Positions 1 through 64,000 of a stretch of DNA of 64,000 nucleotides are shown here, piece by piece. The stretch is from Deltaproteobacteria bacterium HGW-Deltaproteobacteria-6. GTDB lineage: Bacteria; Desulfobacterota; Syntrophia; Syntrophales; Smithellaceae. The notes beneath the pieces are model-generated. The model saw nothing but the letters and a program-made list of their open reading frames with translations, made no database searches and was not told the DNA's origin. The DNA is taken from NCBI GenBank assembly GCA_002840435.1, contig PHAT01000008.1, forward strand, positions 62,001 to 126,000, given 5' to 3'. The number at the start of each line of letters is the position of its first letter. Position 1 is the stretch's first letter. Made by a program: the position numbers and the translations under genes.

Positions 1-250
1 TGGTCGAGGTGAGGTAGTCAATCCCGTTGGCCTGGGCAATCGAATTTTCCAGGGGGGTGGTAATAAAGCCCGCAACAACCGACGGATCTGAGCCGGTATA
101 CACGGTTGTCACCGTCACCACCGCATTTTGAGTGTAGGGAAACTCCCGGACCTTTAACAGGCCGATTGAACGCAGTCCCAGTGTTAAGATCAGCAGGCTG
201 ATTACAATGGATAAAACCGGCCGCCGGACAAATATATCCGTGAAATGCAT
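1..250 (-). CDS. RND efflux transporter permease, N-terminal fragment (cut by window edge)
   Basis: Only the first 83 codons are present; the gene continues beyond base 1. The start is the ATG at 250, preceded by an AAAGGAT ribosome-binding site. The protein opens with FTDIFVRRPVLSIVISLL, the typical first segment of HAE1-family pumps (AcrB, MexB): a short cytoplasmic helix and then the first membrane helix. The following GSDPSVVAGFITTPLENSIA matches the start of the first porter subdomain. The gene lies 15 bp downstream of the adaptor gene and is the third gene of an efflux operon. It should be the proton-driven inner-membrane pump of the tripartite system. Substrate cannot be told from this fragment. 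Confidence in the family is high. Confidence 0.9.
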   Translation of the reverse strand, partial: MHFTDIFVRRPVLSIVISLLILTLGLRSIGLLKVREFPYTQNAVVTVTTVYTGSDPSVVAGFITTPLENSIAQANGIDYLTST

Positions 251-265
251 GGATAATCCTTTCGC

Positions 266-1420
266 TCATTCATCGACAGTCACTGGCGCTGCATCATTTT
301 TGGGTTGAAACTTGTTATCAATGACCACGGAGCTCCCCGATTTCAGTTTGAAATGACCGCTTGTCACAACCGTATCACCCTCTTTGACGCCGCTTAGTAT
401 GGCCACCTGATCTCCGCGGACCGGCCCCGTTGTGACGATGGATTGCTTCACGGTCCATGCCTCGCGTCTGGCCTGATCCTGCGCGCCTTTTTCAACAATG
501 AAAACCATTTCTCCATAGGGGTTAAAGGAAACGGCGGTCTGAGGAAGCGTCAGATACTTATTGACAACACCCGTCTGAATTTCGATGGAAACAGACATGC
601 CCGGCAGAAGTTCGCCCCGGGCATTGCGAATGACGGATTCCACCTGGATATTGCGTGTTTCCGGATCGACCTTCGGATTAATGGTTGTAATGATTCCCTG
701 AAACGTCCGTCCCGGATACGCGTCACTCACTGCAATAATGCTCTGGCCTTTTTTTATACGCCCCAGTTCCTGCTGGGGCAGATAGAAATTGCCATAGAGG
801 GCGTCCAGAGACTGCAGGGTAACAATTTTATCACCGGCGTTGAGGTATTGCCCGAGATTAACCATGCTGATTCCCAGCCGTCCATCAAACGGCGCCCGGA
901 TAGACTTTTTCGCAACAAGCGCCTGCTGCTGCGCAAGCAACGCCCGCTTACTCTTGAGATCGGCCTCATCGGCATCCAGGACGGCCCGGCTGACAGCCGA
1001 AGCGGCATACTGCCTGACGTCGCGATCATAAACGATTTTAGCAAGCTCCGCCGCCGCTGCCAGGGAATGCATCTGCGCCACATCCGAATCGGCATTAAGC
1101 TCAACCAGAAGCTCGCCTGCCCGGATATTTTGTCCCGGTTGAAAATGAATCCGGCGCACCAGACCCGATATCTCGCAGGTCACATCCACGCCGCGAACGG
1201 CGCGCAGGCTGCCGACCACCCTGAGCTGCGGCTGCCAGACTTTTAATTCGGCTTTTGCCGCCGTCACCGTTACCGGAGGCATCTTCCGGCCGGCCATTGA
1301 TTTCCCGGCCATCTGCGTCTGAAGAGCCTTGTATCCGAAAATACCGCCGAAGATAATCCCCGCCGCCAGCAGCATGATCACCATACCCCTGACCATTCTT
1401 TTTCGTTGTTCAGAAATCAT
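266..1420 (-). CDS. RND efflux periplasmic adaptor (membrane fusion protein)
   Basis: This 384-residue protein has one N-terminal membrane anchor (about residues 11-30), then the usual adaptor layout: a split lipoyl/barrel-sandwich domain (VTCEISGLVRRIHFQPGQNI near 80-100 and SIRAPFDGRLGISMVNLGQY near 172-192) around a coiled-coil hairpin, then beta-barrel and membrane-proximal domains. It is related to AcrA/MexA and to MdtA-like adaptors. Its role is to join the inner-membrane pump to the outer-membrane channel. Its start codon overlaps the stop of the outer-membrane factor gene by 4 bp (ATGA), and the pump gene follows after 15 bp, so the three are translated as one operon. The order channel-adaptor-pump differs from the commoner adaptor-pump-channel. 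Confidence 0.92.
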   Translation of the reverse strand: MISEQRKRMVRGMVIMLLAAGIIFGGIFGYKALQTQMAGKSMAGRKMPPVTVTAAKAELKVWQPQLRVVGSLRAVRGVDVTCEISGLVRRIHFQPGQNIRAGELLVELNADSDVAQMHSLAAAAELAKIVYDRDVRQYAASAVSRAVLDADEADLKSKRALLAQQQALVAKKSIRAPFDGRLGISMVNLGQYLNAGDKIVTLQSLDALYGNFYLPQQELGRIKKGQSIIAVSDAYPGRTFQGIITTINPKVDPETRNIQVESVIRNARGELLPGMSVSIEIQTGVVNKYLTLPQTAVSFNPYGEMVFIVEKGAQDQARREAWTVKQSIVTTGPVRGDQVAILSGVKEGDTVVTSGHFKLKSGSSVVIDNKFQPKNDAAPVTVDE

Positions 1421-2931
1421 TGGCGCTTCTCCTCAATAGATTCCGAGGTTTCCACATGCTTTTCATTGCTGTCCCACCAGCCGCCGCCCAGCGCCGCAAA
1501 GAGCGCCGCCGTATCGGCATAACGGGCTGCCTGCGCCTGAATCAGGCTGATCGCAGCACCCTGATACTCACGCTGGGCGTTGAGCAGAAAAAGATAATTT
1601 ACCGCGCCCAGTTCATACTGCCTCCGGGCCAGCGCAAGGGATGTCCATGCCGCCCGTTCAGCCGTCGCCCGGGCCTGCAGGGCTTTCGCATCGGTCTCCA
1701 GCGTGCGCAGGACATCGGCCACGTTTTGAAAGGATTGCAGAACCGTCAGGCGGTATTGCGCCAGGGCTTGATCGTATACGGCGATGGCCGCACGCTTTCT
1801 TGCTGTGAGCGCTCCGCCTTGAAAAAGGGGCTGCAGAAGCCCCGCCCCAAAATTCCAGAGAATGGAACGGCTGTCCAGTAAATCGCCTATATTGTTGGAT
1901 GCAAATCCATACGAACCGGTCAGTGTAATTCGGGGATATAGATTGGCTGTGGCAACGCCGATTTCCGCACTGGCTTTGTGCAACACCGTTTCGGCCGCTT
2001 TGATATCCGGGCGCTGACGCACTAATGCGGAAGGCATGCTGACAGGCAGTTCCTGCGGCAGAGACATCGCATCGAAGTCAAATTCCGGAAGTTGTATTTC
2101 CGCAGGTGCTTTTCCGACGAGAACAGTCAGTTGATGGCGGACCATCGACAGATTTTTTTCAAGTAAAGGCAGCGCAGCCTGACTTTGCGCCAGTTGAGTC
2201 TGCTGAGTCAGGACGTCAGGGAGGGAGACAGCCCCGGCTTCATAGCGTTTTTCGACAAGCTGCAGCTGCTCTTTCTGAAAATTAACAATTTCTTCCGTGG
2301 CCCGCAGCTGTTTGCGAAGCGAGGCCTCAAGCAACGCGGAGGTTACGATATTGGAAGTCAGCATGAGATAAGCCCCCTCCAATTGATATTCCTGGAATTC
2401 CACCTGGGCATCCAGAGCTTCCATTTGCCTTCTTAACCCGCCGAAGATATCCAGCGTGTAGGAAACGCCGATGGTCGCGTTAAACAAGCTGAAGGGATCG
2501 ATGGACGCGTCCGGTTGGCCCAGTGAAGCTCCCGACAGTTTCTGGCGGCCGGCGGATGCGCTTGCGTCAATACTTGGAAAAAACGCTCCCAGCCGGGCGG
2601 CGCGGTTTTCGCGGGCTTCACGCAACCTTGCCTGCGCAAGAGCCACGCTCGGGCTTTCCTGAAGAGACAGGCGGATTAACTGATCCAGAGTTTCTGATTG
2701 AAATAAAGTCCACCACTGGCGGGGAATGTCCTGCCCGGCGATAAATATTTGCCGGGCTCCTCCGGCTGCATCCGCGGCAACGGTTTCCGCGGGCATCGGA
2801 GAAGATGTATACCGGTCGACGGACGGGGCGTCCGGAACCTGAAAATCAGGACCGACCGCACAGCCGATCAAAAACAGGGCACAAAGCACCGTAATAAATA
2901 TTGGCCTCAGCGGATATAAAATCATTTTCAT
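1417..2931 (-). CDS. Outer-membrane efflux lipoprotein (OprM/NodT family)
   Basis: This 504-residue protein has a lipoprotein signal peptide ending in the lipobox LIGC (Cys24) followed by AVGPDFQVP, the signature opening of OprM/NodT-type outer-membrane factors. The rest contains the two repeated coiled-coil/beta segments of the TolC fold (around 90-290 and 300-490; RPDIKAAETVLHKASAEIGV is a typical motif). It should form the trimeric outer-membrane exit duct for the RND pump encoded downstream. It is the first gene of the operon. A second in-frame ATG two codons downstream is an alternative start. The upstream 170 bp show no motif I recognise. The last residues are rich in Glu and Lys, which is common in this family. 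Confidence 0.92.
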   Translation of the reverse strand: MKMILYPLRPIFITVLCALFLIGCAVGPDFQVPDAPSVDRYTSSPMPAETVAADAAGGARQIFIAGQDIPRQWWTLFQSETLDQLIRLSLQESPSVALAQARLREARENRAARLGAFFPSIDASASAGRQKLSGASLGQPDASIDPFSLFNATIGVSYTLDIFGGLRRQMEALDAQVEFQEYQLEGAYLMLTSNIVTSALLEASLRKQLRATEEIVNFQKEQLQLVEKRYEAGAVSLPDVLTQQTQLAQSQAALPLLEKNLSMVRHQLTVLVGKAPAEIQLPEFDFDAMSLPQELPVSMPSALVRQRPDIKAAETVLHKASAEIGVATANLYPRITLTGSYGFASNNIGDLLDSRSILWNFGAGLLQPLFQGGALTARKRAAIAVYDQALAQYRLTVLQSFQNVADVLRTLETDAKALQARATAERAAWTSLALARRQYELGAVNYLFLLNAQREYQGAAISLIQAQAARYADTAALFAALGGGWWDSNEKHVETSESIEEKRQ

Positions 2932-3101
2932 ATTCGTAAGAGAACTTCTGCGGTGGTGATCCGGACTCTCAGACTCGTCTTTCAGATGAAATCCCGGGTC
3001 TCAGTTCTTCCGATCCTTTCGGCAAAGAAACCGCACTTCATGTTCATTAAATATGACTGAAATTCCCTCATCATATACAGGTGGTGCATTTAAAATCCCG
3101 G

Positions 3102-3392
3102 CTACATCTTCATTCCGGCCGCCCCGGTGCTTTCCTGGTTAACAAAATAAGATGTAAAATATTTGTATTTTTCATCGGCGATCATTTTAAAGTCATTGCG
3201 CCTTTTCTGGTAAGCCGAAACCCAGTCATTGACAAATTTTTTCCCTTCTTCGGGCATCCAGTTGGTTTTCTCCATCGCGGTGGTGACCATTCTTGCCGAT
3301 TGATCCTGGACAGAGCTGATCATGTTAAAGGTGTTATCCAGCATCGATTTATTCAGCGCAAACATCTCTTTTGCCATTTGTTGATTATCCAT
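3102..3392 (-). CDS. Small phasin-like protein (paralogue of the protein at 17805-18086)
   Basis: The ATG at 3392 has a strong AGGAGG site 8 nt upstream, so I prefer it to the ATG at 3431; the product is 96 residues. It is helical, soluble and charged, with no signal peptide. The sequence style (DQSARMVTTAMEKTNWMPEE, then a Lys/Arg-rich helix) recalls phasins and PHA-granule-associated proteins, but this is inference. It aligns without gaps over its first 34 residues with the product of 17805-18086 (13 identities, including DNT at 19-21 and DQSA at 30-33), so the two are paralogues. It stands alone behind a copy of the shared 71-bp promoter element (3429-3499), implying common regulation with wrbA, ferritin and formate dehydrogenase genes. 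No PHA synthase is visible in the window. Confidence 0.75.
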   Translation of the reverse strand: MDNQQMAKEMFALNKSMLDNTFNMISSVQDQSARMVTTAMEKTNWMPEEGKKFVNDWVSAYQKRRNDFKMIADEKYKYFTSYFVNQESTGAAGMKM

Positions 3393-3428
3393 TTTACTGC
3401 CTCCTTCCTGAATGTTGATATTTAGGTT

Positions 3429-3499
3429 CATCCTATCGGTTAATTGATGATTTACAATAATGGTTGTTCCATAGGTTAGTGATAGGATGATCCTATGAC
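3429..3499 (-). promoter_or_regulatory. Shared bipartite promoter element, copy 5 (phasin-like gene 1)
   Basis: Read on the minus strand: an inverted repeat ATAGG-N5-CCTAT at 3482-3496, 24 bp, a -35-like TTGTAA (3452-3457), 17 bp and a weak -10 (AGGATG at 3429-3434; TAGGAT one base closer fits better). The inverted repeat here is a perfect 7-bp palindrome around one base. A second TAGG-N5-CCTA lies at 3423-3435, over the -10, so this copy has two potential operator sites. The most divergent of six copies, but with identical spacing. Confidence 0.6.
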
Positions 3500-3575
3500 A
3501 AAAAATAATGAAAAGACCTCAATGCTGCTTCCGGCAAGAGACAATCCGCATTCACTGGATATCCGCATTGTCTGT

Positions 3576-4031
3576 TTATGATTCCACCCCACAGGCTTCC
3601 GGCCTGACTAAAAAAATTGAGCAGGGCATGGCTCTGATGATTTCATCATTGCTTCCCCCGACCAGAAAATGCTCTATGCGGCTTTCTTCGTGGCTGCGGA
3701 GGACCAGCAGATCAACATGTTCTTCTTTTATCGTTTGAAGAATAACCTGCGACGGAATGCCTTCTTTAACGATTTCCTTAATGTCCAACCCCTTCTTTTT
3801 TTCCGCATGGATTATTTTATGCAACTCTGATTTTCGCATTTGCATGTCCCTTTTGAGCTCCTCTTCAATTGCGACCATCGGCAGGTTCCAGCCTTTCAGC
3901 CAGGTCGTGTCCATGACGTGCAATATGGAAAGTTCAGTTTGATACTTTTGGGACAGTGAAATTCCGGCTTTCAAGGTATTATCACAATACCTGGTCAGCC
4001 AGCTCACGGCGAGAATGCGTCTGAAATCCAT
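3576..4031 (-). CDS. Universal stress protein (UspA family)
   Basis: This 151-residue single-domain Usp protein has the N-terminal strand RRILAVSW, the hydrophobic ELSILHVMDTTW strand, a charged helix rich in Lys/Glu, then DLLVLRSHEES and a C-terminal FLVGGSNDEIIRAMPCSIFLV. The nucleotide-binding loop is a variant of G-x2-G-x9-G-S/T; the first glycines are missing (SHEESRIEHFLVGGS), so ATP binding is uncertain. The start has a GGGAGTG site. It lies 41 bp downstream of wrbA and probably shares its promoter, which carries the common 71-bp element. Its first 50 residues are clearly related to the N-terminus of the fusion protein at 29072-29878 (VSWL, MDTTW, GWN shared). Role: cytoplasmic stress or starvation response. 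Confidence 0.9.
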   Translation of the reverse strand: MDFRRILAVSWLTRYCDNTLKAGISLSQKYQTELSILHVMDTTWLKGWNLPMVAIEEELKRDMQMRKSELHKIIHAEKKKGLDIKEIVKEGIPSQVILQTIKEEHVDLLVLRSHEESRIEHFLVGGSNDEIIRAMPCSIFLVRPEACGVES

Positions 4032-4072
4032 TCTTTCACTCCCTTCCTGTCATTGTGTATGCGCCGTACGTT

Positions 4073-4690
4073 TTAATCTTTGCGGGACAGTTTTGCGGCT
4101 ATCTGGGCGACATGCTTTCCCTGGTATCTTGCCGCATTCAGTTCATTTTCACTGGGCATTCTTTCACCCTTGCCGCCGGCTATCGTGGACGCGCCATACG
4201 GAGAAGAACCGGTGATTTCATCAATGCGCATTTGCCCTTCAAAAGCATAAGGCAGGCCGACAATGACCATTCCCTGATGAAGCAGTGTGTGATGAAAACT
4301 GAGAATGGTTGATTCCTGACCGCCGTGCTGCGTTGCCGAGCTGACAAAGACACTTCCCACCTTCCCCACGAGAAGCCCCTTCGCCCAGATCCCTCCGGTG
4401 GCATCGAGAAACTGCCGCATCTGGCCGCACATGTTGCCGAAACGCGTCGGTGTGCCGAAAATAACGGCATCGGCCGAAACCAGATCATCTACAGTACAGA
4501 TATCAATATGAGCCGTTTCCTTTTGAAAATTCAAAGCCCCCATTTTCTTTAAAACATCTTCCGGTAATGTTTCGGGCACACGGCATATTTTGACCTCCGC
4601 GCCTTTGACTTTTTTTACCCCTTCGGCCACGGCTAAAGCCATTTTGTAGATGTGGCCATACATCGAGTAATAGGCAATCAGAACTTTCAT
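4073..4690 (-). CDS. wrbA: NAD(P)H:quinone oxidoreductase WrbA
   Basis: This 205-residue flavodoxin-fold protein matches WrbA throughout. It has the N-terminal FMN phosphate-binding loop [12 protein letters not shown], the [18 protein letters not shown] segment that covers the flavin and forms the tetramer contact, [17 protein letters not shown], and the conserved [10 protein letters not shown] near residue 165. WrbA proteins catalyse two-electron reduction of quinones and protect against oxidative stress. The ribosome-binding site is GGACAGGAG before the ATG. The gene is first in a probable wrbA-usp operon; its upstream region holds a copy of the shared promoter element at 4788-4858, giving a leader of about 90 nt. 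Confidence 0.95.
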
Positions 4691-4787
4691 ATTTTTGTTC
4701 TCCTGTCCTTTGATAGTCTTTTCATTTGAATCATGATAACGGTTCTTTTTATCGTTATCCTTCTTTCAGCGATATCTTTCTGTTTGA

Positions 4788-4858
4788 ATTCAATAATAAA
4801 GGGTTGCAGAGAACAATACTGATTAATTGTAAGCAAAATAGCAGGCAATGCCTACCAT
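4788..4858 (-). promoter_or_regulatory. Shared bipartite promoter element, copy 1 (wrbA-usp)
   Basis: Minus-strand reading: inverted repeat GTAGG-N5-CCTGC at 4841-4855, then 24 bp containing GCTTACAATTAATCAG, then -35 TTGTTC (4811-4816), 17 bp and -10 TTGAAT (4788-4793). The element occupies the middle of the 326-bp gap between wrbA and the pirin gene; I see nothing else convincing in that gap. Confidence 0.75.
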
Positions 4859-5016
4859 ACCGGCGGGATTTCCCGGTTTCTCCCGTTTGGACTACAGGGA
4901 TACGGAACCGTCCCGCCCCCTGCGCGGGGAAACCGACGTCCAATGCCCCGCTTTGCACACATCAATGGATAATTTTTTTGCCGCTTGACTGAATAAACTT
5001 TCCTGCCGGCTGCTTT

Positions 5017-5841
5017 CTATTGCTTCCTGATAAACGTGCCTGCTTCAAGCTCTCTGAAAGCAGTTTCCAGTTCTTCCGGAGTATTCATCACGATCGGGCC
5101 GCCCCAGGCGATCGGTTCGTTGATCCGCCGGCCGGTGACAAACAGGTAATGGACATCTTCAATCGCCTGTACCTCAATGATTCCGCTTTCCGTAAAGAGA
5201 ATCAGCTGAGCTTTTTCCAGCTTCGTTTTATCAAACTCGCCGGTCCCTTCGATCAGATAGCAAAAACCGGTATATCCTTTTTTGACAGTATGGGACAGGC
5301 CGGCTCCCTTTTTTAACCGGACATCCAGGTACTCGACATCTATCACCAGTTCCTGCACGGGCCCGGTAATGTTCTGGTAAGCGCCGGCGATGACCCGCAC
5401 TTCTCCGCCCGGTATCCTGACGACCGGTACGTCGCGGTCAAGGATGCCCCGGTAGCGCGGCTTCATCATTTTACTTTTTGCCGGCAGGTTTACCCACAAC
5501 TGCAGCCCGTGCATCATTCCCCGGGAAGGCTGCGGCATTTCCTGATGAATGACGCCGCCGCCCGCGGTCATCCATTGAATGTCCCCCGGCCCGATCGTGC
5601 CTGCGTTGCCGATATTGTCGCCATGTTCGACTGTTCCCCCGAGCATATAGGTCACTGTCTCAATTCCGCGGTGAGGGTGCCAGGGAAAACCCTTGATATA
5701 ATCGTCGGGATTGTCTGAACCGAAATGATCAAGAAGCAGGAACGGGTCGGTAAGTTTGGTGTGGTCATGCGCGAAAATACGCCTCAGCTTAACGCCCGCG
5801 CCGTCATATGTTGAATGTCCCCGTAGAATTATTTGTTTCAT
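5017..5841 (-). CDS. Pirin family protein
   Basis: This 274-residue bicupin protein has all four metal ligands of pirins: His55 and His57 in FPWHPHRGIETVTY, and His99 and Glu101 in GGGVIHQEMP. The N-terminal cupin (about 1-130) and the C-terminal half (about 140-270, with RRINEPIAWGGPIVMNT) are complete. Bacterial pirins of this type include quercetinases and redox-responsive proteins; the substrate here is unknown. It sits alone between wrbA and an uncharacterised gene, on the same strand as its neighbours. Confidence 0.93.
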   Translation of the reverse strand: MKQIILRGHSTYDGAGVKLRRIFAHDHTKLTDPFLLLDHFGSDNPDDYIKGFPWHPHRGIETVTYMLGGTVEHGDNIGNAGTIGPGDIQWMTAGGGVIHQEMPQPSRGMMHGLQLWVNLPAKSKMMKPRYRGILDRDVPVVRIPGGEVRVIAGAYQNITGPVQELVIDVEYLDVRLKKGAGLSHTVKKGYTGFCYLIEGTGEFDKTKLEKAQLILFTESGIIEVQAIEDVHYLFVTGRRINEPIAWGGPIVMNTPEELETAFRELEAGTFIRKQ

Positions 5842-5911
5842 CCGCCCCCCTGTAAACTGATGCTAAAACCTTCCCTGTCCGTCTGTTTCCATCCCCCGCC
5901 CGCTGATTCAT

Positions 5912-7072
5912 TCATACCTTTAAAAACTCTTCCGGAGCCAGCGATGCAGCCAGCATGACGTCGTTGATGTCGCAATGATCCGTCCAAGTCCCGGCGCTCT
6001 GATGCGAGGGCGAAAGCCAGAATTTTTCAATAGCCTGCACCGCCGGCCCGTAATGGAGAATCTTTTCAATCAGCCCACCGGCCGCGCCGCCGAATAATGC
6101 GGGAAAATCCGCCATCCGTCTTTGCAGTCCTGCTGCCGCCTGCAAACCGATGGAAAGACCAAACTCACGAAACGGCAGGCGGTAGCGTGCGGACACAGCG
6201 AGCGTATTTCCCTGAAAGAAGGCCGTCATTCCTTTCAAAGCCGAAGACAGGATGTTTTCCAGGAAATCCGGCATAAAGGTCACACCTTTAATCTTCATTT
6301 GTCCGACACGAAAGGCTGCGTCGAGCAGGCCACCCAGCCCCAGAGGATCATCCGTTGTCCAATCGCGGCCGCGGCACAATATGGACATTTCATTAATTTC
6401 AGCTCCGAGGTCCGGACCTGATTCTGCTCCCCGCGGGCCGGAACAAAGCTCGTAATAAGTAATCAGACCGTCCAGAGGATCATGATGCCCCATCGACACC
6501 ACGAGGGGACGGGTCAGATCAATGCTCATTTTCCAATACATCCGCGGCGGACCGCCGGACATCGGCGCGTCCGTGAACCGGGCGTGCGCAGTGCGCGCCA
6601 GCTCCCGGGCGAAACGATTGAATTTCGAGTCGCCCGTTACGCAGCCGGTCCGGTGAAGGGCATGCATCCATTTTGTCAGGTAATGAAAATATTGGCCGTC
6701 CCGGTCCCACTCGAGGCGGTCGTCGTCGGGGTCCTCCAATCGCTTCTCGGGAAGATTTTTTCCGATTCGCAAGCCGCCCGCCGTCGGATGAGCCCGTCCC
6801 TGTGCTTCATCCAAACCACTGATCCAGCCCCGGCGGGTATCGTCCGGCCGGTGGCGTCCCAGGGTTTCGTGAACCTGCAAAATGAGATCCAGCGCCAGTT
6901 TGCGGAACCGGTCCTCCTCCGTCCGCCGATAAAGTTCAAGAAAATTGCAAACGGCAAAAGCATCCGTCCAGAGATAGCGCCGCGGCGGTTTGTCCGGCGC
7001 GGACAACCCCGTTCTGTCGGCAAATGCGAGCATCAGGGATTGAACAATGGATAAGGGATCGGATCGTCTCAT
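5912..7072 (-). CDS. Uncharacterised 386-residue protein, possible alpha/alpha-barrel
   Basis: I do not recognise the family with certainty. The protein is soluble, without signal peptide, and has repeated helical pairs with Trp and His (YLWTDAFAVCNFLELYRRT, FHYLTKWMHALHRTG, SMGHHDPLDGLITYYELC, WTDHCDINDVMLAASL), a pattern seen in six-hairpin glycosidase-like folds. That is inference only. The ATG at 7072 begins three bases after the stop of the decayed amrS frame and has only a G-rich stretch as ribosome-binding site, so it is probably translationally coupled to it. It would be the last gene of the unit that starts with the phosphoribosyltransferase and the shared promoter element at 8240-8310. 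The frame is intact with typical codon use. Confidence 0.8.
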   Translation of the reverse strand: MRRSDPLSIVQSLMLAFADRTGLSAPDKPPRRYLWTDAFAVCNFLELYRRTEEDRFRKLALDLILQVHETLGRHRPDDTRRGWISGLDEAQGRAHPTAGGLRIGKNLPEKRLEDPDDDRLEWDRDGQYFHYLTKWMHALHRTGCVTGDSKFNRFARELARTAHARFTDAPMSGGPPRMYWKMSIDLTRPLVVSMGHHDPLDGLITYYELCSGPRGAESGPDLGAEINEMSILCRGRDWTTDDPLGLGGLLDAAFRVGQMKIKGVTFMPDFLENILSSALKGMTAFFQGNTLAVSARYRLPFREFGLSIGLQAAAGLQRRMADFPALFGGAAGGLIEKILHYGPAVQAIEKFWLSPSHQSAGTWTDHCDINDVMLAASLAPEEFLKV

Positions 7073-7075
7073 GGG

Positions 7076-7459
7076 TCAGCCCCCTGCGCAGGCAGCCCCG
7101 GGATCCTCCATTATTTTGTCGGGCGGAATCTCCCGTTTTGGAGCGGGCATAGCCGCCCTGGGACGAAACATGAAAAATCTGCCGGTTCTGACGGAAACCG
7201 CGCTCGAAATTACAACCGATCGCCGCGATTCCGGACGACCGCAATCCGGGGAGGAAATGGAACCGTGGTTTCTTTCGACGGGACCGGCAGGGGCGGCGAT
7301 CCTATTCCCGTAAATAACGGTATAGAGAATTCCCTTTCTGTTTTGCCTCGCGCCGCAAATGCCATACTTCGATTCTGATATTTCGCATTCATGGACGCAC
7401 AGGTAACAATGAACCTTTTGATGATCCATTTTATTCCAGAAAAGGGCTTCTTTAATCAT
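7076..7459 (-). pseudogene. amrS: Decayed AmmeMemoRadiSam-system radical SAM enzyme (amrS) remnant
   Basis: The first 55 codons read as a normal AmrS N-terminus: KEALFW, CYLCVHECEI, KYGICGARQNRKG, LYTVIYGNRIAAPAGPVE. A one-base shift near 7270 moves the family sequence to another frame, where KPRFHFLPG, then GIAAIGCNF, can be read to about 7140. In that stretch the CxxxCxxC cluster has become C-N-F-E-R-G-F-R, with the two later Cys and the following Trp all changed to Arg by T-to-C changes. A further shift restores a piece resembling IPPDKI near 7105. The rest of the gene, about two thirds, is missing. The open frame still runs 127 codons, overlaps the phosphoribosyltransferase stop by 8 bp and stops 3 bp before the next start, so it may persist only to couple translation. 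Confidence 0.8.
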
Positions 7460-8219
7460 GACGTTTTCCCCTGCGATTCTTTTTAAATTTTTCCAGATCC
7501 TGCATCACTTCATCGTCAGTCAGATCATGCCATTCCTCATAGAAGCCCGCCACAGCGAAAGGATATGTGGACGAGACAACCGGACACACAACCTGGTCAG
7601 CCTCTCTGCTGACAATTTCCCAACCGTTCCCCGAAGCAACCGGCGCCGCCGCCACAACCGCTTGTGCTCCGCGCCGGCCAAGGGACCTGACCGCGGCCAC
7701 CATCGTATAGCCTGAAGCTATTCCATCATCCACAATAATGGCTTTTTTCCCTGTTACTGACGAAGGCTCCAGAACCGCCTGGAATATTTTTTTGCGTCTC
7801 GCAATTTCAGCACTCACTATTTGGGCATGGTGTCTGATCTGTGCCTCCGTCAAATGCAGTTCGCGCACCAGCGGTTCATTGAGGACAATGATGCCGTCTT
7901 CCGTGACGGCGCCATAGCCGGCCTCCGTATGATGAGGAATCGGTATTTTTCGCGGCGCGATGATATCCAGATCACAGTCGAGTTCCCTGGCAACTTCAAC
8001 TGCGACGGGAACGCCCCCGCGCAGGACGGCAAACACAACCACGTCGCTTTCCCGAAAGGATATCAGACGCAAAGCGAGATAACGCCCCGCATCCTTTCGA
8101 TTGCGGTATGAATACTCAGGATAAGGCATCATCACACACCAGGTGATACGGCGAATGTTCTGCTCCATTATTGACCCGGCCGGACGATCTCCCGGCCGAA
8201 ACGGTCCGGATTCTAACAT
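7452..8219 (-). CDS. Phosphoribosyltransferase-domain protein
   Basis: The type I phosphoribosyltransferase fold is clear: YRNRKDAGRYLALRL, VVFAVLRGGVPVAVEVA, and the PRPP-binding loop KKAIIVDDGIASGYTM near residues 160-175. This group of stand-alone PRTases resembles a DosR-regulon protein of mycobacteria (Rv0571c) and occurs next to universal stress proteins; its reaction is unknown. The ATG at 8219 gives 255 residues, but homologues usually begin closer to the YRNR segment, so the ATG at 8168 or the ATG pair near 8132 may be the true start; none has a strong ribosome-binding site. The gene leads a unit controlled by the shared element at 8240-8310, with the predicted transcription start about 14 nt before the first ATG. 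Confidence 0.9.
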   Translation of the reverse strand: MLESGPFRPGDRPAGSIMEQNIRRITWCVMMPYPEYSYRNRKDAGRYLALRLISFRESDVVVFAVLRGGVPVAVEVARELDCDLDIIAPRKIPIPHHTEAGYGAVTEDGIIVLNEPLVRELHLTEAQIRHHAQIVSAEIARRKKIFQAVLEPSSVTGKKAIIVDDGIASGYTMVAAVRSLGRRGAQAVVAAAPVASGNGWEIVSREADQVVCPVVSSTYPFAVAGFYEEWHDLTDDEVMQDLEKFKKNRRGKRHD

Positions 8220-8239
8220 CCACGAAAGTATGTATATTA

Positions 8240-8310
8240 TATTTAGTCCTGCGCCCGGTAACAGGCAATGAGGATTAAATGGAAGTATAATAGCAGGGAT
8301 AACCTACCTG
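8240..8310 (-). promoter_or_regulatory. Shared bipartite promoter element, copy 6 (phosphoribosyltransferase unit)
   Basis: Minus-strand reading: GTAGG-N5-CCTGC (8293-8307), 24 bp including TTTAATCCTCATTG, -35 TTGCCT (8263-8268), 17 bp, -10 TAAATA (8240-8245). Spacing is identical to the other five copies although the linker sequence has diverged. Confidence 0.72.
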
Positions 8311-8353
8311 ATCTTTTTATTCACACCGGCAGGGGATGATCCGGTCCCGTATG

Positions 8354-9472
8354 TTATGGATAGGCAATTCGGTAGATCCTGTCCGCTTTGTCATCCGAGA
8401 CCAGAAGTGCGCCGTCGGGCATGACCAGGACATCCACGGGGCGGCCGCTTACGGAACGGCCCGAAAGCCAGCCTTCAGCAAACACTTCATATCGCTTAGC
8501 CTTGTTTCCTTCCAGCGCAACGGTTGTTATGCGGTATCCAATGGGCGTGAGTCTGTTCCAGGAGCCGTGCTCGGCGATAAAAATGCGATGATGGTATGGT
8601 TTGGGAAACATCCTGCCCGTGTAAAAACGCATGCCCAGCGCTGCGACATGAGGCCCCAGTTCGATGGCGGGCGGCACAAATTCCCGGCAGGCCTTTCCGC
8701 CGCCATATTCAGGATCGGTGATTGATGCGCCGTGACAAAAAGGAAATCCAAAATGCAGGCCTTTTTGCGGAGCACGGTTGAGTTCATCCGGCGGCAAATC
8801 ACTGCCCATCCAGTCCCTGCCGTTATCCGTAAACCACAGTTCCCCGGTCCCGGGATGCCAGTCAAAACCGACCGTGTTGCGCACACCATGGGAAAATATT
8901 TCAGGTAGAGAGCCATCCGGCCTCATCCGCGTAATAGTCGCGAATATTTTATCGGGACTGAGGCAGACGTTGCAGGGAGCGCCGACCGGGACATAGAGCA
9001 GGCCGTCCGGGCCAAACGCGATAAACTTCCAGCCGTGATGACGGTCCTTCGGAAATCCTTCATAGATCACAACCGGCAAGGGAGGATTCTTTAAACGGTT
9101 TTCAATGTTATCGAAGCGCAGAATACGGTTGATCTCCGCGACATACAGCGAAGTGCCGCGGAAAGCCACGCCGTTGGGGGAATTGAGCCCTTTCGCAATG
9201 ACGATAACATCATCCGCAAGGTGATCGGCGTTCCGGTCGACAATCGCGTAAACTTTGCCCTCACTGCGCGACCCGACAAAAACCATGCCCTCGGGAGAGA
9301 GCGCCATGGACCTTGCGCCCGGCACGGAAGAGGCGTACACACTGATCTCAAAGCCGGGCGGAAGTTTGATCCGGCGGGGGTCAAACGCGTCGGCCGAACA
9401 AAGCATCACCTGGCACAAAATAATCGCAAGCGCGATCCCGATTACAATTTTGTTTTGATGTGCCATTTTCAT
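8354..9472 (-). CDS. Secreted PQQ-dependent sugar dehydrogenase-like beta-propeller
   Basis: This 372-residue protein has a Sec signal peptide (hydrophobic 8-26, cleavage near SADA) and the GSDH/sorbosone-dehydrogenase six-bladed propeller. Recognisable pieces are LPPGFEISVYASSVPGARSM, GMVFVGSRSEGKVYAI, LNSPNGVAFRGTSLYVAE, HHGWKFIAFGPDGLLYVPVG, FSHGVRNTVGFDWHPGTGEL and DNGRDWMGSDLPPDELN. Family members oxidise sugars in the periplasm with PQQ, but many relatives have unknown substrates and no PQQ-biosynthesis genes are in the window. There is a good AAGGAGAGATC ribosome-binding site. It lies 15 bp downstream of a NUDIX gene and may be the last gene of the unit YHS protein, NUDIX, dehydrogenase. 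Confidence 0.9.
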   Translation of the reverse strand: MKMAHQNKIVIGIALAIILCQVMLCSADAFDPRRIKLPPGFEISVYASSVPGARSMALSPEGMVFVGSRSEGKVYAIVDRNADHLADDVIVIAKGLNSPNGVAFRGTSLYVAEINRILRFDNIENRLKNPPLPVVIYEGFPKDRHHGWKFIAFGPDGLLYVPVGAPCNVCLSPDKIFATITRMRPDGSLPEIFSHGVRNTVGFDWHPGTGELWFTDNGRDWMGSDLPPDELNRAPQKGLHFGFPFCHGASITDPEYGGGKACREFVPPAIELGPHVAALGMRFYTGRMFPKPYHHRIFIAEHGSWNRLTPIGYRITTVALEGNKAKRYEVFAEGWLSGRSVSGRPVDVLVMPDGALLVSDDKADRIYRIAYP

Positions 9473-9487
9473 GATCTCTCCTTGACC

Positions 9488-9985
9488 TCAGCGGGAACGA
9501 TCAAGCTTTTTCTGAAGCTGAAGCAGTAACGGAGCCTGACCTGGCAGTATCTTGCTAAGCGCGATGTCCACCGGAAGCCAGGCTGCCTGATCGACTTCTG
9601 GAAACTCCTGCAGCAGCCCGGAGTTTGCAGGCCACTCCAGCGAAAATGTATTACTCTTCAACCGGGCGGGATCAAAATCCCCCGCGACGGCCCAGGCAAA
9701 AACGATTTTACCGCTGGGCTGACGAACAGGGTCCAGGGCAATGAAATTGCCGCCGGGCGTCATACCCGTTTCTTCTTCAAATTCACGTCTGGCCGCAGTG
9801 AGCGGCTCTTCGGGAGGCTGGAATTCCCCTTTGGGAATCGACCAGATCCCTTCATCTTTTCCGGTCCATAACGGCCCGCCGGGATGAACCAGCAGCACCT
9901 CGAGCCTGCCGTCCACGTTCCGGTAAAGAAGCAGCCCCGCGCTCTTTTTAGCCACAGACACACCCGTCTCCACCTGCTGTTCCAT
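9488..9985 (-). CDS. NUDIX hydrolase
   Basis: This 165-residue protein has a complete NUDIX box, GEFQPPEEPLTAARREFEEE followed by TG (G-x5-E-x7-REFEEETG), at about residues 53-75, so metal-dependent pyrophosphatase activity is expected. KSAGLLLYRNVDGRLEVLLV precedes it and WSIPKGE leads into the box, as in the family of MutT-like DUF-type NUDIX proteins. The substrate cannot be predicted. I use the ATG at 9985; a TTG just before it is in frame. It lies 13 bp after the YHS-domain gene and 15 bp before the dehydrogenase gene. Confidence 0.92.
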   Translation of the reverse strand: MEQQVETGVSVAKKSAGLLLYRNVDGRLEVLLVHPGGPLWTGKDEGIWSIPKGEFQPPEEPLTAARREFEEETGMTPGGNFIALDPVRQPSGKIVFAWAVAGDFDPARLKSNTFSLEWPANSGLLQEFPEVDQAAWLPVDIALSKILPGQAPLLLQLQKKLDRSR

Positions 9986-9998
9986 CAACGTTTCACCG

Positions 9999-10460
9999 TC
10001 ATTTTCCGCCGGAGAACTTCACCCAGTTTACATCCGCCTTCCTGATATGGCCGGGAATATCCCTGCTCCATTTTTCATGCGCGGACCGGCTGCAATTCAG
10101 ATAAAGTTTCCCGTCAACCATCTGCCATACATCAGGGTCCGTGCGGGCTTGACGACCCTGCGACATGGCCCAGGCGCAATAGCCGTCATACTGCGGCGCG
10201 TATTTTTCCGGACCGGCCGTAAATAAATCCAGATTTTCTTTCGTCGAAAAATGCCAGGTAAGGCCATGCCATTTATACGTAAATGACGCACTGCCTTTCA
10301 CCGGTTTGCCGGCCGTAAAATAGGAAACAGCATCATACCCGCTGATGGCCGCGTCATCCATCCATGCCATTCCGGCAGCCGTCCCGCCGGCGCCGGTCAA
10401 AGACAGGAACACAAACGAACTGATCATTAAAATTTTGTCTATCGCTTTCTGTAATTTCAT
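9999..10460 (-). CDS. Exported YHS-domain protein
   Basis: The 153-residue product has an N-terminal hydrophobic segment (signal peptide or anchor, about 8-30), then the YHS motif region DAAISGYDAVSYFTAGKPVK, FTYKWHGLTWHFSTKENLDL and YAPQYDGYCAWAMSQG. YHS domains are small metal-associated modules, often with copper transport or haem proteins; exported versions have no established role. The GGGAGGTGA site is 5 nt before the ATG at 10460, which rules out the upstream in-frame GTG. It is the first gene of a likely three-gene unit with the NUDIX hydrolase and the sugar dehydrogenase. The 200 bp upstream hold no clear copy of the shared promoter element. Confidence 0.88.
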   Translation of the reverse strand: MKLQKAIDKILMISSFVFLSLTGAGGTAAGMAWMDDAAISGYDAVSYFTAGKPVKGSASFTYKWHGLTWHFSTKENLDLFTAGPEKYAPQYDGYCAWAMSQGRQARTDPDVWQMVDGKLYLNCSRSAHEKWSRDIPGHIRKADVNWVKFSGGK

Positions 10461-10660
10461 ATCGCTCACCTCCCCGTACGTTTTTTATCGGATTAACCTA
10501 TTGACTGTCACCATTATTCCATCCAGGAACCCAACTTCTCAGGTCAGGCATTTTAAAAAACTCATGACATCCTTTGCAGACTTCCCGGTCTGTCAGCCTG
10601 TCCGTCCCGAGGCCTTCCCTCTGAAGGACTCCGCGCTGCCGGGATGCCCTGAAAAGAAGC

Positions 10661-13330
10661 TTACTTCAAGTGCAAAGTCATTTTCAACAGATCATAAGAC
10701 GTTTTATTCTGGGCCATGCCCAGTTTTGCTGTCAGGTTGACCATCTTGCGGTTCGAAGGCTCGATGTAGCCATAGAATTCCTCCAGACCCTTTTCATCGG
10801 CGATGCCGATGATGACATCCACCAATTTGGCGGCAAGACCCTGTCCCTGATAATCATCATGGACGAGAACGGAAAACTCGCATTTTCTGCTGTCCGGCTC
10901 GATCACAAAGCTTCCGATGCCGATGATCCGCCGTTTCCCCTTCTCGTTTATTTCAGCCACAATGGCCATTTCGCGGTCATAGTCGATATTACAAAAACGG
11001 GCGTGCATTTCATGAGTAATGGTCTTGATGGTCTGGTAAAACCGCTCCCGCAGCGTGGCCGGGGAAAGGGAGGTGAACATCTCATGTTCCAGGGGTTCGT
11101 CTTCGGGCTTGATGGGGCGGAGGATGGCCTCCGTGCCGCCCCGGAGATGCCACCGCGTGATATAACGCGCCGGGTAAGGGGTAATGACCAGATGCGGATA
11201 AGGCGTTTCCTTCAGGCCGTCGGGCCGGTCAAGAATGATCCGGGCGTCAAGGGCTACAGCCTTTCCGTCGCTGATGGCCAGGGGATTCATATCCATCATG
11301 AGAATCTCCGGAAAATCGACAATCAGATTGGAGAGGCTCACGATGATTTGTTCCAACTGCCGCAGATCTGCCGGCTTTTTCCCCCGGTAGCCCTGCAGCA
11401 TCTTATAGACCCTGGTATCCTCCATGAGTCTTCTGGCCAGAGCCTGGTTCAGGGGGGGAAGTCCTACGGCAAAGTCCCGGAAGATCTCCACCCCGATCCC
11501 CCCCATGCCGAAGAGGATCACCGCACCATAGTCCGGATCTTTTTTTGCCCCCAGAATCAATTCATAATCGATGACCTCGACCATCTTTTGAACCGTAACA
11601 CCATGAATGGCCGCCCCGGGCTGGCGTTCTCTGACGCGTTCGATCAGCCGGTCGTATTCCCTCCTTAATTCGGAAGGCGTTGTGATGCCGCGGACGACGC
11701 CTCCCACATCCTGACGGAAGATGATATCCGGGGAGGATATTTTGAGTACGACAGGATATCCGATTGTATGGGCATAACCTGCGGCTTCCTCCGCATTCAG
11801 GGCCGTAAAGGTTTGAATCAGGGGAATACCGTAATTGGTCAGGAATTTTCGGGAGTCTTCATCCGTCAGAATAAAACCGTTTTCCCGGGAAACGCGGCGG
11901 ACCAGCGATTTAAGATGATTTTTGGACGGCGCTTCGTCCACCGACAATTCGGACGGTGTTTCGTTCAGATCGCGGAGGTTTCGTTCATAATCATACATAT
12001 ACAGATAGGTCCGCACGGCCGCTTCCGGTGTATCGTAGACGGGGACGCCGCTTTTCAGCAGAATATCCCGGCCGCGGTTAACCTCCTCACGTCCCAGCCA
12101 GCTGGCGATAACCGGTTTGGAGGCGTTTTTGACAAAAGAGGTCAGCGTGCCTGCCAGCTCCTCATCATCGACTGCATCCATTCTGGCAAACAGAACCAGG
12201 ATGCCGTCAATACCCGGATCGCCGAGGCAGATTTGCAGGGTATTCTCATAACGCCTGGCATCGGCTGTCCTTTGAATATCCACGGGATTTCCCCGATTCC
12301 AGGAAGCCGGCAGCAGCCCGTTCAGCGATGCGACCGTTTCATCCGACAATTGAGCGAGCGCGCCTCCCGAACGCCGGAGCCGGTTGGCCGCCATCAGGCC
12401 TGCGCCGGTTGTGTTGGTAATAATGGCCAGCCTGGGTCCACGGGGGAGATTCCGTGAATAGAGGACATCAGCCGTATTATAGAGATCCTGCGCTTCCCGG
12501 ACCCGGACGACGCCCAACCGCCGGAGGAGAGCGTCAAAGACATCCTCCGGTCCGGCCAGCATATCCGTGTGGGATTGCTTTTCTGGGAAGCCGTTCGGCA
12601 CAGGGGGCGGTTTCAAAAGGACGATGGGCTTGTAACGGGAAAATCCACGGGCGGCGCTGGCAAATTTTTTAATATCGCCGATCCGGTCTTCCATATAGAT
12701 CATGATACTCCGCGTGTGCGAATCGTTGCCGAGATAATCGATGAGATCGCCGAAGTCGATGTCGATGCCCGACCCCAGGGAAGCCAGCATGCTGAAGCTG
12801 ACATGGGCATGCATCCCCCAGTCAAAAAGGGTTTTCTCAAAGGCGCTGCTCTGGGTCAGAAGCGCGATATTGCCCATTTCGGGGACGGAGCTGAGGCCGG
12901 ATGCGCAAAGGCCCGCATGGGGCCGGATCACACCCAGGCAGGATGGTCCGAGAATTCTCAGCGGGTAATTTTTTTTAATGCGGATGATCTCTTCCTCGAG
13001 AAGGCGGCCTTCGATGCCTGCCTCCCGGAACCCATCTGTAATGATGATCAACCCGTCCACGCCGGCCCGCCCACAGGCATCGACAATCCCCGGCACGGTG
13101 GTGGCGGGGGAGGCTACAATAGCAAGATCGATATGTTCGGGGATGTCCCCGATGCTGTCATAGCAATGGAAATGACACACCGTCTTCTGGTTGGGATTGA
13201 CCGTGAAGATCTTTCGCTCCTTGCAGGCCTGGAGGTTGTCGATGAGGACCCTCCCCAGAGATCCTTCTTTTTCACTGGCACCGATGACAGCAATCGTCGC
13301 CGGATCGAACATGCGCTTCAGATTATCCAT
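10661..13330 (-). CDS. Acyl-CoA synthetase (NDP-forming)/GNAT fusion, Pat-like protein acyltransferase
   Basis: The 889-residue protein joins three parts. Residues 1-130 are a CoA-binding Rossmann domain (FDPATIAVIGASEKEGSLGR). About 145-460 are succinyl-CoA-synthetase-like ligase domains, with an SHTDMLAG motif holding His254, the position of the phospho-histidine in ADP-forming synthetases. About 480-700 are an ATP-grasp domain (YGIPLIQTFTALNAEEAAGY, GMGGIGVEIFRDFAVGLPPL). The C-terminal 150 residues are a GNAT acetyltransferase (RFCNIDYDREMAIVAEI, VHDDYQGQGLAAKLVDVIIG). This architecture is that of Salmonella Pat/PatZ, which acetylates and inactivates acyl-CoA synthetases. Whether ligase activity is retained here cannot be judged. 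The start has an AGAGAAGTG site. It is often found with universal stress proteins, as here. Confidence 0.92.
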   Translation of the reverse strand: MDNLKRMFDPATIAVIGASEKEGSLGRVLIDNLQACKERKIFTVNPNQKTVCHFHCYDSIGDIPEHIDLAIVASPATTVPGIVDACGRAGVDGLIIITDGFREAGIEGRLLEEEIIRIKKNYPLRILGPSCLGVIRPHAGLCASGLSSVPEMGNIALLTQSSAFEKTLFDWGMHAHVSFSMLASLGSGIDIDFGDLIDYLGNDSHTRSIMIYMEDRIGDIKKFASAARGFSRYKPIVLLKPPPVPNGFPEKQSHTDMLAGPEDVFDALLRRLGVVRVREAQDLYNTADVLYSRNLPRGPRLAIITNTTGAGLMAANRLRRSGGALAQLSDETVASLNGLLPASWNRGNPVDIQRTADARRYENTLQICLGDPGIDGILVLFARMDAVDDEELAGTLTSFVKNASKPVIASWLGREEVNRGRDILLKSGVPVYDTPEAAVRTYLYMYDYERNLRDLNETPSELSVDEAPSKNHLKSLVRRVSRENGFILTDEDSRKFLTNYGIPLIQTFTALNAEEAAGYAHTIGYPVVLKISSPDIIFRQDVGGVVRGITTPSELRREYDRLIERVRERQPGAAIHGVTVQKMVEVIDYELILGAKKDPDYGAVILFGMGGIGVEIFRDFAVGLPPLNQALARRLMEDTRVYKMLQGYRGKKPADLRQLEQIIVSLSNLIVDFPEILMMDMNPLAISDGKAVALDARIILDRPDGLKETPYPHLVITPYPARYITRWHLRGGTEAILRPIKPEDEPLEHEMFTSLSPATLRERFYQTIKTITHEMHARFCNIDYDREMAIVAEINEKGKRRIIGIGSFVIEPDSRKCEFSVLVHDDYQGQGLAAKLVDVIIGIADEKGLEEFYGYIEPSNRKMVNLTAKLGMAQNKTSYDLLKMTLHLK

Positions 13331-13388
13331 CGTTCACTTCTCTCTTGATATAAGATAATGCTCACGTCCATGAGTGGGTCCGCCCCGG

Positions 13389-13829
13389 TTATTTTACGAA
13401 TCTCCTGCGTATTTCTTCAACACGTTTGCGGTTGACTCCCATATCGGAATAGCCGACCCGGGAGGCGCTGCGCACATGAATCACCTTTTCCGGAGCAGGC
13501 AAATAAAACTCGACGTCATCTACGAACCGGAAGATCAATGATCTGGCCTCCGCGTGAAGATAATCATCTTTCTCTTCGACAATCTTCATCCGCGTCATCT
13601 CAGTCAGCACTTTTTTCAGTTTCGCGCAGGCTTCGGCGCGGCTGCCGGTATAGACTAGCGGAGCAACAGCATGTCCGGAATCACCGGCCTGCGACGAAAC
13701 ACAATTGGGACTTTTCGGGCATACTTTAAGAGGGCCGCCGCCAGAACCGCTGAACGGGGAGCCGCTTTGCGCAAAACACGATCCGCTCGTGAGGAACAAC
13801 GCCGGCAATAACCAGAACAGCACTTTCAT
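13389..13829 (-). CDS. Exported DUF1499 family protein
   Basis: This 146-residue protein begins with a signal peptide (KVLFWLLPALFLTSGSCFA), then the DUF1499 pattern: PLKVCPKSPNCVSSQAGD, a helix with LKKVLTEM, RMKIVEEKDDYLHAEARSLI, FRFVDDVEFYLP and IHVRSASRVGYSDMGVNRKR. The family is widespread and without a known function. There is a clear AAAGGAG site before the ATG. The gene lies 12 bp downstream of the TVP38-family gene and probably is the third gene of the unit oxidoreductase, TVP38, DUF1499. Confidence 0.9.
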   Translation of the reverse strand: MKVLFWLLPALFLTSGSCFAQSGSPFSGSGGGPLKVCPKSPNCVSSQAGDSGHAVAPLVYTGSRAEACAKLKKVLTEMTRMKIVEEKDDYLHAEARSLIFRFVDDVEFYLPAPEKVIHVRSASRVGYSDMGVNRKRVEEIRRRFVK

Positions 13830-13841
13830 GGTGATCTCCTT

Positions 13842-14552
13842 TCAATTCTTGGCGGAAAGTTCCGCAGGTTTTCCGCTTTTGCTTTTCATCAGTTTCCTCG
13901 CCAGCACCGGGCTGATGACCAGAATGCCCAGAAGAACAAAGGCCGTCATGACCGGCCAGGAAAGAATATCGCCGGGTTTATCGATGATTCCCAGCTGGCG
14001 GCCGGCGTAAATATAAACAAAAGAACCGGGGAGGATGCCGGCCATCGTGGTCCAGGTGAAAGTTGCGAGCGGCACGCGGGTCAACCCGGCAAGAACATTG
14101 ATGAGAAAGAAGGGAAAGACCGGAACCAATCGCGCTGTCAGCAGGTAATGGCGGCCATTTTCGGCAATCTCGCTGTTGAATGACGCAAGTTTTTCTTTGT
14201 AACGCGTTTGAATCCAGTCACCGAGCAGATACCGCGCCGCCAGAAAAGCCATCACAGCGCCCAGGGAAGCGGCAATGTTCACATAAATCAAGCCGTAGAA
14301 ACCGAAAAGAAAACCGGCGGTGAGCGTCAGAACGGTTGCGCCGGGAATCGACAAAGCCACTGCGGCAATATAGATCAGCATAAAAATTGCCACGGTAAAA
14401 AGATAGTGCTCCCCGGTAAACGTAAGGAGCTGATCCCGATGCTGCCGGAAAACCTCCATGCTTAAAAGTTGATCCCATCCGAAAACGCGAATCAGGACCA
14501 GGATAGCCGCAAATCCCAGTGCGATGAGAATTTTGGGATAAGCCGGTTTCAT
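13842..14552 (-). CDS. TVP38/TMEM64 family inner-membrane protein
   Basis: This 236-residue protein has about six hydrophobic segments and the family motif LSIPGATVLTLTAGFLFGFYG (G-x-x-F/L-F-G-x-x-x-G) near residues 70-95, plus RLVPVFPFFLINVLAGLTRV. The family shares the DedA/VTT fold and is thought to act in lipid or ion movement across the inner membrane; the substrate here is unknown. It overlaps the stop of the flavin oxidoreductase gene by 4 bp. The pair MerA-like oxidoreductase plus TVP38 protein is common in proteobacteria, sometimes as one fused gene, which suggests a joint redox function. Confidence 0.93.
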   Translation of the reverse strand: MKPAYPKILIALGFAAILVLIRVFGWDQLLSMEVFRQHRDQLLTFTGEHYLFTVAIFMLIYIAAVALSIPGATVLTLTAGFLFGFYGLIYVNIAASLGAVMAFLAARYLLGDWIQTRYKEKLASFNSEIAENGRHYLLTARLVPVFPFFLINVLAGLTRVPLATFTWTTMAGILPGSFVYIYAGRQLGIIDKPGDILSWPVMTAFVLLGILVISPVLARKLMKSKSGKPAELSAKN

Positions 14553-15982
14553 TTTGATCTCCTGAATAATTTTATCAACCGGACAAACGGATTTGCCTGT
14601 ATTCTGTCGATATAGGCGCTGCGGGCGGCTTGCTTCACAATGTCGTTATAAGCCGGATAGGCATGGATGACACGGTCGAGTTTAAAAAGGGGTATCCCCA
14701 GTGACTTGGCCGCGTGCAACTCGTGCATGACTTCCGTCGCCCTCTCCCCCAGAATATGAATACCCAGAATGGCTCCTTTTTTATCGCAGATAATTTTCGC
14801 CAGACCTGATTTTACGCGATCGGTAACGGCCCGGTCAATACCCGAATACGGAACCCGGTAGACACGGACACCCGATCCATGTCGTTCTTTTGCCTCCTGT
14901 TCGGTCGCCCCGCTGCGGGCAAGCTCCGGGTCAGTCAGAGTGCACCAGGGAATGTGGTCATAGTTTACTTTCCTGTGGATGGGCAGGAGCGCATTGGCCG
15001 TTGCCGTAATAGCCTGATAGTTGGCTACATGACTGAACTGATACGGACCCACAACATCGCCTGCGGCATAAATATTTTTTGCGGTTGTCCGGAGATATTC
15101 ATCCACCCGGATGCCTTTTGTATCATAAGCAACGCCTGCCGCTTCCAGGTTGAGGCCATCCGTATGGGGCCTCCGGCCGACGGCCACCAGGAGACTCTCC
15201 GCCGTTATCCTGCCCGGGGCGCCGCTTCTTTCATAAAACAAGGTTATGCCGTGTTCCGATCCCTTAACCGAGACGGCTTTCGCGCCGGTCAGGATCGAGA
15301 CGCCCTCACCTGTCAACTTCTCAGTAAGGATATCCACCAGCTCGCGGTCTTCACGGATCAGGATGGTCTGCGCCATTTCCACCAGAGACACTTTTACACC
15401 CAACCGGGTAAAGGCAGTGGACAATTCGGCGCCGATGGGGCCTCCACCCAGGATAATCAGGGAGGCAGGGATTTTTTCCATGGAGAAGATTGTTTCGTTG
15501 GTAAAATAGTTCAGCTGTTCAAGACCCGGTATGGGCGGGACCAGCGGGCCGGAACCGGTGGCAATAATGAATTTCCCGGCGGACAGATTCTTTCCGTTTA
15601 CGGAAAGAACCGTTTCATTGACGAAGGACACCTTCGCATCTTCGATGACGGTAATGCCCATCTTTTGAAAATGCCCGGGCCTCTCCGTATCGTAAATGTC
15701 CTGTACAATGGCCCGCACGCTCTCCATAACCCGGCCATTGCCGACACGGACAGACCCCTCAAGGGTCAGGCCAAACTGCTCGGCCCTGCTGATCATTTGC
15801 GCCGCTTTGGCCGAACCCAGCAGCGACTTACTGGGAATGCAGCCGGACCAGGTACATTCACCACCGATTTTTTTTTTATCCACCATGGCGGTTCGTTTGC
15901 CAAGACCTGCCGCCATCCTGGCAGCGGTGATGCCGCCTCCGCCGCCTCCGATCACCATCAGATCAAAATCAAATTTCCCCAT
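14549..15982 (-). CDS. FAD-dependent disulfide oxidoreductase (MerA/dihydrolipoyl dehydrogenase-like)
   Basis: From the ATG at 15982 (AGGAAAA site upstream; the ATG at 16015 has none) the protein has 477 residues. It has the FAD-binding GGGGGGITAARMAA, the redox-active disulfide in GGECTWSGCIPSKSLL (two Cys five residues apart), the NAD(P) site ILGGGPIGAELSTAFTRLG, the second FAD motif NIYAAGDVVGPYQFSH and the C-terminal dimer domain with the catalytic His-Glu region (HAYPAYND). It lacks the N-terminal HMA domain and C-terminal Cys pair of true mercuric reductases, so mercury reduction is unlikely. It is translationally coupled to the TVP38 gene; the natural substrate is unknown. Confidence 0.92.
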   Translation of the reverse strand: MGKFDFDLMVIGGGGGGITAARMAAGLGKRTAMVDKKKIGGECTWSGCIPSKSLLGSAKAAQMISRAEQFGLTLEGSVRVGNGRVMESVRAIVQDIYDTERPGHFQKMGITVIEDAKVSFVNETVLSVNGKNLSAGKFIIATGSGPLVPPIPGLEQLNYFTNETIFSMEKIPASLIILGGGPIGAELSTAFTRLGVKVSLVEMAQTILIREDRELVDILTEKLTGEGVSILTGAKAVSVKGSEHGITLFYERSGAPGRITAESLLVAVGRRPHTDGLNLEAAGVAYDTKGIRVDEYLRTTAKNIYAAGDVVGPYQFSHVANYQAITATANALLPIHRKVNYDHIPWCTLTDPELARSGATEQEAKERHGSGVRVYRVPYSGIDRAVTDRVKSGLAKIICDKKGAILGIHILGERATEVMHELHAAKSLGIPLFKLDRVIHAYPAYNDIVKQAARSAYIDRIQANPFVRLIKLFRRSK

Positions 15983-16155
15983 ATAATTTTTTCCTGTTTC
16001 GCCGCCGAATTTCATGGCTCATGCGGCTGATCGCGCCTGTGCAATTCCCGGCTAAGCTTCCGAAATCACCCGTCTCAAATAACCCGATCAGGCGGGCAGA
16101 AAAAGCTCAGCGGCGCGCTGTGCTTCGCAGAACGTTCCGGCATCTGCAAAACAGT

Positions 16156-17256
16156 TTATTGAACCGGTGTAAATAATTTCAGATACCGGCCGTAACCTTC
16201 TTTTTCCAGATCTTCTTTGGGAATAAAACGAAGGGCCGCCGAATTCATGCAATAACGCAGGCCGGTAGGCTTAGGTCCGTCGGGGAAGACATGCCCCAAA
16301 TGAGAATCACCGTGTTTGCTGCGCACTTCCGTCCGTGTGGTAAAAAGGCTGCGATCTTCTTTTTCCACAACGGCGGACGGCTCCAGGGGTTTGGTGAAAC
16401 TGGGCCACCCGGTGCCGGAATCATATTTGTCCAGTGAGCTGAAAAGGGGTTCTCCGGATACGATATCCACATAGATGCCTTCCCGCTTGTTCTTATCGTA
16501 CTCATTTTGAAAAGGTGGCTCGGTGCCGTTTTTCTGAGTGACTTCATACTGCATTTTAGTGAGTTTCTTTTTTAACGTGGCGTCATCGGGCTTTTTGTAA
16601 CTGCTGCCTGAGACGGGTTCCGTGGTCGAGTCGTTTCCCCAGATTTTCGCAAGAAAGACGTTACGACCCGAGCCGCTGCGGTAATATTTGTAACGGAGCG
16701 GGTTTTTTTTGTAATAATCCTGGTGGTATTCCTCCGCCGGATAAAATGTGTCCAGTTTCAGGATTTCCGTAACAATGGGTCTGTTGAATTTTCCGGACTT
16801 TCCCAGAGCGGCCAGAACATTTTCAGCGGTCTTTTTTTCTTCAGCGTTTGCATAAAAAATGGCGCTGCGATAAGCCGGACCGCGATCCGCAAATTGTCCG
16901 CCCGCATCCGTCGGATCCATATGCTTCAGGAAATAGTTCAAAATCTGTTCAAACGATAACCGGCCGGGATCGTAATAAACCTGAACGGCTTCAATGTAGC
17001 CCATTCTCGAATAGGTTTCATAGGTCGGACCGGCCCCTTGACCGCCCGTATAACCGGAAACAACCTTGATCACGCCCGGCAGCTTCTCCAGGTCTGCTTC
17101 CACGCACCAGAAGCACCCGCCGGCCAGCGTGGCTATTTTCTCACTTTTTGTCTCCTGAGTTGGCGTCATTTTTTTCCCCTCCGCTGATTGGGTATTGCCG
17201 TTCTGGCAACCCAAAACAAAACTTAATATTACCAGACAGGTTAAAAGTTTTTTCAT
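16156..17256 (-). CDS. msrAB: Lipoprotein MsrA-MsrB fusion, methionine sulfoxide reductase
   Basis: The 366-residue protein begins with a lipoprotein signal peptide (lipobox VLGC, Cys17). MsrA (about 40-200) has the GCFWC motif with catalytic Cys48 and the GYTGGQ segment. MsrB (about 225-355) has [21 protein letters not shown] and catalytic Cys336 in [11 protein letters not shown]. The two CxxC pairs that bind zinc in many MsrB proteins are absent ([15 protein letters not shown]), so this is the zinc-free type. The fusion repairs both R and S methionine sulfoxide in exported proteins and should be anchored on the periplasmic side. It is a single gene with a GGAGAG ribosome-binding site. Confidence 0.95.
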
Positions 17257-17418
17257 AGTTATTCTCTCCGACTTAGAAAGCAGTCAAGGAAGGACCTGAT
17301 CCTGATTCAGAACCGGCGGGCCCGCGATATCGTTTCCCGCCTCAGCCGGGCATCATTCAGTGAAAAGGGTCCGCTGCAACCATTGTCTCCGCAAGACTAA
17401 TCCGGCTGCCGCGCGGGA

Positions 17419-17676
17419 CTACTTTTGCTGCGACGCCCGGATCTTTGCCCCGGACAATGGGCCGCCCAGGATGGCACTGACATAGCAAAGGTCGAATGCT
17501 CCGGCACTCAGCGGCAAAAGACTGAAGACCATGGCGATGATTCCCAGCGGATGATCTCTGAACAGGTAACCGGCTGCGAGCAATCCGGCGCCGGCAATCA
17601 GGCGTAAAACGCGGCCGGCCGTACTATTGATGAATCGCGCAAACCCCGATCGATTAAAAGATTCAGCCATGCTCAT
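17419..17676 (-). CDS. Small DUF2892-type membrane protein
   Basis: The ATG at 17676 lies 7 nt after a GGGAGGG site and yields 85 residues. There are two membrane helices (RVLRLIAGAGLLAAGYLF and LGIIAMVFSLLPLSAGAFDL), with the Gly- and Pro-rich spacing of the YgaP C-terminal/DUF2892 family. Members often accompany rhodanese domains or redox genes; no partner domain is present here. It is 128 bp downstream of the phasin-like gene at 17805-18086 and could be the second gene of that unit, under the shared element at 18199-18269. Longer in-frame starts exist but have no ribosome-binding site. Confidence 0.75.
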   Translation of the reverse strand: MSMAESFNRSGFARFINSTAGRVLRLIAGAGLLAAGYLFRDHPLGIIAMVFSLLPLSAGAFDLCYVSAILGGPLSGAKIRASQQK

Positions 17677-17804
17677 AATTTCCCTCCCTGATGATATCGT
17701 ACGGTGTTTCCACCATAAGCATATTGCTTTCTTACGGATCGTTTCGACCAATCATTGTGTCAGTATAAAAAATCAGCATCGCCGGCCTTTCATAACCGGC
17801 TGCG

Positions 17805-18086
17805 TTATTTCAGCCACAGCGCATGCTCTTCCTGCAGGCGGGCAAGCGTAAACTTTTTCAATCGGGCTTTCGCTTTATTGTTAAAACGGGAGGCCGCGTG
17901 ATTTTTTTTATACGTTGAAACCCCTTTGGTTTTTTCCCTGTCATCGGGCAGTAAACCGGCATTATCAATCACAGAGGCATATATTTTTGCCGATTGGTCC
18001 CAAATCGTATTGACTGCACCATATGTATTGTCCGGTAACACGTTGTCCAATCCGATCACTTCTCCGGCCATCAGTTGATGATTCAT
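17805..18086 (-). CDS. Small phasin-like protein (paralogue of the protein at 3102-3392)
   Basis: The product has 93 residues and a good GAAGGAG site. It is soluble, basic in its C-terminal half (FNNKAKARLKKFTLARLQEE) and has no membrane segment. The first 34 residues align without gaps with those of the 96-residue protein at 3102-3392 (M1, Q4, M6, A7, E9, L13, D19-T21, D30-A33 identical). The function is unknown; a granule-binding or nucleoid-associated role is possible from the helical, charged make-up, but this is inference. It is the first gene after a well-preserved copy of the shared promoter element, as is its paralogue. Confidence 0.75.
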   Translation of the reverse strand: MNHQLMAGEVIGLDNVLPDNTYGAVNTIWDQSAKIYASVIDNAGLLPDDREKTKGVSTYKKNHAASRFNNKAKARLKKFTLARLQEEHALWLK

Positions 18087-18198
18087 ATTTCATATCTCCT
18101 TCATAATTTAACTTTTGCCGCTTCCAATTTTTACACGTTGAAGCGGGACAACGATTGTCATGGTCGTCATCTTTTCTTTGATATTTTTCTCTTCCGGC

Positions 18199-18269
18199 AG
18201 ACTAATGTGAGCTGGGGACAAAAACAATACTGATTAAGTGTGAGGGAAACAGTAGGTAATGCCTACCAT
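18199..18269 (-). promoter_or_regulatory. Shared bipartite promoter element, copy 2 (phasin-like gene 2)
   Basis: Minus-strand reading: inverted repeat GTAGG-N5-CCTAC (18252-18266), 24 bp ending in CTTAATCAGTA, -35 TTGTTT (18222-18227), 17 bp, -10 TAGTCT (18199-18204). It lies in the 502-bp gap between the phasin-like gene and the cytochrome P460 gene. Confidence 0.75.
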
Positions 18270-18299
18270 ATAAGATAATACTAACAAATTCAGGGGGCT

Positions 18300-18575
18300 G
18301 CACTCAATGGTTAATATCTTCTTCATCGGGTACCCGGAACGTGCGTTTTCTGACAATTTATATCTGGATGGAATATTTTTTTGCCGGTTCCGCCGTTGAA
18401 AGAACAAGGACGATAATGCCCCCGCGATCATCAGAAAAAGACAAAGGCCACGGCACAAAACCCAAATATCTCCGCAAGCGGCGTGGATGGGAAAATCAGT
18501 GCATACCCGTAGCTGAACCATACCTCAAAGCCGTCATCCGCCTGTTTTTTTACAACAGGTAATCGCGCACCTCCT
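18300..18575 (-). pseudogene. Possible decayed small membrane-protein gene
   Basis: Between the P460 gene and the shared element, the minus strand shows protein-like sequence split over frames. One frame gives KQADDGFEVWFSYGYALIF and then FGFCAVAFVFF before a stop near 18440. A second frame continues from there with LMIAGALSSLFFQRRNRQKN and a basic tail. Joined by one frameshift they would make one membrane helix with a basic cytoplasmic end. No start codon with a proper ribosome-binding site is in frame, although AAGGAGG occurs at about 18575. This is tentative; it could be chance in a non-coding stretch. Confidence 0.25.
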
Positions 18576-18588
18576 TCACGGAGTAAGA

Positions 18589-19134
18589 TTACCGGCGGGG
18601 ATAACCGGTAAAGATAAAATCTTTCTGTTTCACAGCCGTATGGCATTGATGGCAGTCCTGAACGAAAGAGGCATCTTTGCCAAACGGTGCAAAGGTTGAG
18701 GTTTTGGCATCATACACAAACCGCGCATATCCCCAGCCATCGGAATCACGGAATCTTTGGGAATCCTTGATAATGAACTCAACTCTTTTGAGAACGTCAG
18801 GCTCCAGAGCAGCGGGAAAATCGGGATTTTTCCTGTCCGACCAGCCTATTTTTACGATGGTGGATCCGTCGGGAAAAAGTTTGCCGTTGCCGGGGATGCC
18901 TTCCTGATAAGCGTTGATCATGACCGGATTGCCGAGGATGATCCTGACTTCATGGTTGTCCGTCCTGTAGCTCGGCGCGATGACCTGCCAGGTTTCATAT
19001 CCCCTGATCTCGGAAAAAGATATTCCGTTTGGCGCTTTCAGTTCATATTTATTCTGTGCGACGACGGTGATGCCACCCGCCATCATGAGCATAGACGCGA
19101 CAAGAAACATGACAAAAATAATCATTTTTTTCAT
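18589..19134 (-). CDS. Exported cytochrome P460 family haem protein
   Basis: The 181-residue product starts with a signal peptide or anchor (KKMIIFVMFLVASMLMMAGG). It has the P460 pattern ISFSEIRGYETWQVIAPSY, NPVMINAYQEGIPGNGKLFP, KIGWSDRKNP, and the c-type haem site CHQCH near residue 160. True P460 proteins oxidise hydroxylamine or NO using a haem cross-linked to Lys; many family members are plain electron carriers. The GAGGAG site favours the ATG at 19134. It is the last gene of the formate dehydrogenase operon, 77 bp after the gamma-subunit gene, so it may carry electrons from the enzyme or protect it. This arrangement is unusual as far as I know. Confidence 0.88.
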   Translation of the reverse strand: MKKMIIFVMFLVASMLMMAGGITVVAQNKYELKAPNGISFSEIRGYETWQVIAPSYRTDNHEVRIILGNPVMINAYQEGIPGNGKLFPDGSTIVKIGWSDRKNPDFPAALEPDVLKRVEFIIKDSQRFRDSDGWGYARFVYDAKTSTFAPFGKDASFVQDCHQCHTAVKQKDFIFTGYPRR

Positions 19135-19211
19135 GACCGGCATCTCCTCGTTGTCGAATATTGTTTTGCAGGTTTTGTGTCGCCCGGGTGATCAAAGACG
19201 GCTTGCGGCCG

Positions 19212-20201
19212 TCAGGGTGTTTCCGAATCCGGTTTTCCGGCATTCTCCCGGGTCATTTCTTCGTACCAGAGATCATGGTTCTGCTGGGCCCATACGGCAT
19301 CCACTGAACCCGTCCACATGGCTTCAAAAGCCCCTTCCACGCCCAGCGTGCCCATATAGATGTGGCCGAAGGAAACCGTAACGAAGATGACGGCGACTGA
19401 GGCATGAATGATGTGAGCTACCTGCATGGTGAAACGGCTCTGATTCCAGATGGGGAAATCAAGCAGAACCCCGGTGATTCCCACGGCGCTGCCGAAAATG
19501 AAGATCAGCCAGAACCAGCCCTTCTCCCCGGCGTTGACTCTGCCGATATGGGGCGGGGTCCCGTGGCCGATCATCCCTCCCATGGTCTTAAACCACGCCA
19601 GATCGATCTTTTCGGGAATATTGAAGCGGACCCAGAGGATAAACTCCAGCAGGAATCCGATGAGCAAGAGCGGTCCGCCATAATTGTGCAGCACTTTTGC
19701 CGCCTCGAGATATCCGGACGTGAGCCAGTGGCCGAACACCGGTATCAGAAGGTACCGTCCCAGAAGAAGGCTCAAACCCGTAACCGCCATGACAATAAAC
19801 AGCGCCGCCGTATACCAGTGCACGATCCGTTCCCGAAGCGTGAAACGGACGATTTTCACGCCGGACCGGGGTCTGGTTAATTTTTCGGGTCCCACCGTCC
19901 GGTAAAACACGGCCATGCCCGCCAGCGCCAGCACGATGATCCAGGGAGAAAACCTGGCGACAAGCCCGTTGCGGATTTCACGCCAGTTCTCGCCACTGTT
20001 TTGAATCAGGACGGTGTGACCCTGTGCCGGCGTCGATGTATAAGCCGGCAGGCCATCCCGGACGGCTCTCCAGACATTGGCCCGCGGGTTGCTTGGATCC
20101 GAACCAACCACCTGATAGGACATCACTCCGCCGAGAAGCGACAGAAGCACTGCCATGATCACAAGGCGCCTGACGGGCAGATTGCTGCTTTTTGTTGTCA
20201 T
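19212..20201 (-). CDS. fdhC: Formate dehydrogenase gamma subunit, cytochrome b
   Basis: The 329-residue integral membrane protein has an extra N-terminal helix (VIMAVLLSLLGGVMSYQVVG) with a periplasmic loop, then a helix near 90-110 and the four-helix cytochrome b556 core. Candidate haem-ligand histidines lie in RERIVHWYTA, AKVLHNYGGP, VAHIIHASVAV and SFGHIYMGTLG. It anchors the periplasmic catalytic subunits and passes electrons to the quinone pool. The gene has a GAGGAGG site and follows the small lipoprotein gene by 15 bp. It belongs to the formate dehydrogenase operon 26349-18589. Confidence 0.93.
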   Translation of the reverse strand: MTTKSSNLPVRRLVIMAVLLSLLGGVMSYQVVGSDPSNPRANVWRAVRDGLPAYTSTPAQGHTVLIQNSGENWREIRNGLVARFSPWIIVLALAGMAVFYRTVGPEKLTRPRSGVKIVRFTLRERIVHWYTAALFIVMAVTGLSLLLGRYLLIPVFGHWLTSGYLEAAKVLHNYGGPLLLIGFLLEFILWVRFNIPEKIDLAWFKTMGGMIGHGTPPHIGRVNAGEKGWFWLIFIFGSAVGITGVLLDFPIWNQSRFTMQVAHIIHASVAVIFVTVSFGHIYMGTLGVEGAFEAMWTGSVDAVWAQQNHDLWYEEMTRENAGKPDSETP

Positions 20202-20216
20202 AAAGCCTCCTCTTTT

Positions 20217-20405
20217 TCAGCGATCGGTCTGCACAAGTTTCAAGCGATTGATCAATTCCTGCTGCTGGTTTTGCACCAGCACCGGATCCTGAACGCCCTT
20301 ATAAACACCTGGTTCATGCATGGTGACGCTGCGGGGTTCCGGAGAACATCCCGAAAATCCCATCAAAGCAATCAGCGCCAATATCATAGTGTATTTGAGC
20401 TTCAT
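20217..20405 (-). CDS. Small lipoprotein inside the formate dehydrogenase operon
   Basis: A 62-residue protein with a short signal peptide and lipobox GFSGC (Cys20), followed by SPEPRSVTMHEPGVYKGVQD and a Gln-rich helix. Its ATG overlaps the stop of the beta-subunit gene by 4 bp, so expression is coupled. I recognise similar small lipoproteins in formate dehydrogenase clusters of some proteobacteria but cannot assign a role. The residue after the lipid Cys is Ser, so outer-membrane sorting is possible. Confidence 0.82.
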   Translation of the reverse strand: MKLKYTMILALIALMGFSGCSPEPRSVTMHEPGVYKGVQDPVLVQNQQQELINRLKLVQTDR

Positions 20406-21010
20406 GGATTTTTCCCCCTGCCTGATTTAAAATTGTAAGCGGTTTCCCATCCCCATGCTTCGGGGCGGCTGCCGCGCCGGGTAATGCGTTCCAGATATAT
20501 CTCGGAAACGACATTGCCGTCCCCGGCCAGCAGGGCCTTGGTGGCGCACATCTCGGCGCACAGCGGCAGTTTGCCCTCGGCAATCCGGTTGCGGCCGTAT
20601 TTTTTATACTCTTCAACCGTATTGTCCTTCCCCGGCCCTCCCGCGCAGAAAGTGCATTTATCCATTTTGCCGCGGGCCGCGAAAGAATTCTCTTCCGGAA
20701 ACTGCGGCGCGCCGAACGGACAGGCATAGAAGCAATAGCCGCATCCGATGCACAGATCCTTGTCATGCAGCACAATGCCGTCCGGAGTTGTATAAAAACA
20801 ATCGACTGGACAGACCGCAGCGCAGGGCGCGTCCGTGCAGTGCATACAGGCCACGGAGATGGATTTTTCGCCGCGCTCCCCGTCCTTCAGGGTAACCACA
20901 TGACGCCGGTTGATACCCCACGGCACATCATGCTCATTGTTGCAGGCCGTAACGCAGCCATTGCATTCAATGCAGCGTTCGGTGTCACAGAGAAATTTCA
21001 TTCTAGCCAT
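20402..21010 (-). CDS. fdhB: Formate dehydrogenase beta subunit, four [4Fe-4S] ferredoxin
   Basis: This 202-residue protein has four cysteine clusters in the order of FDH/DMSO-reductase beta subunits: CIECNGCVTACNNEH, CMHCTDAPCAAVCP, CIGCGYCFYACPFG and CTFC with CAEMC further on. It carries electrons from the molybdenum subunit to cytochrome b. It has no C-terminal membrane helix, unlike E. coli FdnH. The AAAGGAG site supports the ATG at 21010; the upstream ATG at 21028 overlaps that site. It lies 78 bp after fdhA, and that gap holds strong inverted repeats (21031-21061). Confidence 0.95.
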   Translation of the reverse strand: MARMKFLCDTERCIECNGCVTACNNEHDVPWGINRRHVVTLKDGERGEKSISVACMHCTDAPCAAVCPVDCFYTTPDGIVLHDKDLCIGCGYCFYACPFGAPQFPEENSFAARGKMDKCTFCAGGPGKDNTVEEYKKYGRNRIAEGKLPLCAEMCATKALLAGDGNVVSEIYLERITRRGSRPEAWGWETAYNFKSGRGKNP

Positions 21011-21030
21011 GGTTCGTCTCCTTTTCATAA

Positions 21031-21061
21031 GCGGAAATTATTTTCCGCAGAAAATAATTTC
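21031..21061. repeat. Overlapping mutually exclusive hairpins between fdhA and fdhB
   Basis: Two inverted repeats share bases: GCGGAAA-TTAT-TTTCCGC at 21031-21048 (7-bp stem, 4-base loop) and GAAATTATTTT-CCGCAG-AAAATAATTTC at 21034-21061 (perfect 11-bp stem, 6-base loop). They cannot form together. They lie inside an operon, just upstream of the fdhB ribosome-binding site, so a role in mRNA processing, stability or translation of fdhB is more likely than termination. Confidence 0.6.
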
Positions 21062-21088
21062 GCCGGGCATTCATCTCGCTCCCCGGGC

Positions 21089-23977
21089 CTATGCCGGTGT
21101 AATGCGGCAAAGCGTTGCCTTGGTTTCCTGCATCTGTGTGACGGAATCGTATCCATAGGTGGTGGCGGTATTGCAGGATTCACCGCGGACATAGGGCGCC
21201 AGACCTTCCGGGTAGCGGTCATAAAGATCTTTCCCCTGAAACCAGCCACCGAAATGGAAGGGCGTCCAGACGGTTCCGGGGCCGACCCGCTTTGTAATCA
21301 TGGCCCGCACTTTGATCCGGCCGCCTTCGGCGCCTTCAAGCCAGATATACTGCCAATTCGTGATATGGGCATCGGCTGCGTCTTTCGGATTGATTTCCGC
21401 AAACATCTCCGGCTGAAGCTTGGCCAGCCAGGGCTCCGAACGCTGTTCCTCGCCGCCGCCTTCAAATTCCGTCAGCCGGCCGCTGGTGAAAATCAGTGGA
21501 TATTTGATGCTGTGGTTGACCGACTGAATCGATGCGTAGCGCGTGGGCAGCCGAAAGAACGCTTTGCGATCGGCATACGTCGGATATTTTTTGGCCAGGT
21601 CGAAGCGCGGGGTATACAGCGGCTCCCGGTGGACGGGAATAGGATCAGGATAGGTCCATACGTTGCAGCGGGCCCGACCGTTGCCGAAAGGCACGCAGCC
21701 GTGTTTAATCGCTACCCGCTGAATGCCGCCGGAGAGATCCGTCTTCCAGTTTTTGCCTTCCGCTTCCTTCTTTTCGGCTTCGGTCAGATCATTCCACCAG
21801 CCCAGTTTTTTGAGGATATCCGCGGTAAATTCCGGGTAGCCGTCTTTGATGTCCGATCCTTTTGCATACGCGCCGCTGGCGAGCAGGTTCTGGCCATTAT
21901 AGTCCGTTCCCCAGGCGGCCCGGAAAACAGAGCCGCCCTCGGCCACGGGCTTGCTCGGATCATACAGGATGGGTGTGCCCGGATGCTTCATTTCGGGTTT
22001 GCCCCAGCAGGGCCAGGGCAGTCCGTAATAGTCGCCCTTGCAGGGGCCCGCATCGGCTTTCAGAGTCAGGGTATTGAAAGTTCCCCGGTATTTGGCATGC
22101 ATCTTGAGGCGCTCCGGGCTCTGGCCCGTATAGCCGATCGTCCAGGCACCGCGGTTAATTTCCCTCAAAACATCTTCAATGACTGGTTCATCGTTTACGA
22201 CCTTGATGTTTTTAAACATCTGATCGGCAAAGCCCAGTTTCCTGGCCAGTTTGTAAAGAATAACATGGTCCGGCAGGGATTCGTAAAGCGGCTCAATGAT
22301 CCTGTCACGCCACTGCAGCGACCGGTTGGACGCCGTTGCAGAGCCTGCGCTCTCATACTGTGTGGAGGTCGGGAGCAGATAGGTGTCGTTTTTACGATCG
22401 CTCATAACCGACATATGCGTCGGGTACGGATCCGAGATCACGACCATATCCAGTTTCTCCAACGCCTTTTTCATTTCCACGCCGCGTGTCTGGCTGTTCG
22501 CGGCATGCCCCTGAAAGATAACGGCGCGAAGGTTGTCTTTTTGCGAGAGATTATCCTTGGCCTCCATCACCCCGTCGATCCACCGCGAAACCGGAATGCC
22601 GGGGATGTTCATGGTATAAGCCATTTTGCCGCCGCCGGCGTCATACTGTCTGGTCATGTCAAAACGGGATTTGATCCATTCGTAATCAACGCCCCAGACT
22701 CTGGCCCAATGCTGCCAGGAACCTTCGGCCAGGCCGTAATAGCAGGACAGCGTATGGCAGTTCGGCCCGACATCCGTTGCGCCCTGCACGTTGTCGTGGC
22801 CGCGGAAAATATTGGCGCCGCCGCCCGACATGCCGATGTTACCCAGGGCCAGCTGGAAGATGCTGAAGAGACGGACCGTATGGCTCCCCATATGGTGCTG
22901 GGTTATGCCCATGCACCAGACAATGGTGCCGGGCCGGTTCTGCGCCATCGTTTGGGCGATCTCGAATACCTGCTTTTCCGGTATCCCGGTGACATTCTCC
23001 ACTTCCTGGGGCGGCCATTTCTGCACTTCTTTGCGGATGTCATCCATGGCATAAACCCGCTGGGCGATAAACTCCTTGTCTTCCCAGCCGTTCTTGAACA
23101 CGTGCCACAGCAGGCCGTAGATGAAGGGAATGTCCGTGCCCGACCGGATGCGGGCGTAAATGTCGGCATGGGCGGCCGTGCGGGTAAAGCGCGGATCGAC
23201 CACAATCATCTTCGCCCCTGCTTCCTTGGCGCGCAGGACATGCTGCATAGCAACGGGGTGCGCTTCAGCGGCATTGCTCCCCAGAAACAGCATGGCCTTG
23301 CTGTTTCTCATATCGTTATAGGAATTGGTCATCGCGCCGTATCCCCAGGTATTGGCCACACCGTCCACAGTCGTGGAATGACAGATGCGCGCCTGGTTAT
23401 CGACGTTGTTGGTGCCCCAGAAAGCGGCGAATTTCCCCTGCAGGTAAGCGCCTTCATTGCTCGCTTTGGACGATCCGCAGAAGAATAAGGCATCCGGCCC
23501 CGATTCCCGCCTGATTTTCAAAAGTTTGTCGCCGATTTCATTGATCGCCTGCTCCCAGGACAGACGGGTCCAGACGCCATTGACCAGCTTCATGGGATAT
23601 TTGATGCGCTTGTGGCCGAAGCCGTGGCCTCTGGCGGCTGCACCCTTGGCGCAGTGTGCTCCGAGATTTAAAGGCGACTCGTAGTCCGGCTCCTGGCCGG
23701 TCCAGACGCCGTTTTGAACTTCGGCGATAATGCCGCAGCCGACGGAACAGTGGGTGCAGATGGTGCGCCGGTACTGGGTCTGCTCATCGGGCTTCGGGAA
23801 ATTTCTCTTTTCCTCGTCGGTTGCCTGCCTCATACAGGCCAGCGGCAGCAGGCTGATCAAGGCGCCGCTTCCCAGCGCCACCCCGCCCCGGATCAAAAAA
23901 GTCCTCCGGTTGATGCCATCGGGAGATGCAGGTTCGGAGGAAACCCGCTCGAACCGTTTTTTATTGGATGATTTCAT
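21089..23977 (-). CDS. fdhA: Formate dehydrogenase alpha subunit, molybdopterin, Tat-exported, Cys type
   Basis: From the ATG at 23977 (TGGAGGA site) the protein has 962 residues. The Tat signal is GINRRTFLIRGGVALG. The N-terminal [4Fe-4S] cluster is C74-x2-C77-x3-C81-x27-C109. The active-site segment GTNNVDNQARICHSTTVDGV has Cys199 where E. coli FdnG has selenocysteine, so no Sec codon is used. GSNAAEAHPVAMQHVLRAK and GHDNVQGATDVG fit the FDH molybdopterin domains; the C-terminal domain is complete. It oxidises formate in the periplasm. The operon also supplies chaperone, ferredoxin, beta and gamma subunits; moeA for cofactor synthesis is at 39661. Confidence 0.96.
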   Translation of the reverse strand: MKSSNKKRFERVSSEPASPDGINRRTFLIRGGVALGSGALISLLPLACMRQATDEEKRNFPKPDEQTQYRRTICTHCSVGCGIIAEVQNGVWTGQEPDYESPLNLGAHCAKGAAARGHGFGHKRIKYPMKLVNGVWTRLSWEQAINEIGDKLLKIRRESGPDALFFCGSSKASNEGAYLQGKFAAFWGTNNVDNQARICHSTTVDGVANTWGYGAMTNSYNDMRNSKAMLFLGSNAAEAHPVAMQHVLRAKEAGAKMIVVDPRFTRTAAHADIYARIRSGTDIPFIYGLLWHVFKNGWEDKEFIAQRVYAMDDIRKEVQKWPPQEVENVTGIPEKQVFEIAQTMAQNRPGTIVWCMGITQHHMGSHTVRLFSIFQLALGNIGMSGGGANIFRGHDNVQGATDVGPNCHTLSCYYGLAEGSWQHWARVWGVDYEWIKSRFDMTRQYDAGGGKMAYTMNIPGIPVSRWIDGVMEAKDNLSQKDNLRAVIFQGHAANSQTRGVEMKKALEKLDMVVISDPYPTHMSVMSDRKNDTYLLPTSTQYESAGSATASNRSLQWRDRIIEPLYESLPDHVILYKLARKLGFADQMFKNIKVVNDEPVIEDVLREINRGAWTIGYTGQSPERLKMHAKYRGTFNTLTLKADAGPCKGDYYGLPWPCWGKPEMKHPGTPILYDPSKPVAEGGSVFRAAWGTDYNGQNLLASGAYAKGSDIKDGYPEFTADILKKLGWWNDLTEAEKKEAEGKNWKTDLSGGIQRVAIKHGCVPFGNGRARCNVWTYPDPIPVHREPLYTPRFDLAKKYPTYADRKAFFRLPTRYASIQSVNHSIKYPLIFTSGRLTEFEGGGEEQRSEPWLAKLQPEMFAEINPKDAADAHITNWQYIWLEGAEGGRIKVRAMITKRVGPGTVWTPFHFGGWFQGKDLYDRYPEGLAPYVRGESCNTATTYGYDSVTQMQETKATLCRITPA

Positions 23978-24012
23978 GAGTGTCATTCCTCCAGTCTCTT
24001 ATCGATCGTTGT

Positions 24013-24210
24013 TTATTGACCCGCCGTTTCATAATATTTTTTGATATGAGCCGTCAGCCGGTAACCCTGATCCGCAGGCTTCGGCTCTTTGTCGGGAGTG
24101 GCAGGATCGGACACAATTTTTTTGCTAACCCCCGCGAAGAGGGCGGATCCGCCCAGCAACACCGCTCGCTTAAGGAATGTCCGCCGGCCGCTTGAGACTT
24201 TGATTTCCAT
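24013..24210 (-). CDS. Small Tat-signal protein of the formate dehydrogenase operon
   Basis: The 65-residue protein from the ATG at 24210 (AAGGAG site) contains SSGRRTFLKRAVLLGGSALF, a Tat signal, then a short polar tail (GYRLTAHIKKYYETAGQ). Proteins of this size and make-up precede the catalytic subunit gene in FDH3-type clusters and are called formate dehydrogenase region Tat-target proteins. Role unknown; it may assist export or assembly. The start falls 5 bp before the end of the chaperone gene's stop region, effectively coupled. Confidence 0.88.
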   Translation of the reverse strand: MEIKVSSGRRTFLKRAVLLGGSALFAGVSKKIVSDPATPDKEPKPADQGYRLTAHIKKYYETAGQ

Positions 24211-24214
24211 CGCA

Positions 24215-24874
24215 CTATTCTCCTTCCCCGGTAAAATTATGGTTTTTTGCCGCATCAGGCAGAAAGACGCTTTCGGTTTCCAGAAATGATCCGCCGAATC
24301 GGCCTGCGGACCGGTAAAAAGCGCCGTTTGCGGCTTCCTCGATATCGCTAAATAAATGCATCATCCACGGCGTGATATGCCGGTTAAAGAATGCCGTCTG
24401 TTCGACATAATCGATGCCGCTTTGTTTCCGGGTAATGATGGCCATGATTTCACAGAGCGCACCCGCATGATCTTCCGAGTCATGCCAGTCCGCCTGTCTT
24501 ACAATACCAATGTGCATCAGATCGGCGCGCAGAGCGGCCAGCGGCGCCGACTGAATCTTTTTTTCCGTATACCAGGACTCATAGGGGATGATCCGGCCGC
24601 AACCGAGACCGATGAAAAGCCGGTTGTATTCTTTTTGAACGGCGGCCGGCTGAAAGGCCTGACCTGCCAGCTTCAGCGCGGCAAACGCATTTTCCAGCTT
24701 CTCCGGAAGCCCTGCATCCCAGTATAAAGTCATCAGGATCTCCATCATCACTTCGGACGGAGGGCCTTGCAGAAGAGATGCCAGCAGGGCATAGCCGTCA
24801 GAGCGCAGGGCTGCATAGGAGTTGATCCAGGACCACGGATGGTTCTTTTTTATCGTACCGGAAATTGATTCCAT
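24215..24874 (-). CDS. TorD-family molybdoenzyme chaperone
   Basis: The 219-residue helical protein matches the TorD/DmsD fold: YALLASLLQGPPSEVMMEIL near the start, VQKEYNRLFIGLGCGRIIPYESWY in the middle (the E-Y/F-x-R-L-F-x-G-x-G-P-x-S/E region), then DHAGALCEIMAIIT and a C-terminal helix ITPWMMHLFSDIEEA. Such chaperones bind the Tat signal of a molybdoenzyme until the cofactor is in place; here the client should be FdhA. It overlaps the preceding ferredoxin gene by 25 bp. Confidence 0.92.
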   Translation of the reverse strand: MESISGTIKKNHPWSWINSYAALRSDGYALLASLLQGPPSEVMMEILMTLYWDAGLPEKLENAFAALKLAGQAFQPAAVQKEYNRLFIGLGCGRIIPYESWYTEKKIQSAPLAALRADLMHIGIVRQADWHDSEDHAGALCEIMAIITRKQSGIDYVEQTAFFNRHITPWMMHLFSDIEEAANGAFYRSAGRFGGSFLETESVFLPDAAKNHNFTGEGE

Positions 24875-26349
24875 GTTTTCATATCCTCAGAAAGCAGTGC
24901 ATCCCGCGTCCGGCAGGTGCGGCACATTTGCAGGCGGCTTAATTGCCGTTCGTTTCCGAACATCCAATGGCCGGCAAGGTTGTTTTGGATGCGGTTGATC
25001 ATGGCCTGGGAGGCAAAAGGAATACCGCATGCAATACACCGGGCCGTTTGAGATTCATGGAGCGCCACGGCGGTTTCCAGCCTGTCCGGATCACAGAGCA
25101 TACGAGGCTGCAAACGAATGGATTTTTCGGGGCATATGTCCTCACACAAACGGCACTGGTGGCAGCGGGATTCAATCAATTCGAGTTTCGGCACGCTGCC
25201 TGCCGCAAGCAGGGCTTTGGAAGGACAGGCATCAACGCAGGCCATGCATAAGGTGCAGGTCGAATCGACCACGATCGTCCCGAAAGGAGAGCCATCCGGA
25301 AGGGGCAGTGAGGGCTGCTGCGCGTTGAACCGGTCATGGAGCCGCTGTACCGCCATTCTGAGCAGTGTTCGTTTATCAGGTTGATGAGAAAACTCATCCG
25401 GCAATGGAAAAGGCTCATCCGCTGGCATTGCACAGTCCGGTACCACAAAAATTTCTTTTTCAGACTGATGGTTGTCGGGTGGAACGGTAAAACGAATTCT
25501 GTCCTCGGGCGCTCCCAATCCGCGCAGGATGGCCCGGCCCAGCCGGGTCTGCCACCGGACCGCGTCAATCACGGCCGGAGTATTTTCCGGATCACAGACG
25601 ACAACCACATTGCCTGCCCCGTATATCAGAGCGGCCAGCAGCATTTCCGCGCCGACATGGCTGATATGATCCATTACCATGATTTTATGATCGGGGCTGC
25701 ATTCATCCATCGGGAATGTTGCATACCGGTCGTCTTCATCATCCGAAATGATCAGTGTTGTGACAGGGGCATGGCCGGTCAGCAGGCGCCTTAAAGCATC
25801 CAGCCGCTCTGCTTGGGAGGGGTAAACCAGCTGAATGGCGTCCGTCGGACAAACCAGAGCGCAGCTGCCGCAACCCCGGCAAATATCGTGGTTAAAGGAT
25901 ATTCTCCCTCCGGCGGACTGGATGGCTTTCTGCGGACAAACCGCAAGACATTGCCCGCAGCCGCTTTTGCGGGAGCGTCCATGCAGACAACGGGTCTCCT
26001 GAAAAAGCGTAAATTGCGCCACGGACACGGACGGCAAATTTGTGGATTCATCCGCTTCGTTTCCCCGTCCGGCATGGTTCGGGAGAACGGATTTGTCGGA
26101 CGATAGAGCCGCATTGCCGCCGCAATGCCGGATCTTCATCTGATGAAGCATGTCGGCGGTTACAACACCGTCGAGCGTCTGGAAGGTTCGACAGTTTCCG
26201 TTAAGATCGCTCAGGTCGTCTTGAAAATTGAATTCGGCAGAATGGAAATCGATGGTGATGCCTGAGGCCGTCTTGTAGCCTCCTGCCGCAACCGGATCTT
26301 TCCCGTCACCGGAAAGCTCAGCTTGTTCTCCTTCCATTGCATTTTTCAT
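24850..26349 (-). CDS. Multi-cluster 4Fe-4S ferredoxin-type protein of the formate dehydrogenase operon
   Basis: The 499-residue cytoplasmic protein has two ferredoxin pairs. The first (about 120-175) has CGQCLAVCP and CRGCGSCALVCP. A central domain without cysteine clusters follows (about 190-330; HISHVGAEMLLAALIYGAGN), resembling the delta-subunit-like domain of hydrogenase/heterodisulfide partners. The second pair (about 365-420) has CTLCMACVDACPSKAL and CHQCRLCEDICPEKSI. Near the C-terminus CIACGIPF and CRTCRTRD look like a small metal site. It is the first gene of the operon and has a copy of the shared promoter element at 26443-26513. It may feed or take electrons during FDH maturation, or link to other partners; not established. 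Confidence 0.88.
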   Translation of the reverse strand: MKNAMEGEQAELSGDGKDPVAAGGYKTASGITIDFHSAEFNFQDDLSDLNGNCRTFQTLDGVVTADMLHQMKIRHCGGNAALSSDKSVLPNHAGRGNEADESTNLPSVSVAQFTLFQETRCLHGRSRKSGCGQCLAVCPQKAIQSAGGRISFNHDICRGCGSCALVCPTDAIQLVYPSQAERLDALRRLLTGHAPVTTLIISDDEDDRYATFPMDECSPDHKIMVMDHISHVGAEMLLAALIYGAGNVVVVCDPENTPAVIDAVRWQTRLGRAILRGLGAPEDRIRFTVPPDNHQSEKEIFVVPDCAMPADEPFPLPDEFSHQPDKRTLLRMAVQRLHDRFNAQQPSLPLPDGSPFGTIVVDSTCTLCMACVDACPSKALLAAGSVPKLELIESRCHQCRLCEDICPEKSIRLQPRMLCDPDRLETAVALHESQTARCIACGIPFASQAMINRIQNNLAGHWMFGNERQLSRLQMCRTCRTRDALLSEDMKTWNQFPVR

Positions 26350-26442
26350 ATCATTTTCCCGGCATGTAAGATATTCCTTTAGCCATTTTGATTGAGGTGA
26401 CGACGTTAACCGCTGGCTTCTTCTTTCCGGAAACCCTATGGT

Positions 26443-26513
26443 AAATTATGCCGTCGTGAGGCTGAACACAATGATGATAAAGTGTAAGCAGATTGGCAGG
26501 TCAAGCCTATCAT
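26443..26513 (-). promoter_or_regulatory. Shared bipartite promoter element, copy 4 (formate dehydrogenase operon)
   Basis: Minus-strand reading: ATAGG-N5-CCTGC (26496-26510), 24 bp including GCTTACA, -35 TTGTGT (26466-26471), 17 bp, -10 TAATTT (26443-26448, the best -10 of the six). Leader to the ferredoxin gene is about 90 nt. Confidence 0.75.
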
Positions 26514-26638
26514 CCCGTTTGGACAAACAGCCGCAAAGCAAAATTGGGAAACTCAGCATGATGGGAAATAGGATCCGGGGCGCGTTCCTGTTCGGAAAGC
26601 AGGTAAGATGCCGGCTTCCGGACGCAAAGGCCGTGAGA

Positions 26639-27793
26639 TCATCTCTCCATGAGTAGAACGGGTTTAATCGTCTTGCCGCTCAAAGAATCTTTCATGGCCC
26701 GGTTGATATCTTTAAAATCATAAAACTTCAAAAGCCGATCAAAGGGAAATCGGCCCGAGTGATATAATTTTATCAGCCGGGGAATGAAAATCTGCGGGAC
26801 GGAATCCCCTTCCACAACATGCACGGCTTTCATCCCCCGGGGCAGAAAATCAGGTGTATCATTGCCGGTGAAGAAGGCAATGGTGCCTTTTTTTCCGGCA
26901 ATCTCCGGTGTGAGATGAAGCATCTGGTCGTTGCCGGTGGTTTCCAGCACGTAATTCACGCCGTTTGCGGCAATTTCTCTTATGGCCGATGCCGCATTCA
27001 TCTTACGGCTGTTGATGATATGCGTCGCCCCCAGCGCAAGCGCGACGTTCAACCTGTATGGCGAAATATCCACACCGATGATCGGACAGGCGCCCGCAAC
27101 ACGGGCCGCCATGACGGCCGCAAGGCCGACGGCACCCGTGCCGAAAACGGCGACGCTTTCACCCCTGCGAACATGCAGCATGTTCATCACCGTACCCGCC
27201 CCCGTTTGCATTCCGCAGCCCAGCGGTGCAAGAACTTTCAACGGCAGTTTCCGGGAAACCTTGACCATGTTGCGCTCCGTTGCCAGGACATGGGAAGCAA
27301 AGGAGGACTGGCCCAGAAAGTGGCCACGCACACCGCTTGCCTCCAGGGCATTACTCCCGTCCGCTCTGTGAAAACCGAAATTCAGCTCATAAAAACGACG
27401 GCATTTATTCGGTCTCCCGCTTTTGCATGGATGACATGTTCCGCAGGATTGATAAGACAAAATGACATGATCACCGGGCCGCACAGCCTTGACTTTGCTT
27501 CCGGTTAATTCGACGACGCCCGCCCCTTCATGACCCAGCACCAGCGGTCCGTCGGATGCCTCCCAGTGGTGCACCATGCTGATATCCGTATGACATACAC
27601 CGCAGGCCACGATCCTGATTAATGCCTCCGAATCCTGCGGACCTTCCATTTCCAGCGTTTCGATTTTGAGCGGACCGTCCTGTTTGCACACAACGGCTGC
27701 CCGAATTTTGATGCGGGTTGATTTTTTTATCGGAACCATAACGGCTTCTTTTTTTGATGCTGCCCCTTCACCGGCTCCATGCAGAATACCCAT
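26639..27793 (-). CDS. Zinc-dependent alcohol dehydrogenase (MDR family)
   Basis: The protein of about 384 residues has catalytic zinc ligands in CGVCHTD, GHEGAG and LGCGMQTGAG, the structural zinc loop CGTCHPCKSGRPNKC, and the NAD-binding GTGAVGLAAVMAARVAG. It is closest in style to aryl-alcohol/benzyl-alcohol dehydrogenases (XylB type). The start is uncertain: ATG at 27793, a GTG just before it, or ATG at 27739 after an AAAGAAG site; the core begins near the last. Related enzymes occur in mycobacterial and proteobacterial dormancy gene sets. The neighbours downstream of the stop are the 71-bp element and the FDH operon. Confidence 0.92.
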   Translation of the reverse strand: MGILHGAGEGAASKKEAVMVPIKKSTRIKIRAAVVCKQDGPLKIETLEMEGPQDSEALIRIVACGVCHTDISMVHHWEASDGPLVLGHEGAGVVELTGSKVKAVRPGDHVILSYQSCGTCHPCKSGRPNKCRRFYELNFGFHRADGSNALEASGVRGHFLGQSSFASHVLATERNMVKVSRKLPLKVLAPLGCGMQTGAGTVMNMLHVRRGESVAVFGTGAVGLAAVMAARVAGACPIIGVDISPYRLNVALALGATHIINSRKMNAASAIREIAANGVNYVLETTGNDQMLHLTPEIAGKKGTIAFFTGNDTPDFLPRGMKAVHVVEGDSVPQIFIPRLIKLYHSGRFPFDRLLKFYDFKDINRAMKDSLSGKTIKPVLLMER

Positions 27794-27854
27794 CACTCCC
27801 CAACCGCGTGTTTCAGGCGTTGCCTTTACAAAAACGCCCGCAAAGCGAAACGGT

Positions 27855-27944
27855 TTACAGATGGCCGATCAGGAGGAGCAGCATAATGGCCAGCCCATGC
27901 AATACCCACCAGCCCGGCTTGAACAACATGAAATACTGCATCAT
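27855..27944 (-). CDS. Very small membrane protein, 29 residues
   Basis: An AAGGAGGATATC site lies directly before ATGATG at 27944, the strongest type of ribosome-binding site. The frame runs 29 codons to TAA at 27855: MMQYFMLFKPGWWVLHG, then a Leu-rich helix LAIMLLLLIGHL. It starts 13 bp after the stop of the 166-residue membrane protein gene, so it is likely translated with it. A single helix preceded by Pro-Gly-Trp-Trp suggests a small subunit or partner of that membrane protein. It is not a family I can name. Confidence 0.65.
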   Translation of the reverse strand: MMQYFMLFKPGWWVLHGLAIMLLLLIGHL

Positions 27945-27956
27945 GATATCCTCCTT

Positions 27957-28457
27957 TTATTTCCAGAAGTAGACACCGATGAGGTAAACGGCGGTTAACG
28001 TCACCATGTGCACAAACCAGAATCCCATGTTCGGAAAACGGAAAAATCTGCCGGTTCGCCTCGCACCATCGGGTTGTTTCATCACGGCGTCCATTTCAAA
28101 AAGGGCTTTGCCCAGTGCAAATTTCCCCCAGAGAATCACAATGTCGGCAAACAGCGTTCCCAGCAGGATTGTCCCGAACGTCCAAACCTGCGGCGGATGT
28201 TCAATGGAAAAACGCGTCATGGCAATGGTGCCGACGATGACGGTCATGCCGTTGAGAAGGTAGGCGAAAGGAATTGTTGAGCGGAAGATAAATAGAACGG
28301 GAATGATAAACACACTGATCAATCCGGCTATGGCCGGTATCCAATACTGCGCGTTTTCGGCAACCGGATGGATTCTCAGATGAAGCAGCCAGCCGCCCAG
28401 CGCCAGGAAAAAGACGGCCAGTATCAATATCAACCGGAGATAATCTTTCTTTTTCAT
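27957..28457 (-). CDS. Unrecognised membrane protein with about five helices
   Basis: The ATG at 28457, preceded by GAAGGTGAG, gives 166 residues. Helices are near 8-27, 40-60, 66-86, 92-112 and 145-165; a conserved-looking GRFFRFPNMGFWFVHM lies before the last. Histidines at the helix ends (LLHLRIHPVAENA, WFVHMVT) could bind haem, but there is no diagnostic motif. The gene is followed after 13 bp by a 29-residue membrane protein gene. The longer in-frame start at 28493 has no ribosome-binding site. Function unknown. Confidence 0.75.
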   Translation of the reverse strand: MKKKDYLRLILILAVFFLALGGWLLHLRIHPVAENAQYWIPAIAGLISVFIIPVLFIFRSTIPFAYLLNGMTVIVGTIAMTRFSIEHPPQVWTFGTILLGTLFADIVILWGKFALGKALFEMDAVMKQPDGARRTGRFFRFPNMGFWFVHMVTLTAVYLIGVYFWK

Positions 28458-28556
28458 CCCGCATCTCACCTTCAGGCAATTATTATACCGCACCGGGCAT
28501 CATCAGCAACCGCATTTCTTTCGAATGGTTCGCTCCTGAACGGGACCGTTATGGTC

Positions 28557-28982
28557 TCAGGGCTCCAAAACGGTATCCATCGTAATGCTGGCATTCAGTA
28601 CTTTTGATACCGGACATCCCTCTTTGGCTTTTTTTGCCGCTGCGTTAAAGGCATCACCGGATGCTCCGGGTATTTTTGCCTTGACGTCAAGATGGACAGC
28701 GGTAATGGAAAAGCCGTCGCCCTGTTTTTCGATGGTGACGGTTGCCGTTGTCCGGATGGTATCGGCGGTCAGCCCCGCCGCGCCCAGTTGTCCGGACAGG
28801 GCCATGGAGAAGCAGCCGGCGTGCGCCGCGGCAATCAGTTCTTCCGGATTAGTCCCGATGCCGTTTTCAAAACGGCTGACAAATGAGTATTGTGTCCCGG
28901 ATAAGACACCGCTGTCCGTGGTCAAAGATCCGCGGCCATCCTTTATTCCGCCCATCCATACTGCTGAAGCTTTGCGTTTCAT
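28557..28982 (-). CDS. OsmC-type hydroperoxide reductase
   Basis: A 141-residue protein with the OsmC pattern: KRKASAVWMGGIKDGRG, RFENGIGTNPEELIAAAHAG with Cys57 following, and KAKEGCPVSKVLNASI with Cys123. The two cysteines are the peroxidatic and resolving pair. OsmC proteins reduce organic hydroperoxides and are stress-induced. The start has a GGAG site at good distance. It lies downstream of the ferritin, Usp and DUF6448 genes on the same strand and may be read with them, though the spacing (89 bp) allows a separate promoter. Confidence 0.95.
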   Translation of the reverse strand: MKRKASAVWMGGIKDGRGSLTTDSGVLSGTQYSFVSRFENGIGTNPEELIAAAHAGCFSMALSGQLGAAGLTADTIRTTATVTIEKQGDGFSITAVHLDVKAKIPGASGDAFNAAAKKAKEGCPVSKVLNASITMDTVLEP

Positions 28983-29071
28983 GGAGCAATCTCCTTTAAC
29001 TGATGATAACGGTGAACATGCTAATCGACTGTATTTTCTGCGCGGGCAAAGGTCTCCATGCTGTCTTTTAC

Positions 29072-29878
29072 CTAATGCATGTGCCCTTTCTTCATATCAT
29101 GCTTGGCAGCAGGATTTTTAGCCCCTTTATGATGTTTGTCATGCGGATCTTTGCCGGCTGCGTCAAGATAGATCCGCTCCACATAATGTGTATATTCAAC
29201 ATACGCTGCGACAAACTCCCTGCCCTGCTCGACACTGTCATCCTTATGCCGGTAAGTCGCTGCCGCACGCTCGAAACGATTTTGAATACCGGCTGCAACA
29301 TTGTCCGTGACCATTTTGACCAGGGCATCAGCAGAGCCGCCTGCCAGGGATCTATCTGCTTGCGTAATGACGGGCAAAACGTCACCTGCCGGTTTCAATC
29401 CGGTAAAAGGCGCTCCTTCTCCGTCCCGATGAATCTTGACGAGGGTCGCAAAAAAATGATGCTCCGCCTGGTCGGCGTTTTTCTTGCCCTGGGCGCGCTC
29501 GGCCCTGGCAAAGGCCGTACGAACGGCTTTCTCATCTTTTTGTTTCACCCACTTGAGCACCGGCGTGACATCTTTGGCCGCCAGGGCTTTCCTCGCATCC
29601 TGAATAACAGGTCCGTCCAAAGTATCGCAATGGGCGGAGGCAAAGCCATAAATCAGGAGAATCAGGGCCATTACAACGGCAGCAAGCAAAAGCGGCCGGG
29701 CGAAAACCGATTTCTTCTTCAGCGTGGCATTCCAGCCATTGGGCCATGTGGTATCCATGATGTTAAAAACCGAAAGTGCAGCTTTATGATTTGGAGCCAG
29801 GGAAAGTCCATACGGCATGGTCTTGCTGCAATTTCTATTCAACCAGCTGACATCAAGAACCGGTTTGGTGTTATTCAT
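29072..29878 (-). CDS. Fusion of a universal-stress-protein fragment with a membrane-anchored DUF6448-like protein
   Basis: The ATG at 29878 has an AAGGAG site and gives 268 residues. Residues 1-50 align with the start of the Usp at 3576-4031 (VSWL, R, C, G, SL, MDTTW, GWN conserved) but the Usp domain stops there, before its nucleotide-binding part. From about residue 53, LKKKSVFARPLLLAAVV begins a hydrophobic stretch that looks like the signal peptide of an exported protein, ending in ASAHCDTLDGPV. The remainder (DARKALAAKDVTPVLKWVKQ, HFFATLVKIHRDGEGAPF, TGLKPAG) is the DUF6448 pattern, with a His/Lys-rich tail. The signal peptide is now internal and likely a membrane anchor. The Leu before KKK is a CTG, one base from ATG. 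Confidence 0.78.
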   Translation of the reverse strand: MNNTKPVLDVSWLNRNCSKTMPYGLSLAPNHKAALSVFNIMDTTWPNGWNATLKKKSVFARPLLLAAVVMALILLIYGFASAHCDTLDGPVIQDARKALAAKDVTPVLKWVKQKDEKAVRTAFARAERAQGKKNADQAEHHFFATLVKIHRDGEGAPFTGLKPAGDVLPVITQADRSLAGGSADALVKMVTDNVAAGIQNRFERAAATYRHKDDSVEQGREFVAAYVEYTHYVERIYLDAAGKDPHDKHHKGAKNPAAKHDMKKGHMH

Positions 29879-29933
29879 GATCTTTCTCCTTATGGCATTA
29901 TTCTTAACAGCGGTTCCCTGTCCTTCATCGATG

Positions 29934-30353
29934 CTATTTAACCGGGAAGTTATCCGGATTGATAACAAACCATATATTGTTCACCCCCTGGCCGTTGGTT
30001 TCGCCGGGATTCTTGTCATTAACCCAGTAATAGAGCGGGTAGCCTCTGAAGGTTGTCTGCTTCAGGCCGTCTCCTCTGGTAATCGTTCCAAAATCCGCCG
30101 CCTCTGTTCCCTGGGGAGCGGCAACCGCTTCCCGGTAATAGACGGGCCATTTTTCCAGACAAGGACCGGCGCAGGCGCTCTTTCCTGCTGAATCCTTTTT
30201 AAACATATACAGGGCATGACCTTCCGTATCCGTAAGATACTTTCCAATTCCATCCTTTTTTTGAATTTTAACGGCATGATGCATCCCCATGACGGCGCTG
30301 ATTCCCAACACCAGCACCCCGACTACAACCAGGAACATTGTGATTTTTTTCAT
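29934..30353 (-). CDS. Exported COG4315-type repeat protein
   Basis: The GGAG site 6 nt before the ATG at 30353 sets the start; the product has 139 residues. It has a signal peptide or anchor (KKITMFLVVVGVLVLGISAV), then the family repeat: GKYLTDTEGHALYMFKKDSA, CAGPCLEKWPVYY, and GLKQTTFRGYPLYYWVNDKN followed by PGETNGQGVNNIWFVI. These secreted proteins of unknown function have a typical G-x-Y-L-x-D-x-x-G-x-x-L-Y pattern and a Cys pair. It lies between a Usp and the DUF6448 fusion. Confidence 0.9.
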   Translation of the reverse strand: MKKITMFLVVVGVLVLGISAVMGMHHAVKIQKKDGIGKYLTDTEGHALYMFKKDSAGKSACAGPCLEKWPVYYREAVAAPQGTEAADFGTITRGDGLKQTTFRGYPLYYWVNDKNPGETNGQGVNNIWFVINPDNFPVK

Positions 30354-30490
30354 TTCCATCTCCTTTTTTATTGATGATTGCTTCTCAAGATTGGAACGGT
30401 CAGGGATGCTTTTATCAAGATGCCCGATCGGAGCTTCGTCATTATCCGGTAAAAGCGCCCCTCCGGCCGCCGTTTTAAATTTCACAAAGA

Positions 30491-30943
30491 TCAGCTTCTC
30501 ACCAGCAACACGGGGCATTTGGCTTTCTTCATGACTTTATCGACAACACCGCCCATTAAATTGCTCAAAATGCCCGTCTTTCCGTGGGATGCAATGACGA
30601 TTAAATCAATGCCTTTTTCTTCCTGTTCTTTGAGGATCTCTTCATAAGGGATGCCTCTTTTCGTATCGTAAATAATTTCGATGCCGGAGTCTCCGTCCAT
30701 AACTTTTTTAGCTTCCTGCTGGAGTTTTTCCTTGGCATTTTTGATGCTGTCTTCAAGAATTTTCCGCACATCCCCTTCATTCAGACAATAATCAACGGCA
30801 CATTGCTGAAATCCATCATCGATCACATGCAGGAGATAAATCTTGGCTTTATTCTGCAAAGCAATGTCGATCGCCTGTTTCATTGCGTTATCCGCATAAA
30901 CAGAAAAATCCGTCGGTACTAAAATTTTCTTCGGTGCAAACAT
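30491..30943 (-). CDS. Universal stress protein (UspA family)
   Basis: A 150-residue single-domain Usp protein. KKILVPTDFSVYADNAMKQA and AKIYLLHVIDD form the first strands, and DLIVIASHGKTGILSNLMGG followed by VVDKVMKKAKCPVLLV gives the complete G-x2-G-x9-G type nucleotide-binding loop, so ATP binding is likely. AAAGGAGG lies 8 nt before the ATG at 30943; a start six bases upstream is too close to it. It is 129 bp downstream of ferritin and probably in the same unit. Confidence 0.95.
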   Translation of the reverse strand: MFAPKKILVPTDFSVYADNAMKQAIDIALQNKAKIYLLHVIDDGFQQCAVDYCLNEGDVRKILEDSIKNAKEKLQQEAKKVMDGDSGIEIIYDTKRGIPYEEILKEQEEKGIDLIVIASHGKTGILSNLMGGVVDKVMKKAKCPVLLVRS

Positions 30944-31072
30944 AATCATGTCCTCCTTTTTTTTCTTATGTGGTTTTTAAACCAGGCGTCCTATTTCTCA
31001 CTCGTCTTCGCCGGATCGCTCATGCGCGTGTGTCAGCGGAGGAATCCGGATCGTTTCAGCCGTATCTAATTT

Positions 31073-31609
31073 TCACGCAACAACATTGTAAGCCGCAGGA
31101 TTAAGCGGCGATCCCGCCGGAAAGACGCGTGCCGCGAGTTCCCGATCCACCATCAGGATGCCTTCCTTGGAGTCTTCCACTCTGATCAGATCCCGACAAA
31201 CTTTATCCGTGTTTTTTTCTTCTTCAATCTGTTCGTTTAAAAACCAGGAGAGCAGGGGCTCCGAAGTATAATCATTTTCCTCACGGGATATTTTGGTCAG
31301 ATTGATGATCTTCCCCGTAATAAATTTCTCATGTTCATAGGCGTTCTGCCAGGCTTCCAGTGGATTCTTCCATGATGTTTTGATCTGCTTGATATCCAGC
31401 AGGGTCACCTGCCCGCCCCGGTCAAGAATGTGATCAAAAAATTTCATGGCATGGATCATTTCTTCATGCGCCTGACAACGCATCCAGTGCGCCATGCCGT
31501 CCAGATTCTGGGAATGAAAATAAGCAACCATTGATAAATAAACATAGTAGGACACCAATTCATGCTTGATCTGATCATTCATGGCCTGCCTGACTTTTTC
31601 TCCAATCAT
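31073..31609 (-). CDS. Ferritin (FtnA type)
   Basis: This 178-residue protein has the ferroxidase ligands of non-haem ferritins: Glu17 (KHELVSYYVY), Glu50 and His53 (AHEEMIHAMKFF), and a Glu in YEHEKFITGKI, with EQIEEEKNTD in the fourth helix. It stores iron in a 24-mer and lacks the haem-binding Met of bacterioferritin. The GGGAGGG site is close to the ATG. It is the second gene after the shared promoter element at 31863-31933, 31 bp behind a 60-residue protein gene. Confidence 0.95.
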   Translation of the reverse strand: MIGEKVRQAMNDQIKHELVSYYVYLSMVAYFHSQNLDGMAHWMRCQAHEEMIHAMKFFDHILDRGGQVTLLDIKQIKTSWKNPLEAWQNAYEHEKFITGKIINLTKISREENDYTSEPLLSWFLNEQIEEEKNTDKVCRDLIRVEDSKEGILMVDRELAARVFPAGSPLNPAAYNVVA

Positions 31610-31640
31610 TATGTTTACCCTCCCTTCAGGATATTATTTC

Positions 31641-31823
31641 TTACAAATCGTTCGTCATTTCCATCTTGGCCATGTTCACGTATTCCGGCGGCGCCTGCAG
31701 GAGGGCCACGACATTGGACTTGTGTTCTATGGCCGGAACATCATCTTGAAGAAACCGGCCCACAAAATTGTTGATGCGGCCTTTCAACTGATGCCATTCC
31801 TGTTCCGAATCCTGTTGATTCAT
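31641..31823 (-). CDS. Unrecognised 60-residue protein, first gene of the ferritin unit
   Basis: The ATG at 31823 has a strong AAGGAGG site. The protein is soluble and acidic-neutral: NQQDSEQEWHQLKGRINNFV, then GRFLQDDVPAIEHKSNVVAL and PPEYVNMAKMEMTNDL. I know no family. Its position directly behind the shared promoter element and 31 bp before ferritin suggests a role with iron storage or stress, or a leader for the operon. Confidence 0.75.
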   Translation of the reverse strand: MNQQDSEQEWHQLKGRINNFVGRFLQDDVPAIEHKSNVVALLQAPPEYVNMAKMEMTNDL

Positions 31824-31862
31824 GATGTGTCCTCCTTGTTCAATTTTGTTTGTTTTTATAAT

Positions 31863-31933
31863 GGAATATCGAATAGCACCGGTAATGACAATACTGATTA
31901 ATTGTAAGCAGAGTAGTAGGTAATGCCTACTAA
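31863..31933 (-). promoter_or_regulatory. Shared bipartite promoter element, copy 3 (ferritin unit)
   Basis: Minus-strand reading: GTAGG-N5-CCTAC at 31916-31930, extended to a perfect 7-bp repeat TAGTAGG/CCTACTA (31914-31932), 24 bp with GCTTACAATTAATCAG, -35 TTGTCA (31886-31891), 17 bp, -10 TATTCC (31863-31868). It lies in a divergent intergenic region with the protease gene on the other strand. Confidence 0.78.
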
Positions 31934-32027
31934 TATGGACGATAAGACAACTGAATTAAGCCGTTGCGGCAGGGAAGGGTTTGCACGGTTCACGATCGCC
32001 CGCATTGTTGAGAATCCGTGGTAGTCT

Positions 32028-32055
32028 TTGACAAATATCACAAGTGTGCGATAAT
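32028..32055 (+). promoter_or_regulatory. Sigma-70-type promoter, predicted to give a leaderless mRNA
   Basis: TTGACA at 32028-32033, 16 bp, GATAAT at 32050-32055. The expected +1, about 7 nt after the -10, falls on the A of the protease ATG at 32062. Confidence 0.6.
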
Positions 32056-32061
32056 GAAGTT

Positions 32062-32688
32062 ATGAAAAGATTTGTCCTTATTTTTGCCATTTTGATTTCA
32101 GCCTCCTGCGCCGGTCAGCAGATTAAGCCCTATGTGATTCCGCAACACGTTCAGGAACGCACACCGGATATTCTTTCCAATTACACCAGCGCCGTTGCCT
32201 GCATGGACATAAAAAAAGACGGGGAAACCCTCCGTCTGGGCCTTAATCCGGGCAAGAAACCTAACGCGTGGGTCAATGAAGAAGATAACATTATTATCAC
32301 TGAAGGCCTTTTCCAGTTTGACAATGACACGATTACCTTTGTCCTCGCCCATGAACTTTCTCACATAAAATTGAAGCACATCCAGAATAAACAAGCGGTC
32401 AGCCTTGCGACAACCGGAGCGTTCATTGTTGCCGGTGCTTTTATTCCGGGAATCGGTTTGCTCAATTACGCCGTCAATCCGGCTGTCACCAATAATTACA
32501 GCAAGGTCCAGGAGTATGAAGCCGACAAGCTGGCGTCCGAAACGCTTATCCGCTGCTTTAATATTTCTCTTGATCGGCAAATCGAAATTCTTCAATCCAT
32601 GCAAGCCGCCACCAAAGACGGCGGCGGTTTCTGGGATCAACATCCGTCCTGGGACAACCGGATAAAAAACATTAACAACAAGCCATAA
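32062..32688 (+). CDS. M48-family metalloprotease lipoprotein
   Basis: From the ATG at 32062 the product has 208 residues: a lipoprotein signal peptide (KRFVLIFAILISASC, Cys16), then a peptidase M48 domain with zinc motif HELSH near residue 99 and the third ligand in YSKVQEYEADKLASE. Related to BepA/LoiP-type periplasmic proteases that clear misfolded outer-membrane proteins. It is shorter than BepA and has no TPR domain. No Shine-Dalgarno sequence precedes the ATG, and a near-consensus promoter ends six bases before it. A GTG at 32044 is in frame but lies inside the promoter. It is the only plus-strand gene between 1 and 41 kb. Confidence 0.9.
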   Translation: MKRFVLIFAILISASCAGQQIKPYVIPQHVQERTPDILSNYTSAVACMDIKKDGETLRLGLNPGKKPNAWVNEEDNIIITEGLFQFDNDTITFVLAHELSHIKLKHIQNKQAVSLATTGAFIVAGAFIPGIGLLNYAVNPAVTNNYSKVQEYEADKLASETLIRCFNISLDRQIEILQSMQAATKDGGGFWDQHPSWDNRIKNINNKP

Positions 32689-32813
32689 GGTTTCATTACC
32701 GGGATTATTTATCCGGAAAGGCCATGTCCGGAGTTGCGACGTCTCTGTTTCCCCCGCAGGTATTCATTTCCAACACCACCTTGTTTTGAGCCAAGACCAC
32801 ATCCAGCAAGCGT

Positions 32814-34148
32814 TCAGATGGAGCTGACGGTTGCCTGCACCTTTTCCTGTACTTCAGCAAGCAGGGTGTCGATATCCGCTTCACTCAACGACAGAAGTTG
32901 CAGGACATCGCTTAAATCCGGGGGTTGCTCTTCGAACATGCTGAAGCCTATCCGGCGTGTCAACATGTTTGCGAGATAAAGAATAATAACCATATTCCGC
33001 GAATCGGCGGAAATCTCCGGGGCTTCATGGGTGCTAACGGCTTTAATCAGGCTTTCTTCAAATCCCCAGCGCTGGAAGACGGCGCCGCCGAAACCGGCAT
33101 GAACCGTCTGAATCACTGCCATGATGTCATCCAGTTTGAACTCCGGAGATTTGCCCTTCATGGCAAGATTCAAGGTCATGGCATGCAGCAGCAGCACCTT
33201 GCCGATATCATGGGTCAACCCCAGAAGAAATATCGTGTCTTCGTCTTCGCCATTATGTTTTTTAACAATGGCCCGCGCCACATACGCCGTTGCAATGGCA
33301 TGATGAAAAAGTTTATCCATAACGGCTTTCACCGGCGCGCTATCCGCCTTATAGAGCGATTTCATGGCGATGGTGGATACAATGCCTTTGGTATCTTTTA
33401 TGCCGACGAGGGTCAAGGCCTGAACAATGGATTTGACCTTGCCCTGTCCTCCATAATGAACAGAATTGGCCATACTTAAGAGCCGCAGCGTCACAATCTG
33501 ATCCTGTTCGATGCACGCGGCGATATCTTCGAGGGTGACATCGGGCAGTCGGAGAACCTCCTGAATCTTCTGGATGAGGGCGGGAAATGCGGGCAGTTCG
33601 ATTTTACCTTTTTTGAACGCTTCGATGACATCCTTGACGGCATTCAGAAGGACCTTTCCTTCCGGATGCGCGGAATTTGCCGCAGGCCCCCCGTTTGTTT
33701 TTGCATCTTTTGTAACGGGGCTCATCCCGCCTTTTGCAGAACTCGTTTCCGACGGACTGATCAGCCCCACCTTGATCAGCTTTTTTGCCAGGGTGTCGCG
33801 ATCGAAGGGTTTGGCGATATAATCGTTACATCCGGTCTGAATGGCCGTAACGATCGTATCTTTGTCCGCCGAAGCCGTCACCATGATAATAATCGTCCTC
33901 TTGTCCGCCGGCACTTCTTTTTGTTTCTCCATGGCCCGGATTTGAAAAAGGACGTCCAGCCCGCTCATATCGGGCATGGAAATATCAAGGGTAATCAGGT
34001 CAAAAGGCTTCTGATTCTCCCATGCGGTTTTAAATGCCTCGATGGCTGCTTTTCCACTTTCCACAGCTGCGCATTCGCCATAACCGGTCATGATCCGTTC
34101 CATGAGCTTCCGGCTGACGAGTTCATCATCCGCTATCAATATCTTCAT
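32814..34148 (-). CDS. Response regulator with HDOD output domain
   Basis: The 444-residue protein has a receiver domain (about 1-125): KILIADDELVSRK, phosphate-accepting Asp in DLITLDISMPDMSG, and KPF near 115. A linker follows, then an HDOD domain (about 190-400): FPALIQKIQEVLRLPDVTLE, IVTLRLLSMANSVHYGGQGK, LGLTHDIGKVLLLHAM. HDOD proteins replace the HD residues in part and act in signalling without known enzyme activity. TTGGAGC before the ATG at 34148 sets the start. It lies 63 bp downstream of the hybrid kinase gene, its likely partner. Confidence 0.92.
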   Translation of the reverse strand: MKILIADDELVSRKLMERIMTGYGECAAVESGKAAIEAFKTAWENQKPFDLITLDISMPDMSGLDVLFQIRAMEKQKEVPADKRTIIIMVTASADKDTIVTAIQTGCNDYIAKPFDRDTLAKKLIKVGLISPSETSSAKGGMSPVTKDAKTNGGPAANSAHPEGKVLLNAVKDVIEAFKKGKIELPAFPALIQKIQEVLRLPDVTLEDIAACIEQDQIVTLRLLSMANSVHYGGQGKVKSIVQALTLVGIKDTKGIVSTIAMKSLYKADSAPVKAVMDKLFHHAIATAYVARAIVKKHNGEDEDTIFLLGLTHDIGKVLLLHAMTLNLAMKGKSPEFKLDDIMAVIQTVHAGFGGAVFQRWGFEESLIKAVSTHEAPEISADSRNMVIILYLANMLTRRIGFSMFEEQPPDLSDVLQLLSLSEADIDTLLAEVQEKVQATVSSI

Positions 34149-34211
34149 TTGCCGCTCCAATCAGATATAGTGTAGAATCACGATATAACCCTGCTGCTTA
34201 CCGTATCTTTT

Positions 34212-37200
34212 TTACAGGCATCCATTCCTGGCGGTTGCCATGAAATGCCTGAGGCGTTCGAAAGCTTCTTCCATTGCAGGCAGGGTGTCCCGCAAGCCCT
34301 GGAGGTTTCCTGTTTTACCGAATTTTTCCATCAGGGCGGCAACTTTTGCCAATTCACGGGCTTTGAGATTTCCTGCCCCCCCTTTGATGGAGTGCGATTC
34401 CCTGCCGGCCGGAGCAGCATCTCCATCAATGATAGCCTGCCGGATAAGAATCAGCTGCTTTTCAACATTCTGTGCAAATCCATCCATGACTTCCTGCAGA
34501 AAATCCCTGTCGTTGCCGAACTCAAGAAGTGTCGCATCATAATCCATGACGGCTTTTTCTTCACAATCTTTGTTCTGTTCAATCACGGGAGGATCCGGCT
34601 GATCGCCCTTGATGACGGAGGTTCGGGATGTCCACTTGTCAACGACGGCCAGCAGATCCGATCTTCTGACCGGTTTGGACAGGTACGCATCCATTCCCGA
34701 TTCCATGCATTTGTCGATATGCTCCCTTATCACATGAGCGGTCATGGCGATAATCGGAATACGCTTCGCTTCCTGCATGTCCGCCTCCAGCCGCCGTATC
34801 TCCATCGTTGCTTCATAGCCGTCCATCACGGGCATTTGAACATCCATCAGGATCAGATCATAGGACTTCCCCGTAAAGGCCTGGACGGCCTGTTCGCCGT
34901 TTTCCGCCAGATCGACATAATAACCGGCATTCTTCAAATGACTCATCGCAATCTGCTGGTTTGTCGGATAATCTTCCGCCAGAAGAATAACAACATGGCC
35001 CTTGTGTTTTTCTTTGATCGTGTGCTGCGTCACCAGTTTTCCCGCTTTGCCGGAAGCACCATCCGGGCCGCTTAAAACATCTTCGATGGCATGGTAAAGT
35101 TCATCTCTCCGGATGGGTTTGGTCAGGTATCCCTGAATGCCGAGATCCCGGCAGCTTTTCCCGTCGCCTCTGCTTCCGGCTGACGTCAGAATGATGCAGG
35201 GAATCTTTTTGAATTCCTCCCGGGAGCGGATCCGTCTGACCAGTTCAAATCCGTCCGTCTCCGGCATCAGATAATCCGAAAGAATAAGATCGAAAGTTTC
35301 CCCGCGCTGATGCGACGCGTCAAGGACCATCAGGGCTTCAGCGGCCGTTGCGGCCTCGGCGATATGACACTCCCAGGGGTTCAGATATTCCCGGAGAATA
35401 AAACGGTTATTGGGATTGTCATCGACAATCAATATGTTCAGTTCCTGAAAAAGAATCTGGCGTTTGGACTGCGGTTCATCCGGCAGGGGCTGTTTTCTGA
35501 AAACAAGATCAAACCGGAAAGTTGCGCCCTGCCCTTCTTCGCTTTCCAGGCTGATTTTTCCTCCCATCATTTCCACCAGCATGCGGGAAATGGTCGTTCC
35601 CAATCCCGTTCCGCCGAATTTCCGCGTTGTTGATCCATCCGCCTGGGTAAAACTCTCAAAAATGCTGTCCTGCTTGTCCTTGGGAATGCCGATCCCCGTA
35701 TCCTTGACGGAAAAACGGATCAGGACGTCATCCCCCCAGTCCTCAAGCAATTCGCCCTTCAAATAGACCTCGCCCGCCGGGGTAAACTTGACGGCATTGC
35801 CAATCAGATTGACGAGAATTTGCCTGAGGCGGCCCGGATCTCCCATGAGCAGGGACGGCACATCGGTGTTGAGAAAAGCGATGAGTTCAAGTCCCTTCTG
35901 GGCGGCACGCACGGAAAAACCGTCTGCCACATTATCGAATGTGGTTTGAAGATCAAAGGGGATGGACTCGATCCCCATTCTGCCGGCTTCAATTTTGGAA
36001 AAATCGAGAATATCATTAATCACGTCCAGAAGCGATTCAGCCTCCCGGTTGATCGTGCTCAATATGCGGTGAAGGGCTTCATCAGTATTCAGATCCAGTG
36101 CGATTTCGGTCATGCCGATGACGCCGTTCAGGGGCGTTCTGATCTCATGACTCATGTTGGCAAGAAACTGGCTTTTAGCCCGGGTCGCCTCTTCTGCCGT
36201 GGCTTTCGCCTGCCGCAATTCCTCTTCATTCTTCAGCCGTTCCGTTACATCCCTGCCCACCCCTCTGAATCCGATGACCATTCCCTTCACGTCTTTCAAC
36301 GGGTTAATGAAAGCCTCGATATAGGCTATTTCACCGTCCCTCTTGACGAATTGCCAGTCAAACCTTGCCGGTTCACCGGTCAGAAAGATTCGATGGAAAG
36401 TTTCAAAAACCTTGGAGACATGAACAGGACTGGTAAATTTCTGATAATTCATGCCGAGAAGTTCTTCTTCCGTGTAATCGAGTATTTTGGCAACGGAAGG
36501 ATTAAAGAATCGAAGGCAACCCGACAGATCCGTCTCGAAGTATCCGTCATCCATGGTGACCAGGATATCTCTGTATTTCTCCTCGCTCTTGCGGAGCGCA
36601 TCTTCTGCTTTTTTTCTTTCTTCAATATCTTTTTTGAGCTGCTTCTCCTGCCTCAAATCATGAACAATTAAAGCCAGCCCTACCATCTCACCCCTTTTGT
36701 CGTTCACGACGCCGAGCGTCAGGGAAACAGGAATGACGTCACCTGAACGGTTCTTAAGATGAAAGTCTCCACTCTGATGCAGAACCGACAGGTCCTGTGC
36801 CTGATCATAACTTTCCTTGAGAAAATGCTCCTCGGCAAACAGCGTGGAATAATGCCGGCCGATAATGTTTTGCCCCTCCGTACAAATCAGAGCCGAGGCG
36901 CTGTTATTGACCTCAATGATTAATCCATCCGTATCGGCCAGAACAACTATATCGGTAATGTTGGCAATGATGTTCTCCGCGGCAATAGCGGCGGTAAAGC
37001 TCATCAACCGGTAGCGGGTAATCGCCAGCCAGATGCCTCCGATCCAGATGATAATTCCCAGATAGGCTACGGCGGGAGTTGCAATGCCGATGCTGGGAAG
37101 GATAATATTGACGGCCAGACCGAAAATCATCGTCGGAACCCATGTGGCAAAAATAATCAGTGCCTGCTTTCTTTCTTTCCTGATTTTCGTCCTGATTCTC

Positions 37201-37694
37201 CAGTGCACAAAAAGAACCGGCCCGACCAGCATAACACTGAACATATAAACAACATAGGCCCCATAGAGAAACCCGTGCGGCACGACGACTTCGCATATCC
37301 CCAATGGCGTATCTTTAAAACCGGTTATGAGCAGAATATCGGTTAGCACGTAATAACAAAAGATAAAGCCGGGGATAAAAAGCGCCGCTAAAAATAATTT
37401 TTTTACGCCGCTGAATTGAAGATTGCGCTTCGTAACGCTCAGAATAAAGCATAATAGCAGCGGGGGGAAAAGGCACCAGCCGGGAGCCCCTACCTTGTAC
37501 CAGAACCAGCGGGCTTCTTCCGTCGGCGCGATAAAAACAAAGGTATATCCGAAAGACCAGATGGTAAAACAAAGGCACAGGCCAAAGAAGAAACGATTTT
37601 CCCGCGCCCTGGCGTTCAGCAGCAAAACATGAGTGCCGAAATACAGAAAGATTGCCGCGGCGAGAAACGATAAGAGAGATAGAATCGTATTCAT
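34212..37694 (-). CDS. BarA-like hybrid sensor histidine kinase (7TM-PAS-PAS-HisKA-HATPase-REC-REC-HPt)
   Basis: The 1160-residue protein has an N-terminal seven-helix membrane sensor (about 1-235, ITRYRLMSFTAAIAAENIIA at its end), two PAS domains (about 240-360 and 370-490), HisKA with FLANMSHEIRTPLNGVIGMT (about 510-575), an ATPase domain with NLIGNAVKFTPAGE and GTGLGTTISRMLVEMMGG, two receivers (LILSDYLMPETDG near 800; LILMDVQMPVMDG near 950) and a C-terminal HPt domain with SHSIKGGAGNLKA. It should run a His-Asp-His relay, with the REC-HDOD regulator immediately downstream as one likely target. The 352-bp gap upstream separates it from the FKBP genes. Confidence 0.94.
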   Translation of the reverse strand: MNTILSLLSFLAAAIFLYFGTHVLLLNARARENRFFFGLCLCFTIWSFGYTFVFIAPTEEARWFWYKVGAPGWCLFPPLLLCFILSVTKRNLQFSGVKKLFLAALFIPGFIFCYYVLTDILLITGFKDTPLGICEVVVPHGFLYGAYVVYMFSVMLVGPVLFVHWRIRTKIRKERKQALIIFATWVPTMIFGLAVNIILPSIGIATPAVAYLGIIIWIGGIWLAITRYRLMSFTAAIAAENIIANITDIVVLADTDGLIIEVNNSASALICTEGQNIIGRHYSTLFAEEHFLKESYDQAQDLSVLHQSGDFHLKNRSGDVIPVSLTLGVVNDKRGEMVGLALIVHDLRQEKQLKKDIEERKKAEDALRKSEEKYRDILVTMDDGYFETDLSGCLRFFNPSVAKILDYTEEELLGMNYQKFTSPVHVSKVFETFHRIFLTGEPARFDWQFVKRDGEIAYIEAFINPLKDVKGMVIGFRGVGRDVTERLKNEEELRQAKATAEEATRAKSQFLANMSHEIRTPLNGVIGMTEIALDLNTDEALHRILSTINREAESLLDVINDILDFSKIEAGRMGIESIPFDLQTTFDNVADGFSVRAAQKGLELIAFLNTDVPSLLMGDPGRLRQILVNLIGNAVKFTPAGEVYLKGELLEDWGDDVLIRFSVKDTGIGIPKDKQDSIFESFTQADGSTTRKFGGTGLGTTISRMLVEMMGGKISLESEEGQGATFRFDLVFRKQPLPDEPQSKRQILFQELNILIVDDNPNNRFILREYLNPWECHIAEAATAAEALMVLDASHQRGETFDLILSDYLMPETDGFELVRRIRSREEFKKIPCIILTSAGSRGDGKSCRDLGIQGYLTKPIRRDELYHAIEDVLSGPDGASGKAGKLVTQHTIKEKHKGHVVILLAEDYPTNQQIAMSHLKNAGYYVDLAENGEQAVQAFTGKSYDLILMDVQMPVMDGYEATMEIRRLEADMQEAKRIPIIAMTAHVIREHIDKCMESGMDAYLSKPVRRSDLLAVVDKWTSRTSVIKGDQPDPPVIEQNKDCEEKAVMDYDATLLEFGNDRDFLQEVMDGFAQNVEKQLILIRQAIIDGDAAPAGRESHSIKGGAGNLKARELAKVAALMEKFGKTGNLQGLRDTLPAMEEAFERLRHFMATARNGCL

Positions 37695-37987
37695 CTTATA
37701 AGAGAGTCGTCCAGCGCTTTCACATTATGCCAAGACTGATCGATAAAAGCGCAAAAAATATTTGTGCTCTTCTTAGCATTTTTTCGAAGAAAGAACATCA
37801 TCGATCTTAACTTTTAAAACGCGTATCTGTTAAAATTAACAGGATACTTGTTCAGGCTCACTAATCAGGCAGTTCTGAAAGCATAATGGCGCAACGCAGA
37901 AGAGGCCGTGGGAGAAAGGGAAAGGGATCCCCAACATCCGGAGCATCATCACTGCGGGCAGGGCGGCCAACCGGTCGAATACAGCAA

Positions 37988-38010
37988 GGGGCGGGTTTAC
38001 GACCCGCCCC
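37988..38010. terminator. Strong GC hairpin downstream of the FKBP gene
   Basis: A perfect 9-bp stem GGGGCGGGT / ACCCGCCCC with loop TTACG lies about 37 bp after the stop of the FKBP gene at 38047. There is no clear T tract on either side, so it may be a weak terminator or an mRNA 3' stabiliser. The rest of the 352-bp gap 37695-38046 shows no gene I can support. Confidence 0.5.
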
Positions 38011-38046
38011 TCAAGAGATGGTAAAGAATAAATGGTTCCTGTAAAA

Positions 38047-38760
38047 TTATTTCCTGGCGTTTGGTTTCGGCATGGAAGGAACGGCGGCCGCCGTGGCCGC
38101 TTTGGTATCCAGCAGTTCCACTTCAAAGATCAATGTCGCGCCGCCGGGAATAACAGGCGGACGTCCCCTGTCGCCGTAAGCGGTTTCCGACGGACAAACC
38201 AGTTTAGCCTTGCCGCCCACTTTCATCATGCTGACACCTTCCGTCCAGCAGGGGAAAACCTGACTAAGCGGCAATTCCACCGGCTGGCCGCGTTTGATGG
38301 AGCTGTCAAATTCCTTGCCGTCCATCAGCGTGCCCACGTAGTGCACTTTGACGATGTCCGTAACTTTAGGCTGAGCGCCCGTGCCTGCCTTGATTTCCTT
38401 GTAGATCAGACCGGAAGCGGTTTTTTGCGCACCTTTTTCGGCAGCAGCTTTTTCTAAAAACGGCTTGGCCTGTGCTTTTTGTTTTTCAGTAGCTTTCGCC
38501 AGGCGAGCCTGAGCCAATTCACCCAGTTTCTGCATGTTGGTTTCCGGCTCCGCCACCAGCTTCTTACCGGTGGACGCATCGGACATACCCTGCTGGACAA
38601 ACTTCAACTCTTCGGGCGACAGATCAAAAACGGACAGTTGCTTGTTGAGATGAACACCCAGCGCATAAAAGGCCTTCTGATCTTCTGTTTTCGGCGCTTC
38701 CGGTGAACAACCCCAAACAGCCATAAGGGCTATCAAAACGACAATCATTACTTTACGCAT
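38047..38760 (-). CDS. FKBP-type peptidyl-prolyl isomerase, lipoprotein
   Basis: This 237-residue protein has a lipoprotein signal (lipobox AVWGC, Cys18), an FkpA/Mip-like N-terminal dimerisation domain (YALGVHLNKQLSVFDLSPEE, about 30-115) and a C-terminal FKBP domain (about 125-220) with VHYVGTLMDGKEFDSSIKRG, FPCWTEGVSMMKVGGKAKL and YGDRGRPPVIPGGATLIFEV. It folds or chaperones exported proteins at the envelope. A close paralogue follows on the same strand upstream (38889-39605), from tandem duplication; this copy is the lipidated one. Confidence 0.95.
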   Translation of the reverse strand: MRKVMIVVLIALMAVWGCSPEAPKTEDQKAFYALGVHLNKQLSVFDLSPEELKFVQQGMSDASTGKKLVAEPETNMQKLGELAQARLAKATEKQKAQAKPFLEKAAAEKGAQKTASGLIYKEIKAGTGAQPKVTDIVKVHYVGTLMDGKEFDSSIKRGQPVELPLSQVFPCWTEGVSMMKVGGKAKLVCPSETAYGDRGRPPVIPGGATLIFEVELLDTKAATAAAVPSMPKPNARK

Positions 38761-38888
38761 ATCATTCCTTTCTTTTCTCTTTTTATTTATATTGCTCTTT
38801 GCCCTGAGATAATGAGTTCAATCTATCCGGGAAGACCTGATCATAAAAAAATTAAAATGATGACCGGCCCCGTTCATCAGCCCCGGGA

Positions 38889-39605
38889 CTATTTCTTTTT
38901 GCCTGCCTTGGGGGCTGCGGGCGTTTTGGTCACAGCCGCCTCAGGTGCTTTTATGTCCAGCAGTTCGACTTCAAAAATCAGCGTCGCACCGCCGGGGATA
39001 ATGGGCGGCCTGCCCTGGTCGCCGTAAGCGAGATCGGCAGGGCATGTCAGTTTAGCCTTGCCCCCGACTTTCATCCTGCCCACGCCTTCGGTCCAGCAGG
39101 GAATAACCTGCCCCAGCGGAAATTCCATGGGCTGACCGCGCCTGATGGAACTGTCGAACTCCTTACCATCAATCAGCGTGCCGGCATAGTGAACTTTCAC
39201 CGTATCCGCTGCTTTGGGAGAAGCACCGGTGCCTGCCTTGATTTCCTGATAGATCAGGCCGGTTGCGGTTTTTTGCGCGCCTTTCCCGGCAGCCGCTTTT
39301 TCCAGATATGGTTTGGACAGTTCTCTTTGTTTTTGCGCGGTGGCCATCATCCTTGATTGAGCCAGCACGTTGAGCTTCTGTCCATAGGCTTCCGGTTCGG
39401 CAATTAATTTTTTACCGGCGGCGACATCCGTCATGCCCTCTTTGACATATTCGACCTCCTCGGCGGACAGGTTGAACATGGCCATCTGCCGTGCCATATG
39501 AACACCCAGGGCATAAAGGGTTTTCTGGTCTTCAGTCTGAGGCTGGGCCGCCCAGGCGGGCAAAGCCATCAGTAAAACAAAAACACAAACAATCAGCTTA
39601 CGCAT
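38889..39605 (-). CDS. FKBP-type peptidyl-prolyl isomerase, periplasmic
   Basis: AAAGGAAG precedes the ATG at 39605, giving 238 residues. It has a Sec signal peptide (RKLIVCVFVLLMALPAWAA) without a lipobox, then the same Mip-like N-domain and FKBP domain as its neighbour (YALGVHMARQMAMFNLSAEE; VHYAGTLIDGKEFDSSIRRG; YGDQGRPPIIPGGATLIFEV). The pair is a tandem duplication in which one copy is free in the periplasm and the other anchored. It lies 55 bp downstream of moeA. Confidence 0.95.
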   Translation of the reverse strand: MRKLIVCVFVLLMALPAWAAQPQTEDQKTLYALGVHMARQMAMFNLSAEEVEYVKEGMTDVAAGKKLIAEPEAYGQKLNVLAQSRMMATAQKQRELSKPYLEKAAAGKGAQKTATGLIYQEIKAGTGASPKAADTVKVHYAGTLIDGKEFDSSIRRGQPMEFPLGQVIPCWTEGVGRMKVGGKAKLTCPADLAYGDQGRPPIIPGGATLIFEVELLDIKAPEAAVTKTPAAPKAGKKK

Positions 39606-39660
39606 AAACTTCCTTTCTCGAATCATAAAATTTAATCTCTTAACCTCCTGCCATTAACGC

Positions 39661-40902
39661 CTAATCGAAGCGGGAAACATCCGTTTGGATCAGCGTATCA
39701 TCAAGCAACTGCAGAACGACTTTTTCACCTTTTTTCACGGCGAAAACATTTTCATCAAGAACAATAAAAGCATTGGCGGCCACCATGGATTTCAAAATAC
39801 CGGAGCCCTGTCTGCCCGTGATACGGGCAATGTAACGGCCTTTTTCTTTTTGAACAACGGCGCGGATGAAATGTTTGATGCCAGCGCTTTTTTTAATATC
39901 CTGGGCGCTTTCAGCTGCGAACGTCTGACGGAAAATCCGGGCATGCCCCTGCATTTTCAGCAGAAAGGGACGGACAAACTGCTCAAAAGAAACCATCACG
40001 GAAACCGGATTGCCGGGCAGACCGAAAAGCGGAACACCGTCAATTGCGCCGTAAGCCAGCGGTTTACCGGGACGCATGGCGACCTGCCAGAAATGCATGG
40101 CGTTGCCGATATCGCCCATCACGTCTTTGACAAAATCATAATCTCCAACCGAAACACCGCCGGAGGAAAGAATCACGTCAGCCTTTCGCGCTATCTGAAA
40201 TTTTTCAACAAGCTCTTCTTTCTGATCGCGGCCGATGCCCAGCATGATCGGAATGCCGCCGCAATCAAGAATCTGCGCGGCAAGCGCGTAGCTGTTGGAG
40301 TTGACAATTTTACCGGACGGCGGATCGATCTCAATATCGACCAGTTCGTCGCCGGTGGAAAGGATCGCCACACGCGGCTTCTGGTAAACACTGACAAATG
40401 ACTTTCCCAGCGCCGCCAGCATGCCGATATGCCCCGGGCGCAAAACGCTTCCCGCCGCGATGACCCGTTCATCCTTCTTGACATCCTCGCCGGGGAAACG
40501 GACTTCCAGCCCCGGAGAGGCGGCAATTTTAATCAACACCGTCTCCGCCGACTCGATCGCATCTTCTCTGCGAACCACCGCATCAGCACCCCGGGGAATC
40601 AGCGCGCCGGTCATAATGCGCGCAGCCTGCCCGCTTTTAACGGTTTTACGGGGAACTGCGCCCGCGTAAATGGTTTCAATCACCTTGAGTTTCAGGGGTT
40701 TCCCGGCTTTCACACCTTTCGTGTCGCCTGCCCGCACGGCATAGCCGTCCTTCGCGGAGTTGGCGGCGGAGGGAATATTGTGCGGCGCATCAATATCCTC
40801 CCCGATCACCCGGCCGCGGGCGTTCAGAATATCAACTTTTTCCAATCCCAGCGGGCGGCAACCGGTCAGAATAGTTTTAAGCGCCTTTTCCACCGCAATC
40901 AT
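39661..40902 (-). CDS. moeA: Molybdopterin molybdotransferase MoeA
   Basis: The 413-residue protein has the MoeA domain order: N-terminal domains I/II (SAKDGYAVRAGD, MTGALIPRGADAVVRRED), the MPT-binding domain III (ILSTGDELVD, NSNSYALAAQI, SSGGVSVGDYDFVKDV, GKPLAYGAIDGVPLFGLPGN) and C-terminal domain IV. It inserts molybdate (or tungstate) into adenylylated molybdopterin; the formate dehydrogenase at 21089 is an obvious user. The GGGAGAC site is clear. The gene diverges from nadA; the shared 262-bp region contains a long inverted repeat. Confidence 0.95.
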   Translation of the reverse strand: MIAVEKALKTILTGCRPLGLEKVDILNARGRVIGEDIDAPHNIPSAANSAKDGYAVRAGDTKGVKAGKPLKLKVIETIYAGAVPRKTVKSGQAARIMTGALIPRGADAVVRREDAIESAETVLIKIAASPGLEVRFPGEDVKKDERVIAAGSVLRPGHIGMLAALGKSFVSVYQKPRVAILSTGDELVDIEIDPPSGKIVNSNSYALAAQILDCGGIPIMLGIGRDQKEELVEKFQIARKADVILSSGGVSVGDYDFVKDVMGDIGNAMHFWQVAMRPGKPLAYGAIDGVPLFGLPGNPVSVMVSFEQFVRPFLLKMQGHARIFRQTFAAESAQDIKKSAGIKHFIRAVVQKEKGRYIARITGRQGSGILKSMVAANAFIVLDENVFAVKKGEKVVLQLLDDTLIQTDVSRFD

Positions 40903-40960
40903 TTCGTTGTCTCCCTCACAGGGGCGTCACTTTATCAAAGACGGGAGGGTTGTCAATCAG

Positions 40961-41096
40961 AAAAAAGACTGAAGACTGAAGACTGAAGGAGGAAGGAGGA
41001 AGGACAAAAGACGAAAGACCGAAAACTGATATTATTAAGATAAAAAGCCGAAGGCTCACAAAATAAACCTTCAGTCTTCAGCCTTCAGTCTTTTTT
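40961..41096. repeat. Long near-perfect inverted repeat of short-period units (GACTGAA)
   Basis: The left arm 40961-40989 is A6 followed by three GACTGAA units and GG; the right arm 41068-41096 is its complement ending in T6, with one mismatch in 29. About 78 bases lie between the arms, including purine-rich GGAGGAA repeats and a small hairpin AGCC-GAA-GGCT near 41047. It sits in the divergent region between moeA and nadA, so it is not an ordinary terminator of either gene. The plus-strand end resembles an intrinsic terminator (T7). Confidence 0.75.
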
Positions 41097-41164
41097 TGTT
41101 CCCCTTGAACTATCCGGATATTTGCGCTAGTGAAGAGAAAAGATTATATAAGGATACACATTTC

Positions 41165-42070
41165 ATGACCCCGCAACAGAATAAAATCCGTAAAATGCTG
41201 GCCGAAAAGCAGGGCATTTTGCTGGTTCACTACTACGCCAGGCCTGAAATCCAGGAAATAGCTGATGTTCTTGGTGATTCGCTGGCGCTTGCCCAGGCTG
41301 CGGCACGCGCAGACGCCCGCGTGATTGTCTTTGCGGGCGTACATTTTATGGCTCAAAGCGCGGCGATTCTGTCGCCTCAAAAAACCGTGCTGCTGCCCAG
41401 GCTGGATGCGGGCTGTCCTCTGGCCGATATGGCCACTGCCGACGCGGTAAGAAAAATGAGGCAGCAGGAACCGGACGCCGTTTTCGTAACCTACATCAAT
41501 TCCACCGCGGAAGTTAAAGCCGCAAGCGATATCTGCTGTACATCAGGCAACGCGCTCAAAATTATCAAGTCGCTGCCGCCTTCAAAAAAAGTGGTCATGC
41601 TGCCCGACGGCAACCTGGCGCGTCATATTGCATCCCTCACCGGCAAAAGCATCATCGCGTGGGAAGGCTGTTGCCCTGTTCACCAGGCGCTGACCGTTCA
41701 GGATGTCGCGGCACGCAAGCGGGAATATCCATTGGCGCCTTTTGCCGCGCACCCGGAATGCCGTCCCGAAGTGCTGGCGCTGGCTGATTTTACAGGTTCC
41801 ACCGCGGCGATTCTCCAGTTCGCCCGCGACTCGAAAGCAAAGGAAATGATCATTGGAACGGAAGCAGGCATTTTGGCCCAGTTGCAAAAGCGCCATCCGG
41901 AGAAAACCTTTATTCCCGCCTCCCCCGCTCTTTTCTGCGCCGACATGAAAAAAATTTCGCTGGATGACATCGAAAAATCGCTCACCACGATGCAGCCGGT
42001 AATCAAGGTGCCGGGGGATGTGAGCCTGGCCGCCCAAAAGGCGCTGGATAAAATGCTGGCGATTTCTTAA
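41165..42070 (+). CDS. nadA: Quinolinate synthase NadA
   Basis: From the ATG at 41165 (AAGGAT site) the product has 301 residues, the usual length. It has LLVHYYARPEIQEIADVLGD, and three conserved cysteines that bind the [4Fe-4S] cluster in LPRLDAGCPLADMA, WEGCCPVHQ and PALFCADMKK, with PDGNLARHIA and AHPECRPEVLALADFTGSTA. It condenses iminoaspartate with dihydroxyacetone phosphate to quinolinate in NAD synthesis. A possible promoter TTGAAC-N17-TAGTGA lies at 41105-41133. An in-frame ATG at 41096 would start inside the inverted repeat and is less likely. Confidence 0.96.
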   Translation: MTPQQNKIRKMLAEKQGILLVHYYARPEIQEIADVLGDSLALAQAAARADARVIVFAGVHFMAQSAAILSPQKTVLLPRLDAGCPLADMATADAVRKMRQQEPDAVFVTYINSTAEVKAASDICCTSGNALKIIKSLPPSKKVVMLPDGNLARHIASLTGKSIIAWEGCCPVHQALTVQDVAARKREYPLAPFAAHPECRPEVLALADFTGSTAAILQFARDSKAKEMIIGTEAGILAQLQKRHPEKTFIPASPALFCADMKKISLDDIEKSLTTMQPVIKVPGDVSLAAQKALDKMLAIS

Positions 42071-42092
42071 CCGGCCGTTTGATTTATTTGGA

Positions 42093-45645
<3,553 letters not shown>

Positions 45646-45656
<11 letters not shown>

Positions 45657-45798
45657 CTATTATCAATATATAAAATATTGCTTAAAAGGTCGGTATCAAG
45701 GTTCCATAAAGGTTTACAATGAATCCTCTGATGTTTTGCAGATTATAGAAGATGATCTATCGGATCAATTAAAACCCGCCTTTGGAAAAAGGGGGTAA
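45646..45798 (+). CDS. Short unrecognised frame in an AT-rich patch (possible gene fragment)
   Basis: A 50-codon frame with TTG start overlaps the end of mfd and runs to TAA at 45796. The translation looks protein-like: NYYQYIKYCLKGRYQGSIKV, YNESSDVLQIIEDDL, SDQLKPAFGKRG. It lies in a 220-bp AT-rich stretch between mfd and the first SurA-like gene, unlike the surrounding GC-richer DNA. It may be a remnant of a transferred gene. No ribosome-binding site; it could be chance. Confidence 0.3.
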
Positions 45799-45877
45799 CA
45801 ACAAATGATTATGAATAAAATATTCAGCTAACAAGATCAATGCACCCAATCGCTGCGCTCAGGTGATTTTTTTCGCT

Positions 45878-46864
45878 ATGAAAAACATGCAGTCGCCTAT
45901 ATTAAGAATTTTGACCGGGCCGGACGGGCCGTCGATGCCCCTGGCTTTTCTGGGAGTGCTGTGCCTTCTTGCCGTCTGCAGCTGCGATCATGTCTTCAAT
46001 CGACAGGTTGTCGCCACCGTCAACGGCGAAAAAATTTACCTGGAGGAATATCAGCAACGATTAAACGCCCAAAAGGGGCTGCTCTCCCCCAGAGCTTTTC
46101 CGGATTCATTAAATAAGCGGGAAATGCTGGGAGAGGAAATTCTGGATTCGATGATTACTGAAAAAATTATCCTCCAGAGAGCCCGGGAAAGAAAACTGTC
46201 TGTCGGCGATGCAGAACTGGAAAAAAAACTGATAGATATCCGGAAAGATTACGGCGATAATTTTTTTGATTTGCTCAGTGCACAAAATGTGCGATATGAC
46301 GATTGGCGGGAAGAACTGAGAAAAGAGATGCTCTTCGACAAGCTGGTGGCGCTGGATGTTAATGCATCCATCCGTGTTTCGGAAGATGAAGCCGAAGATT
46401 ATTTTAATGAGCATCCCCTTCTGTGCAAGCCTGAAGCACGCGTCCGGGCGGCGCAAATTGTTGTAAGAGACCCGGCAAAAGCCGCACAGATAAAAGCCAG
46501 ACTGGAAAGCGGCGAGGATTTTGCCAAAGTTGCCTCCCAGGTATCCATCGGACCGGAGGCGGCGCGTGGAGGCGACCTGGGCCTGATTTCCCGTGGAACC
46601 ATGCCGGAGCCGCTTGACAGAACGCTCTTTAAGTTGCCGACGGGTAAAATAAGTCCGATTGTGAAAAGCGCATACGGATACCACATTTTCAAGGTAACCG
46701 AAATTCAACCGGCCCGTGCCAGATCTTTCGCTGACTGCCGGGAAATCGTTATGGCCGGGATCCGGGAACAGAAGGAAGATGCGGCATTTACCGCATGGCT
46801 GGATGGATTAAAAGCCAAAGCCATCGTCAAAAAGGAAATCCATCTTCTCAAAAAGAAGCCGTAA
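45878..46864 (+). CDS. Peptidyl-prolyl isomerase lipoprotein (PpiC/SurA type)
   Basis: From the ATG at 45878 the product has 328 residues. The N-terminus is a lipoprotein signal (LGVLCLLAVCSC), followed by a SurA-like chaperone N-domain (RQVVATVNGEKIYLEEYQQR, EEILDSMITEKIILQRA) and a parvulin domain (about 185-290) with VRAAQIVVRDPAKA, GGDLGLISRGTMPEPLDRTL and YGYHIFKVTE. It assists folding of envelope proteins. A similar protein is encoded 29 bp downstream; mfd-ppiC-ppiC-uvrA is a co-directional group. Confidence 0.92.
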   Translation: MKNMQSPILRILTGPDGPSMPLAFLGVLCLLAVCSCDHVFNRQVVATVNGEKIYLEEYQQRLNAQKGLLSPRAFPDSLNKREMLGEEILDSMITEKIILQRARERKLSVGDAELEKKLIDIRKDYGDNFFDLLSAQNVRYDDWREELRKEMLFDKLVALDVNASIRVSEDEAEDYFNEHPLLCKPEARVRAAQIVVRDPAKAAQIKARLESGEDFAKVASQVSIGPEAARGGDLGLISRGTMPEPLDRTLFKLPTGKISPIVKSAYGYHIFKVTEIQPARARSFADCREIVMAGIREQKEDAAFTAWLDGLKAKAIVKKEIHLLKKKP

Positions 46865-46893
46865 TAAATTAATTTCAAACAGGGAGGGAAACT

Positions 46894-47871
46894 GTGAAGG
46901 TTTATAAAATAGGTTTTGCGCTCATTTTGGCGGTTCTGCTTATTGGCGCGTCGGCTGCCGCCGAAGTCACGGATAGAATTGTCGCCGTAATCAACGATGA
47001 AATCATCACGCTGTCCGAATTTAATCGGGGATTTGAACCGTATGCAAAAAATATTAAGGCCGGCTATAAAGGCAACAACCTTGAAGACGTTATGGCGAAG
47101 AGCAAAGCATCCTTTCTCCAGCGCCTGATTGATCAGATGCTGATCGAACAGGAAGCCAAAAAAGCGGGCATGGGCATGGCTTCCATCAAAGACGCGGAAG
47201 TCATGGATATCATCAGCAACATGCTGGCCAAAAATAATACGTCCATGGAAATCTATTTAAAGAAGCTGGCGGATGAAGGAAAAACCCTGGAGAGCGTCAA
47301 AAAAGATATCAAAGAGCAGCTGTTGCGCATGAGACTGCTGAAAAGAGAGGTTCAGGCCAAGATCCTGGTCACCGATCAGGAAATCGGCGAATATTACGAC
47401 AAACACCGGCAGGATTATGAGGGCAAGGAAGCGGTGCACATCAAATTGATTTTATTGCCGGTGCCCGCAGGCATGAGCAATGCGGTGCGCGAAGCGGCCA
47501 GAGACCGGGCGCAGCAATTGCACACGCGCATCCTGAACGGCGAACCGTTTGAGCAGCTTGCGGCGCAATATTCCCAGGGCCCGGCCGCGGCTCAGGGCGG
47601 AGATATCGGCTTTGTGGAAAGAGGGGTCATTTTACCGGATGTGGAAAAAGTGGCTTTCAGTCTGCCCGTAGGACAAGTAAGTGGTGTGATAGAGACGGAA
47701 CTGGGGTTTCAGATTCTCACCGTTGTGGATAAGCGCGGAGCGGGATTGAAACCGTTCACGGTGGTGCGCGAAGAAATAAAGGCAACGATTGAAGAAGAAA
47801 AAATCACCAAAAAATATGATGAATGGATTGAGGGCATCCGCAAAAAATCTTTCATCGATGTCCGTCTTTAG
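46894..47871 (+). CDS. Periplasmic SurA-like peptidyl-prolyl isomerase
   Basis: GTG start at 46894 after an AGGGAGGG site. The 325-residue protein has a Sec signal ([19 protein letters not shown]), the SurA N-domain ([36 protein letters not shown]) and one parvulin domain ([53 protein letters not shown]). It chaperones outer-membrane proteins. One parvulin domain instead of the two in E. coli SurA is usual for deltaproteobacterial forms. uvrA follows 18 bp downstream. Confidence 0.94.
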
Positions 47872-47889
47872 GAAGCAGCAAAGCAAGCT

Positions 47890-50724
47890 ATGGATCTGAT
47901 CAGAATAAAGGGCGCGTCCCAGCATAATCTCAAGCATGTCAGCCTGGATATTCCCCGCGACAAGCTGGTGGTGATCACCGGTGTCTCGGGCTCCGGCAAA
48001 TCTTCTCTGGCCTTTGACACCATTTACGCCGAAGGCCAGCGCCGTTATGTCGAATCGCTCTCCACTTACGCGCGCCAGTTTATCGGCCAGATGGACAAAC
48101 CGGATGTGGAATCCATCGAAGGCCTCTCACCCGCCATCGCCATCGAACAGCGCGCAGCCAGTCACAATCCGCGCTCCACGGTGGGCACCGTCACTGAAAT
48201 TTACGACTATTTCCGTCTGCTTTTCGCCGGAATCGGCGTCTGCCATTGTTATGGCTGCGGGCGGGAAATTCAGTCGCAAACGATCGACAGCATCGTGCAG
48301 AGCGTGCTTGGCCTTCCCGAAAATACCCGTTTCAGCGTCATGTCGCCGATCATCAGAGGGAAAAAAGGCGAGTTCGCCAAAGAATTGAAAAAGCTCCAGA
48401 AGGAAGGATTCGCCCGTGTCCGCATAGACGGCGGGGTTCAGGATTTGTCGGATGATATTGTCCTCGCGAAGACAAAACGCCATGACATCGATCTCATCAT
48501 CGACCGACTGGTCCTGAAAGAAGGCGTTCGCAAAAGACTGCGCGACTCCGTGGAAATCGCCGCGAATAAAAGCGACGGCCTGGTCAGAATTGTCACCGCC
48601 GACGGTTGTGAAACGCTGTATTCTGAAAAATACGCGTGTCCCGACTGCGGCATCAGCATGCCCACGCTGGCGCCCCGCGTGTTTTCCTTCAACACGCCCT
48701 ATGGCGCCTGTCCGGAATGCAACGGCCTGGGTTCACGCATGCATTTTGCAATCGATCTGGTGGTGCCCGACGCGGGCCTGTCGCTTCGTGAAGGCGCCAT
48801 CGCGCCCTGGGCCGGGCGGAACTCCCTTAACTACTATAATGTTCTGGATGCGTTATCTTCGCACTATAAGTTCGACATCAATATGCCATTCAACAAGCTG
48901 CCCGAAAAAATCCAGAATATTCTCCTATACGGTTCAGGGACGGAAGCCATTAAATTCTACTCCGACCGTCCGGACAAGCGCTATTTCACCCATCATCCTT
49001 TTGAAGGCGCCATCAAACAACTGGAGCGGCGCTGGCGGGAAACAACATCCACCGCCATACGCAATGATCTGGCGCGCTATATTGATTTAAGGCCCTGCGA
49101 AAGCTGCGGCGGCGCGCGGCTCAAAAAAGAAAGCCTGGCTGTCACCGTGGGCGGTAAAAATATTTACGAACTCTGTCTGATGTCCATCCGCGAATGCTTC
49201 AATTTCTTCCAGGCCCTGCAACTCTCGGCGCAGGAAACGCTCATTACCGAGCGCATTCTCAAGGAGGTCAAAAACAGGCTGACCTTTCTGCTCAATGTCG
49301 GCATGGACTATCTGAATCTCGCCCGGTCAACCTCTACGCTGTCGGGCGGAGAGTCCCAGCGCATCCGGCTTGCCACGCAAATCGGCTCCGGTCTGATGGG
49401 CGTTTTGTATGTGCTTGATGAACCGACCGTCGGCCTGCACCAGAAAGATAATCTGCGGCTGATCGATACGCTCAAACAACTGCGCGACATGGGCAATACA
49501 GTGCTGGTGGTGGAGCATGACGCCGATATGATGCTGGCCTGCGATCATATCGTGGACATGGGGCCGGGCGCCGGAACCTTGGGCGGCGAAGTTATTTTCC
49601 AGGGCACGCCCGCCGAGGTGCTCGTCAGTGAAACCTCGCTGACCGGCAAATTTCTTTCCGGCAGAGAAGCCATCGCCCTGCCCGCTGAAAGACGACCCAC
49701 CCGGGGCCGTCATATTATTCTGGAAGGCGCGTCGCAGAACAATCTGCGGAATATCGACATTAAAATCCCCACTGGTGTTTTGACCGCGGTAACCGGCGTG
49801 TCGGGTTCCGGCAAAAGCACGATGGTCATTGAAACCCTGTACAAAGTGATGGCGCGCCGCCTCAACCAGCACACGGGCGGCATGGGTAAAATCCGGAAGA
49901 TCCGGGATCTGGGAAACATTGAACGGGTCATTATGATCAATCAGCAGCCCATCGGACGAACGCCCCGGTCCAATCCCGTGACCTATACGGGCATCTTTTC
50001 CTTTATCCGCGATCTTTTTACGGGGCTCCCTGAAGCGCGTGTGCGCGGCTATAAACCGGGACGCTTCAGCTTCAACGTGAAAGGCGGACGGTGCGAAACC
50101 TGTGAAGGAAACGGGCTGATTAAAATCGAAATGCATTTTTTGCCGGATGTTTACGTCACCTGTGACGCCTGCCGGGGCAAACGATTCAACGCGGACACCC
50201 TGGATGTTAAATACAAGAACCAGAGTATTGCCGACATCCTGGATATGACCGTCGATCAGGCGCTGGATTTTTTCACCAACATCTCCTCCATTAAAACGCA
50301 CCTGCAGCTGCTTTCTGATGTCGGCCTGGGGTATATCCGCCTGGGGCAGTCGGCCACTACGCTGTCCGGCGGCGAGGCGCAGCGGATCAAACTGGCCAGG
50401 GAGCTGGGCAAAAGGGCCAACAGCAATACGCTTTACATCCTGGATGAACCGACCATCGGACTGCATTTTGCGGATATCCAAAAATTACTGGACGTTCTGA
50501 TGCGTCTGGTGGATATGGGCAATACCATGGTCGTCATCGAGCACAACCTGGACATCATTAAGAGCGCGGATCATGTAATCGATCTCGGCCCCGAGGGCGG
50601 GCCCGGCGGCGGACAGATTGTAGCGGCGGGCACAGTTGAGGAAGTGGCGCGAAATGAACAGTCTTCCACCGGCCATTTTTTAAGAAAAATCCTGGATGAT
50701 CACAAAAACCGGACGGCCGGTTAA
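47890..50724 (+). CDS. uvrA: Excinuclease ABC subunit UvrA
   Basis: The 944-residue protein is full length. It has two ABC ATPase modules with Walker A motifs [20 protein letters not shown] (about 31-50) and [17 protein letters not shown] (about 636-652), signature sequences [16 protein letters not shown] and [19 protein letters not shown], and zinc sites including [20 protein letters not shown] with CPECNGLG, and [10 protein letters not shown] with CDACRGKRF. It recognises DNA damage with UvrB. It is the last gene of a run starting at mfd, both in nucleotide excision repair. Confidence 0.97.
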
Positions 50725-50773
50725 TCCGGCCATGCCGGATTTCGATCCTCATCCAAGGATTTCCGCTTTTTTT
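50715..50773 (+). terminator. Possible intrinsic terminator of uvrA
   Basis: GGCCGG-TTAAT-CCGGCC at 50715-50731 overlaps the uvrA stop codon. A smaller repeat around 50742-50757 precedes a T7 run at 50767-50773. The order hairpin, weak hairpin, T tract fits termination, but the GC stem is far from the T run. Confidence 0.4.
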
Positions 50774-50871
50774 CTTCTGCGTGTTCTGTTATCCTCTGCC
50801 GCAAAGGATTTCATGACGACTAATCGGGATGGCAGGAATAAAATATTTATCGAAGTAATGGACTTAATCTA

Positions 50872-52008
50872 ATGAATTCATTTCCGTTAATACCTTTAAA
50901 ACACCGGCATTCGATCTTGATTATTGATGACGAAGAAGCCATTCTGGATATCATGGCGATGACGCTGGCGGATGAAGGATATGATCTGCATACGGCCAGC
51001 TCCGCAAAAGAAGGGCTCAGCATATTAAAAAAATCGCCGGATTTTTCCCTGATTATCTCCGATCAGATGATGCCGGGCATGACAGGCGTGCAATTTTTCA
51101 CTGAGGCCCGGGAAATTTGCCCCAACGCCATGCGCGTGTTGCTGACCGGTTATGCCGACATCGATGCCATCATCCAGGCCATCAACAGCGGCGGCATTCA
51201 TCTGTATCTCACCAAACCGTGGCACAAGGATGAACTGCTTCTTTCCATCAATCAAATGCTGTCTAAAGCGGAACTGCTGATCGAAAACCGGCGTCTGGAT
51301 GAACTGGTCAAAAAACAAAATACGGAATTGATCGAACTGAACCGACATCTGGAAGAGAAAGTGCGCCAGAAAACACTGCATCTGGCTCAGCGGGCTGAAG
51401 AGCTCAAAGCCAGCTATGACAAGATCCAGCTGATTCTGGAAGGCACGGTGCTGGCCATATCCAAAATCGTGGAAAGCCGCGATCCCTATACGGCAGGCCA
51501 TGAGCAGCAGGTCGCCAGAATCGCCGGCATCATCGCGCGAAAAATGGCTCTGTCCGAAGACCAGATAGAGGCCATTCGGATTGCCGGACTCCTTCATGAT
51601 ATCGGCAAAATCGCCGTTCCGGCCGAAATTCTGACGAAACCGGGGCAACTGAGCCGCCTGGAAATGGAGATGGTGAAAACCCATTCTCAAAATGCCTATG
51701 ATATTCTCAAAACCATCGAGATCCCCTACCCGATCGCGCAGATTATTTTACAGCATCATGAAAGGATAGACGGTTCCGGTTATCCGCAGGGACTAAAAGG
51801 AGAGGAAATCCTCCTGGAAGCGCGCATTATCGGCGTGGCCGACGTGATTGAAGCCATGTCCGCACACCGGCCATATCGTCCCGCCCTGGGCATCGAAAGA
51901 GCCATTGAAGAAATCACCCAGAAACGCGGGTCTCTTTATGACGCTCACATCGTGGATATCTGCCTCGGCATTTATTCAGATGAAGGGCAAAAAGGATTCA
52001 TGGAATAG
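50872..52008 (+). CDS. Response regulator with HD-GYP domain
   Basis: The 378-residue protein has a receiver domain (about 14-130; ILIIDDEEAILDIMA, Asp in LIISDQMMPGMTG, LTKPWHKDE), a coiled-coil linker (about 145-185) and an HD-GYP domain (about 195-370) with ESRDPYTAGHEQQVARIA, GLLHDIGKIAVPAEIL and ILQHHERIDGSGYPQGLKGE. The HD and GYP residues are intact, so it should hydrolyse cyclic di-GMP under phosphorylation control. No sensor kinase is adjacent on the same strand; the hybrid kinase at 54525 is the closest. Confidence 0.94.
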   Translation: MNSFPLIPLKHRHSILIIDDEEAILDIMAMTLADEGYDLHTASSAKEGLSILKKSPDFSLIISDQMMPGMTGVQFFTEAREICPNAMRVLLTGYADIDAIIQAINSGGIHLYLTKPWHKDELLLSINQMLSKAELLIENRRLDELVKKQNTELIELNRHLEEKVRQKTLHLAQRAEELKASYDKIQLILEGTVLAISKIVESRDPYTAGHEQQVARIAGIIARKMALSEDQIEAIRIAGLLHDIGKIAVPAEILTKPGQLSRLEMEMVKTHSQNAYDILKTIEIPYPIAQIILQHHERIDGSGYPQGLKGEEILLEARIIGVADVIEAMSAHRPYRPALGIERAIEEITQKRGSLYDAHIVDICLGIYSDEGQKGFME

Positions 52009-52080
52009 CCCGTCGGAACCTTTGATCAGCCGCCTCGCAGCAAGCCGCAACGAATTAACGCCTGATCCGCGTAAGCGGAA

Positions 52081-53910
52081 TTAAAACAGCTCGACATTAT
52101 CGCCCAGGTCGTCGCCGCCGCCGGCCCCGCCCTGCTTTGCCGCGGGCGGAACCTTTTCCATCCGGGCGGCCATCACCGGATTTGATTTTTCAACATACCC
52201 CGCAGCAGAAGCCAGATGCGTCGCCCTTTCGCTGTGCATGGTATATTTCTTCGACAAATCTTCCAAAAATCCGTTTTTTTCGCGCGCAGGTCTTTTTCCC
52301 CCGCCCGTCATCATTTTATTGACCGCTGCGTTCAGGTATGCCGCGACTTTCGTGAGCGCCGAACTTATTTTTTCATGAACATGAATTCCGCCCAGTAAAT
52401 GCCCGATATCCCCGGCCAGCAGAACGCCGGATTGTTCGATATCCGGCAAAAGCGCGGCAATCTCCAGCTCTATCTTTTTCAGGGGGCCGAGCATGGTGAG
52501 AAAGTCCTCATGAACCTGAGCCAATTGATCGCTGCCGCCGGTACCCGCCATACCGGCCAGCTCTCTGGCGTTTTCCACAACCGTCTGAAGATCCGACATG
52601 ATTTTTTGCACCATCAACGACGTTTCCTGAGACAACTGATGGATGGATTCCGCGAGCACCCCCAGCGTGGCCCCCTCGAAACCAAGATGCGCCGCATGCA
52701 CGCGCGCATTAAGCGCCAGTCTTTGCATTTCGATACCGATTTTTTCCATATCCTTTACAAATACGGACATTCCCATGGCCGTTTGCGACAGGGCGGACAT
52801 AGCCGCCGTCAAATCCTGCTTGATCCGCGCAACATCACCGGCGGAATCGGCAAGCGCGTTGACATCTTTTTCCATCTGAACAAGAAATGCATCTTTTCTG
52901 CCGCCATCCTGACCGGTAAAGGATATGATTTTTCCGGAAATGTCTGCTGCGTCTTTCGCAACGAAGCGCAGGCTTTGCATCATCCGCTCCACGGCAGAGC
53001 TTAAATCATGATCCGCGCTTTGCAGTTGCGCCGCCTGCAAATCAAACGTACCGGCAATCAAATCCATTTTACGACAGACGCCTGATGAAACGCCTTTTTC
53101 TTTTCTCCACTTGTCGAGTTTTCCGGGAAGGCAGGCAAGCGCTTCCCGGGTATGGTCCACCCGCTGGCGGGTAATGTCATGAAATTGCAATGACTGAACC
53201 ACCTCGCCGACATTAAGAGAAATACGCTGCCACGTTCCGGAAATATCATGAATCGTTTTGGACGATGCGGCGTTCTGCTCCGCAATAGCCGACAAATTAG
53301 CGCCGATTTTTTCGAGAATCATTTTACCCTGAACCTGCTGACGGGAATCACAGGTTTCAATTAAAACGATGTTCCGGTTCAAAGATAAAACAGCGGACTG
53401 AGACTGATCGGCCAGAGTCTTGATCAGTTGTTCGATCAGTTTGGCGAGCCTGCCGACATCTTCAGACAGTTTATAAAATGATGTATCGGAAAGCCCCAGG
53501 CGCGCAATTTCAATCTTGATAAAATTGCACAAAACACTCAGATTGCGGACAACTTTTTCAAAGTCCGCAAGCGGTTGCCCGAGCCTGTTAAAATGATTCA
53601 AGATGACGCGGATGGTGTCTTTTTCCGCCCGCATGCCACCGGACAGATTTTCGGCAATGGTCGATATCCTGTTGAATCCTTCCCGGACGTCATCCATCTC
53701 CTGGCCGGAAATCCTCCCCGCGATTTGCGCTGCCGTATTGGAAATCTTGTTCGCCCGTTGGTGAAACTCCTGTATTTTTTCTCCAATGGACAGAAACTCC
53801 CGTTCTGTTGAAGAAACAATTGTTTCCAGAACATGAATATGGGGACTCAATTCATTAACAACTTGCTGCGGACCGTTAAAATGAATTCTTTTCAGAAATT
53901 CGGTAATCAT
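52081..53910 (-). CDS. Soluble chemotaxis-like helical protein
   Basis: This 609-residue protein has no membrane segment and is almost all helix. Two segments resemble parts of chemoreceptor-related proteins: LNVGEVVQSLQFHDITRQRV (about 230-250) and MEKIGIEMQRLALNARVHAA followed by HLGFEGATLGVLAESIHQLS (about 385-430). The C-terminus DDLGDNVELF is typical of a group of cytoplasmic methyl-accepting-type proteins. It lacks the standard receptor hairpin tip, so coupling to CheA/CheW is uncertain. It lies convergent to the HD-GYP gene, about 6 kb before the chemotaxis operon. Confidence 0.8.
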   Translation of the reverse strand: MITEFLKRIHFNGPQQVVNELSPHIHVLETIVSSTEREFLSIGEKIQEFHQRANKISNTAAQIAGRISGQEMDDVREGFNRISTIAENLSGGMRAEKDTIRVILNHFNRLGQPLADFEKVVRNLSVLCNFIKIEIARLGLSDTSFYKLSEDVGRLAKLIEQLIKTLADQSQSAVLSLNRNIVLIETCDSRQQVQGKMILEKIGANLSAIAEQNAASSKTIHDISGTWQRISLNVGEVVQSLQFHDITRQRVDHTREALACLPGKLDKWRKEKGVSSGVCRKMDLIAGTFDLQAAQLQSADHDLSSAVERMMQSLRFVAKDAADISGKIISFTGQDGGRKDAFLVQMEKDVNALADSAGDVARIKQDLTAAMSALSQTAMGMSVFVKDMEKIGIEMQRLALNARVHAAHLGFEGATLGVLAESIHQLSQETSLMVQKIMSDLQTVVENARELAGMAGTGGSDQLAQVHEDFLTMLGPLKKIELEIAALLPDIEQSGVLLAGDIGHLLGGIHVHEKISSALTKVAAYLNAAVNKMMTGGGKRPAREKNGFLEDLSKKYTMHSERATHLASAAGYVEKSNPVMAARMEKVPPAAKQGGAGGGDDLGDNVELF

Positions 53911-54524
53911 GGATGGGTGTCCTTTTCGCGCAGACGTAATCCGTCTTATACGGCAATGTTAACGGAGGAATTCTCCACCGGCCAGTTTCCGGCAAATTCC
54001 ATCATTCAGATGGAGCAAAGCATTTAAAATGCCATAAAATAGTTTGATGACTAAAAAAATAAAAGCACAATGAAATCAGGTTGCAAAAGGCATCAGCGGC
54101 TTCGCGCTTCAGAAACGCTGATATTTTTTATCGCTGATTGTTCGGGTTCTTTCCGATGATTGAAGAATAATTCCCGCGCAACAGGATATTGGATTAACAA
54201 GGATTTTGTCTTGACTCTCGCGAAGCAGCCGTATAAAATAGTAAATATTTCATTTCAATCCTGACATATAAACAGTTAGCGGATTAGCAAAACAGTTCAT
54301 TTCCACTGATCAATGACGGGTTAACTATGAACGAGTTAAACCATGCCCCTTCCGCGCACACACTTTATCATCATTCTTATTTATGGCGATCAATGCCCGT
54401 CAACCGGCTTTGCGGGGCTTTGCCTCCCGTAAACGATGCAAGGTCAGCTTAATCAGAAGCTGAAACCCTGTTTACCATCATCCTGTTTTAAACGTCCTGG
54501 CAAGACGTCACGGCAAAAGAAAAG
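53911..54524. other. 614-bp divergent intergenic region
   Basis: Between the soluble chemotaxis-like gene (minus) and the hybrid kinase (plus). I see no convincing gene; two short frames (29 and 41 codons) lack ribosome-binding sites. It holds a hairpin ATCAGCG/CGCTGAT at 54092-54122 followed by AT6, a promoter at 54211-54239, and a small repeat AGCTT-N6-AAGCT near 54450. The stretch at 54395-54440 (GGGGCTTTGCCTCCCG) is suggestive of structure but matches no riboswitch class I can confirm. Confidence 0.5.
54211..54239 (+). promoter_or_regulatory. Sigma-70-type promoter for the hybrid kinase gene
   Basis: TTGACT at 54211-54216, 17 bp, TAAAAT at 54234-54239. It would give a leader of about 280 nt before the ATG at 54525, long enough for regulation by RNA structure. 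Confidence 0.5.
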
Positions 54525-57500
54525 ATGGCGAATGAGGATATGAAAAAACAAAATAAGACAACCAGCCGGACTACTGCGGGCAATGAAAATAATGCCATGT
54601 CCATGACCGGACGGGAATTCATGGAACAGGCCCTGCGGGAAAGCGAAGAAAAGTTTTTCAGCGCTTTTCAGCACAGCCCGGCCATGATGGCCTTATCCTC
54701 ATTTTCCACGGATCGATTAATAGATGTTAATGAGGAATTCCTCAGAGTCCTGGGATATTCCCGCAGGGAAGTCATCGGCAAGACGCCGTCTTATTTAAAC
54801 CTCTTTGTGTCTCAGGGGCAAAGGGATGAAATAGCACGGAGGCTCAGAGAGCATAACAGAGTTCAAAATGAATATGTTCAGGCAAAAGACAAAGCAGGAA
54901 AAATCATTGACCTGCTCTGGTCGGTGGAAAGCATTCATATCGGAAACCGTGAGTATCTGATCTCATCGGCCATGGACATCACCGAACGCAAGCAGGCGGA
55001 AAACAAGCTTTTAGAAAGTGAAGAAAAATACCGCCTGCTGGTTGAAAACAGCAGCGAAGCGATTTTTATCGCACAGGACGCCGGGCTGAAATTTGTCAAT
55101 CGGGCAACCCTGGATCTGGTGGGGTTTTCGGAACAGGAACTGCTGTCGGCGCCCTTCAGGGATTTTATTCATCCCGAAGATCGTGAAATGGTCTATGCAT
55201 CCTATCTGCGCCGGTTAAAAGGCGACGGACCTCCCGCGGCTTATATTTTCAGGGTTGTCGACAAATCAGGAAACATCAAGTGGGTGGAGATACATGCCGT
55301 TGTCGTTTCCTGGGAGGGTCGGCCGGCCACCTTAAATTTTCTCTCGGACGTCACGGAGCGGCGCAAGGTGGACCAGGCCCTCTCAAACAGCGAGGCGCGC
55401 TACCGCAGCATCTTTGAAAACATTCAGGATGTCTATTATGAAGCCGCCTTCGATGGAACGATCCTTGAATTGTCACCAAGCATCGCCAGATATACGCCTT
55501 ATCAACGGGAACAACTCATCGGATCATCCGTCTATAATTTTTACGATTTCAAACAACAAAGAAGAAAACTGCTTGATCTGCTGTTCAGTAAACACAAGGT
55601 TACGGACCATGAAATTCAGCTGACCGACAAGAATGGCATTGTGCTGCCCTGTGCGATTTCATCACAATTAATCTTTGATTCAGAAGGAAAACCATTAAAA
55701 ATTGTCGGGACAATCCGCAGCATTGCCGAGCGCAAAAAAATGGAGCAGGTTCTCCGGGCCAGTGAAAAGCGTTTTAAGACGGCTTTCTATACCAGTCCGG
55801 ACGCCATCTGCATCAATCGGCTGGAAGACGGCCTGTACGTGGACATCAATGAAGGCTTTACGTTGTTGACGGGTTTTACGCGCGAAGATGTTATCGGAAA
55901 GACGGCAGGCGAAATCAGCATCTGGCGTAATCCGGCAGACAGACGTGAACTGCTGAGAGGCTTGAAAGAAAAAGGATACTATGAAAATCTCGAGGCGGAG
56001 TTTTGCCACAAAGACGGTTCAATTCATACCTCCCTGATGTCCGCCAGAATCGTGGAACTGCAAAATGAGCTGCACCTGCTCTCCATCACCAGGGAAATCA
56101 GTGACCGGAAAAAGGCGGAAAGCCGGCAGGTGTTTGTCAATCAGCTTCTGGGATTGATTAACTCCGGATATGAACCGGATGATTCGATCGGCCGCATTGC
56201 GCTTTTGATCAAAGAGTTTACGGATATTGAAGCCATCGGTTTGCGTGTTCAGGAGGATTGCGACTATCCTTATTACGAAACCAGAGGGTTTCCGGATGCC
56301 TTCATCCAGGCGGAGAATTCCCTGTGCAGCCGCGATGAGCATGGCGAAATCATTCATGACGCCCAGGGTGACCCCTACCTGGAATGCATGTGCGGAAACA
56401 TTTTAAAAGGCCGGACAAATTCATCGCTGCCTTTTTTCACCGCGGGCGGCAGCTTCTGGTCCAACAACACGACAAACCTTCTGTCCTCAACCTCCGATTC
56501 CGACCGCCAGACGAGGACCAGAAACCGCTGCAACGGCGAAGGCTACCAGTCCGTGGCCCTCATCCCGCTTCGATCCGGTGACCGCATTATCGGCCTTCTT
56601 CAATTCAACGATAAACGGACCAATCGTTTCACGCTGGACATGATCGAGTTCTTTGAAAAAATCGGAGCCGCCATCGGCATTGCCGTCCATCGTAAGCAGG
56701 CAGCGGACCAGCTCAAAAAAGAAGAGGAGCGGTACCGGACGGTTGCCGACTTCACCTATGATTGGGAGTACTGGATGGATGAAGACGGTTCATACCGTTA
56801 TGTTTCGCCTTCGGTAGAAAGGGTCACCGGTTACAGCGCCGATGCCTTAATCAAGCATCCCGCCTTGCTGGAAAAAATGATTCATCCCGATGACCGCCGG
56901 ATGGTAATCCATCATGTCCATGATCCCCATGATCATGACTGTCCGTTTGATTTTCGCATTATCCGGAAAAACGGCGAGGAACGCTGGATTGCCCACAGGT
57001 GTCAGCATGTCCGTAACGACGCGGGAAAAGCCTCAGGCTGGCGGGGCAGCAACCGCGACATTACCGACCGTAAACTGATGGAAGCCCAGCTTATCCAATC
57101 GCAAAAAATGGAAGCCATCGGCACGCTTGCCGGCGGGATTGCCCACGATTTCAACAATATTCTGGGAGCCATCATCGGATACGCGGAAATGGCGCTAGAC
57201 GAGATAGCGGCAGGCAGCGCATCTCCGGAATGCGTCGAACAGATCCTTAAAGCAGGCGAGCGGGCCAAGTATCTTGTCCAGCAGATTCTGGCCTTCAGCC
57301 GCCATGCCAAAGTGGAAAAAAAGCTTTTGATGATTGTTCCGCTCATCAAAGAAGTTGTTAAGCTTTTGCGTCATGCCCTGCCCGCCACCATCGGCATTAA
57401 AGAGGATATTCACATCAGAGACGGTTTCATTTTAGCCGATCCGACGCAGATCCATCAGGTCTTGATGAACTTGTGCACCAATTCCGGCCACGCCATGCGG

Positions 57501-58280
57501 GAGCATGGCGGTACACTGACAATCAGTTTAAGACAGGCGGTGTTCGCTTCCGACCGGATATGCGGCCACGACTGGCTGAAAGCCGGGTCTTACCTGGAGC
57601 TGAAAGTGACGGATACCGGCCACGGCATTGATCCTTCCATCATCGATCACATCTTTGAACCATTTTTTACCACCAAGAAACAGGGCGAAGGAACCGGCAT
57701 GGGCCTGTCGATCGTCTATGGCATCATTAAAAGCTGCGACGGCAGCATCAGCGTGGAAAGTCGACCGGGAGCTCAGACCATTTTCACCATTTACCTGCCC
57801 CAGCAGCAGCCGGCAACCCTGGCGGCGAATGATCCGGCTCCGGTTCAGAAGGCGGGCGGAACGGAAAAAATATTATTGGTGGAAGACCGGGACGATATGC
57901 TTCGTATGATGCACAATATGCTGACCCGCTTGGGATACGGTGTTACGGCCAGACAAAATCCGCTGGACGCCGTGGTGCTCTTCAAATCCGATCCAGCCGC
58001 TTTCGACATGATTATCACCGATCAAACCATGCCCCATCTGACCGGCGCCGATATGGCGAAAGAAGCTTTAAGCATCCGGCCCGATATTCCGATAATACTT
58101 TGCACGGGATTCTCAGATCTGGTATCTTCGGAAGAAGCCAAGGCCATGGGAATTCGTGAATACCTGTCCAAGCCGATTGTGACCCGTGAACTTGCCAGGG
58201 CCATTAGAAATATATTTGATCATGAAAAAACTGAACTGGGAGAGGACTTAAGACCGGATGGCAAGAGTTCTGATAATTGA
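54525..58280 (+). CDS. Soluble multi-PAS hybrid sensor kinase (PAS x4-GAF-PAS-HisKA-HATPase-REC)
   Basis: The 1251-residue protein has no membrane helix. PAS domains lie at about 40-160, 165-285, 290-410 and 415-535, a GAF domain at about 545-700 with a Cys-rich part (CMCGNILKGR), and a fifth PAS at about 715-845. HisKA has GTLAGGIAHDFNNILGAIIG (about 865-885); the ATPase domain has MNLCTNSGHAM and GTGMGLSIVYGIIKSCDG; the receiver (about 1115-1235) has MIITDQTMPHLTG. It overlaps the sigma-54 regulator gene by 23 bp, so the two form a pair. PAS/GAF sensing of a cytoplasmic ligand or redox state is likely. Confidence 0.94.
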   Translation: MANEDMKKQNKTTSRTTAGNENNAMSMTGREFMEQALRESEEKFFSAFQHSPAMMALSSFSTDRLIDVNEEFLRVLGYSRREVIGKTPSYLNLFVSQGQRDEIARRLREHNRVQNEYVQAKDKAGKIIDLLWSVESIHIGNREYLISSAMDITERKQAENKLLESEEKYRLLVENSSEAIFIAQDAGLKFVNRATLDLVGFSEQELLSAPFRDFIHPEDREMVYASYLRRLKGDGPPAAYIFRVVDKSGNIKWVEIHAVVVSWEGRPATLNFLSDVTERRKVDQALSNSEARYRSIFENIQDVYYEAAFDGTILELSPSIARYTPYQREQLIGSSVYNFYDFKQQRRKLLDLLFSKHKVTDHEIQLTDKNGIVLPCAISSQLIFDSEGKPLKIVGTIRSIAERKKMEQVLRASEKRFKTAFYTSPDAICINRLEDGLYVDINEGFTLLTGFTREDVIGKTAGEISIWRNPADRRELLRGLKEKGYYENLEAEFCHKDGSIHTSLMSARIVELQNELHLLSITREISDRKKAESRQVFVNQLLGLINSGYEPDDSIGRIALLIKEFTDIEAIGLRVQEDCDYPYYETRGFPDAFIQAENSLCSRDEHGEIIHDAQGDPYLECMCGNILKGRTNSSLPFFTAGGSFWSNNTTNLLSSTSDSDRQTRTRNRCNGEGYQSVALIPLRSGDRIIGLLQFNDKRTNRFTLDMIEFFEKIGAAIGIAVHRKQAADQLKKEEERYRTVADFTYDWEYWMDEDGSYRYVSPSVERVTGYSADALIKHPALLEKMIHPDDRRMVIHHVHDPHDHDCPFDFRIIRKNGEERWIAHRCQHVRNDAGKASGWRGSNRDITDRKLMEAQLIQSQKMEAIGTLAGGIAHDFNNILGAIIGYAEMALDEIAAGSASPECVEQILKAGERAKYLVQQILAFSRHAKVEKKLLMIVPLIKEVVKLLRHALPATIGIKEDIHIRDGFILADPTQIHQVLMNLCTNSGHAMREHGGTLTISLRQAVFASDRICGHDWLKAGSYLELKVTDTGHGIDPSIIDHIFEPFFTTKKQGEGTGMGLSIVYGIIKSCDGSISVESRPGAQTIFTIYLPQQQPATLAANDPAPVQKAGGTEKILLVEDRDDMLRMMHNMLTRLGYGVTARQNPLDAVVLFKSDPAAFDMIITDQTMPHLTGADMAKEALSIRPDIPIILCTGFSDLVSSEEAKAMGIREYLSKPIVTRELARAIRNIFDHEKTELGEDLRPDGKSSDN

Positions 58281-59664
58281 CGATGACCAGGGCATGTGTA
58301 AAATGCTGTCCCGTAAAATCAAATCCATGGACCATGAGGTGGATTACGCCTATACCATAGAGGAAGGCGTCACCATGATGAAAGCCACCCCCTATGACGT
58401 TGCCTTTCTCGATGTCCACCTGCCCGACGGCAATGGGATCGAAGCACTGCCGCTGATCAGAAAAATATCGCCCGCCAGTGAAGTCATCATCATGACCGGA
58501 CTGGGCGACCATCAGGGCGCTGAATCAGCCATTAAAAACGGCGCGTGGGACTATATTGAGAAACCGTCCACAGTCAACCTGATGGTCCTGCCCCTGGTCA
58601 GAGTCCTGCAATACAAAGAAGCATCAACCGCACCGAAGACCCGATTAACCGTCAAACGAGACGGAATTATCGGCCAGAGCCAGGGAACCAGAAACAGCCT
58701 GGATCAGATAGGCCAGGTGGCCGCATCCAACACCAATGTCCTCATTACCGGTGAAACCGGCACAGGAAAAGAACTGTTTGCCTGGGCCATTCATCAGAAT
58801 TCTCCCCGGGCCAGCAAAAATTTTGTCATCGTGGATTGCACCATTCTGACGGAGACGCTGGTGGAAGGCATGCTGTTCGGACATGAAAAAGGCGCTTTTA
58901 CCAGCGCCGACCGGATGCGCGAGGGATTGATCGAACAGGCGGACGGGGGAACGCTTTTCCTTGACGAAGTCGGTGAACTTCCCTTCTCCGTGCAGAAATC
59001 ATTTTTGCGTGTGCTGCAGGAACATCGTTTCCGGCCGCTGGGCAGCAAGCATGAGTTATCCAGCGATTTTCGCCTGGTGGCGGCAACCAACCGTGATCTC
59101 GATAAAATGGTTGCCCACGGCGAATTTCGTGAAGACCTTCTTTTCCGCATCCGTTCTTTCGTGATCGGACTCCAGCCGCTGAGAGAACGTCTGGACGATA
59201 TCGAGGAGCTGGTCACCTATAAAATCGGCATCAATTTCGAACGCCACGGCACAAAAATGATGAGCCCCTCTCCCGATTTCTTGCAGGCGCTCACGGCCTA
59301 CGACTGGCCCGGCAATGTAAGAGAATTATTCAGCACCGTCGAGCAGGCCATCATTATGGCGGGAAACCGTTCCGTCTTATTCCCCAATGATTTGCCCAGC
59401 CACATCCGCATTAAACTCTCCCAGTCACAACTGAGCAGAAAAGACGTGCCGATCCCGCGGGAGGGAAACATTTCCGGTCCGGGTTACGGCCGTGCCAGAC
59501 TGCAGGACGTCCGGGACGCCGCCGTGGAAAGCGCGGAAAAAGAATATTTAAATGAATTGAAAGTCATCTCCGGAAACAATATCGACAAAGCCTGCGCCAT
59601 TTCCGGCCTTTCCCAATCCCGCCTTTATTCGCTCCTGAAAAAATACGGCATTAAATTTTCGTAA
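58258..59664 (+). CDS. Sigma-54-dependent response regulator (NtrC family)
   Basis: The 468-residue protein has a receiver (about 1-120; Asp in VAFLDVHLPDGNG), a sigma-54 AAA+ domain (about 140-375) with Walker A GETGTGKE, Walker B GGTLFLDEVGEL, and ATNRDLDKMVAHGEFREDLLF, and a C-terminal Fis-type helix-turn-helix (NNIDKACAISGLSQSRLYSL). The sigma-54 contact loop reads GAFTSA instead of GAFTGA. It overlaps the hybrid kinase gene by 23 bp and should be activated by it. Confidence 0.95.
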   Translation: MARVLIIDDDQGMCKMLSRKIKSMDHEVDYAYTIEEGVTMMKATPYDVAFLDVHLPDGNGIEALPLIRKISPASEVIIMTGLGDHQGAESAIKNGAWDYIEKPSTVNLMVLPLVRVLQYKEASTAPKTRLTVKRDGIIGQSQGTRNSLDQIGQVAASNTNVLITGETGTGKELFAWAIHQNSPRASKNFVIVDCTILTETLVEGMLFGHEKGAFTSADRMREGLIEQADGGTLFLDEVGELPFSVQKSFLRVLQEHRFRPLGSKHELSSDFRLVAATNRDLDKMVAHGEFREDLLFRIRSFVIGLQPLRERLDDIEELVTYKIGINFERHGTKMMSPSPDFLQALTAYDWPGNVRELFSTVEQAIIMAGNRSVLFPNDLPSHIRIKLSQSQLSRKDVPIPREGNISGPGYGRARLQDVRDAAVESAEKEYLNELKVISGNNIDKACAISGLSQSRLYSLLKKYGIKFS

Positions 59665-59670
59665 CACATC

Positions 59671-59762
59671 TCGTATCTCGTATCTCGTCGTTCGTCGCTC
59701 GTCGCTCGCTTGCCACCCGTAAAACGAGATACGAGCTACGAACTACGAGATACGAGCGACGA
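59671..59762. repeat. Long inverted repeat of short-period units (TCGTATC/TCGTCGC)
   Basis: The left arm 59671-59708 is built of TCGTATC and TCGTCGC units; the right arm 59724-59762 is the reverse-complement type. Aligned, 32 of 38 positions pair, and the mismatches are mainly AT-versus-CG swaps between unit types. The loop is 15 bases. It starts 6 bp after the sigma-54 regulator stop, so it may act as terminator or mRNA stabiliser. The rest of the 331-bp gap to 59996 shows nothing clear. Confidence 0.7.
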
Positions 59763-59995
59763 AACACGATTCTTCTTGCCGCATAATAATTATTTCTCAA
59801 AGCACAGGAAAATTCGCCCTCCCCGGGGCGCATCAGGCCGTCCGGCAAGGCTACTCTGCCGTCATGATAATCAATCATAACTTCAATAACTTATCATAAA
59901 AGTCTTCATCATTTTAACAGCTGGCATCTTTATTGCGGTCACCTCTTTTCGTACTGCCTATTTCTATTGGCTACCGGGTGAAGGAGCATGGTTCA

Positions 59996-60385
59996 ATGAA
60001 CGTATTTTTTCTCTCCGACATGAAGGGTGACACGAAGAAGCGGCTCCAGAGAGTATTGGAGTACATGCTGCCGAAAAAAAATATCCAGTATATCAAATCG
60101 GTCAGGGAGCTTGAAGAAAATCTGCGCAAATCATCCCATAAAATGTCGCTGGCTGTCATCCTGCAGGTCAGCAAGGCAAAGCTTTCCAGTCTCCTGCCTA
60201 TTAAAGCACTGCTGGAAGACACAAGCATCATCCTGATCTTAAACGATAAAGACGATGAGACCATTGCTCTGGGACATCGTTTGCGGCCCCGGTTTATGAC
60301 CTGCGCGGACAGCGATTTTCTGGATGTCGCATCCGTCTTAATAAAAATGAAAGAGAAAATGCTGCAAGATGAGGCGCGCAAATGA
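59996..60385 (+). CDS. Receiver-like protein without phosphorylation site
   Basis: The ATG at 59996 follows AAGGAG by 9 nt; the product has 129 residues. Alternating strands and helices (NVFFLSDMKGDTKKRLQRVL, LAVILQVSKAKLSSLLPIKA, DTSIILILNDKDDETIALGH, FMTCADSDFLDVASVLIKMK) fit a receiver fold, but the usual Asp after the third strand is absent (ILQVSK). It is likely a pseudo-receiver. It overlaps the STAS gene by 4 bp and leads the chemotaxis operon. Confidence 0.75.
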   Translation: MNVFFLSDMKGDTKKRLQRVLEYMLPKKNIQYIKSVRELEENLRKSSHKMSLAVILQVSKAKLSSLLPIKALLEDTSIILILNDKDDETIALGHRLRPRFMTCADSDFLDVASVLIKMKEKMLQDEARK

Positions 60386-60720
60386 CCTTCTTCAGGGAAA
60401 AAGACGATGAGTGCGGCAGGCTGGCGCTGGAAGGCGAACTGACCCTGGAGCATATCCGGCAATTGCATGAAGACCTGCAAAGTTCAATGGAGAACGTGCG
60501 CGAACTGGATGTGGATATTTCAGGCGCCGTGGAAACAGACCTCTCCTTTCTGCAGTTATTGTGCTCGGCCCATCGGACAGCGGTGAAAACAGGCAAGACA
60601 TTGCATCTGACCGGAGACATTCCGGAAGTTGTGCGGCAGGCAATGGAAGACAACGGCTATTCCCGCCAAAACAGCTGCGGCCTCGATGCCGGCCAAACAT
60701 GCCTGTGGATGAAAAGATAA
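60382..60720 (+). CDS. STAS-domain protein
   Basis: This 112-residue single-domain protein has the STAS fold: RLALEGELTLEHIRQLHEDL, VRELDVDISGAVETDLSFLQ, LLCSAHRTAVKTGKTLHLTG. The usual Ser/Thr after the aspartate reads VETDLSFLQ, so phosphorylation may occur at T or S. STAS proteins next to CheA are typical of chemotaxis-like operons. It overlaps the pseudo-receiver gene by 4 bp. Confidence 0.9.
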   Translation: MTFFREKDDECGRLALEGELTLEHIRQLHEDLQSSMENVRELDVDISGAVETDLSFLQLLCSAHRTAVKTGKTLHLTGDIPEVVRQAMEDNGYSRQNSCGLDAGQTCLWMKR

Positions 60721-60748
60721 CAGGGAAAATCTTTCAGAGGTGAAAAAA

Positions 60749-61114
60749 ATGAGCAAAGTCATTATGACGGTGGACGATTCCGCCTCGGTAAGACAGATGG
60801 TCGCCTTTACCCTGAAGCAGGCGGGTTTTGATGTTCTGGAAGCATGCGATGGACAGGATGCCTTAAACCGGATGGCCGGCGCCGCCGTACACATGGTGAT
60901 CACCGATTTGAACATGCCCAGGCTGGACGGCATCGGTTTAATCAAGGGCGTCAGGGCTCAACCGGCTTATAAATTTATTCCCATTGTCATGCTGACAACC
61001 GAGTCTCAGATCGAAAAGAAACAGGAAGGCAAAGAAGCCGGTGCAACCGGGTGGATTGTCAAGCCCTTTAAACCGGATCAGTTGTTGGCGGTTGTCAGAA
61101 AGGTGCTGGGATGA
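60749..61114 (+). CDS. cheY: CheY-type response regulator
   Basis: AGAGGTG before the ATG at 60749 fixes the start; 121 residues. It is a stand-alone receiver: IMTVDDSASVRQMVAFTLKQ, Asp in VITDLNMPRLDG, LTTESQ and KPFKPDQL. It should be phosphorylated by the CheA encoded 4 bp downstream (overlapping genes). Confidence 0.95.
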   Translation: MSKVIMTVDDSASVRQMVAFTLKQAGFDVLEACDGQDALNRMAGAAVHMVITDLNMPRLDGIGLIKGVRAQPAYKFIPIVMLTTESQIEKKQEGKEAGATGWIVKPFKPDQLLAVVRKVLG

Positions 61115-63195
61115 TGGATCCGCAGACCGATGTATTTAAAGAGGAAGCGTTTGAATTATTGACCGAGCTGGAAGGTTCTCTTCTGGCGCTGGAAAAGACG
61201 CCGGATGACGCCGACCTGATTGCCGGGATCTTCCGGTCCATGCATACGATAAAGGGATCAGGCGCCATGTTCGGGTTTGACGAGGTGGCCTCCTTTACCC
61301 ACAATATCGAAACCGTCTATGACCTGCTCAGAAATAAAAAAATTGTCGCTGATAAAGCGCTGATTGACCTGACGCTTGAGGCCTGCGACCGGATTCGGCA
61401 AATGATAGAGGGCAAAGAGGAAATCCGCCGGGAAAAAATAGAGGAACATGCGGCGGCCTTCAAGAGATTTATCCCCGCGATGAAAGAGGACGCCCCCTGT
61501 AAGGAAAAGCCCTTCAAAGCGGAGAGCGGCGCTCAAAAGGGCCGGCTCACCGCTTACCGTATTTGCTTCGCGCCGGATGTCAATATCTTCAGCCGCGGAA
61601 CCAAACCGTCCCTGCTTCTTTCGGAACTGCGCGATCTGGGCAAGTGCACGGTCATGGCCCGGACAGACCGTATTCCCGGGCTCGACGAAATTGATCCGGA
61701 AGGCTGTTACACATCCTGGGACATCGTTTTAACCACCAGCCGTGGAATAAACGCCATCCGCGACGTCTTCATCTTTGTGGAAGATGAGAGCTTATTGAAA
61801 ATTGAAGTCATTGACGAAGAACCGGATGATGAACCCCGGGATTACAAAAAGCTGGGAGAAATCCTGGTGGAAAGAGGATACGCGGACAGGGATGTCATTG
61901 ATACGGTTTTAAGCAGCCACAAAAAAATCGGCGAACTGCTGGTTGAATCGGGAATTGTCGCCCCGGACAAGATTCAGGCGGCCTTGGCGGAGCAGCAGCT
62001 CATCAGGGAAGCAAAAGAAAAACGTCAGAGCGCCGATACGGCGGCCACGATTCGTGTGCCGGCCAGGAGACTGGATAATCTCGTCAATCTGGTGGGAGAG
62101 ATGGTAACCGTACAGTCCCGTTTATCCCAGATGTCTTCAAGTCTGAATCATACCGATCTGATGCTGGTGGCGGAGGAAGTGGAGCGGCTGGTTGCGGAGC
62201 TGCGCGACAACACCATGAGCATCCGCATGCTGCCCATCGGCAATACCTTCAGCAAATTCAAGAGACTGGTTCACGATCTGTCGGCGGAGCTCGGCAAGGA
62301 AATCAGCCTGGTCACCGAAGGAGGCGAAACGGAGCTGGACAAAACGGTTATCGAAAAGCTCAATGACCCGCTGGTCCATCTCATTCGGAACAGCATTGAT
62401 CACGGCATTGAATTACCCGCCGAGCGGGAGGCCCGGAGCAAACCCAGAACAGGCACGGTCCGGCTGGCTGCCGAGCATTCCGGCGCAAACGTTCTGATCC
62501 ATATCGAAGACGACGGCGCGGGCATCAATCCTGACAGGGTCCGGGCCAAAGCCCTGGAAAATAATCTCATCTCTCCGGATGCCAATCTTACGGAAAAAGA
62601 AATTTTCTCGCTGATTTTTGCTCCGGGTTTTTCTCTGGCCAAAACCATTACCAGCGTTTCGGGCCGCGGCGTGGGTATGGACGTGGTCAAAAAAAGCATC
62701 GATGCCCTGAATGGAACCATCGATATTTCAAGCCGCCCCCCTGACGGCACAAAGATCACCCTCAAGCTGCCCCTGACGCTGGCAATCATTGACGGTCTGC
62801 TGGTCAAAATTGCCTCCTCGTTTTTTATTATTCCCCTGTCCGCCATTGAAGAATGCGTGGAGTTGACGGATGCGGACATTTCCAGAGCGAATGGTAAAAA
62901 CATGGTTCATATCCGGGGCGAAATGGTTCCCTATATCCCACTTCGGGAACGTTTTGGAATGGATGGAAAACGTCAACCCATCGAGCAGATCATCATCAAC
63001 CGGGTTGGAGACGAACGGATCGGCCTGGTGGTGGATCAGGTCATCGGAGAACATCAGACGGTCATCAAGAGCCTGGGGAAATTCTACAAACAGACCAGAG
63101 AATTATCAGGCGCCACCATCCTCGGGGATGGAACGGTCGCTCTGATCATCGACATCCCGCAATTAATGCAAAGGGCCGTTGCCGAAGCCCGTTAG
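61111..63195 (+). CDS. cheA: Chemotaxis histidine kinase CheA
   Basis: The 694-residue protein has an HPt domain (about 1-110; His45 in MHTIKGSGAMFGF), a P2-like region (about 140-240; YRICFAPDVNIFSRGTKPSL), and a linker (about 245-310) with two repeats LGEILVERGYADRDVI and IGELLVESGIVAPDKI, similar to the N-terminal modules of MshE/GspE ATPases. Then come the dimerisation domain (RRLDNLVNLVGEMVTVQSRL), the kinase (NDPLVHLIRNSIDHGIE, GRGVGMDVVKKSID) and the CheW-like domain (GLVVDQVIGEHQTVIKSLGK). Only CheY overlaps upstream; no CheW, CheR or CheB is in view. Confidence 0.96.
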   Translation: MMDPQTDVFKEEAFELLTELEGSLLALEKTPDDADLIAGIFRSMHTIKGSGAMFGFDEVASFTHNIETVYDLLRNKKIVADKALIDLTLEACDRIRQMIEGKEEIRREKIEEHAAAFKRFIPAMKEDAPCKEKPFKAESGAQKGRLTAYRICFAPDVNIFSRGTKPSLLLSELRDLGKCTVMARTDRIPGLDEIDPEGCYTSWDIVLTTSRGINAIRDVFIFVEDESLLKIEVIDEEPDDEPRDYKKLGEILVERGYADRDVIDTVLSSHKKIGELLVESGIVAPDKIQAALAEQQLIREAKEKRQSADTAATIRVPARRLDNLVNLVGEMVTVQSRLSQMSSSLNHTDLMLVAEEVERLVAELRDNTMSIRMLPIGNTFSKFKRLVHDLSAELGKEISLVTEGGETELDKTVIEKLNDPLVHLIRNSIDHGIELPAEREARSKPRTGTVRLAAEHSGANVLIHIEDDGAGINPDRVRAKALENNLISPDANLTEKEIFSLIFAPGFSLAKTITSVSGRGVGMDVVKKSIDALNGTIDISSRPPDGTKITLKLPLTLAIIDGLLVKIASSFFIIPLSAIEECVELTDADISRANGKNMVHIRGEMVPYIPLRERFGMDGKRQPIEQIIINRVGDERIGLVVDQVIGEHQTVIKSLGKFYKQTRELSGATILGDGTVALIIDIPQLMQRAVAEAR

Positions 63196-63311
63196 AATAG
63201 AAAATTTTATACCGGAGAAATCCGCATAATCAACTGACAGGGGAAACCATAAAAAACAAATGGCCTTAGTTTTGCCCAAAAGGGCCAAATAAAACAAAGG
63301 AGCCTTATGAT

Positions 63312-64000
63312 ATGTTATCAAGACTGAAACTATCAACCAAGCTGTTCTTGCAGGTGGCCATCATTCTGATCTGTTGTTCACTGGTGCTGGTCTGGACTTT
63401 TTTACAATTCAGAGAACGTGTTTTTCAGGAAAAGATGGTGGCGACGAAGCACGTCGTTCACGTGGCTTACAGCCTTGTCGCTCAATATGATGAAAGCGTA
63501 AAGAAAGGCGAACTGAAACTGGCGGACGCGCAAAAACGGGCCATCCGGGACATCCAGAATTTACGCTACGCCCAGAAGGAATATTTCTGGATCAATGATC
63601 TGACCCCCAGGATGATCATGCATCCCTTCAATGCGGCTTTGAACGGCACTGATCTGTCGGACAACAAAGACCCCAGCGGGAAAAGATTCTTTATGGAAAT
63701 GGTCAATGTGGCCAAGGAAAAAGGGGAAGGCGTGGTGGAGTATCAGTGGCCGAAAGCGGGGGAAACAAAACCCTCCGATAAAATTTCCTATGTCGCCCTT
63801 TACAAACCCTGGGGATGGATCATCGGCTCGGGAATCTATGTCGATGACGTTCAAAGAGAGCTGGCCCAGGTGTCGTACATCATCATGGGGGTCATCATCC
63901 TGGTCATCCTGGGCAGTTTGCTTCTCGCCTTCCTGGTGACACGAAGCATCACCGTGCCGGTTCATAAAATGGTCGCCGTATCCGAAAAGCTCGCGACCGG
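63312..64000 (+). CDS. Methyl-accepting chemotaxis protein, N-terminal part (cut by window edge)
   Basis: The ATG at 63312 has a GGAG site 9 nt upstream; 229 codons are present. A membrane helix (VAIILICCSLVLVWTF) is followed by an sCache-type periplasmic domain (QNLRYAQKEYFWINDLTPRM, YVALYKPWGWIIGSGIYVDD), a second helix (IIMGVIILVILGSLLLAFLV) and the start of a HAMP domain (TRSITVPVHKMVAVSEKLAT). sCache receptors often bind small organic acids. It ends the chemotaxis operon as seen here. Confidence 0.92.
   Translation, partial: MLSRLKLSTKLFLQVAIILICCSLVLVWTFLQFRERVFQEKMVATKHVVHVAYSLVAQYDESVKKGELKLADAQKRAIRDIQNLRYAQKEYFWINDLTPRMIMHPFNAALNGTDLSDNKDPSGKRFFMEMVNVAKEKGEGVVEYQWPKAGETKPSDKISYVALYKPWGWIIGSGIYVDDVQRELAQVSYIIMGVIILVILGSLLLAFLVTRSITVPVHKMVAVSEKLAT

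Follow-up and report, generated by a model that had tools for sequence, protein, structure and literature searches.

Six promoter elements in the window (the whole stretch of DNA analysed, 64,000 nucleotides) probably belong to an activator-dependent stress regulon of Syntrophales, the host being Smithella-like, and this regulon would be run by a response regulator of the P0001 family. The reading draws on computed properties: the element, its conservation and promoter spacing, the associated gene set, and the co-distribution and synteny of the regulator. With confidence only a little above even, we extend it to an undescribed oxygen/stress regulon, patchy over five Syntrophales families, which has a receiver-(PAS)-coiled-coil-LuxR regulator and a new operator type fused into the -35 box, and in which the regulator is coupled to the gene after it by an element located at the regulator's stop codon. 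A single undescribed two-component response regulator, controlling genes of stress and oxygen defence, appears to switch on the six promoters of the window and many more in related syntrophs. In the open-access full-text literature, we found no paper on a regulon or a stress response regulator for Smithella, Syntrophales or Syntrophus.

The first-pass annotation had listed six minus-strand copies of a rigidly spaced element. When both strands of the window were scanned with a matrix of 82 sites from other genomes, exactly these copies took the top six ranks (20.4-64.5 bits; Table 1), the runner-up scoring -5.9 bits; the independence of this matrix is partial, since the matrix used to collect its sites had itself been seeded from the own genome (14 of the 22 seed sites). 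The spacing was reproduced as well: in 6/6 copies, 24 bp separate CCTAY from the TTG, and a further 17 bp lead to the -10 position. Copy 1 is diverged and has no consensus -10. It was unconvincing in the leave-one-out comparison among the six (score 3.06, rank 9) and reached 0.8 bits with the 22-site matrix, its rank still being 6; the larger set of 82 sites rescued it at rank 6. By eye, this copy is similar to a Usp-type variant in another genome, G002. The Rfam scan of the window matched 0 families at the gathering threshold.

Table 1. Elements in the window, parts of copy 6 and genes downstream of each copy
Feature	Position	Strand	Score or basis
Copy 1, diverged element	3426..3502 (core 3429-3499)	(-)	20.4 bits, other-genome matrix
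Copy 2, operator array, -35 and -10	4785..4861	(-)	58.8 bits
Copy 3, element	8237..8313	(-)	54.1 bits
Copy 4, element	18196..18272	(-)	64.5 bits
Copy 5, element	26440..26516	(-)	55.7 bits
Copy 6, element	31860..31936	(-)	59.4 bits
Copy 6, inverted octamer half-site (columns 2-9)	31927..31934	(-)	octamer self-similarity 0.96, 97 sites
Copy 6, direct octamer D1 (columns 17-24)	31912..31919	(-)	repeat analysis
Copy 6, direct octamer D2 (columns 28-35)	31901..31908	(-)	correlation with D1 0.86
Copy 6, direct octamer D3 (columns 39-46), touches -35	31890..31897	(-)	correlation with D1 0.53
Copy 6, -35 box TTGTCA	31886..31891	(-)	promoter-box comparison across sites
Copy 6, -10 box TATTCC	31863..31868	(-)	TA at same offset, 11/17 non-window sites
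Downstream of copy 1: phasin-like small ORF	3102-3392		named by eye
Downstream of copy 2: WrbA-type flavoprotein	4073-4690		
Downstream of copy 2: Usp	3576-4031		
Downstream of copy 3: phosphoribosyltransferase-domain gene	7452-8168 or 8219		
Downstream of copy 4: small ORF	17805-18086		
Downstream of copy 4: YgaP-TM protein			
Downstream of copy 4: MsrAB	16156-17256		
Downstream of copy 5: Fe-S	24850-26349		
Downstream of copy 5: NarJ-like	24215-24874		
Downstream of copy 5: molybdopterin oxidoreductase	21089-23986		
Downstream of copy 5: Fe-S	20402-21028		
Downstream of copy 5: cytochrome b561	19212-20201		
Downstream of copy 5: cytochrome P460	18589-19143		
Downstream of copy 6: small ORF	31641-31823		
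Downstream of copy 6: ferritin	31073-31609		
Downstream of copy 6: Usp	30491-30949		

By its sequence pattern, the element is an activator-plus-promoter unit. The operator consists of the octamer CTACCATT, present as one inverted and three direct copies in an 11-bp register, the element consensus being TGGTAG...CTACCATT (97 sites). The octamer array runs into a -35 box, TTGTNT, and after a 17-bp spacer comes a -10 box similar to TAnTTT. The earlier description of an inverted repeat plus a promoter overlooks this four-repeat array ending at -35. The GCTTACA and TTAATCAG boxes placed between the two are degenerate versions of this octamer (correlations 0.86 at +11 and 0.53 at +22). In some remote copies, conservation of the left arm of the inverted repeat is lower. 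TTG occurs at -35 in 21/22 sites. The -10-like hexamer is real but weak: TA stands at the offset predicted by a 17-bp spacer in 11/17 non-window sites, all found without the -10 columns, and at any other offset in at most 3/17. A separate 80-site -10 profile is partly circular, because its loci were mostly fetched via model R2, which includes the -10 and took 14 of its 22 sites from the own genome. Overall, -35 and -10 boxes about 17 bp apart correspond to a sigma-70-type promoter; by eye, no sigma-54 -24/-12 box is apparent downstream of the window copies.

Model R2 gave 17 matches at E<=0.01 in the own genome; the first model, R1 (53 columns), had reached, at E<=0.02, 3/20 genomes of the genus, counting the own one. 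Taken alone, the exact pattern GYAGGN5CCTAY is unspecific (11 forward and 5 reverse matches vs 24 and 34 for a reversed-pattern control). The first-pass annotation had named occurrence inside genes as often as upstream of them as the outcome that would speak against a regulon. What we found is that only 5 of the 97 core hits fall largely inside ORFs of 150 aa or more, compared with 79% coding, and that 71/97 hits have a same-strand ORF of at least 80 aa within 500 bp, compared with 26% of random positions. The scans put the element mostly between genes, in agreement with the claimed upstream placement. In the window, the ORFs that overlap the five strong elements are all short (72-106 aa).

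The element-bearing stress-gene set recurs in other genomes of Syntrophales; for scans covering more than 40 genomes, stricter filters were applied. It comprises WrbA, ferritin, Usp, phasin-like proteins, desulfoferrodoxin and an RpoH-like sigma factor. In the window, the small ORF, the YgaP-TM protein and MsrAB downstream of copy 4 would form an operon, as would the run of redox genes downstream of copy 5. Intergenic placement and the recurring stress-gene set support the proposal of a new regulon with a putative activator site near -68. WrbA neighbourhoods (80 loci in many phyla) carry the element in 3/80 cases, so that WrbA itself is no predictor of the element. In G002, which encodes the regulator, nothing matched at E<=0.01; a 31.0-bit element was later found there before a Usp gene, and the counts for this genome were left as originally tallied.

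The best candidate for the regulator is P0001, a receiver-LuxR/GerE protein encoded on contig C4, outside the window. Both domains score over the cut-off (PF00072, 48.6 bits; PF00196, 49.4 bits), and their arrangement, a receiver and a C-terminal GerE/LuxR helix-turn-helix, is that of NarL/FixJ (LuxR-HTH) proteins. Members of the family carry the receiver at the N-terminus and the helix-turn-helix at the C-terminus, with a coiled coil (by eye) and in some cases a PAS domain between them. In 11 aligned orthologues D17, D62 and K112 are invariant, and the recognition-helix stretch TAVDFHRKN is identical in 11/11. These three correspond to the canonical phospho-acceptor residues, D62 being the putative phospho-acceptor itself. 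Among the 25 matches listed of 52, no NCBIfam equivalog (NarL, FixJ, GacA etc.) was over its curated cut-off. The proposed circuit also suggests a binding site for one member of a large receiver/PAS-LuxR group; relatives of P0001 at E<=1e-45 occur in 76/155 genomes searched.

A co-distributed regulator of NarL/LuxR or Fis type had been anticipated, and the P0001 family, of the NarL/LuxR class, shows such co-distribution. At the family level the regulator is present in 8/10 strong-motif genomes vs 1/41 others (Fisher p 6e-7), and at the class level in 16/24 motif genomes vs 1/131 others (Fisher p 5e-15), both values ignoring phylogeny and the orthologue criterion having been fixed after the tables were seen. 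The comparison covered P0001 and two DNA-binding rivals (LysR and CBS-LuxR), P0001 and the CBS-LuxR protein being two of the genome's nine GerE proteins. Four genomes of the family (G014, G024, G026 and G044) gave nothing but weak matches (best E 2.9e-4 to 0.0093), and none of them has a relative at 64% identity or above. The regulator is frequently in or near regulon clusters and often forms an operon with a histidine kinase and a response regulator, the gene order histidine kinase, response regulator, regulator being seen in several genomes.

It is unlikely, in our view, that another activator binds the repeats and that P0001 simply travels with the island. Sites of the OmpR/PhoB family typically consist of direct repeats spaced by 11 bp beside the -35 box, and the three direct repeats adjoining -35 would suit a winged-helix regulator of this type. 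A regulator near the regulon could also be co-inherited without controlling it, and 8/24 motif genomes (G028, G048, G081, G084, G085, G124, G128 and G136) lack a detected two-half P0001 orthologue at E<=1e-45, the regulator gene of G081 reaching a contig end. However, 15 gene families are found repeatedly beside elements (3 genomes or more; part scanned), and the P0001 group is the only one of them recognised as DNA-binding. Moreover, in 8/18 orthologues an element (22-54 bits) starts -10 to +33 bp from the regulator stop codon, and these elements are spread over five families of Syntrophales. For this count each genome's own sites were removed from the matrix and the C-terminal fragment in G082 was left out; in an earlier count on 15 orthologues (8/15) the matrix held sites of the same loci. 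The regulator gene has no element after it in 8/18 orthologues, own genome included, and a weak one (12 bits) in 2 more.

Two factors sharing the element, one on the dyad and a second on the D2-D3 block over -35, seem improbable: D3 resembles D1 least (0.53), and by eye the dyad looks different from the D2-D3 block, but within offsets 0-43 similarity to D1 exceeds 0.45 solely at the inverted arm, +11 and +22. Least probable of all is binding by a LysR-type (OxyR-like) activator. LysR promoters have an RBS/ABS layout, a dyad followed by weaker half-sites towards -35, which is mimicked here by the dyad GTAG-N7-CTAC at -68 and the weaker half-sites in an 11-bp register, and ferritin and desulfoferrodoxin are among the targets; however, D2 and D3 are direct, not inverted, the single PF03466 gene of the own genome at E<=1e-5 is on contig C5, away from elements, G007 and G028 have the element and no relative at E<=1e-25, and this reading, attractive by spacing, is made unlikely by distribution (8/10 strong-motif vs 30/41 other family genomes, p 0.50). 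The CBS-LuxR protein encoded upstream of the rpoH-type element was likewise rejected (full-length orthologue in 1/10 strong-motif vs 4/41 other genomes, p 0.68).

With a P0001-family protein as the activator, the element would be an activator-dependent sigma-70-type promoter of the stress regulon. The signal may be oxygen or oxidative stress, a guess from the targets. A histidine kinase (dCache-PAS or MASE3-PAS) and a single-domain receiver, often encoded beside the regulator, would be the source of phosphate, which would reach the regulator via a phosphorelay. The phosphorylated regulator is predicted to bind the array of CTACCATT octamers, one of them inverted and three direct, spaced in an 11-bp register, with the proximal subunit abutting the weak -35 (TTGTNT) and RNA polymerase being recruited. 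WrbA, ferritin, Usp, phasin-like proteins, desulfoferrodoxin, the RpoH-like sigma factor and probably MsrAB would then be activated. A receiver-PAS-HisKA_3 kinase may also be switched on as a likely feedback arm. As the operator, promoter, gene set and a single candidate regulator and kinase are named together, the circuit is testable with one purified protein.

Several known systems share parts of this scheme. BvgA-type NarL/FixJ promoters have a strong upstream inverted site and weaker sites in register to -35; the half-site array up to -35 is similar here, whereas letters and orientation differ. The Burkholderia low-oxygen-activated (lxa) locus holds Usp and phasin-like genes in one island, a likeness in gene content. 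DosR/DevR of the Mycobacterium dormancy regulon and OsdR of Streptomyces are response regulators of the LuxR/NarL class. The likeness to them extends to a redox gene set rich in Usp genes, part of which clusters close to the regulator, and to palindromic upstream sites (PMC5069765). The letters differ: the OsdR site is AGGGCCGATCGGCCCT vs CTACCATT here, and the element consensus does not contain the GGGCC-type DevR/OsdR palindrome (PMC5069765). Unlike DosR/OsdR, the P0001 family has a long linker or PAS insert, the site comprises one inverted and three direct repeats, and the host belongs to Syntrophales, not to actinobacteria. NmpRSTU of Myxococcus xanthus is a multi-component phosphorelay with an oxygen-related regulon and the site GCGCA-N5-TGCGC (PMC11841059). 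The phosphorelay proposed here, the oxygen-related regulon and a dyad with N5 would be shared with it, whereas NmpR is described there as NtrC-like and sigma-54 dependent and has other letters in its site, in contrast to the sigma-70-type -35/-10 found here (PMC11841059).

The regulon proposed in the first-pass annotation is real and conserved: its 71-bp element is found at E≤1e-5 in 24 of 155 genomes at the class level, with a recurring stress gene set and a candidate regulator. Extraction and alignment of the window copies (n = 6) showed that five are closely similar and that copy 1 has diverged (leave-one-out score 3.06, rank 9). With a matrix of 82 sites from other genomes, the six are the top scorers of the window (64.5, 59.4, 58.8, 55.7, 54.1 and 20.4 bits), and no further position on either strand exceeds -5.9 bits; since those sites had been located by a matrix seeded with own-genome sites, this scoring is a consistency test and not a blind one.

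The element was said to lie upstream of genes and not inside them. Among 97 core matches in 0.79 Mb, only 5 fall mostly within ORFs of at least 150 aa, compared with 79% of bases that are coding, and at least 2 of these 5 look like cases of over-extended ORFs (the front of a WrbA ORF and a 238-aa ORF starting within an element pair). In 71 of the 97, an ORF of 80 aa or more on the same strand starts no more than 500 bp away, versus 26% of random positions. The claim is therefore not refuted by the comparison of positions inside and upstream of genes. After shuffling of the first 28 stretches, no match rose above 17 bits.

The consensus of the 97 sites (22 genomes) is TGGTAGnnwTTnCCTACCAwTnnnCTnnCAwTTAATCmkyATTGynTT, in which the TTGyNT box is separated from TAnwTT by a 17-bp spacer. 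The octamer CTACCATT stands as a direct copy at column 17; an inverted copy at columns 2-9 (correlation 0.96) and further direct copies at columns 28 (0.86) and 39 (0.53) are compared with it, and all remaining offsets in the range 0-43 stay at or below 0.45. Thus, the dyad and the two ‘partly conserved’ boxes described earlier are both present, but the boxes are not separate: together with the dyad they form a single repeat array with 11-bp steps, ending at the -35. The -10 hexamer was likewise recovered at its predicted distance, as 11 of 17 non-window sites found by matrices without -10 columns have TA at the 17-bp spacer, and no other offset has it in more than 3 of 17. TAnnnT is present at -10 in 49 of 80 further sites, most of whose loci were picked by a model containing the -10.

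The best candidate for a co-distributed NarL/LuxR-type factor is P0001, a 294-aa receiver-linker-GerE protein encoded on another contig (C4) of the same genome (G000). At the family level the element occurs at E≤0.01 in 14 of 51 genomes, of which 10 score strongly (best E<1e-8: G000, G003, G007, G022, G025, G027, G028, G030, G034, G048). Relatives of P0001 with at least 64% identity (G000, G002, G003 as a split ORF, G007, G022, G025, G027, G030, G034) are present in 8 of the 10 strong-element genomes versus 1 of the 41 others (Fisher p 6e-7). The sole regulator genome without a called element, G002, carries one before its Usp gene. At the class level, 17 genomes have matches to both halves of P0001 at E≤1e-45, and 16 of these belong to the 24 element genomes (p 5e-15, ignoring phylogeny and with the two-half criterion chosen after the tables were seen); such a match is absent in 8 of the 24 (G028, G048, G081, G084, G085, G124, G128, G136). 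The recognition-helix stretch is identical across 11 aligned orthologues. The P0001 family is thus a well-supported candidate regulator, with putative binding to the element.

Two other proteins were considered. The only LysR of G000 at E≤1e-5 has relatives in 8/10 strong-element and 30/41 other genomes, a distribution independent of the element. For the CBS-LuxR protein that lies upstream of the rpoH-type element, full-length forms occur in 1/10 and 4/41 genomes, respectively, and it was rejected.

In several genomes a histidine kinase (HK), a single-domain receiver (RR) and the P0001-type regulator are adjacent in a row; in G007 the order on one strand is element, ferritin, WrbA, element, Usp, HK, RR, regulator. 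When each genome's own sites were excluded from the matrix, an element of 22-54 bits began -10 to +33 bp from the regulator stop codon in 8 of 18 orthologues (G129, G062, G126, G072, G027, G030, G079, G080). Matches at this position are weak in G081 (12.6) and G135 (11.9), and none is present in the other 8 (G000, G002, G003, G007, G022, G025, G034, G127). The G007 kinase is dCache-PAS-HisKA (dCache below the Pfam cut-off), and those of G062, G126 and G127 are MASE3-PAS.

The host genome (4.09 Mb, 53 contigs; the window is C8:62001-126000) is probably Smithella-like (Syntrophales), because its window WrbA and the WrbA of Smithella sp. SCADC share 88% identity. Among the 51 family genomes, the element matches of G027 share their contig coordinates with those of the genome that supplied SCADC locus L009. 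Window targets are phasin-like ORFs (named by eye), WrbA, Usp, a phosphoribosyltransferase, a molybdopterin oxidoreductase cluster and ferritin, with MsrAB farther downstream of copy 4. Outside the window, G000 adds a BON-type lipoprotein (named by eye), an RpoH-like sigma factor and a receiver-PAS-HisKA_3 kinase. Targets in other genomes include WrbA, ferritin, Usp, desulfoferrodoxin, rhodanese, a multihaem cytochrome and a rubredoxin-like protein (below the Pfam cut-off). Such a set would fit a response of anaerobes to oxygen or oxidative stress. In mainly open-access literature, judged partly by title and abstract start, we found no related description of such a regulon in Smithella, Syntrophales or Syntrophus, nor a match to the motif words; none of four motif words occurs in the main text of a Desulfovibrio response-regulator survey (PMC3333781). 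The regulon belongs to the two-component stress regulons and has an unusual operator: in the portions of the sources considered, the DevR/OsdR (PMC5069765) and NmpR (PMC11841059) regulons are similar in gene content but differ in binding sites.

Further features are compiled in the table. In the element pairs, a gap of 29 bp separates the upstream ends in G000 and G003; in G080 and G081 these ends overlap.

Coordinates of individual features in the window and in fetched loci (L-numbers)
Feature	Position	Observation
Element copy 1	window 3429-3499	right part resembles, by eye, the G002 element before the Usp gene
Small ORF directly after element	window 3102-3392	phasin-like by eye; no Pfam match (as 3102-3431), no NCBIfam match (as 3102-3392)
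Small ORF directly after element	window 17805-18086	phasin-like by eye
Small ORF directly after element	window 31641-31823	phasin-like by eye
Usp	window 3576-4031	
DUF6448 protein	window 29072-29968	N-terminus like start of the Usp at 3576-4031 (by eye); possible fusion of a Usp remnant with another gene
127-aa ORF	window 7076-7459	looks like front portion of a longer protein elsewhere in the genome (L111:3653-4714); possible split gene
Three CBS-type proteins	L177:7526-9412 and 9550-10520 (C4 ~138.5-141.5 kb)	CBS-domain protein with LuxR-type C-terminus and two further CBS-like proteins; upstream of the element preceding the RpoH-like sigma gene
Element pair	L110:19531-19712 (C8 ~41.5-41.7 kb)	back to back, opposite orientation
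Element pair	L169:5872-6053	back to back, opposite orientation
Element pair	L253:11940-12066	back to back, opposite orientation
Element pair	L254:12569-12695	back to back, opposite orientation
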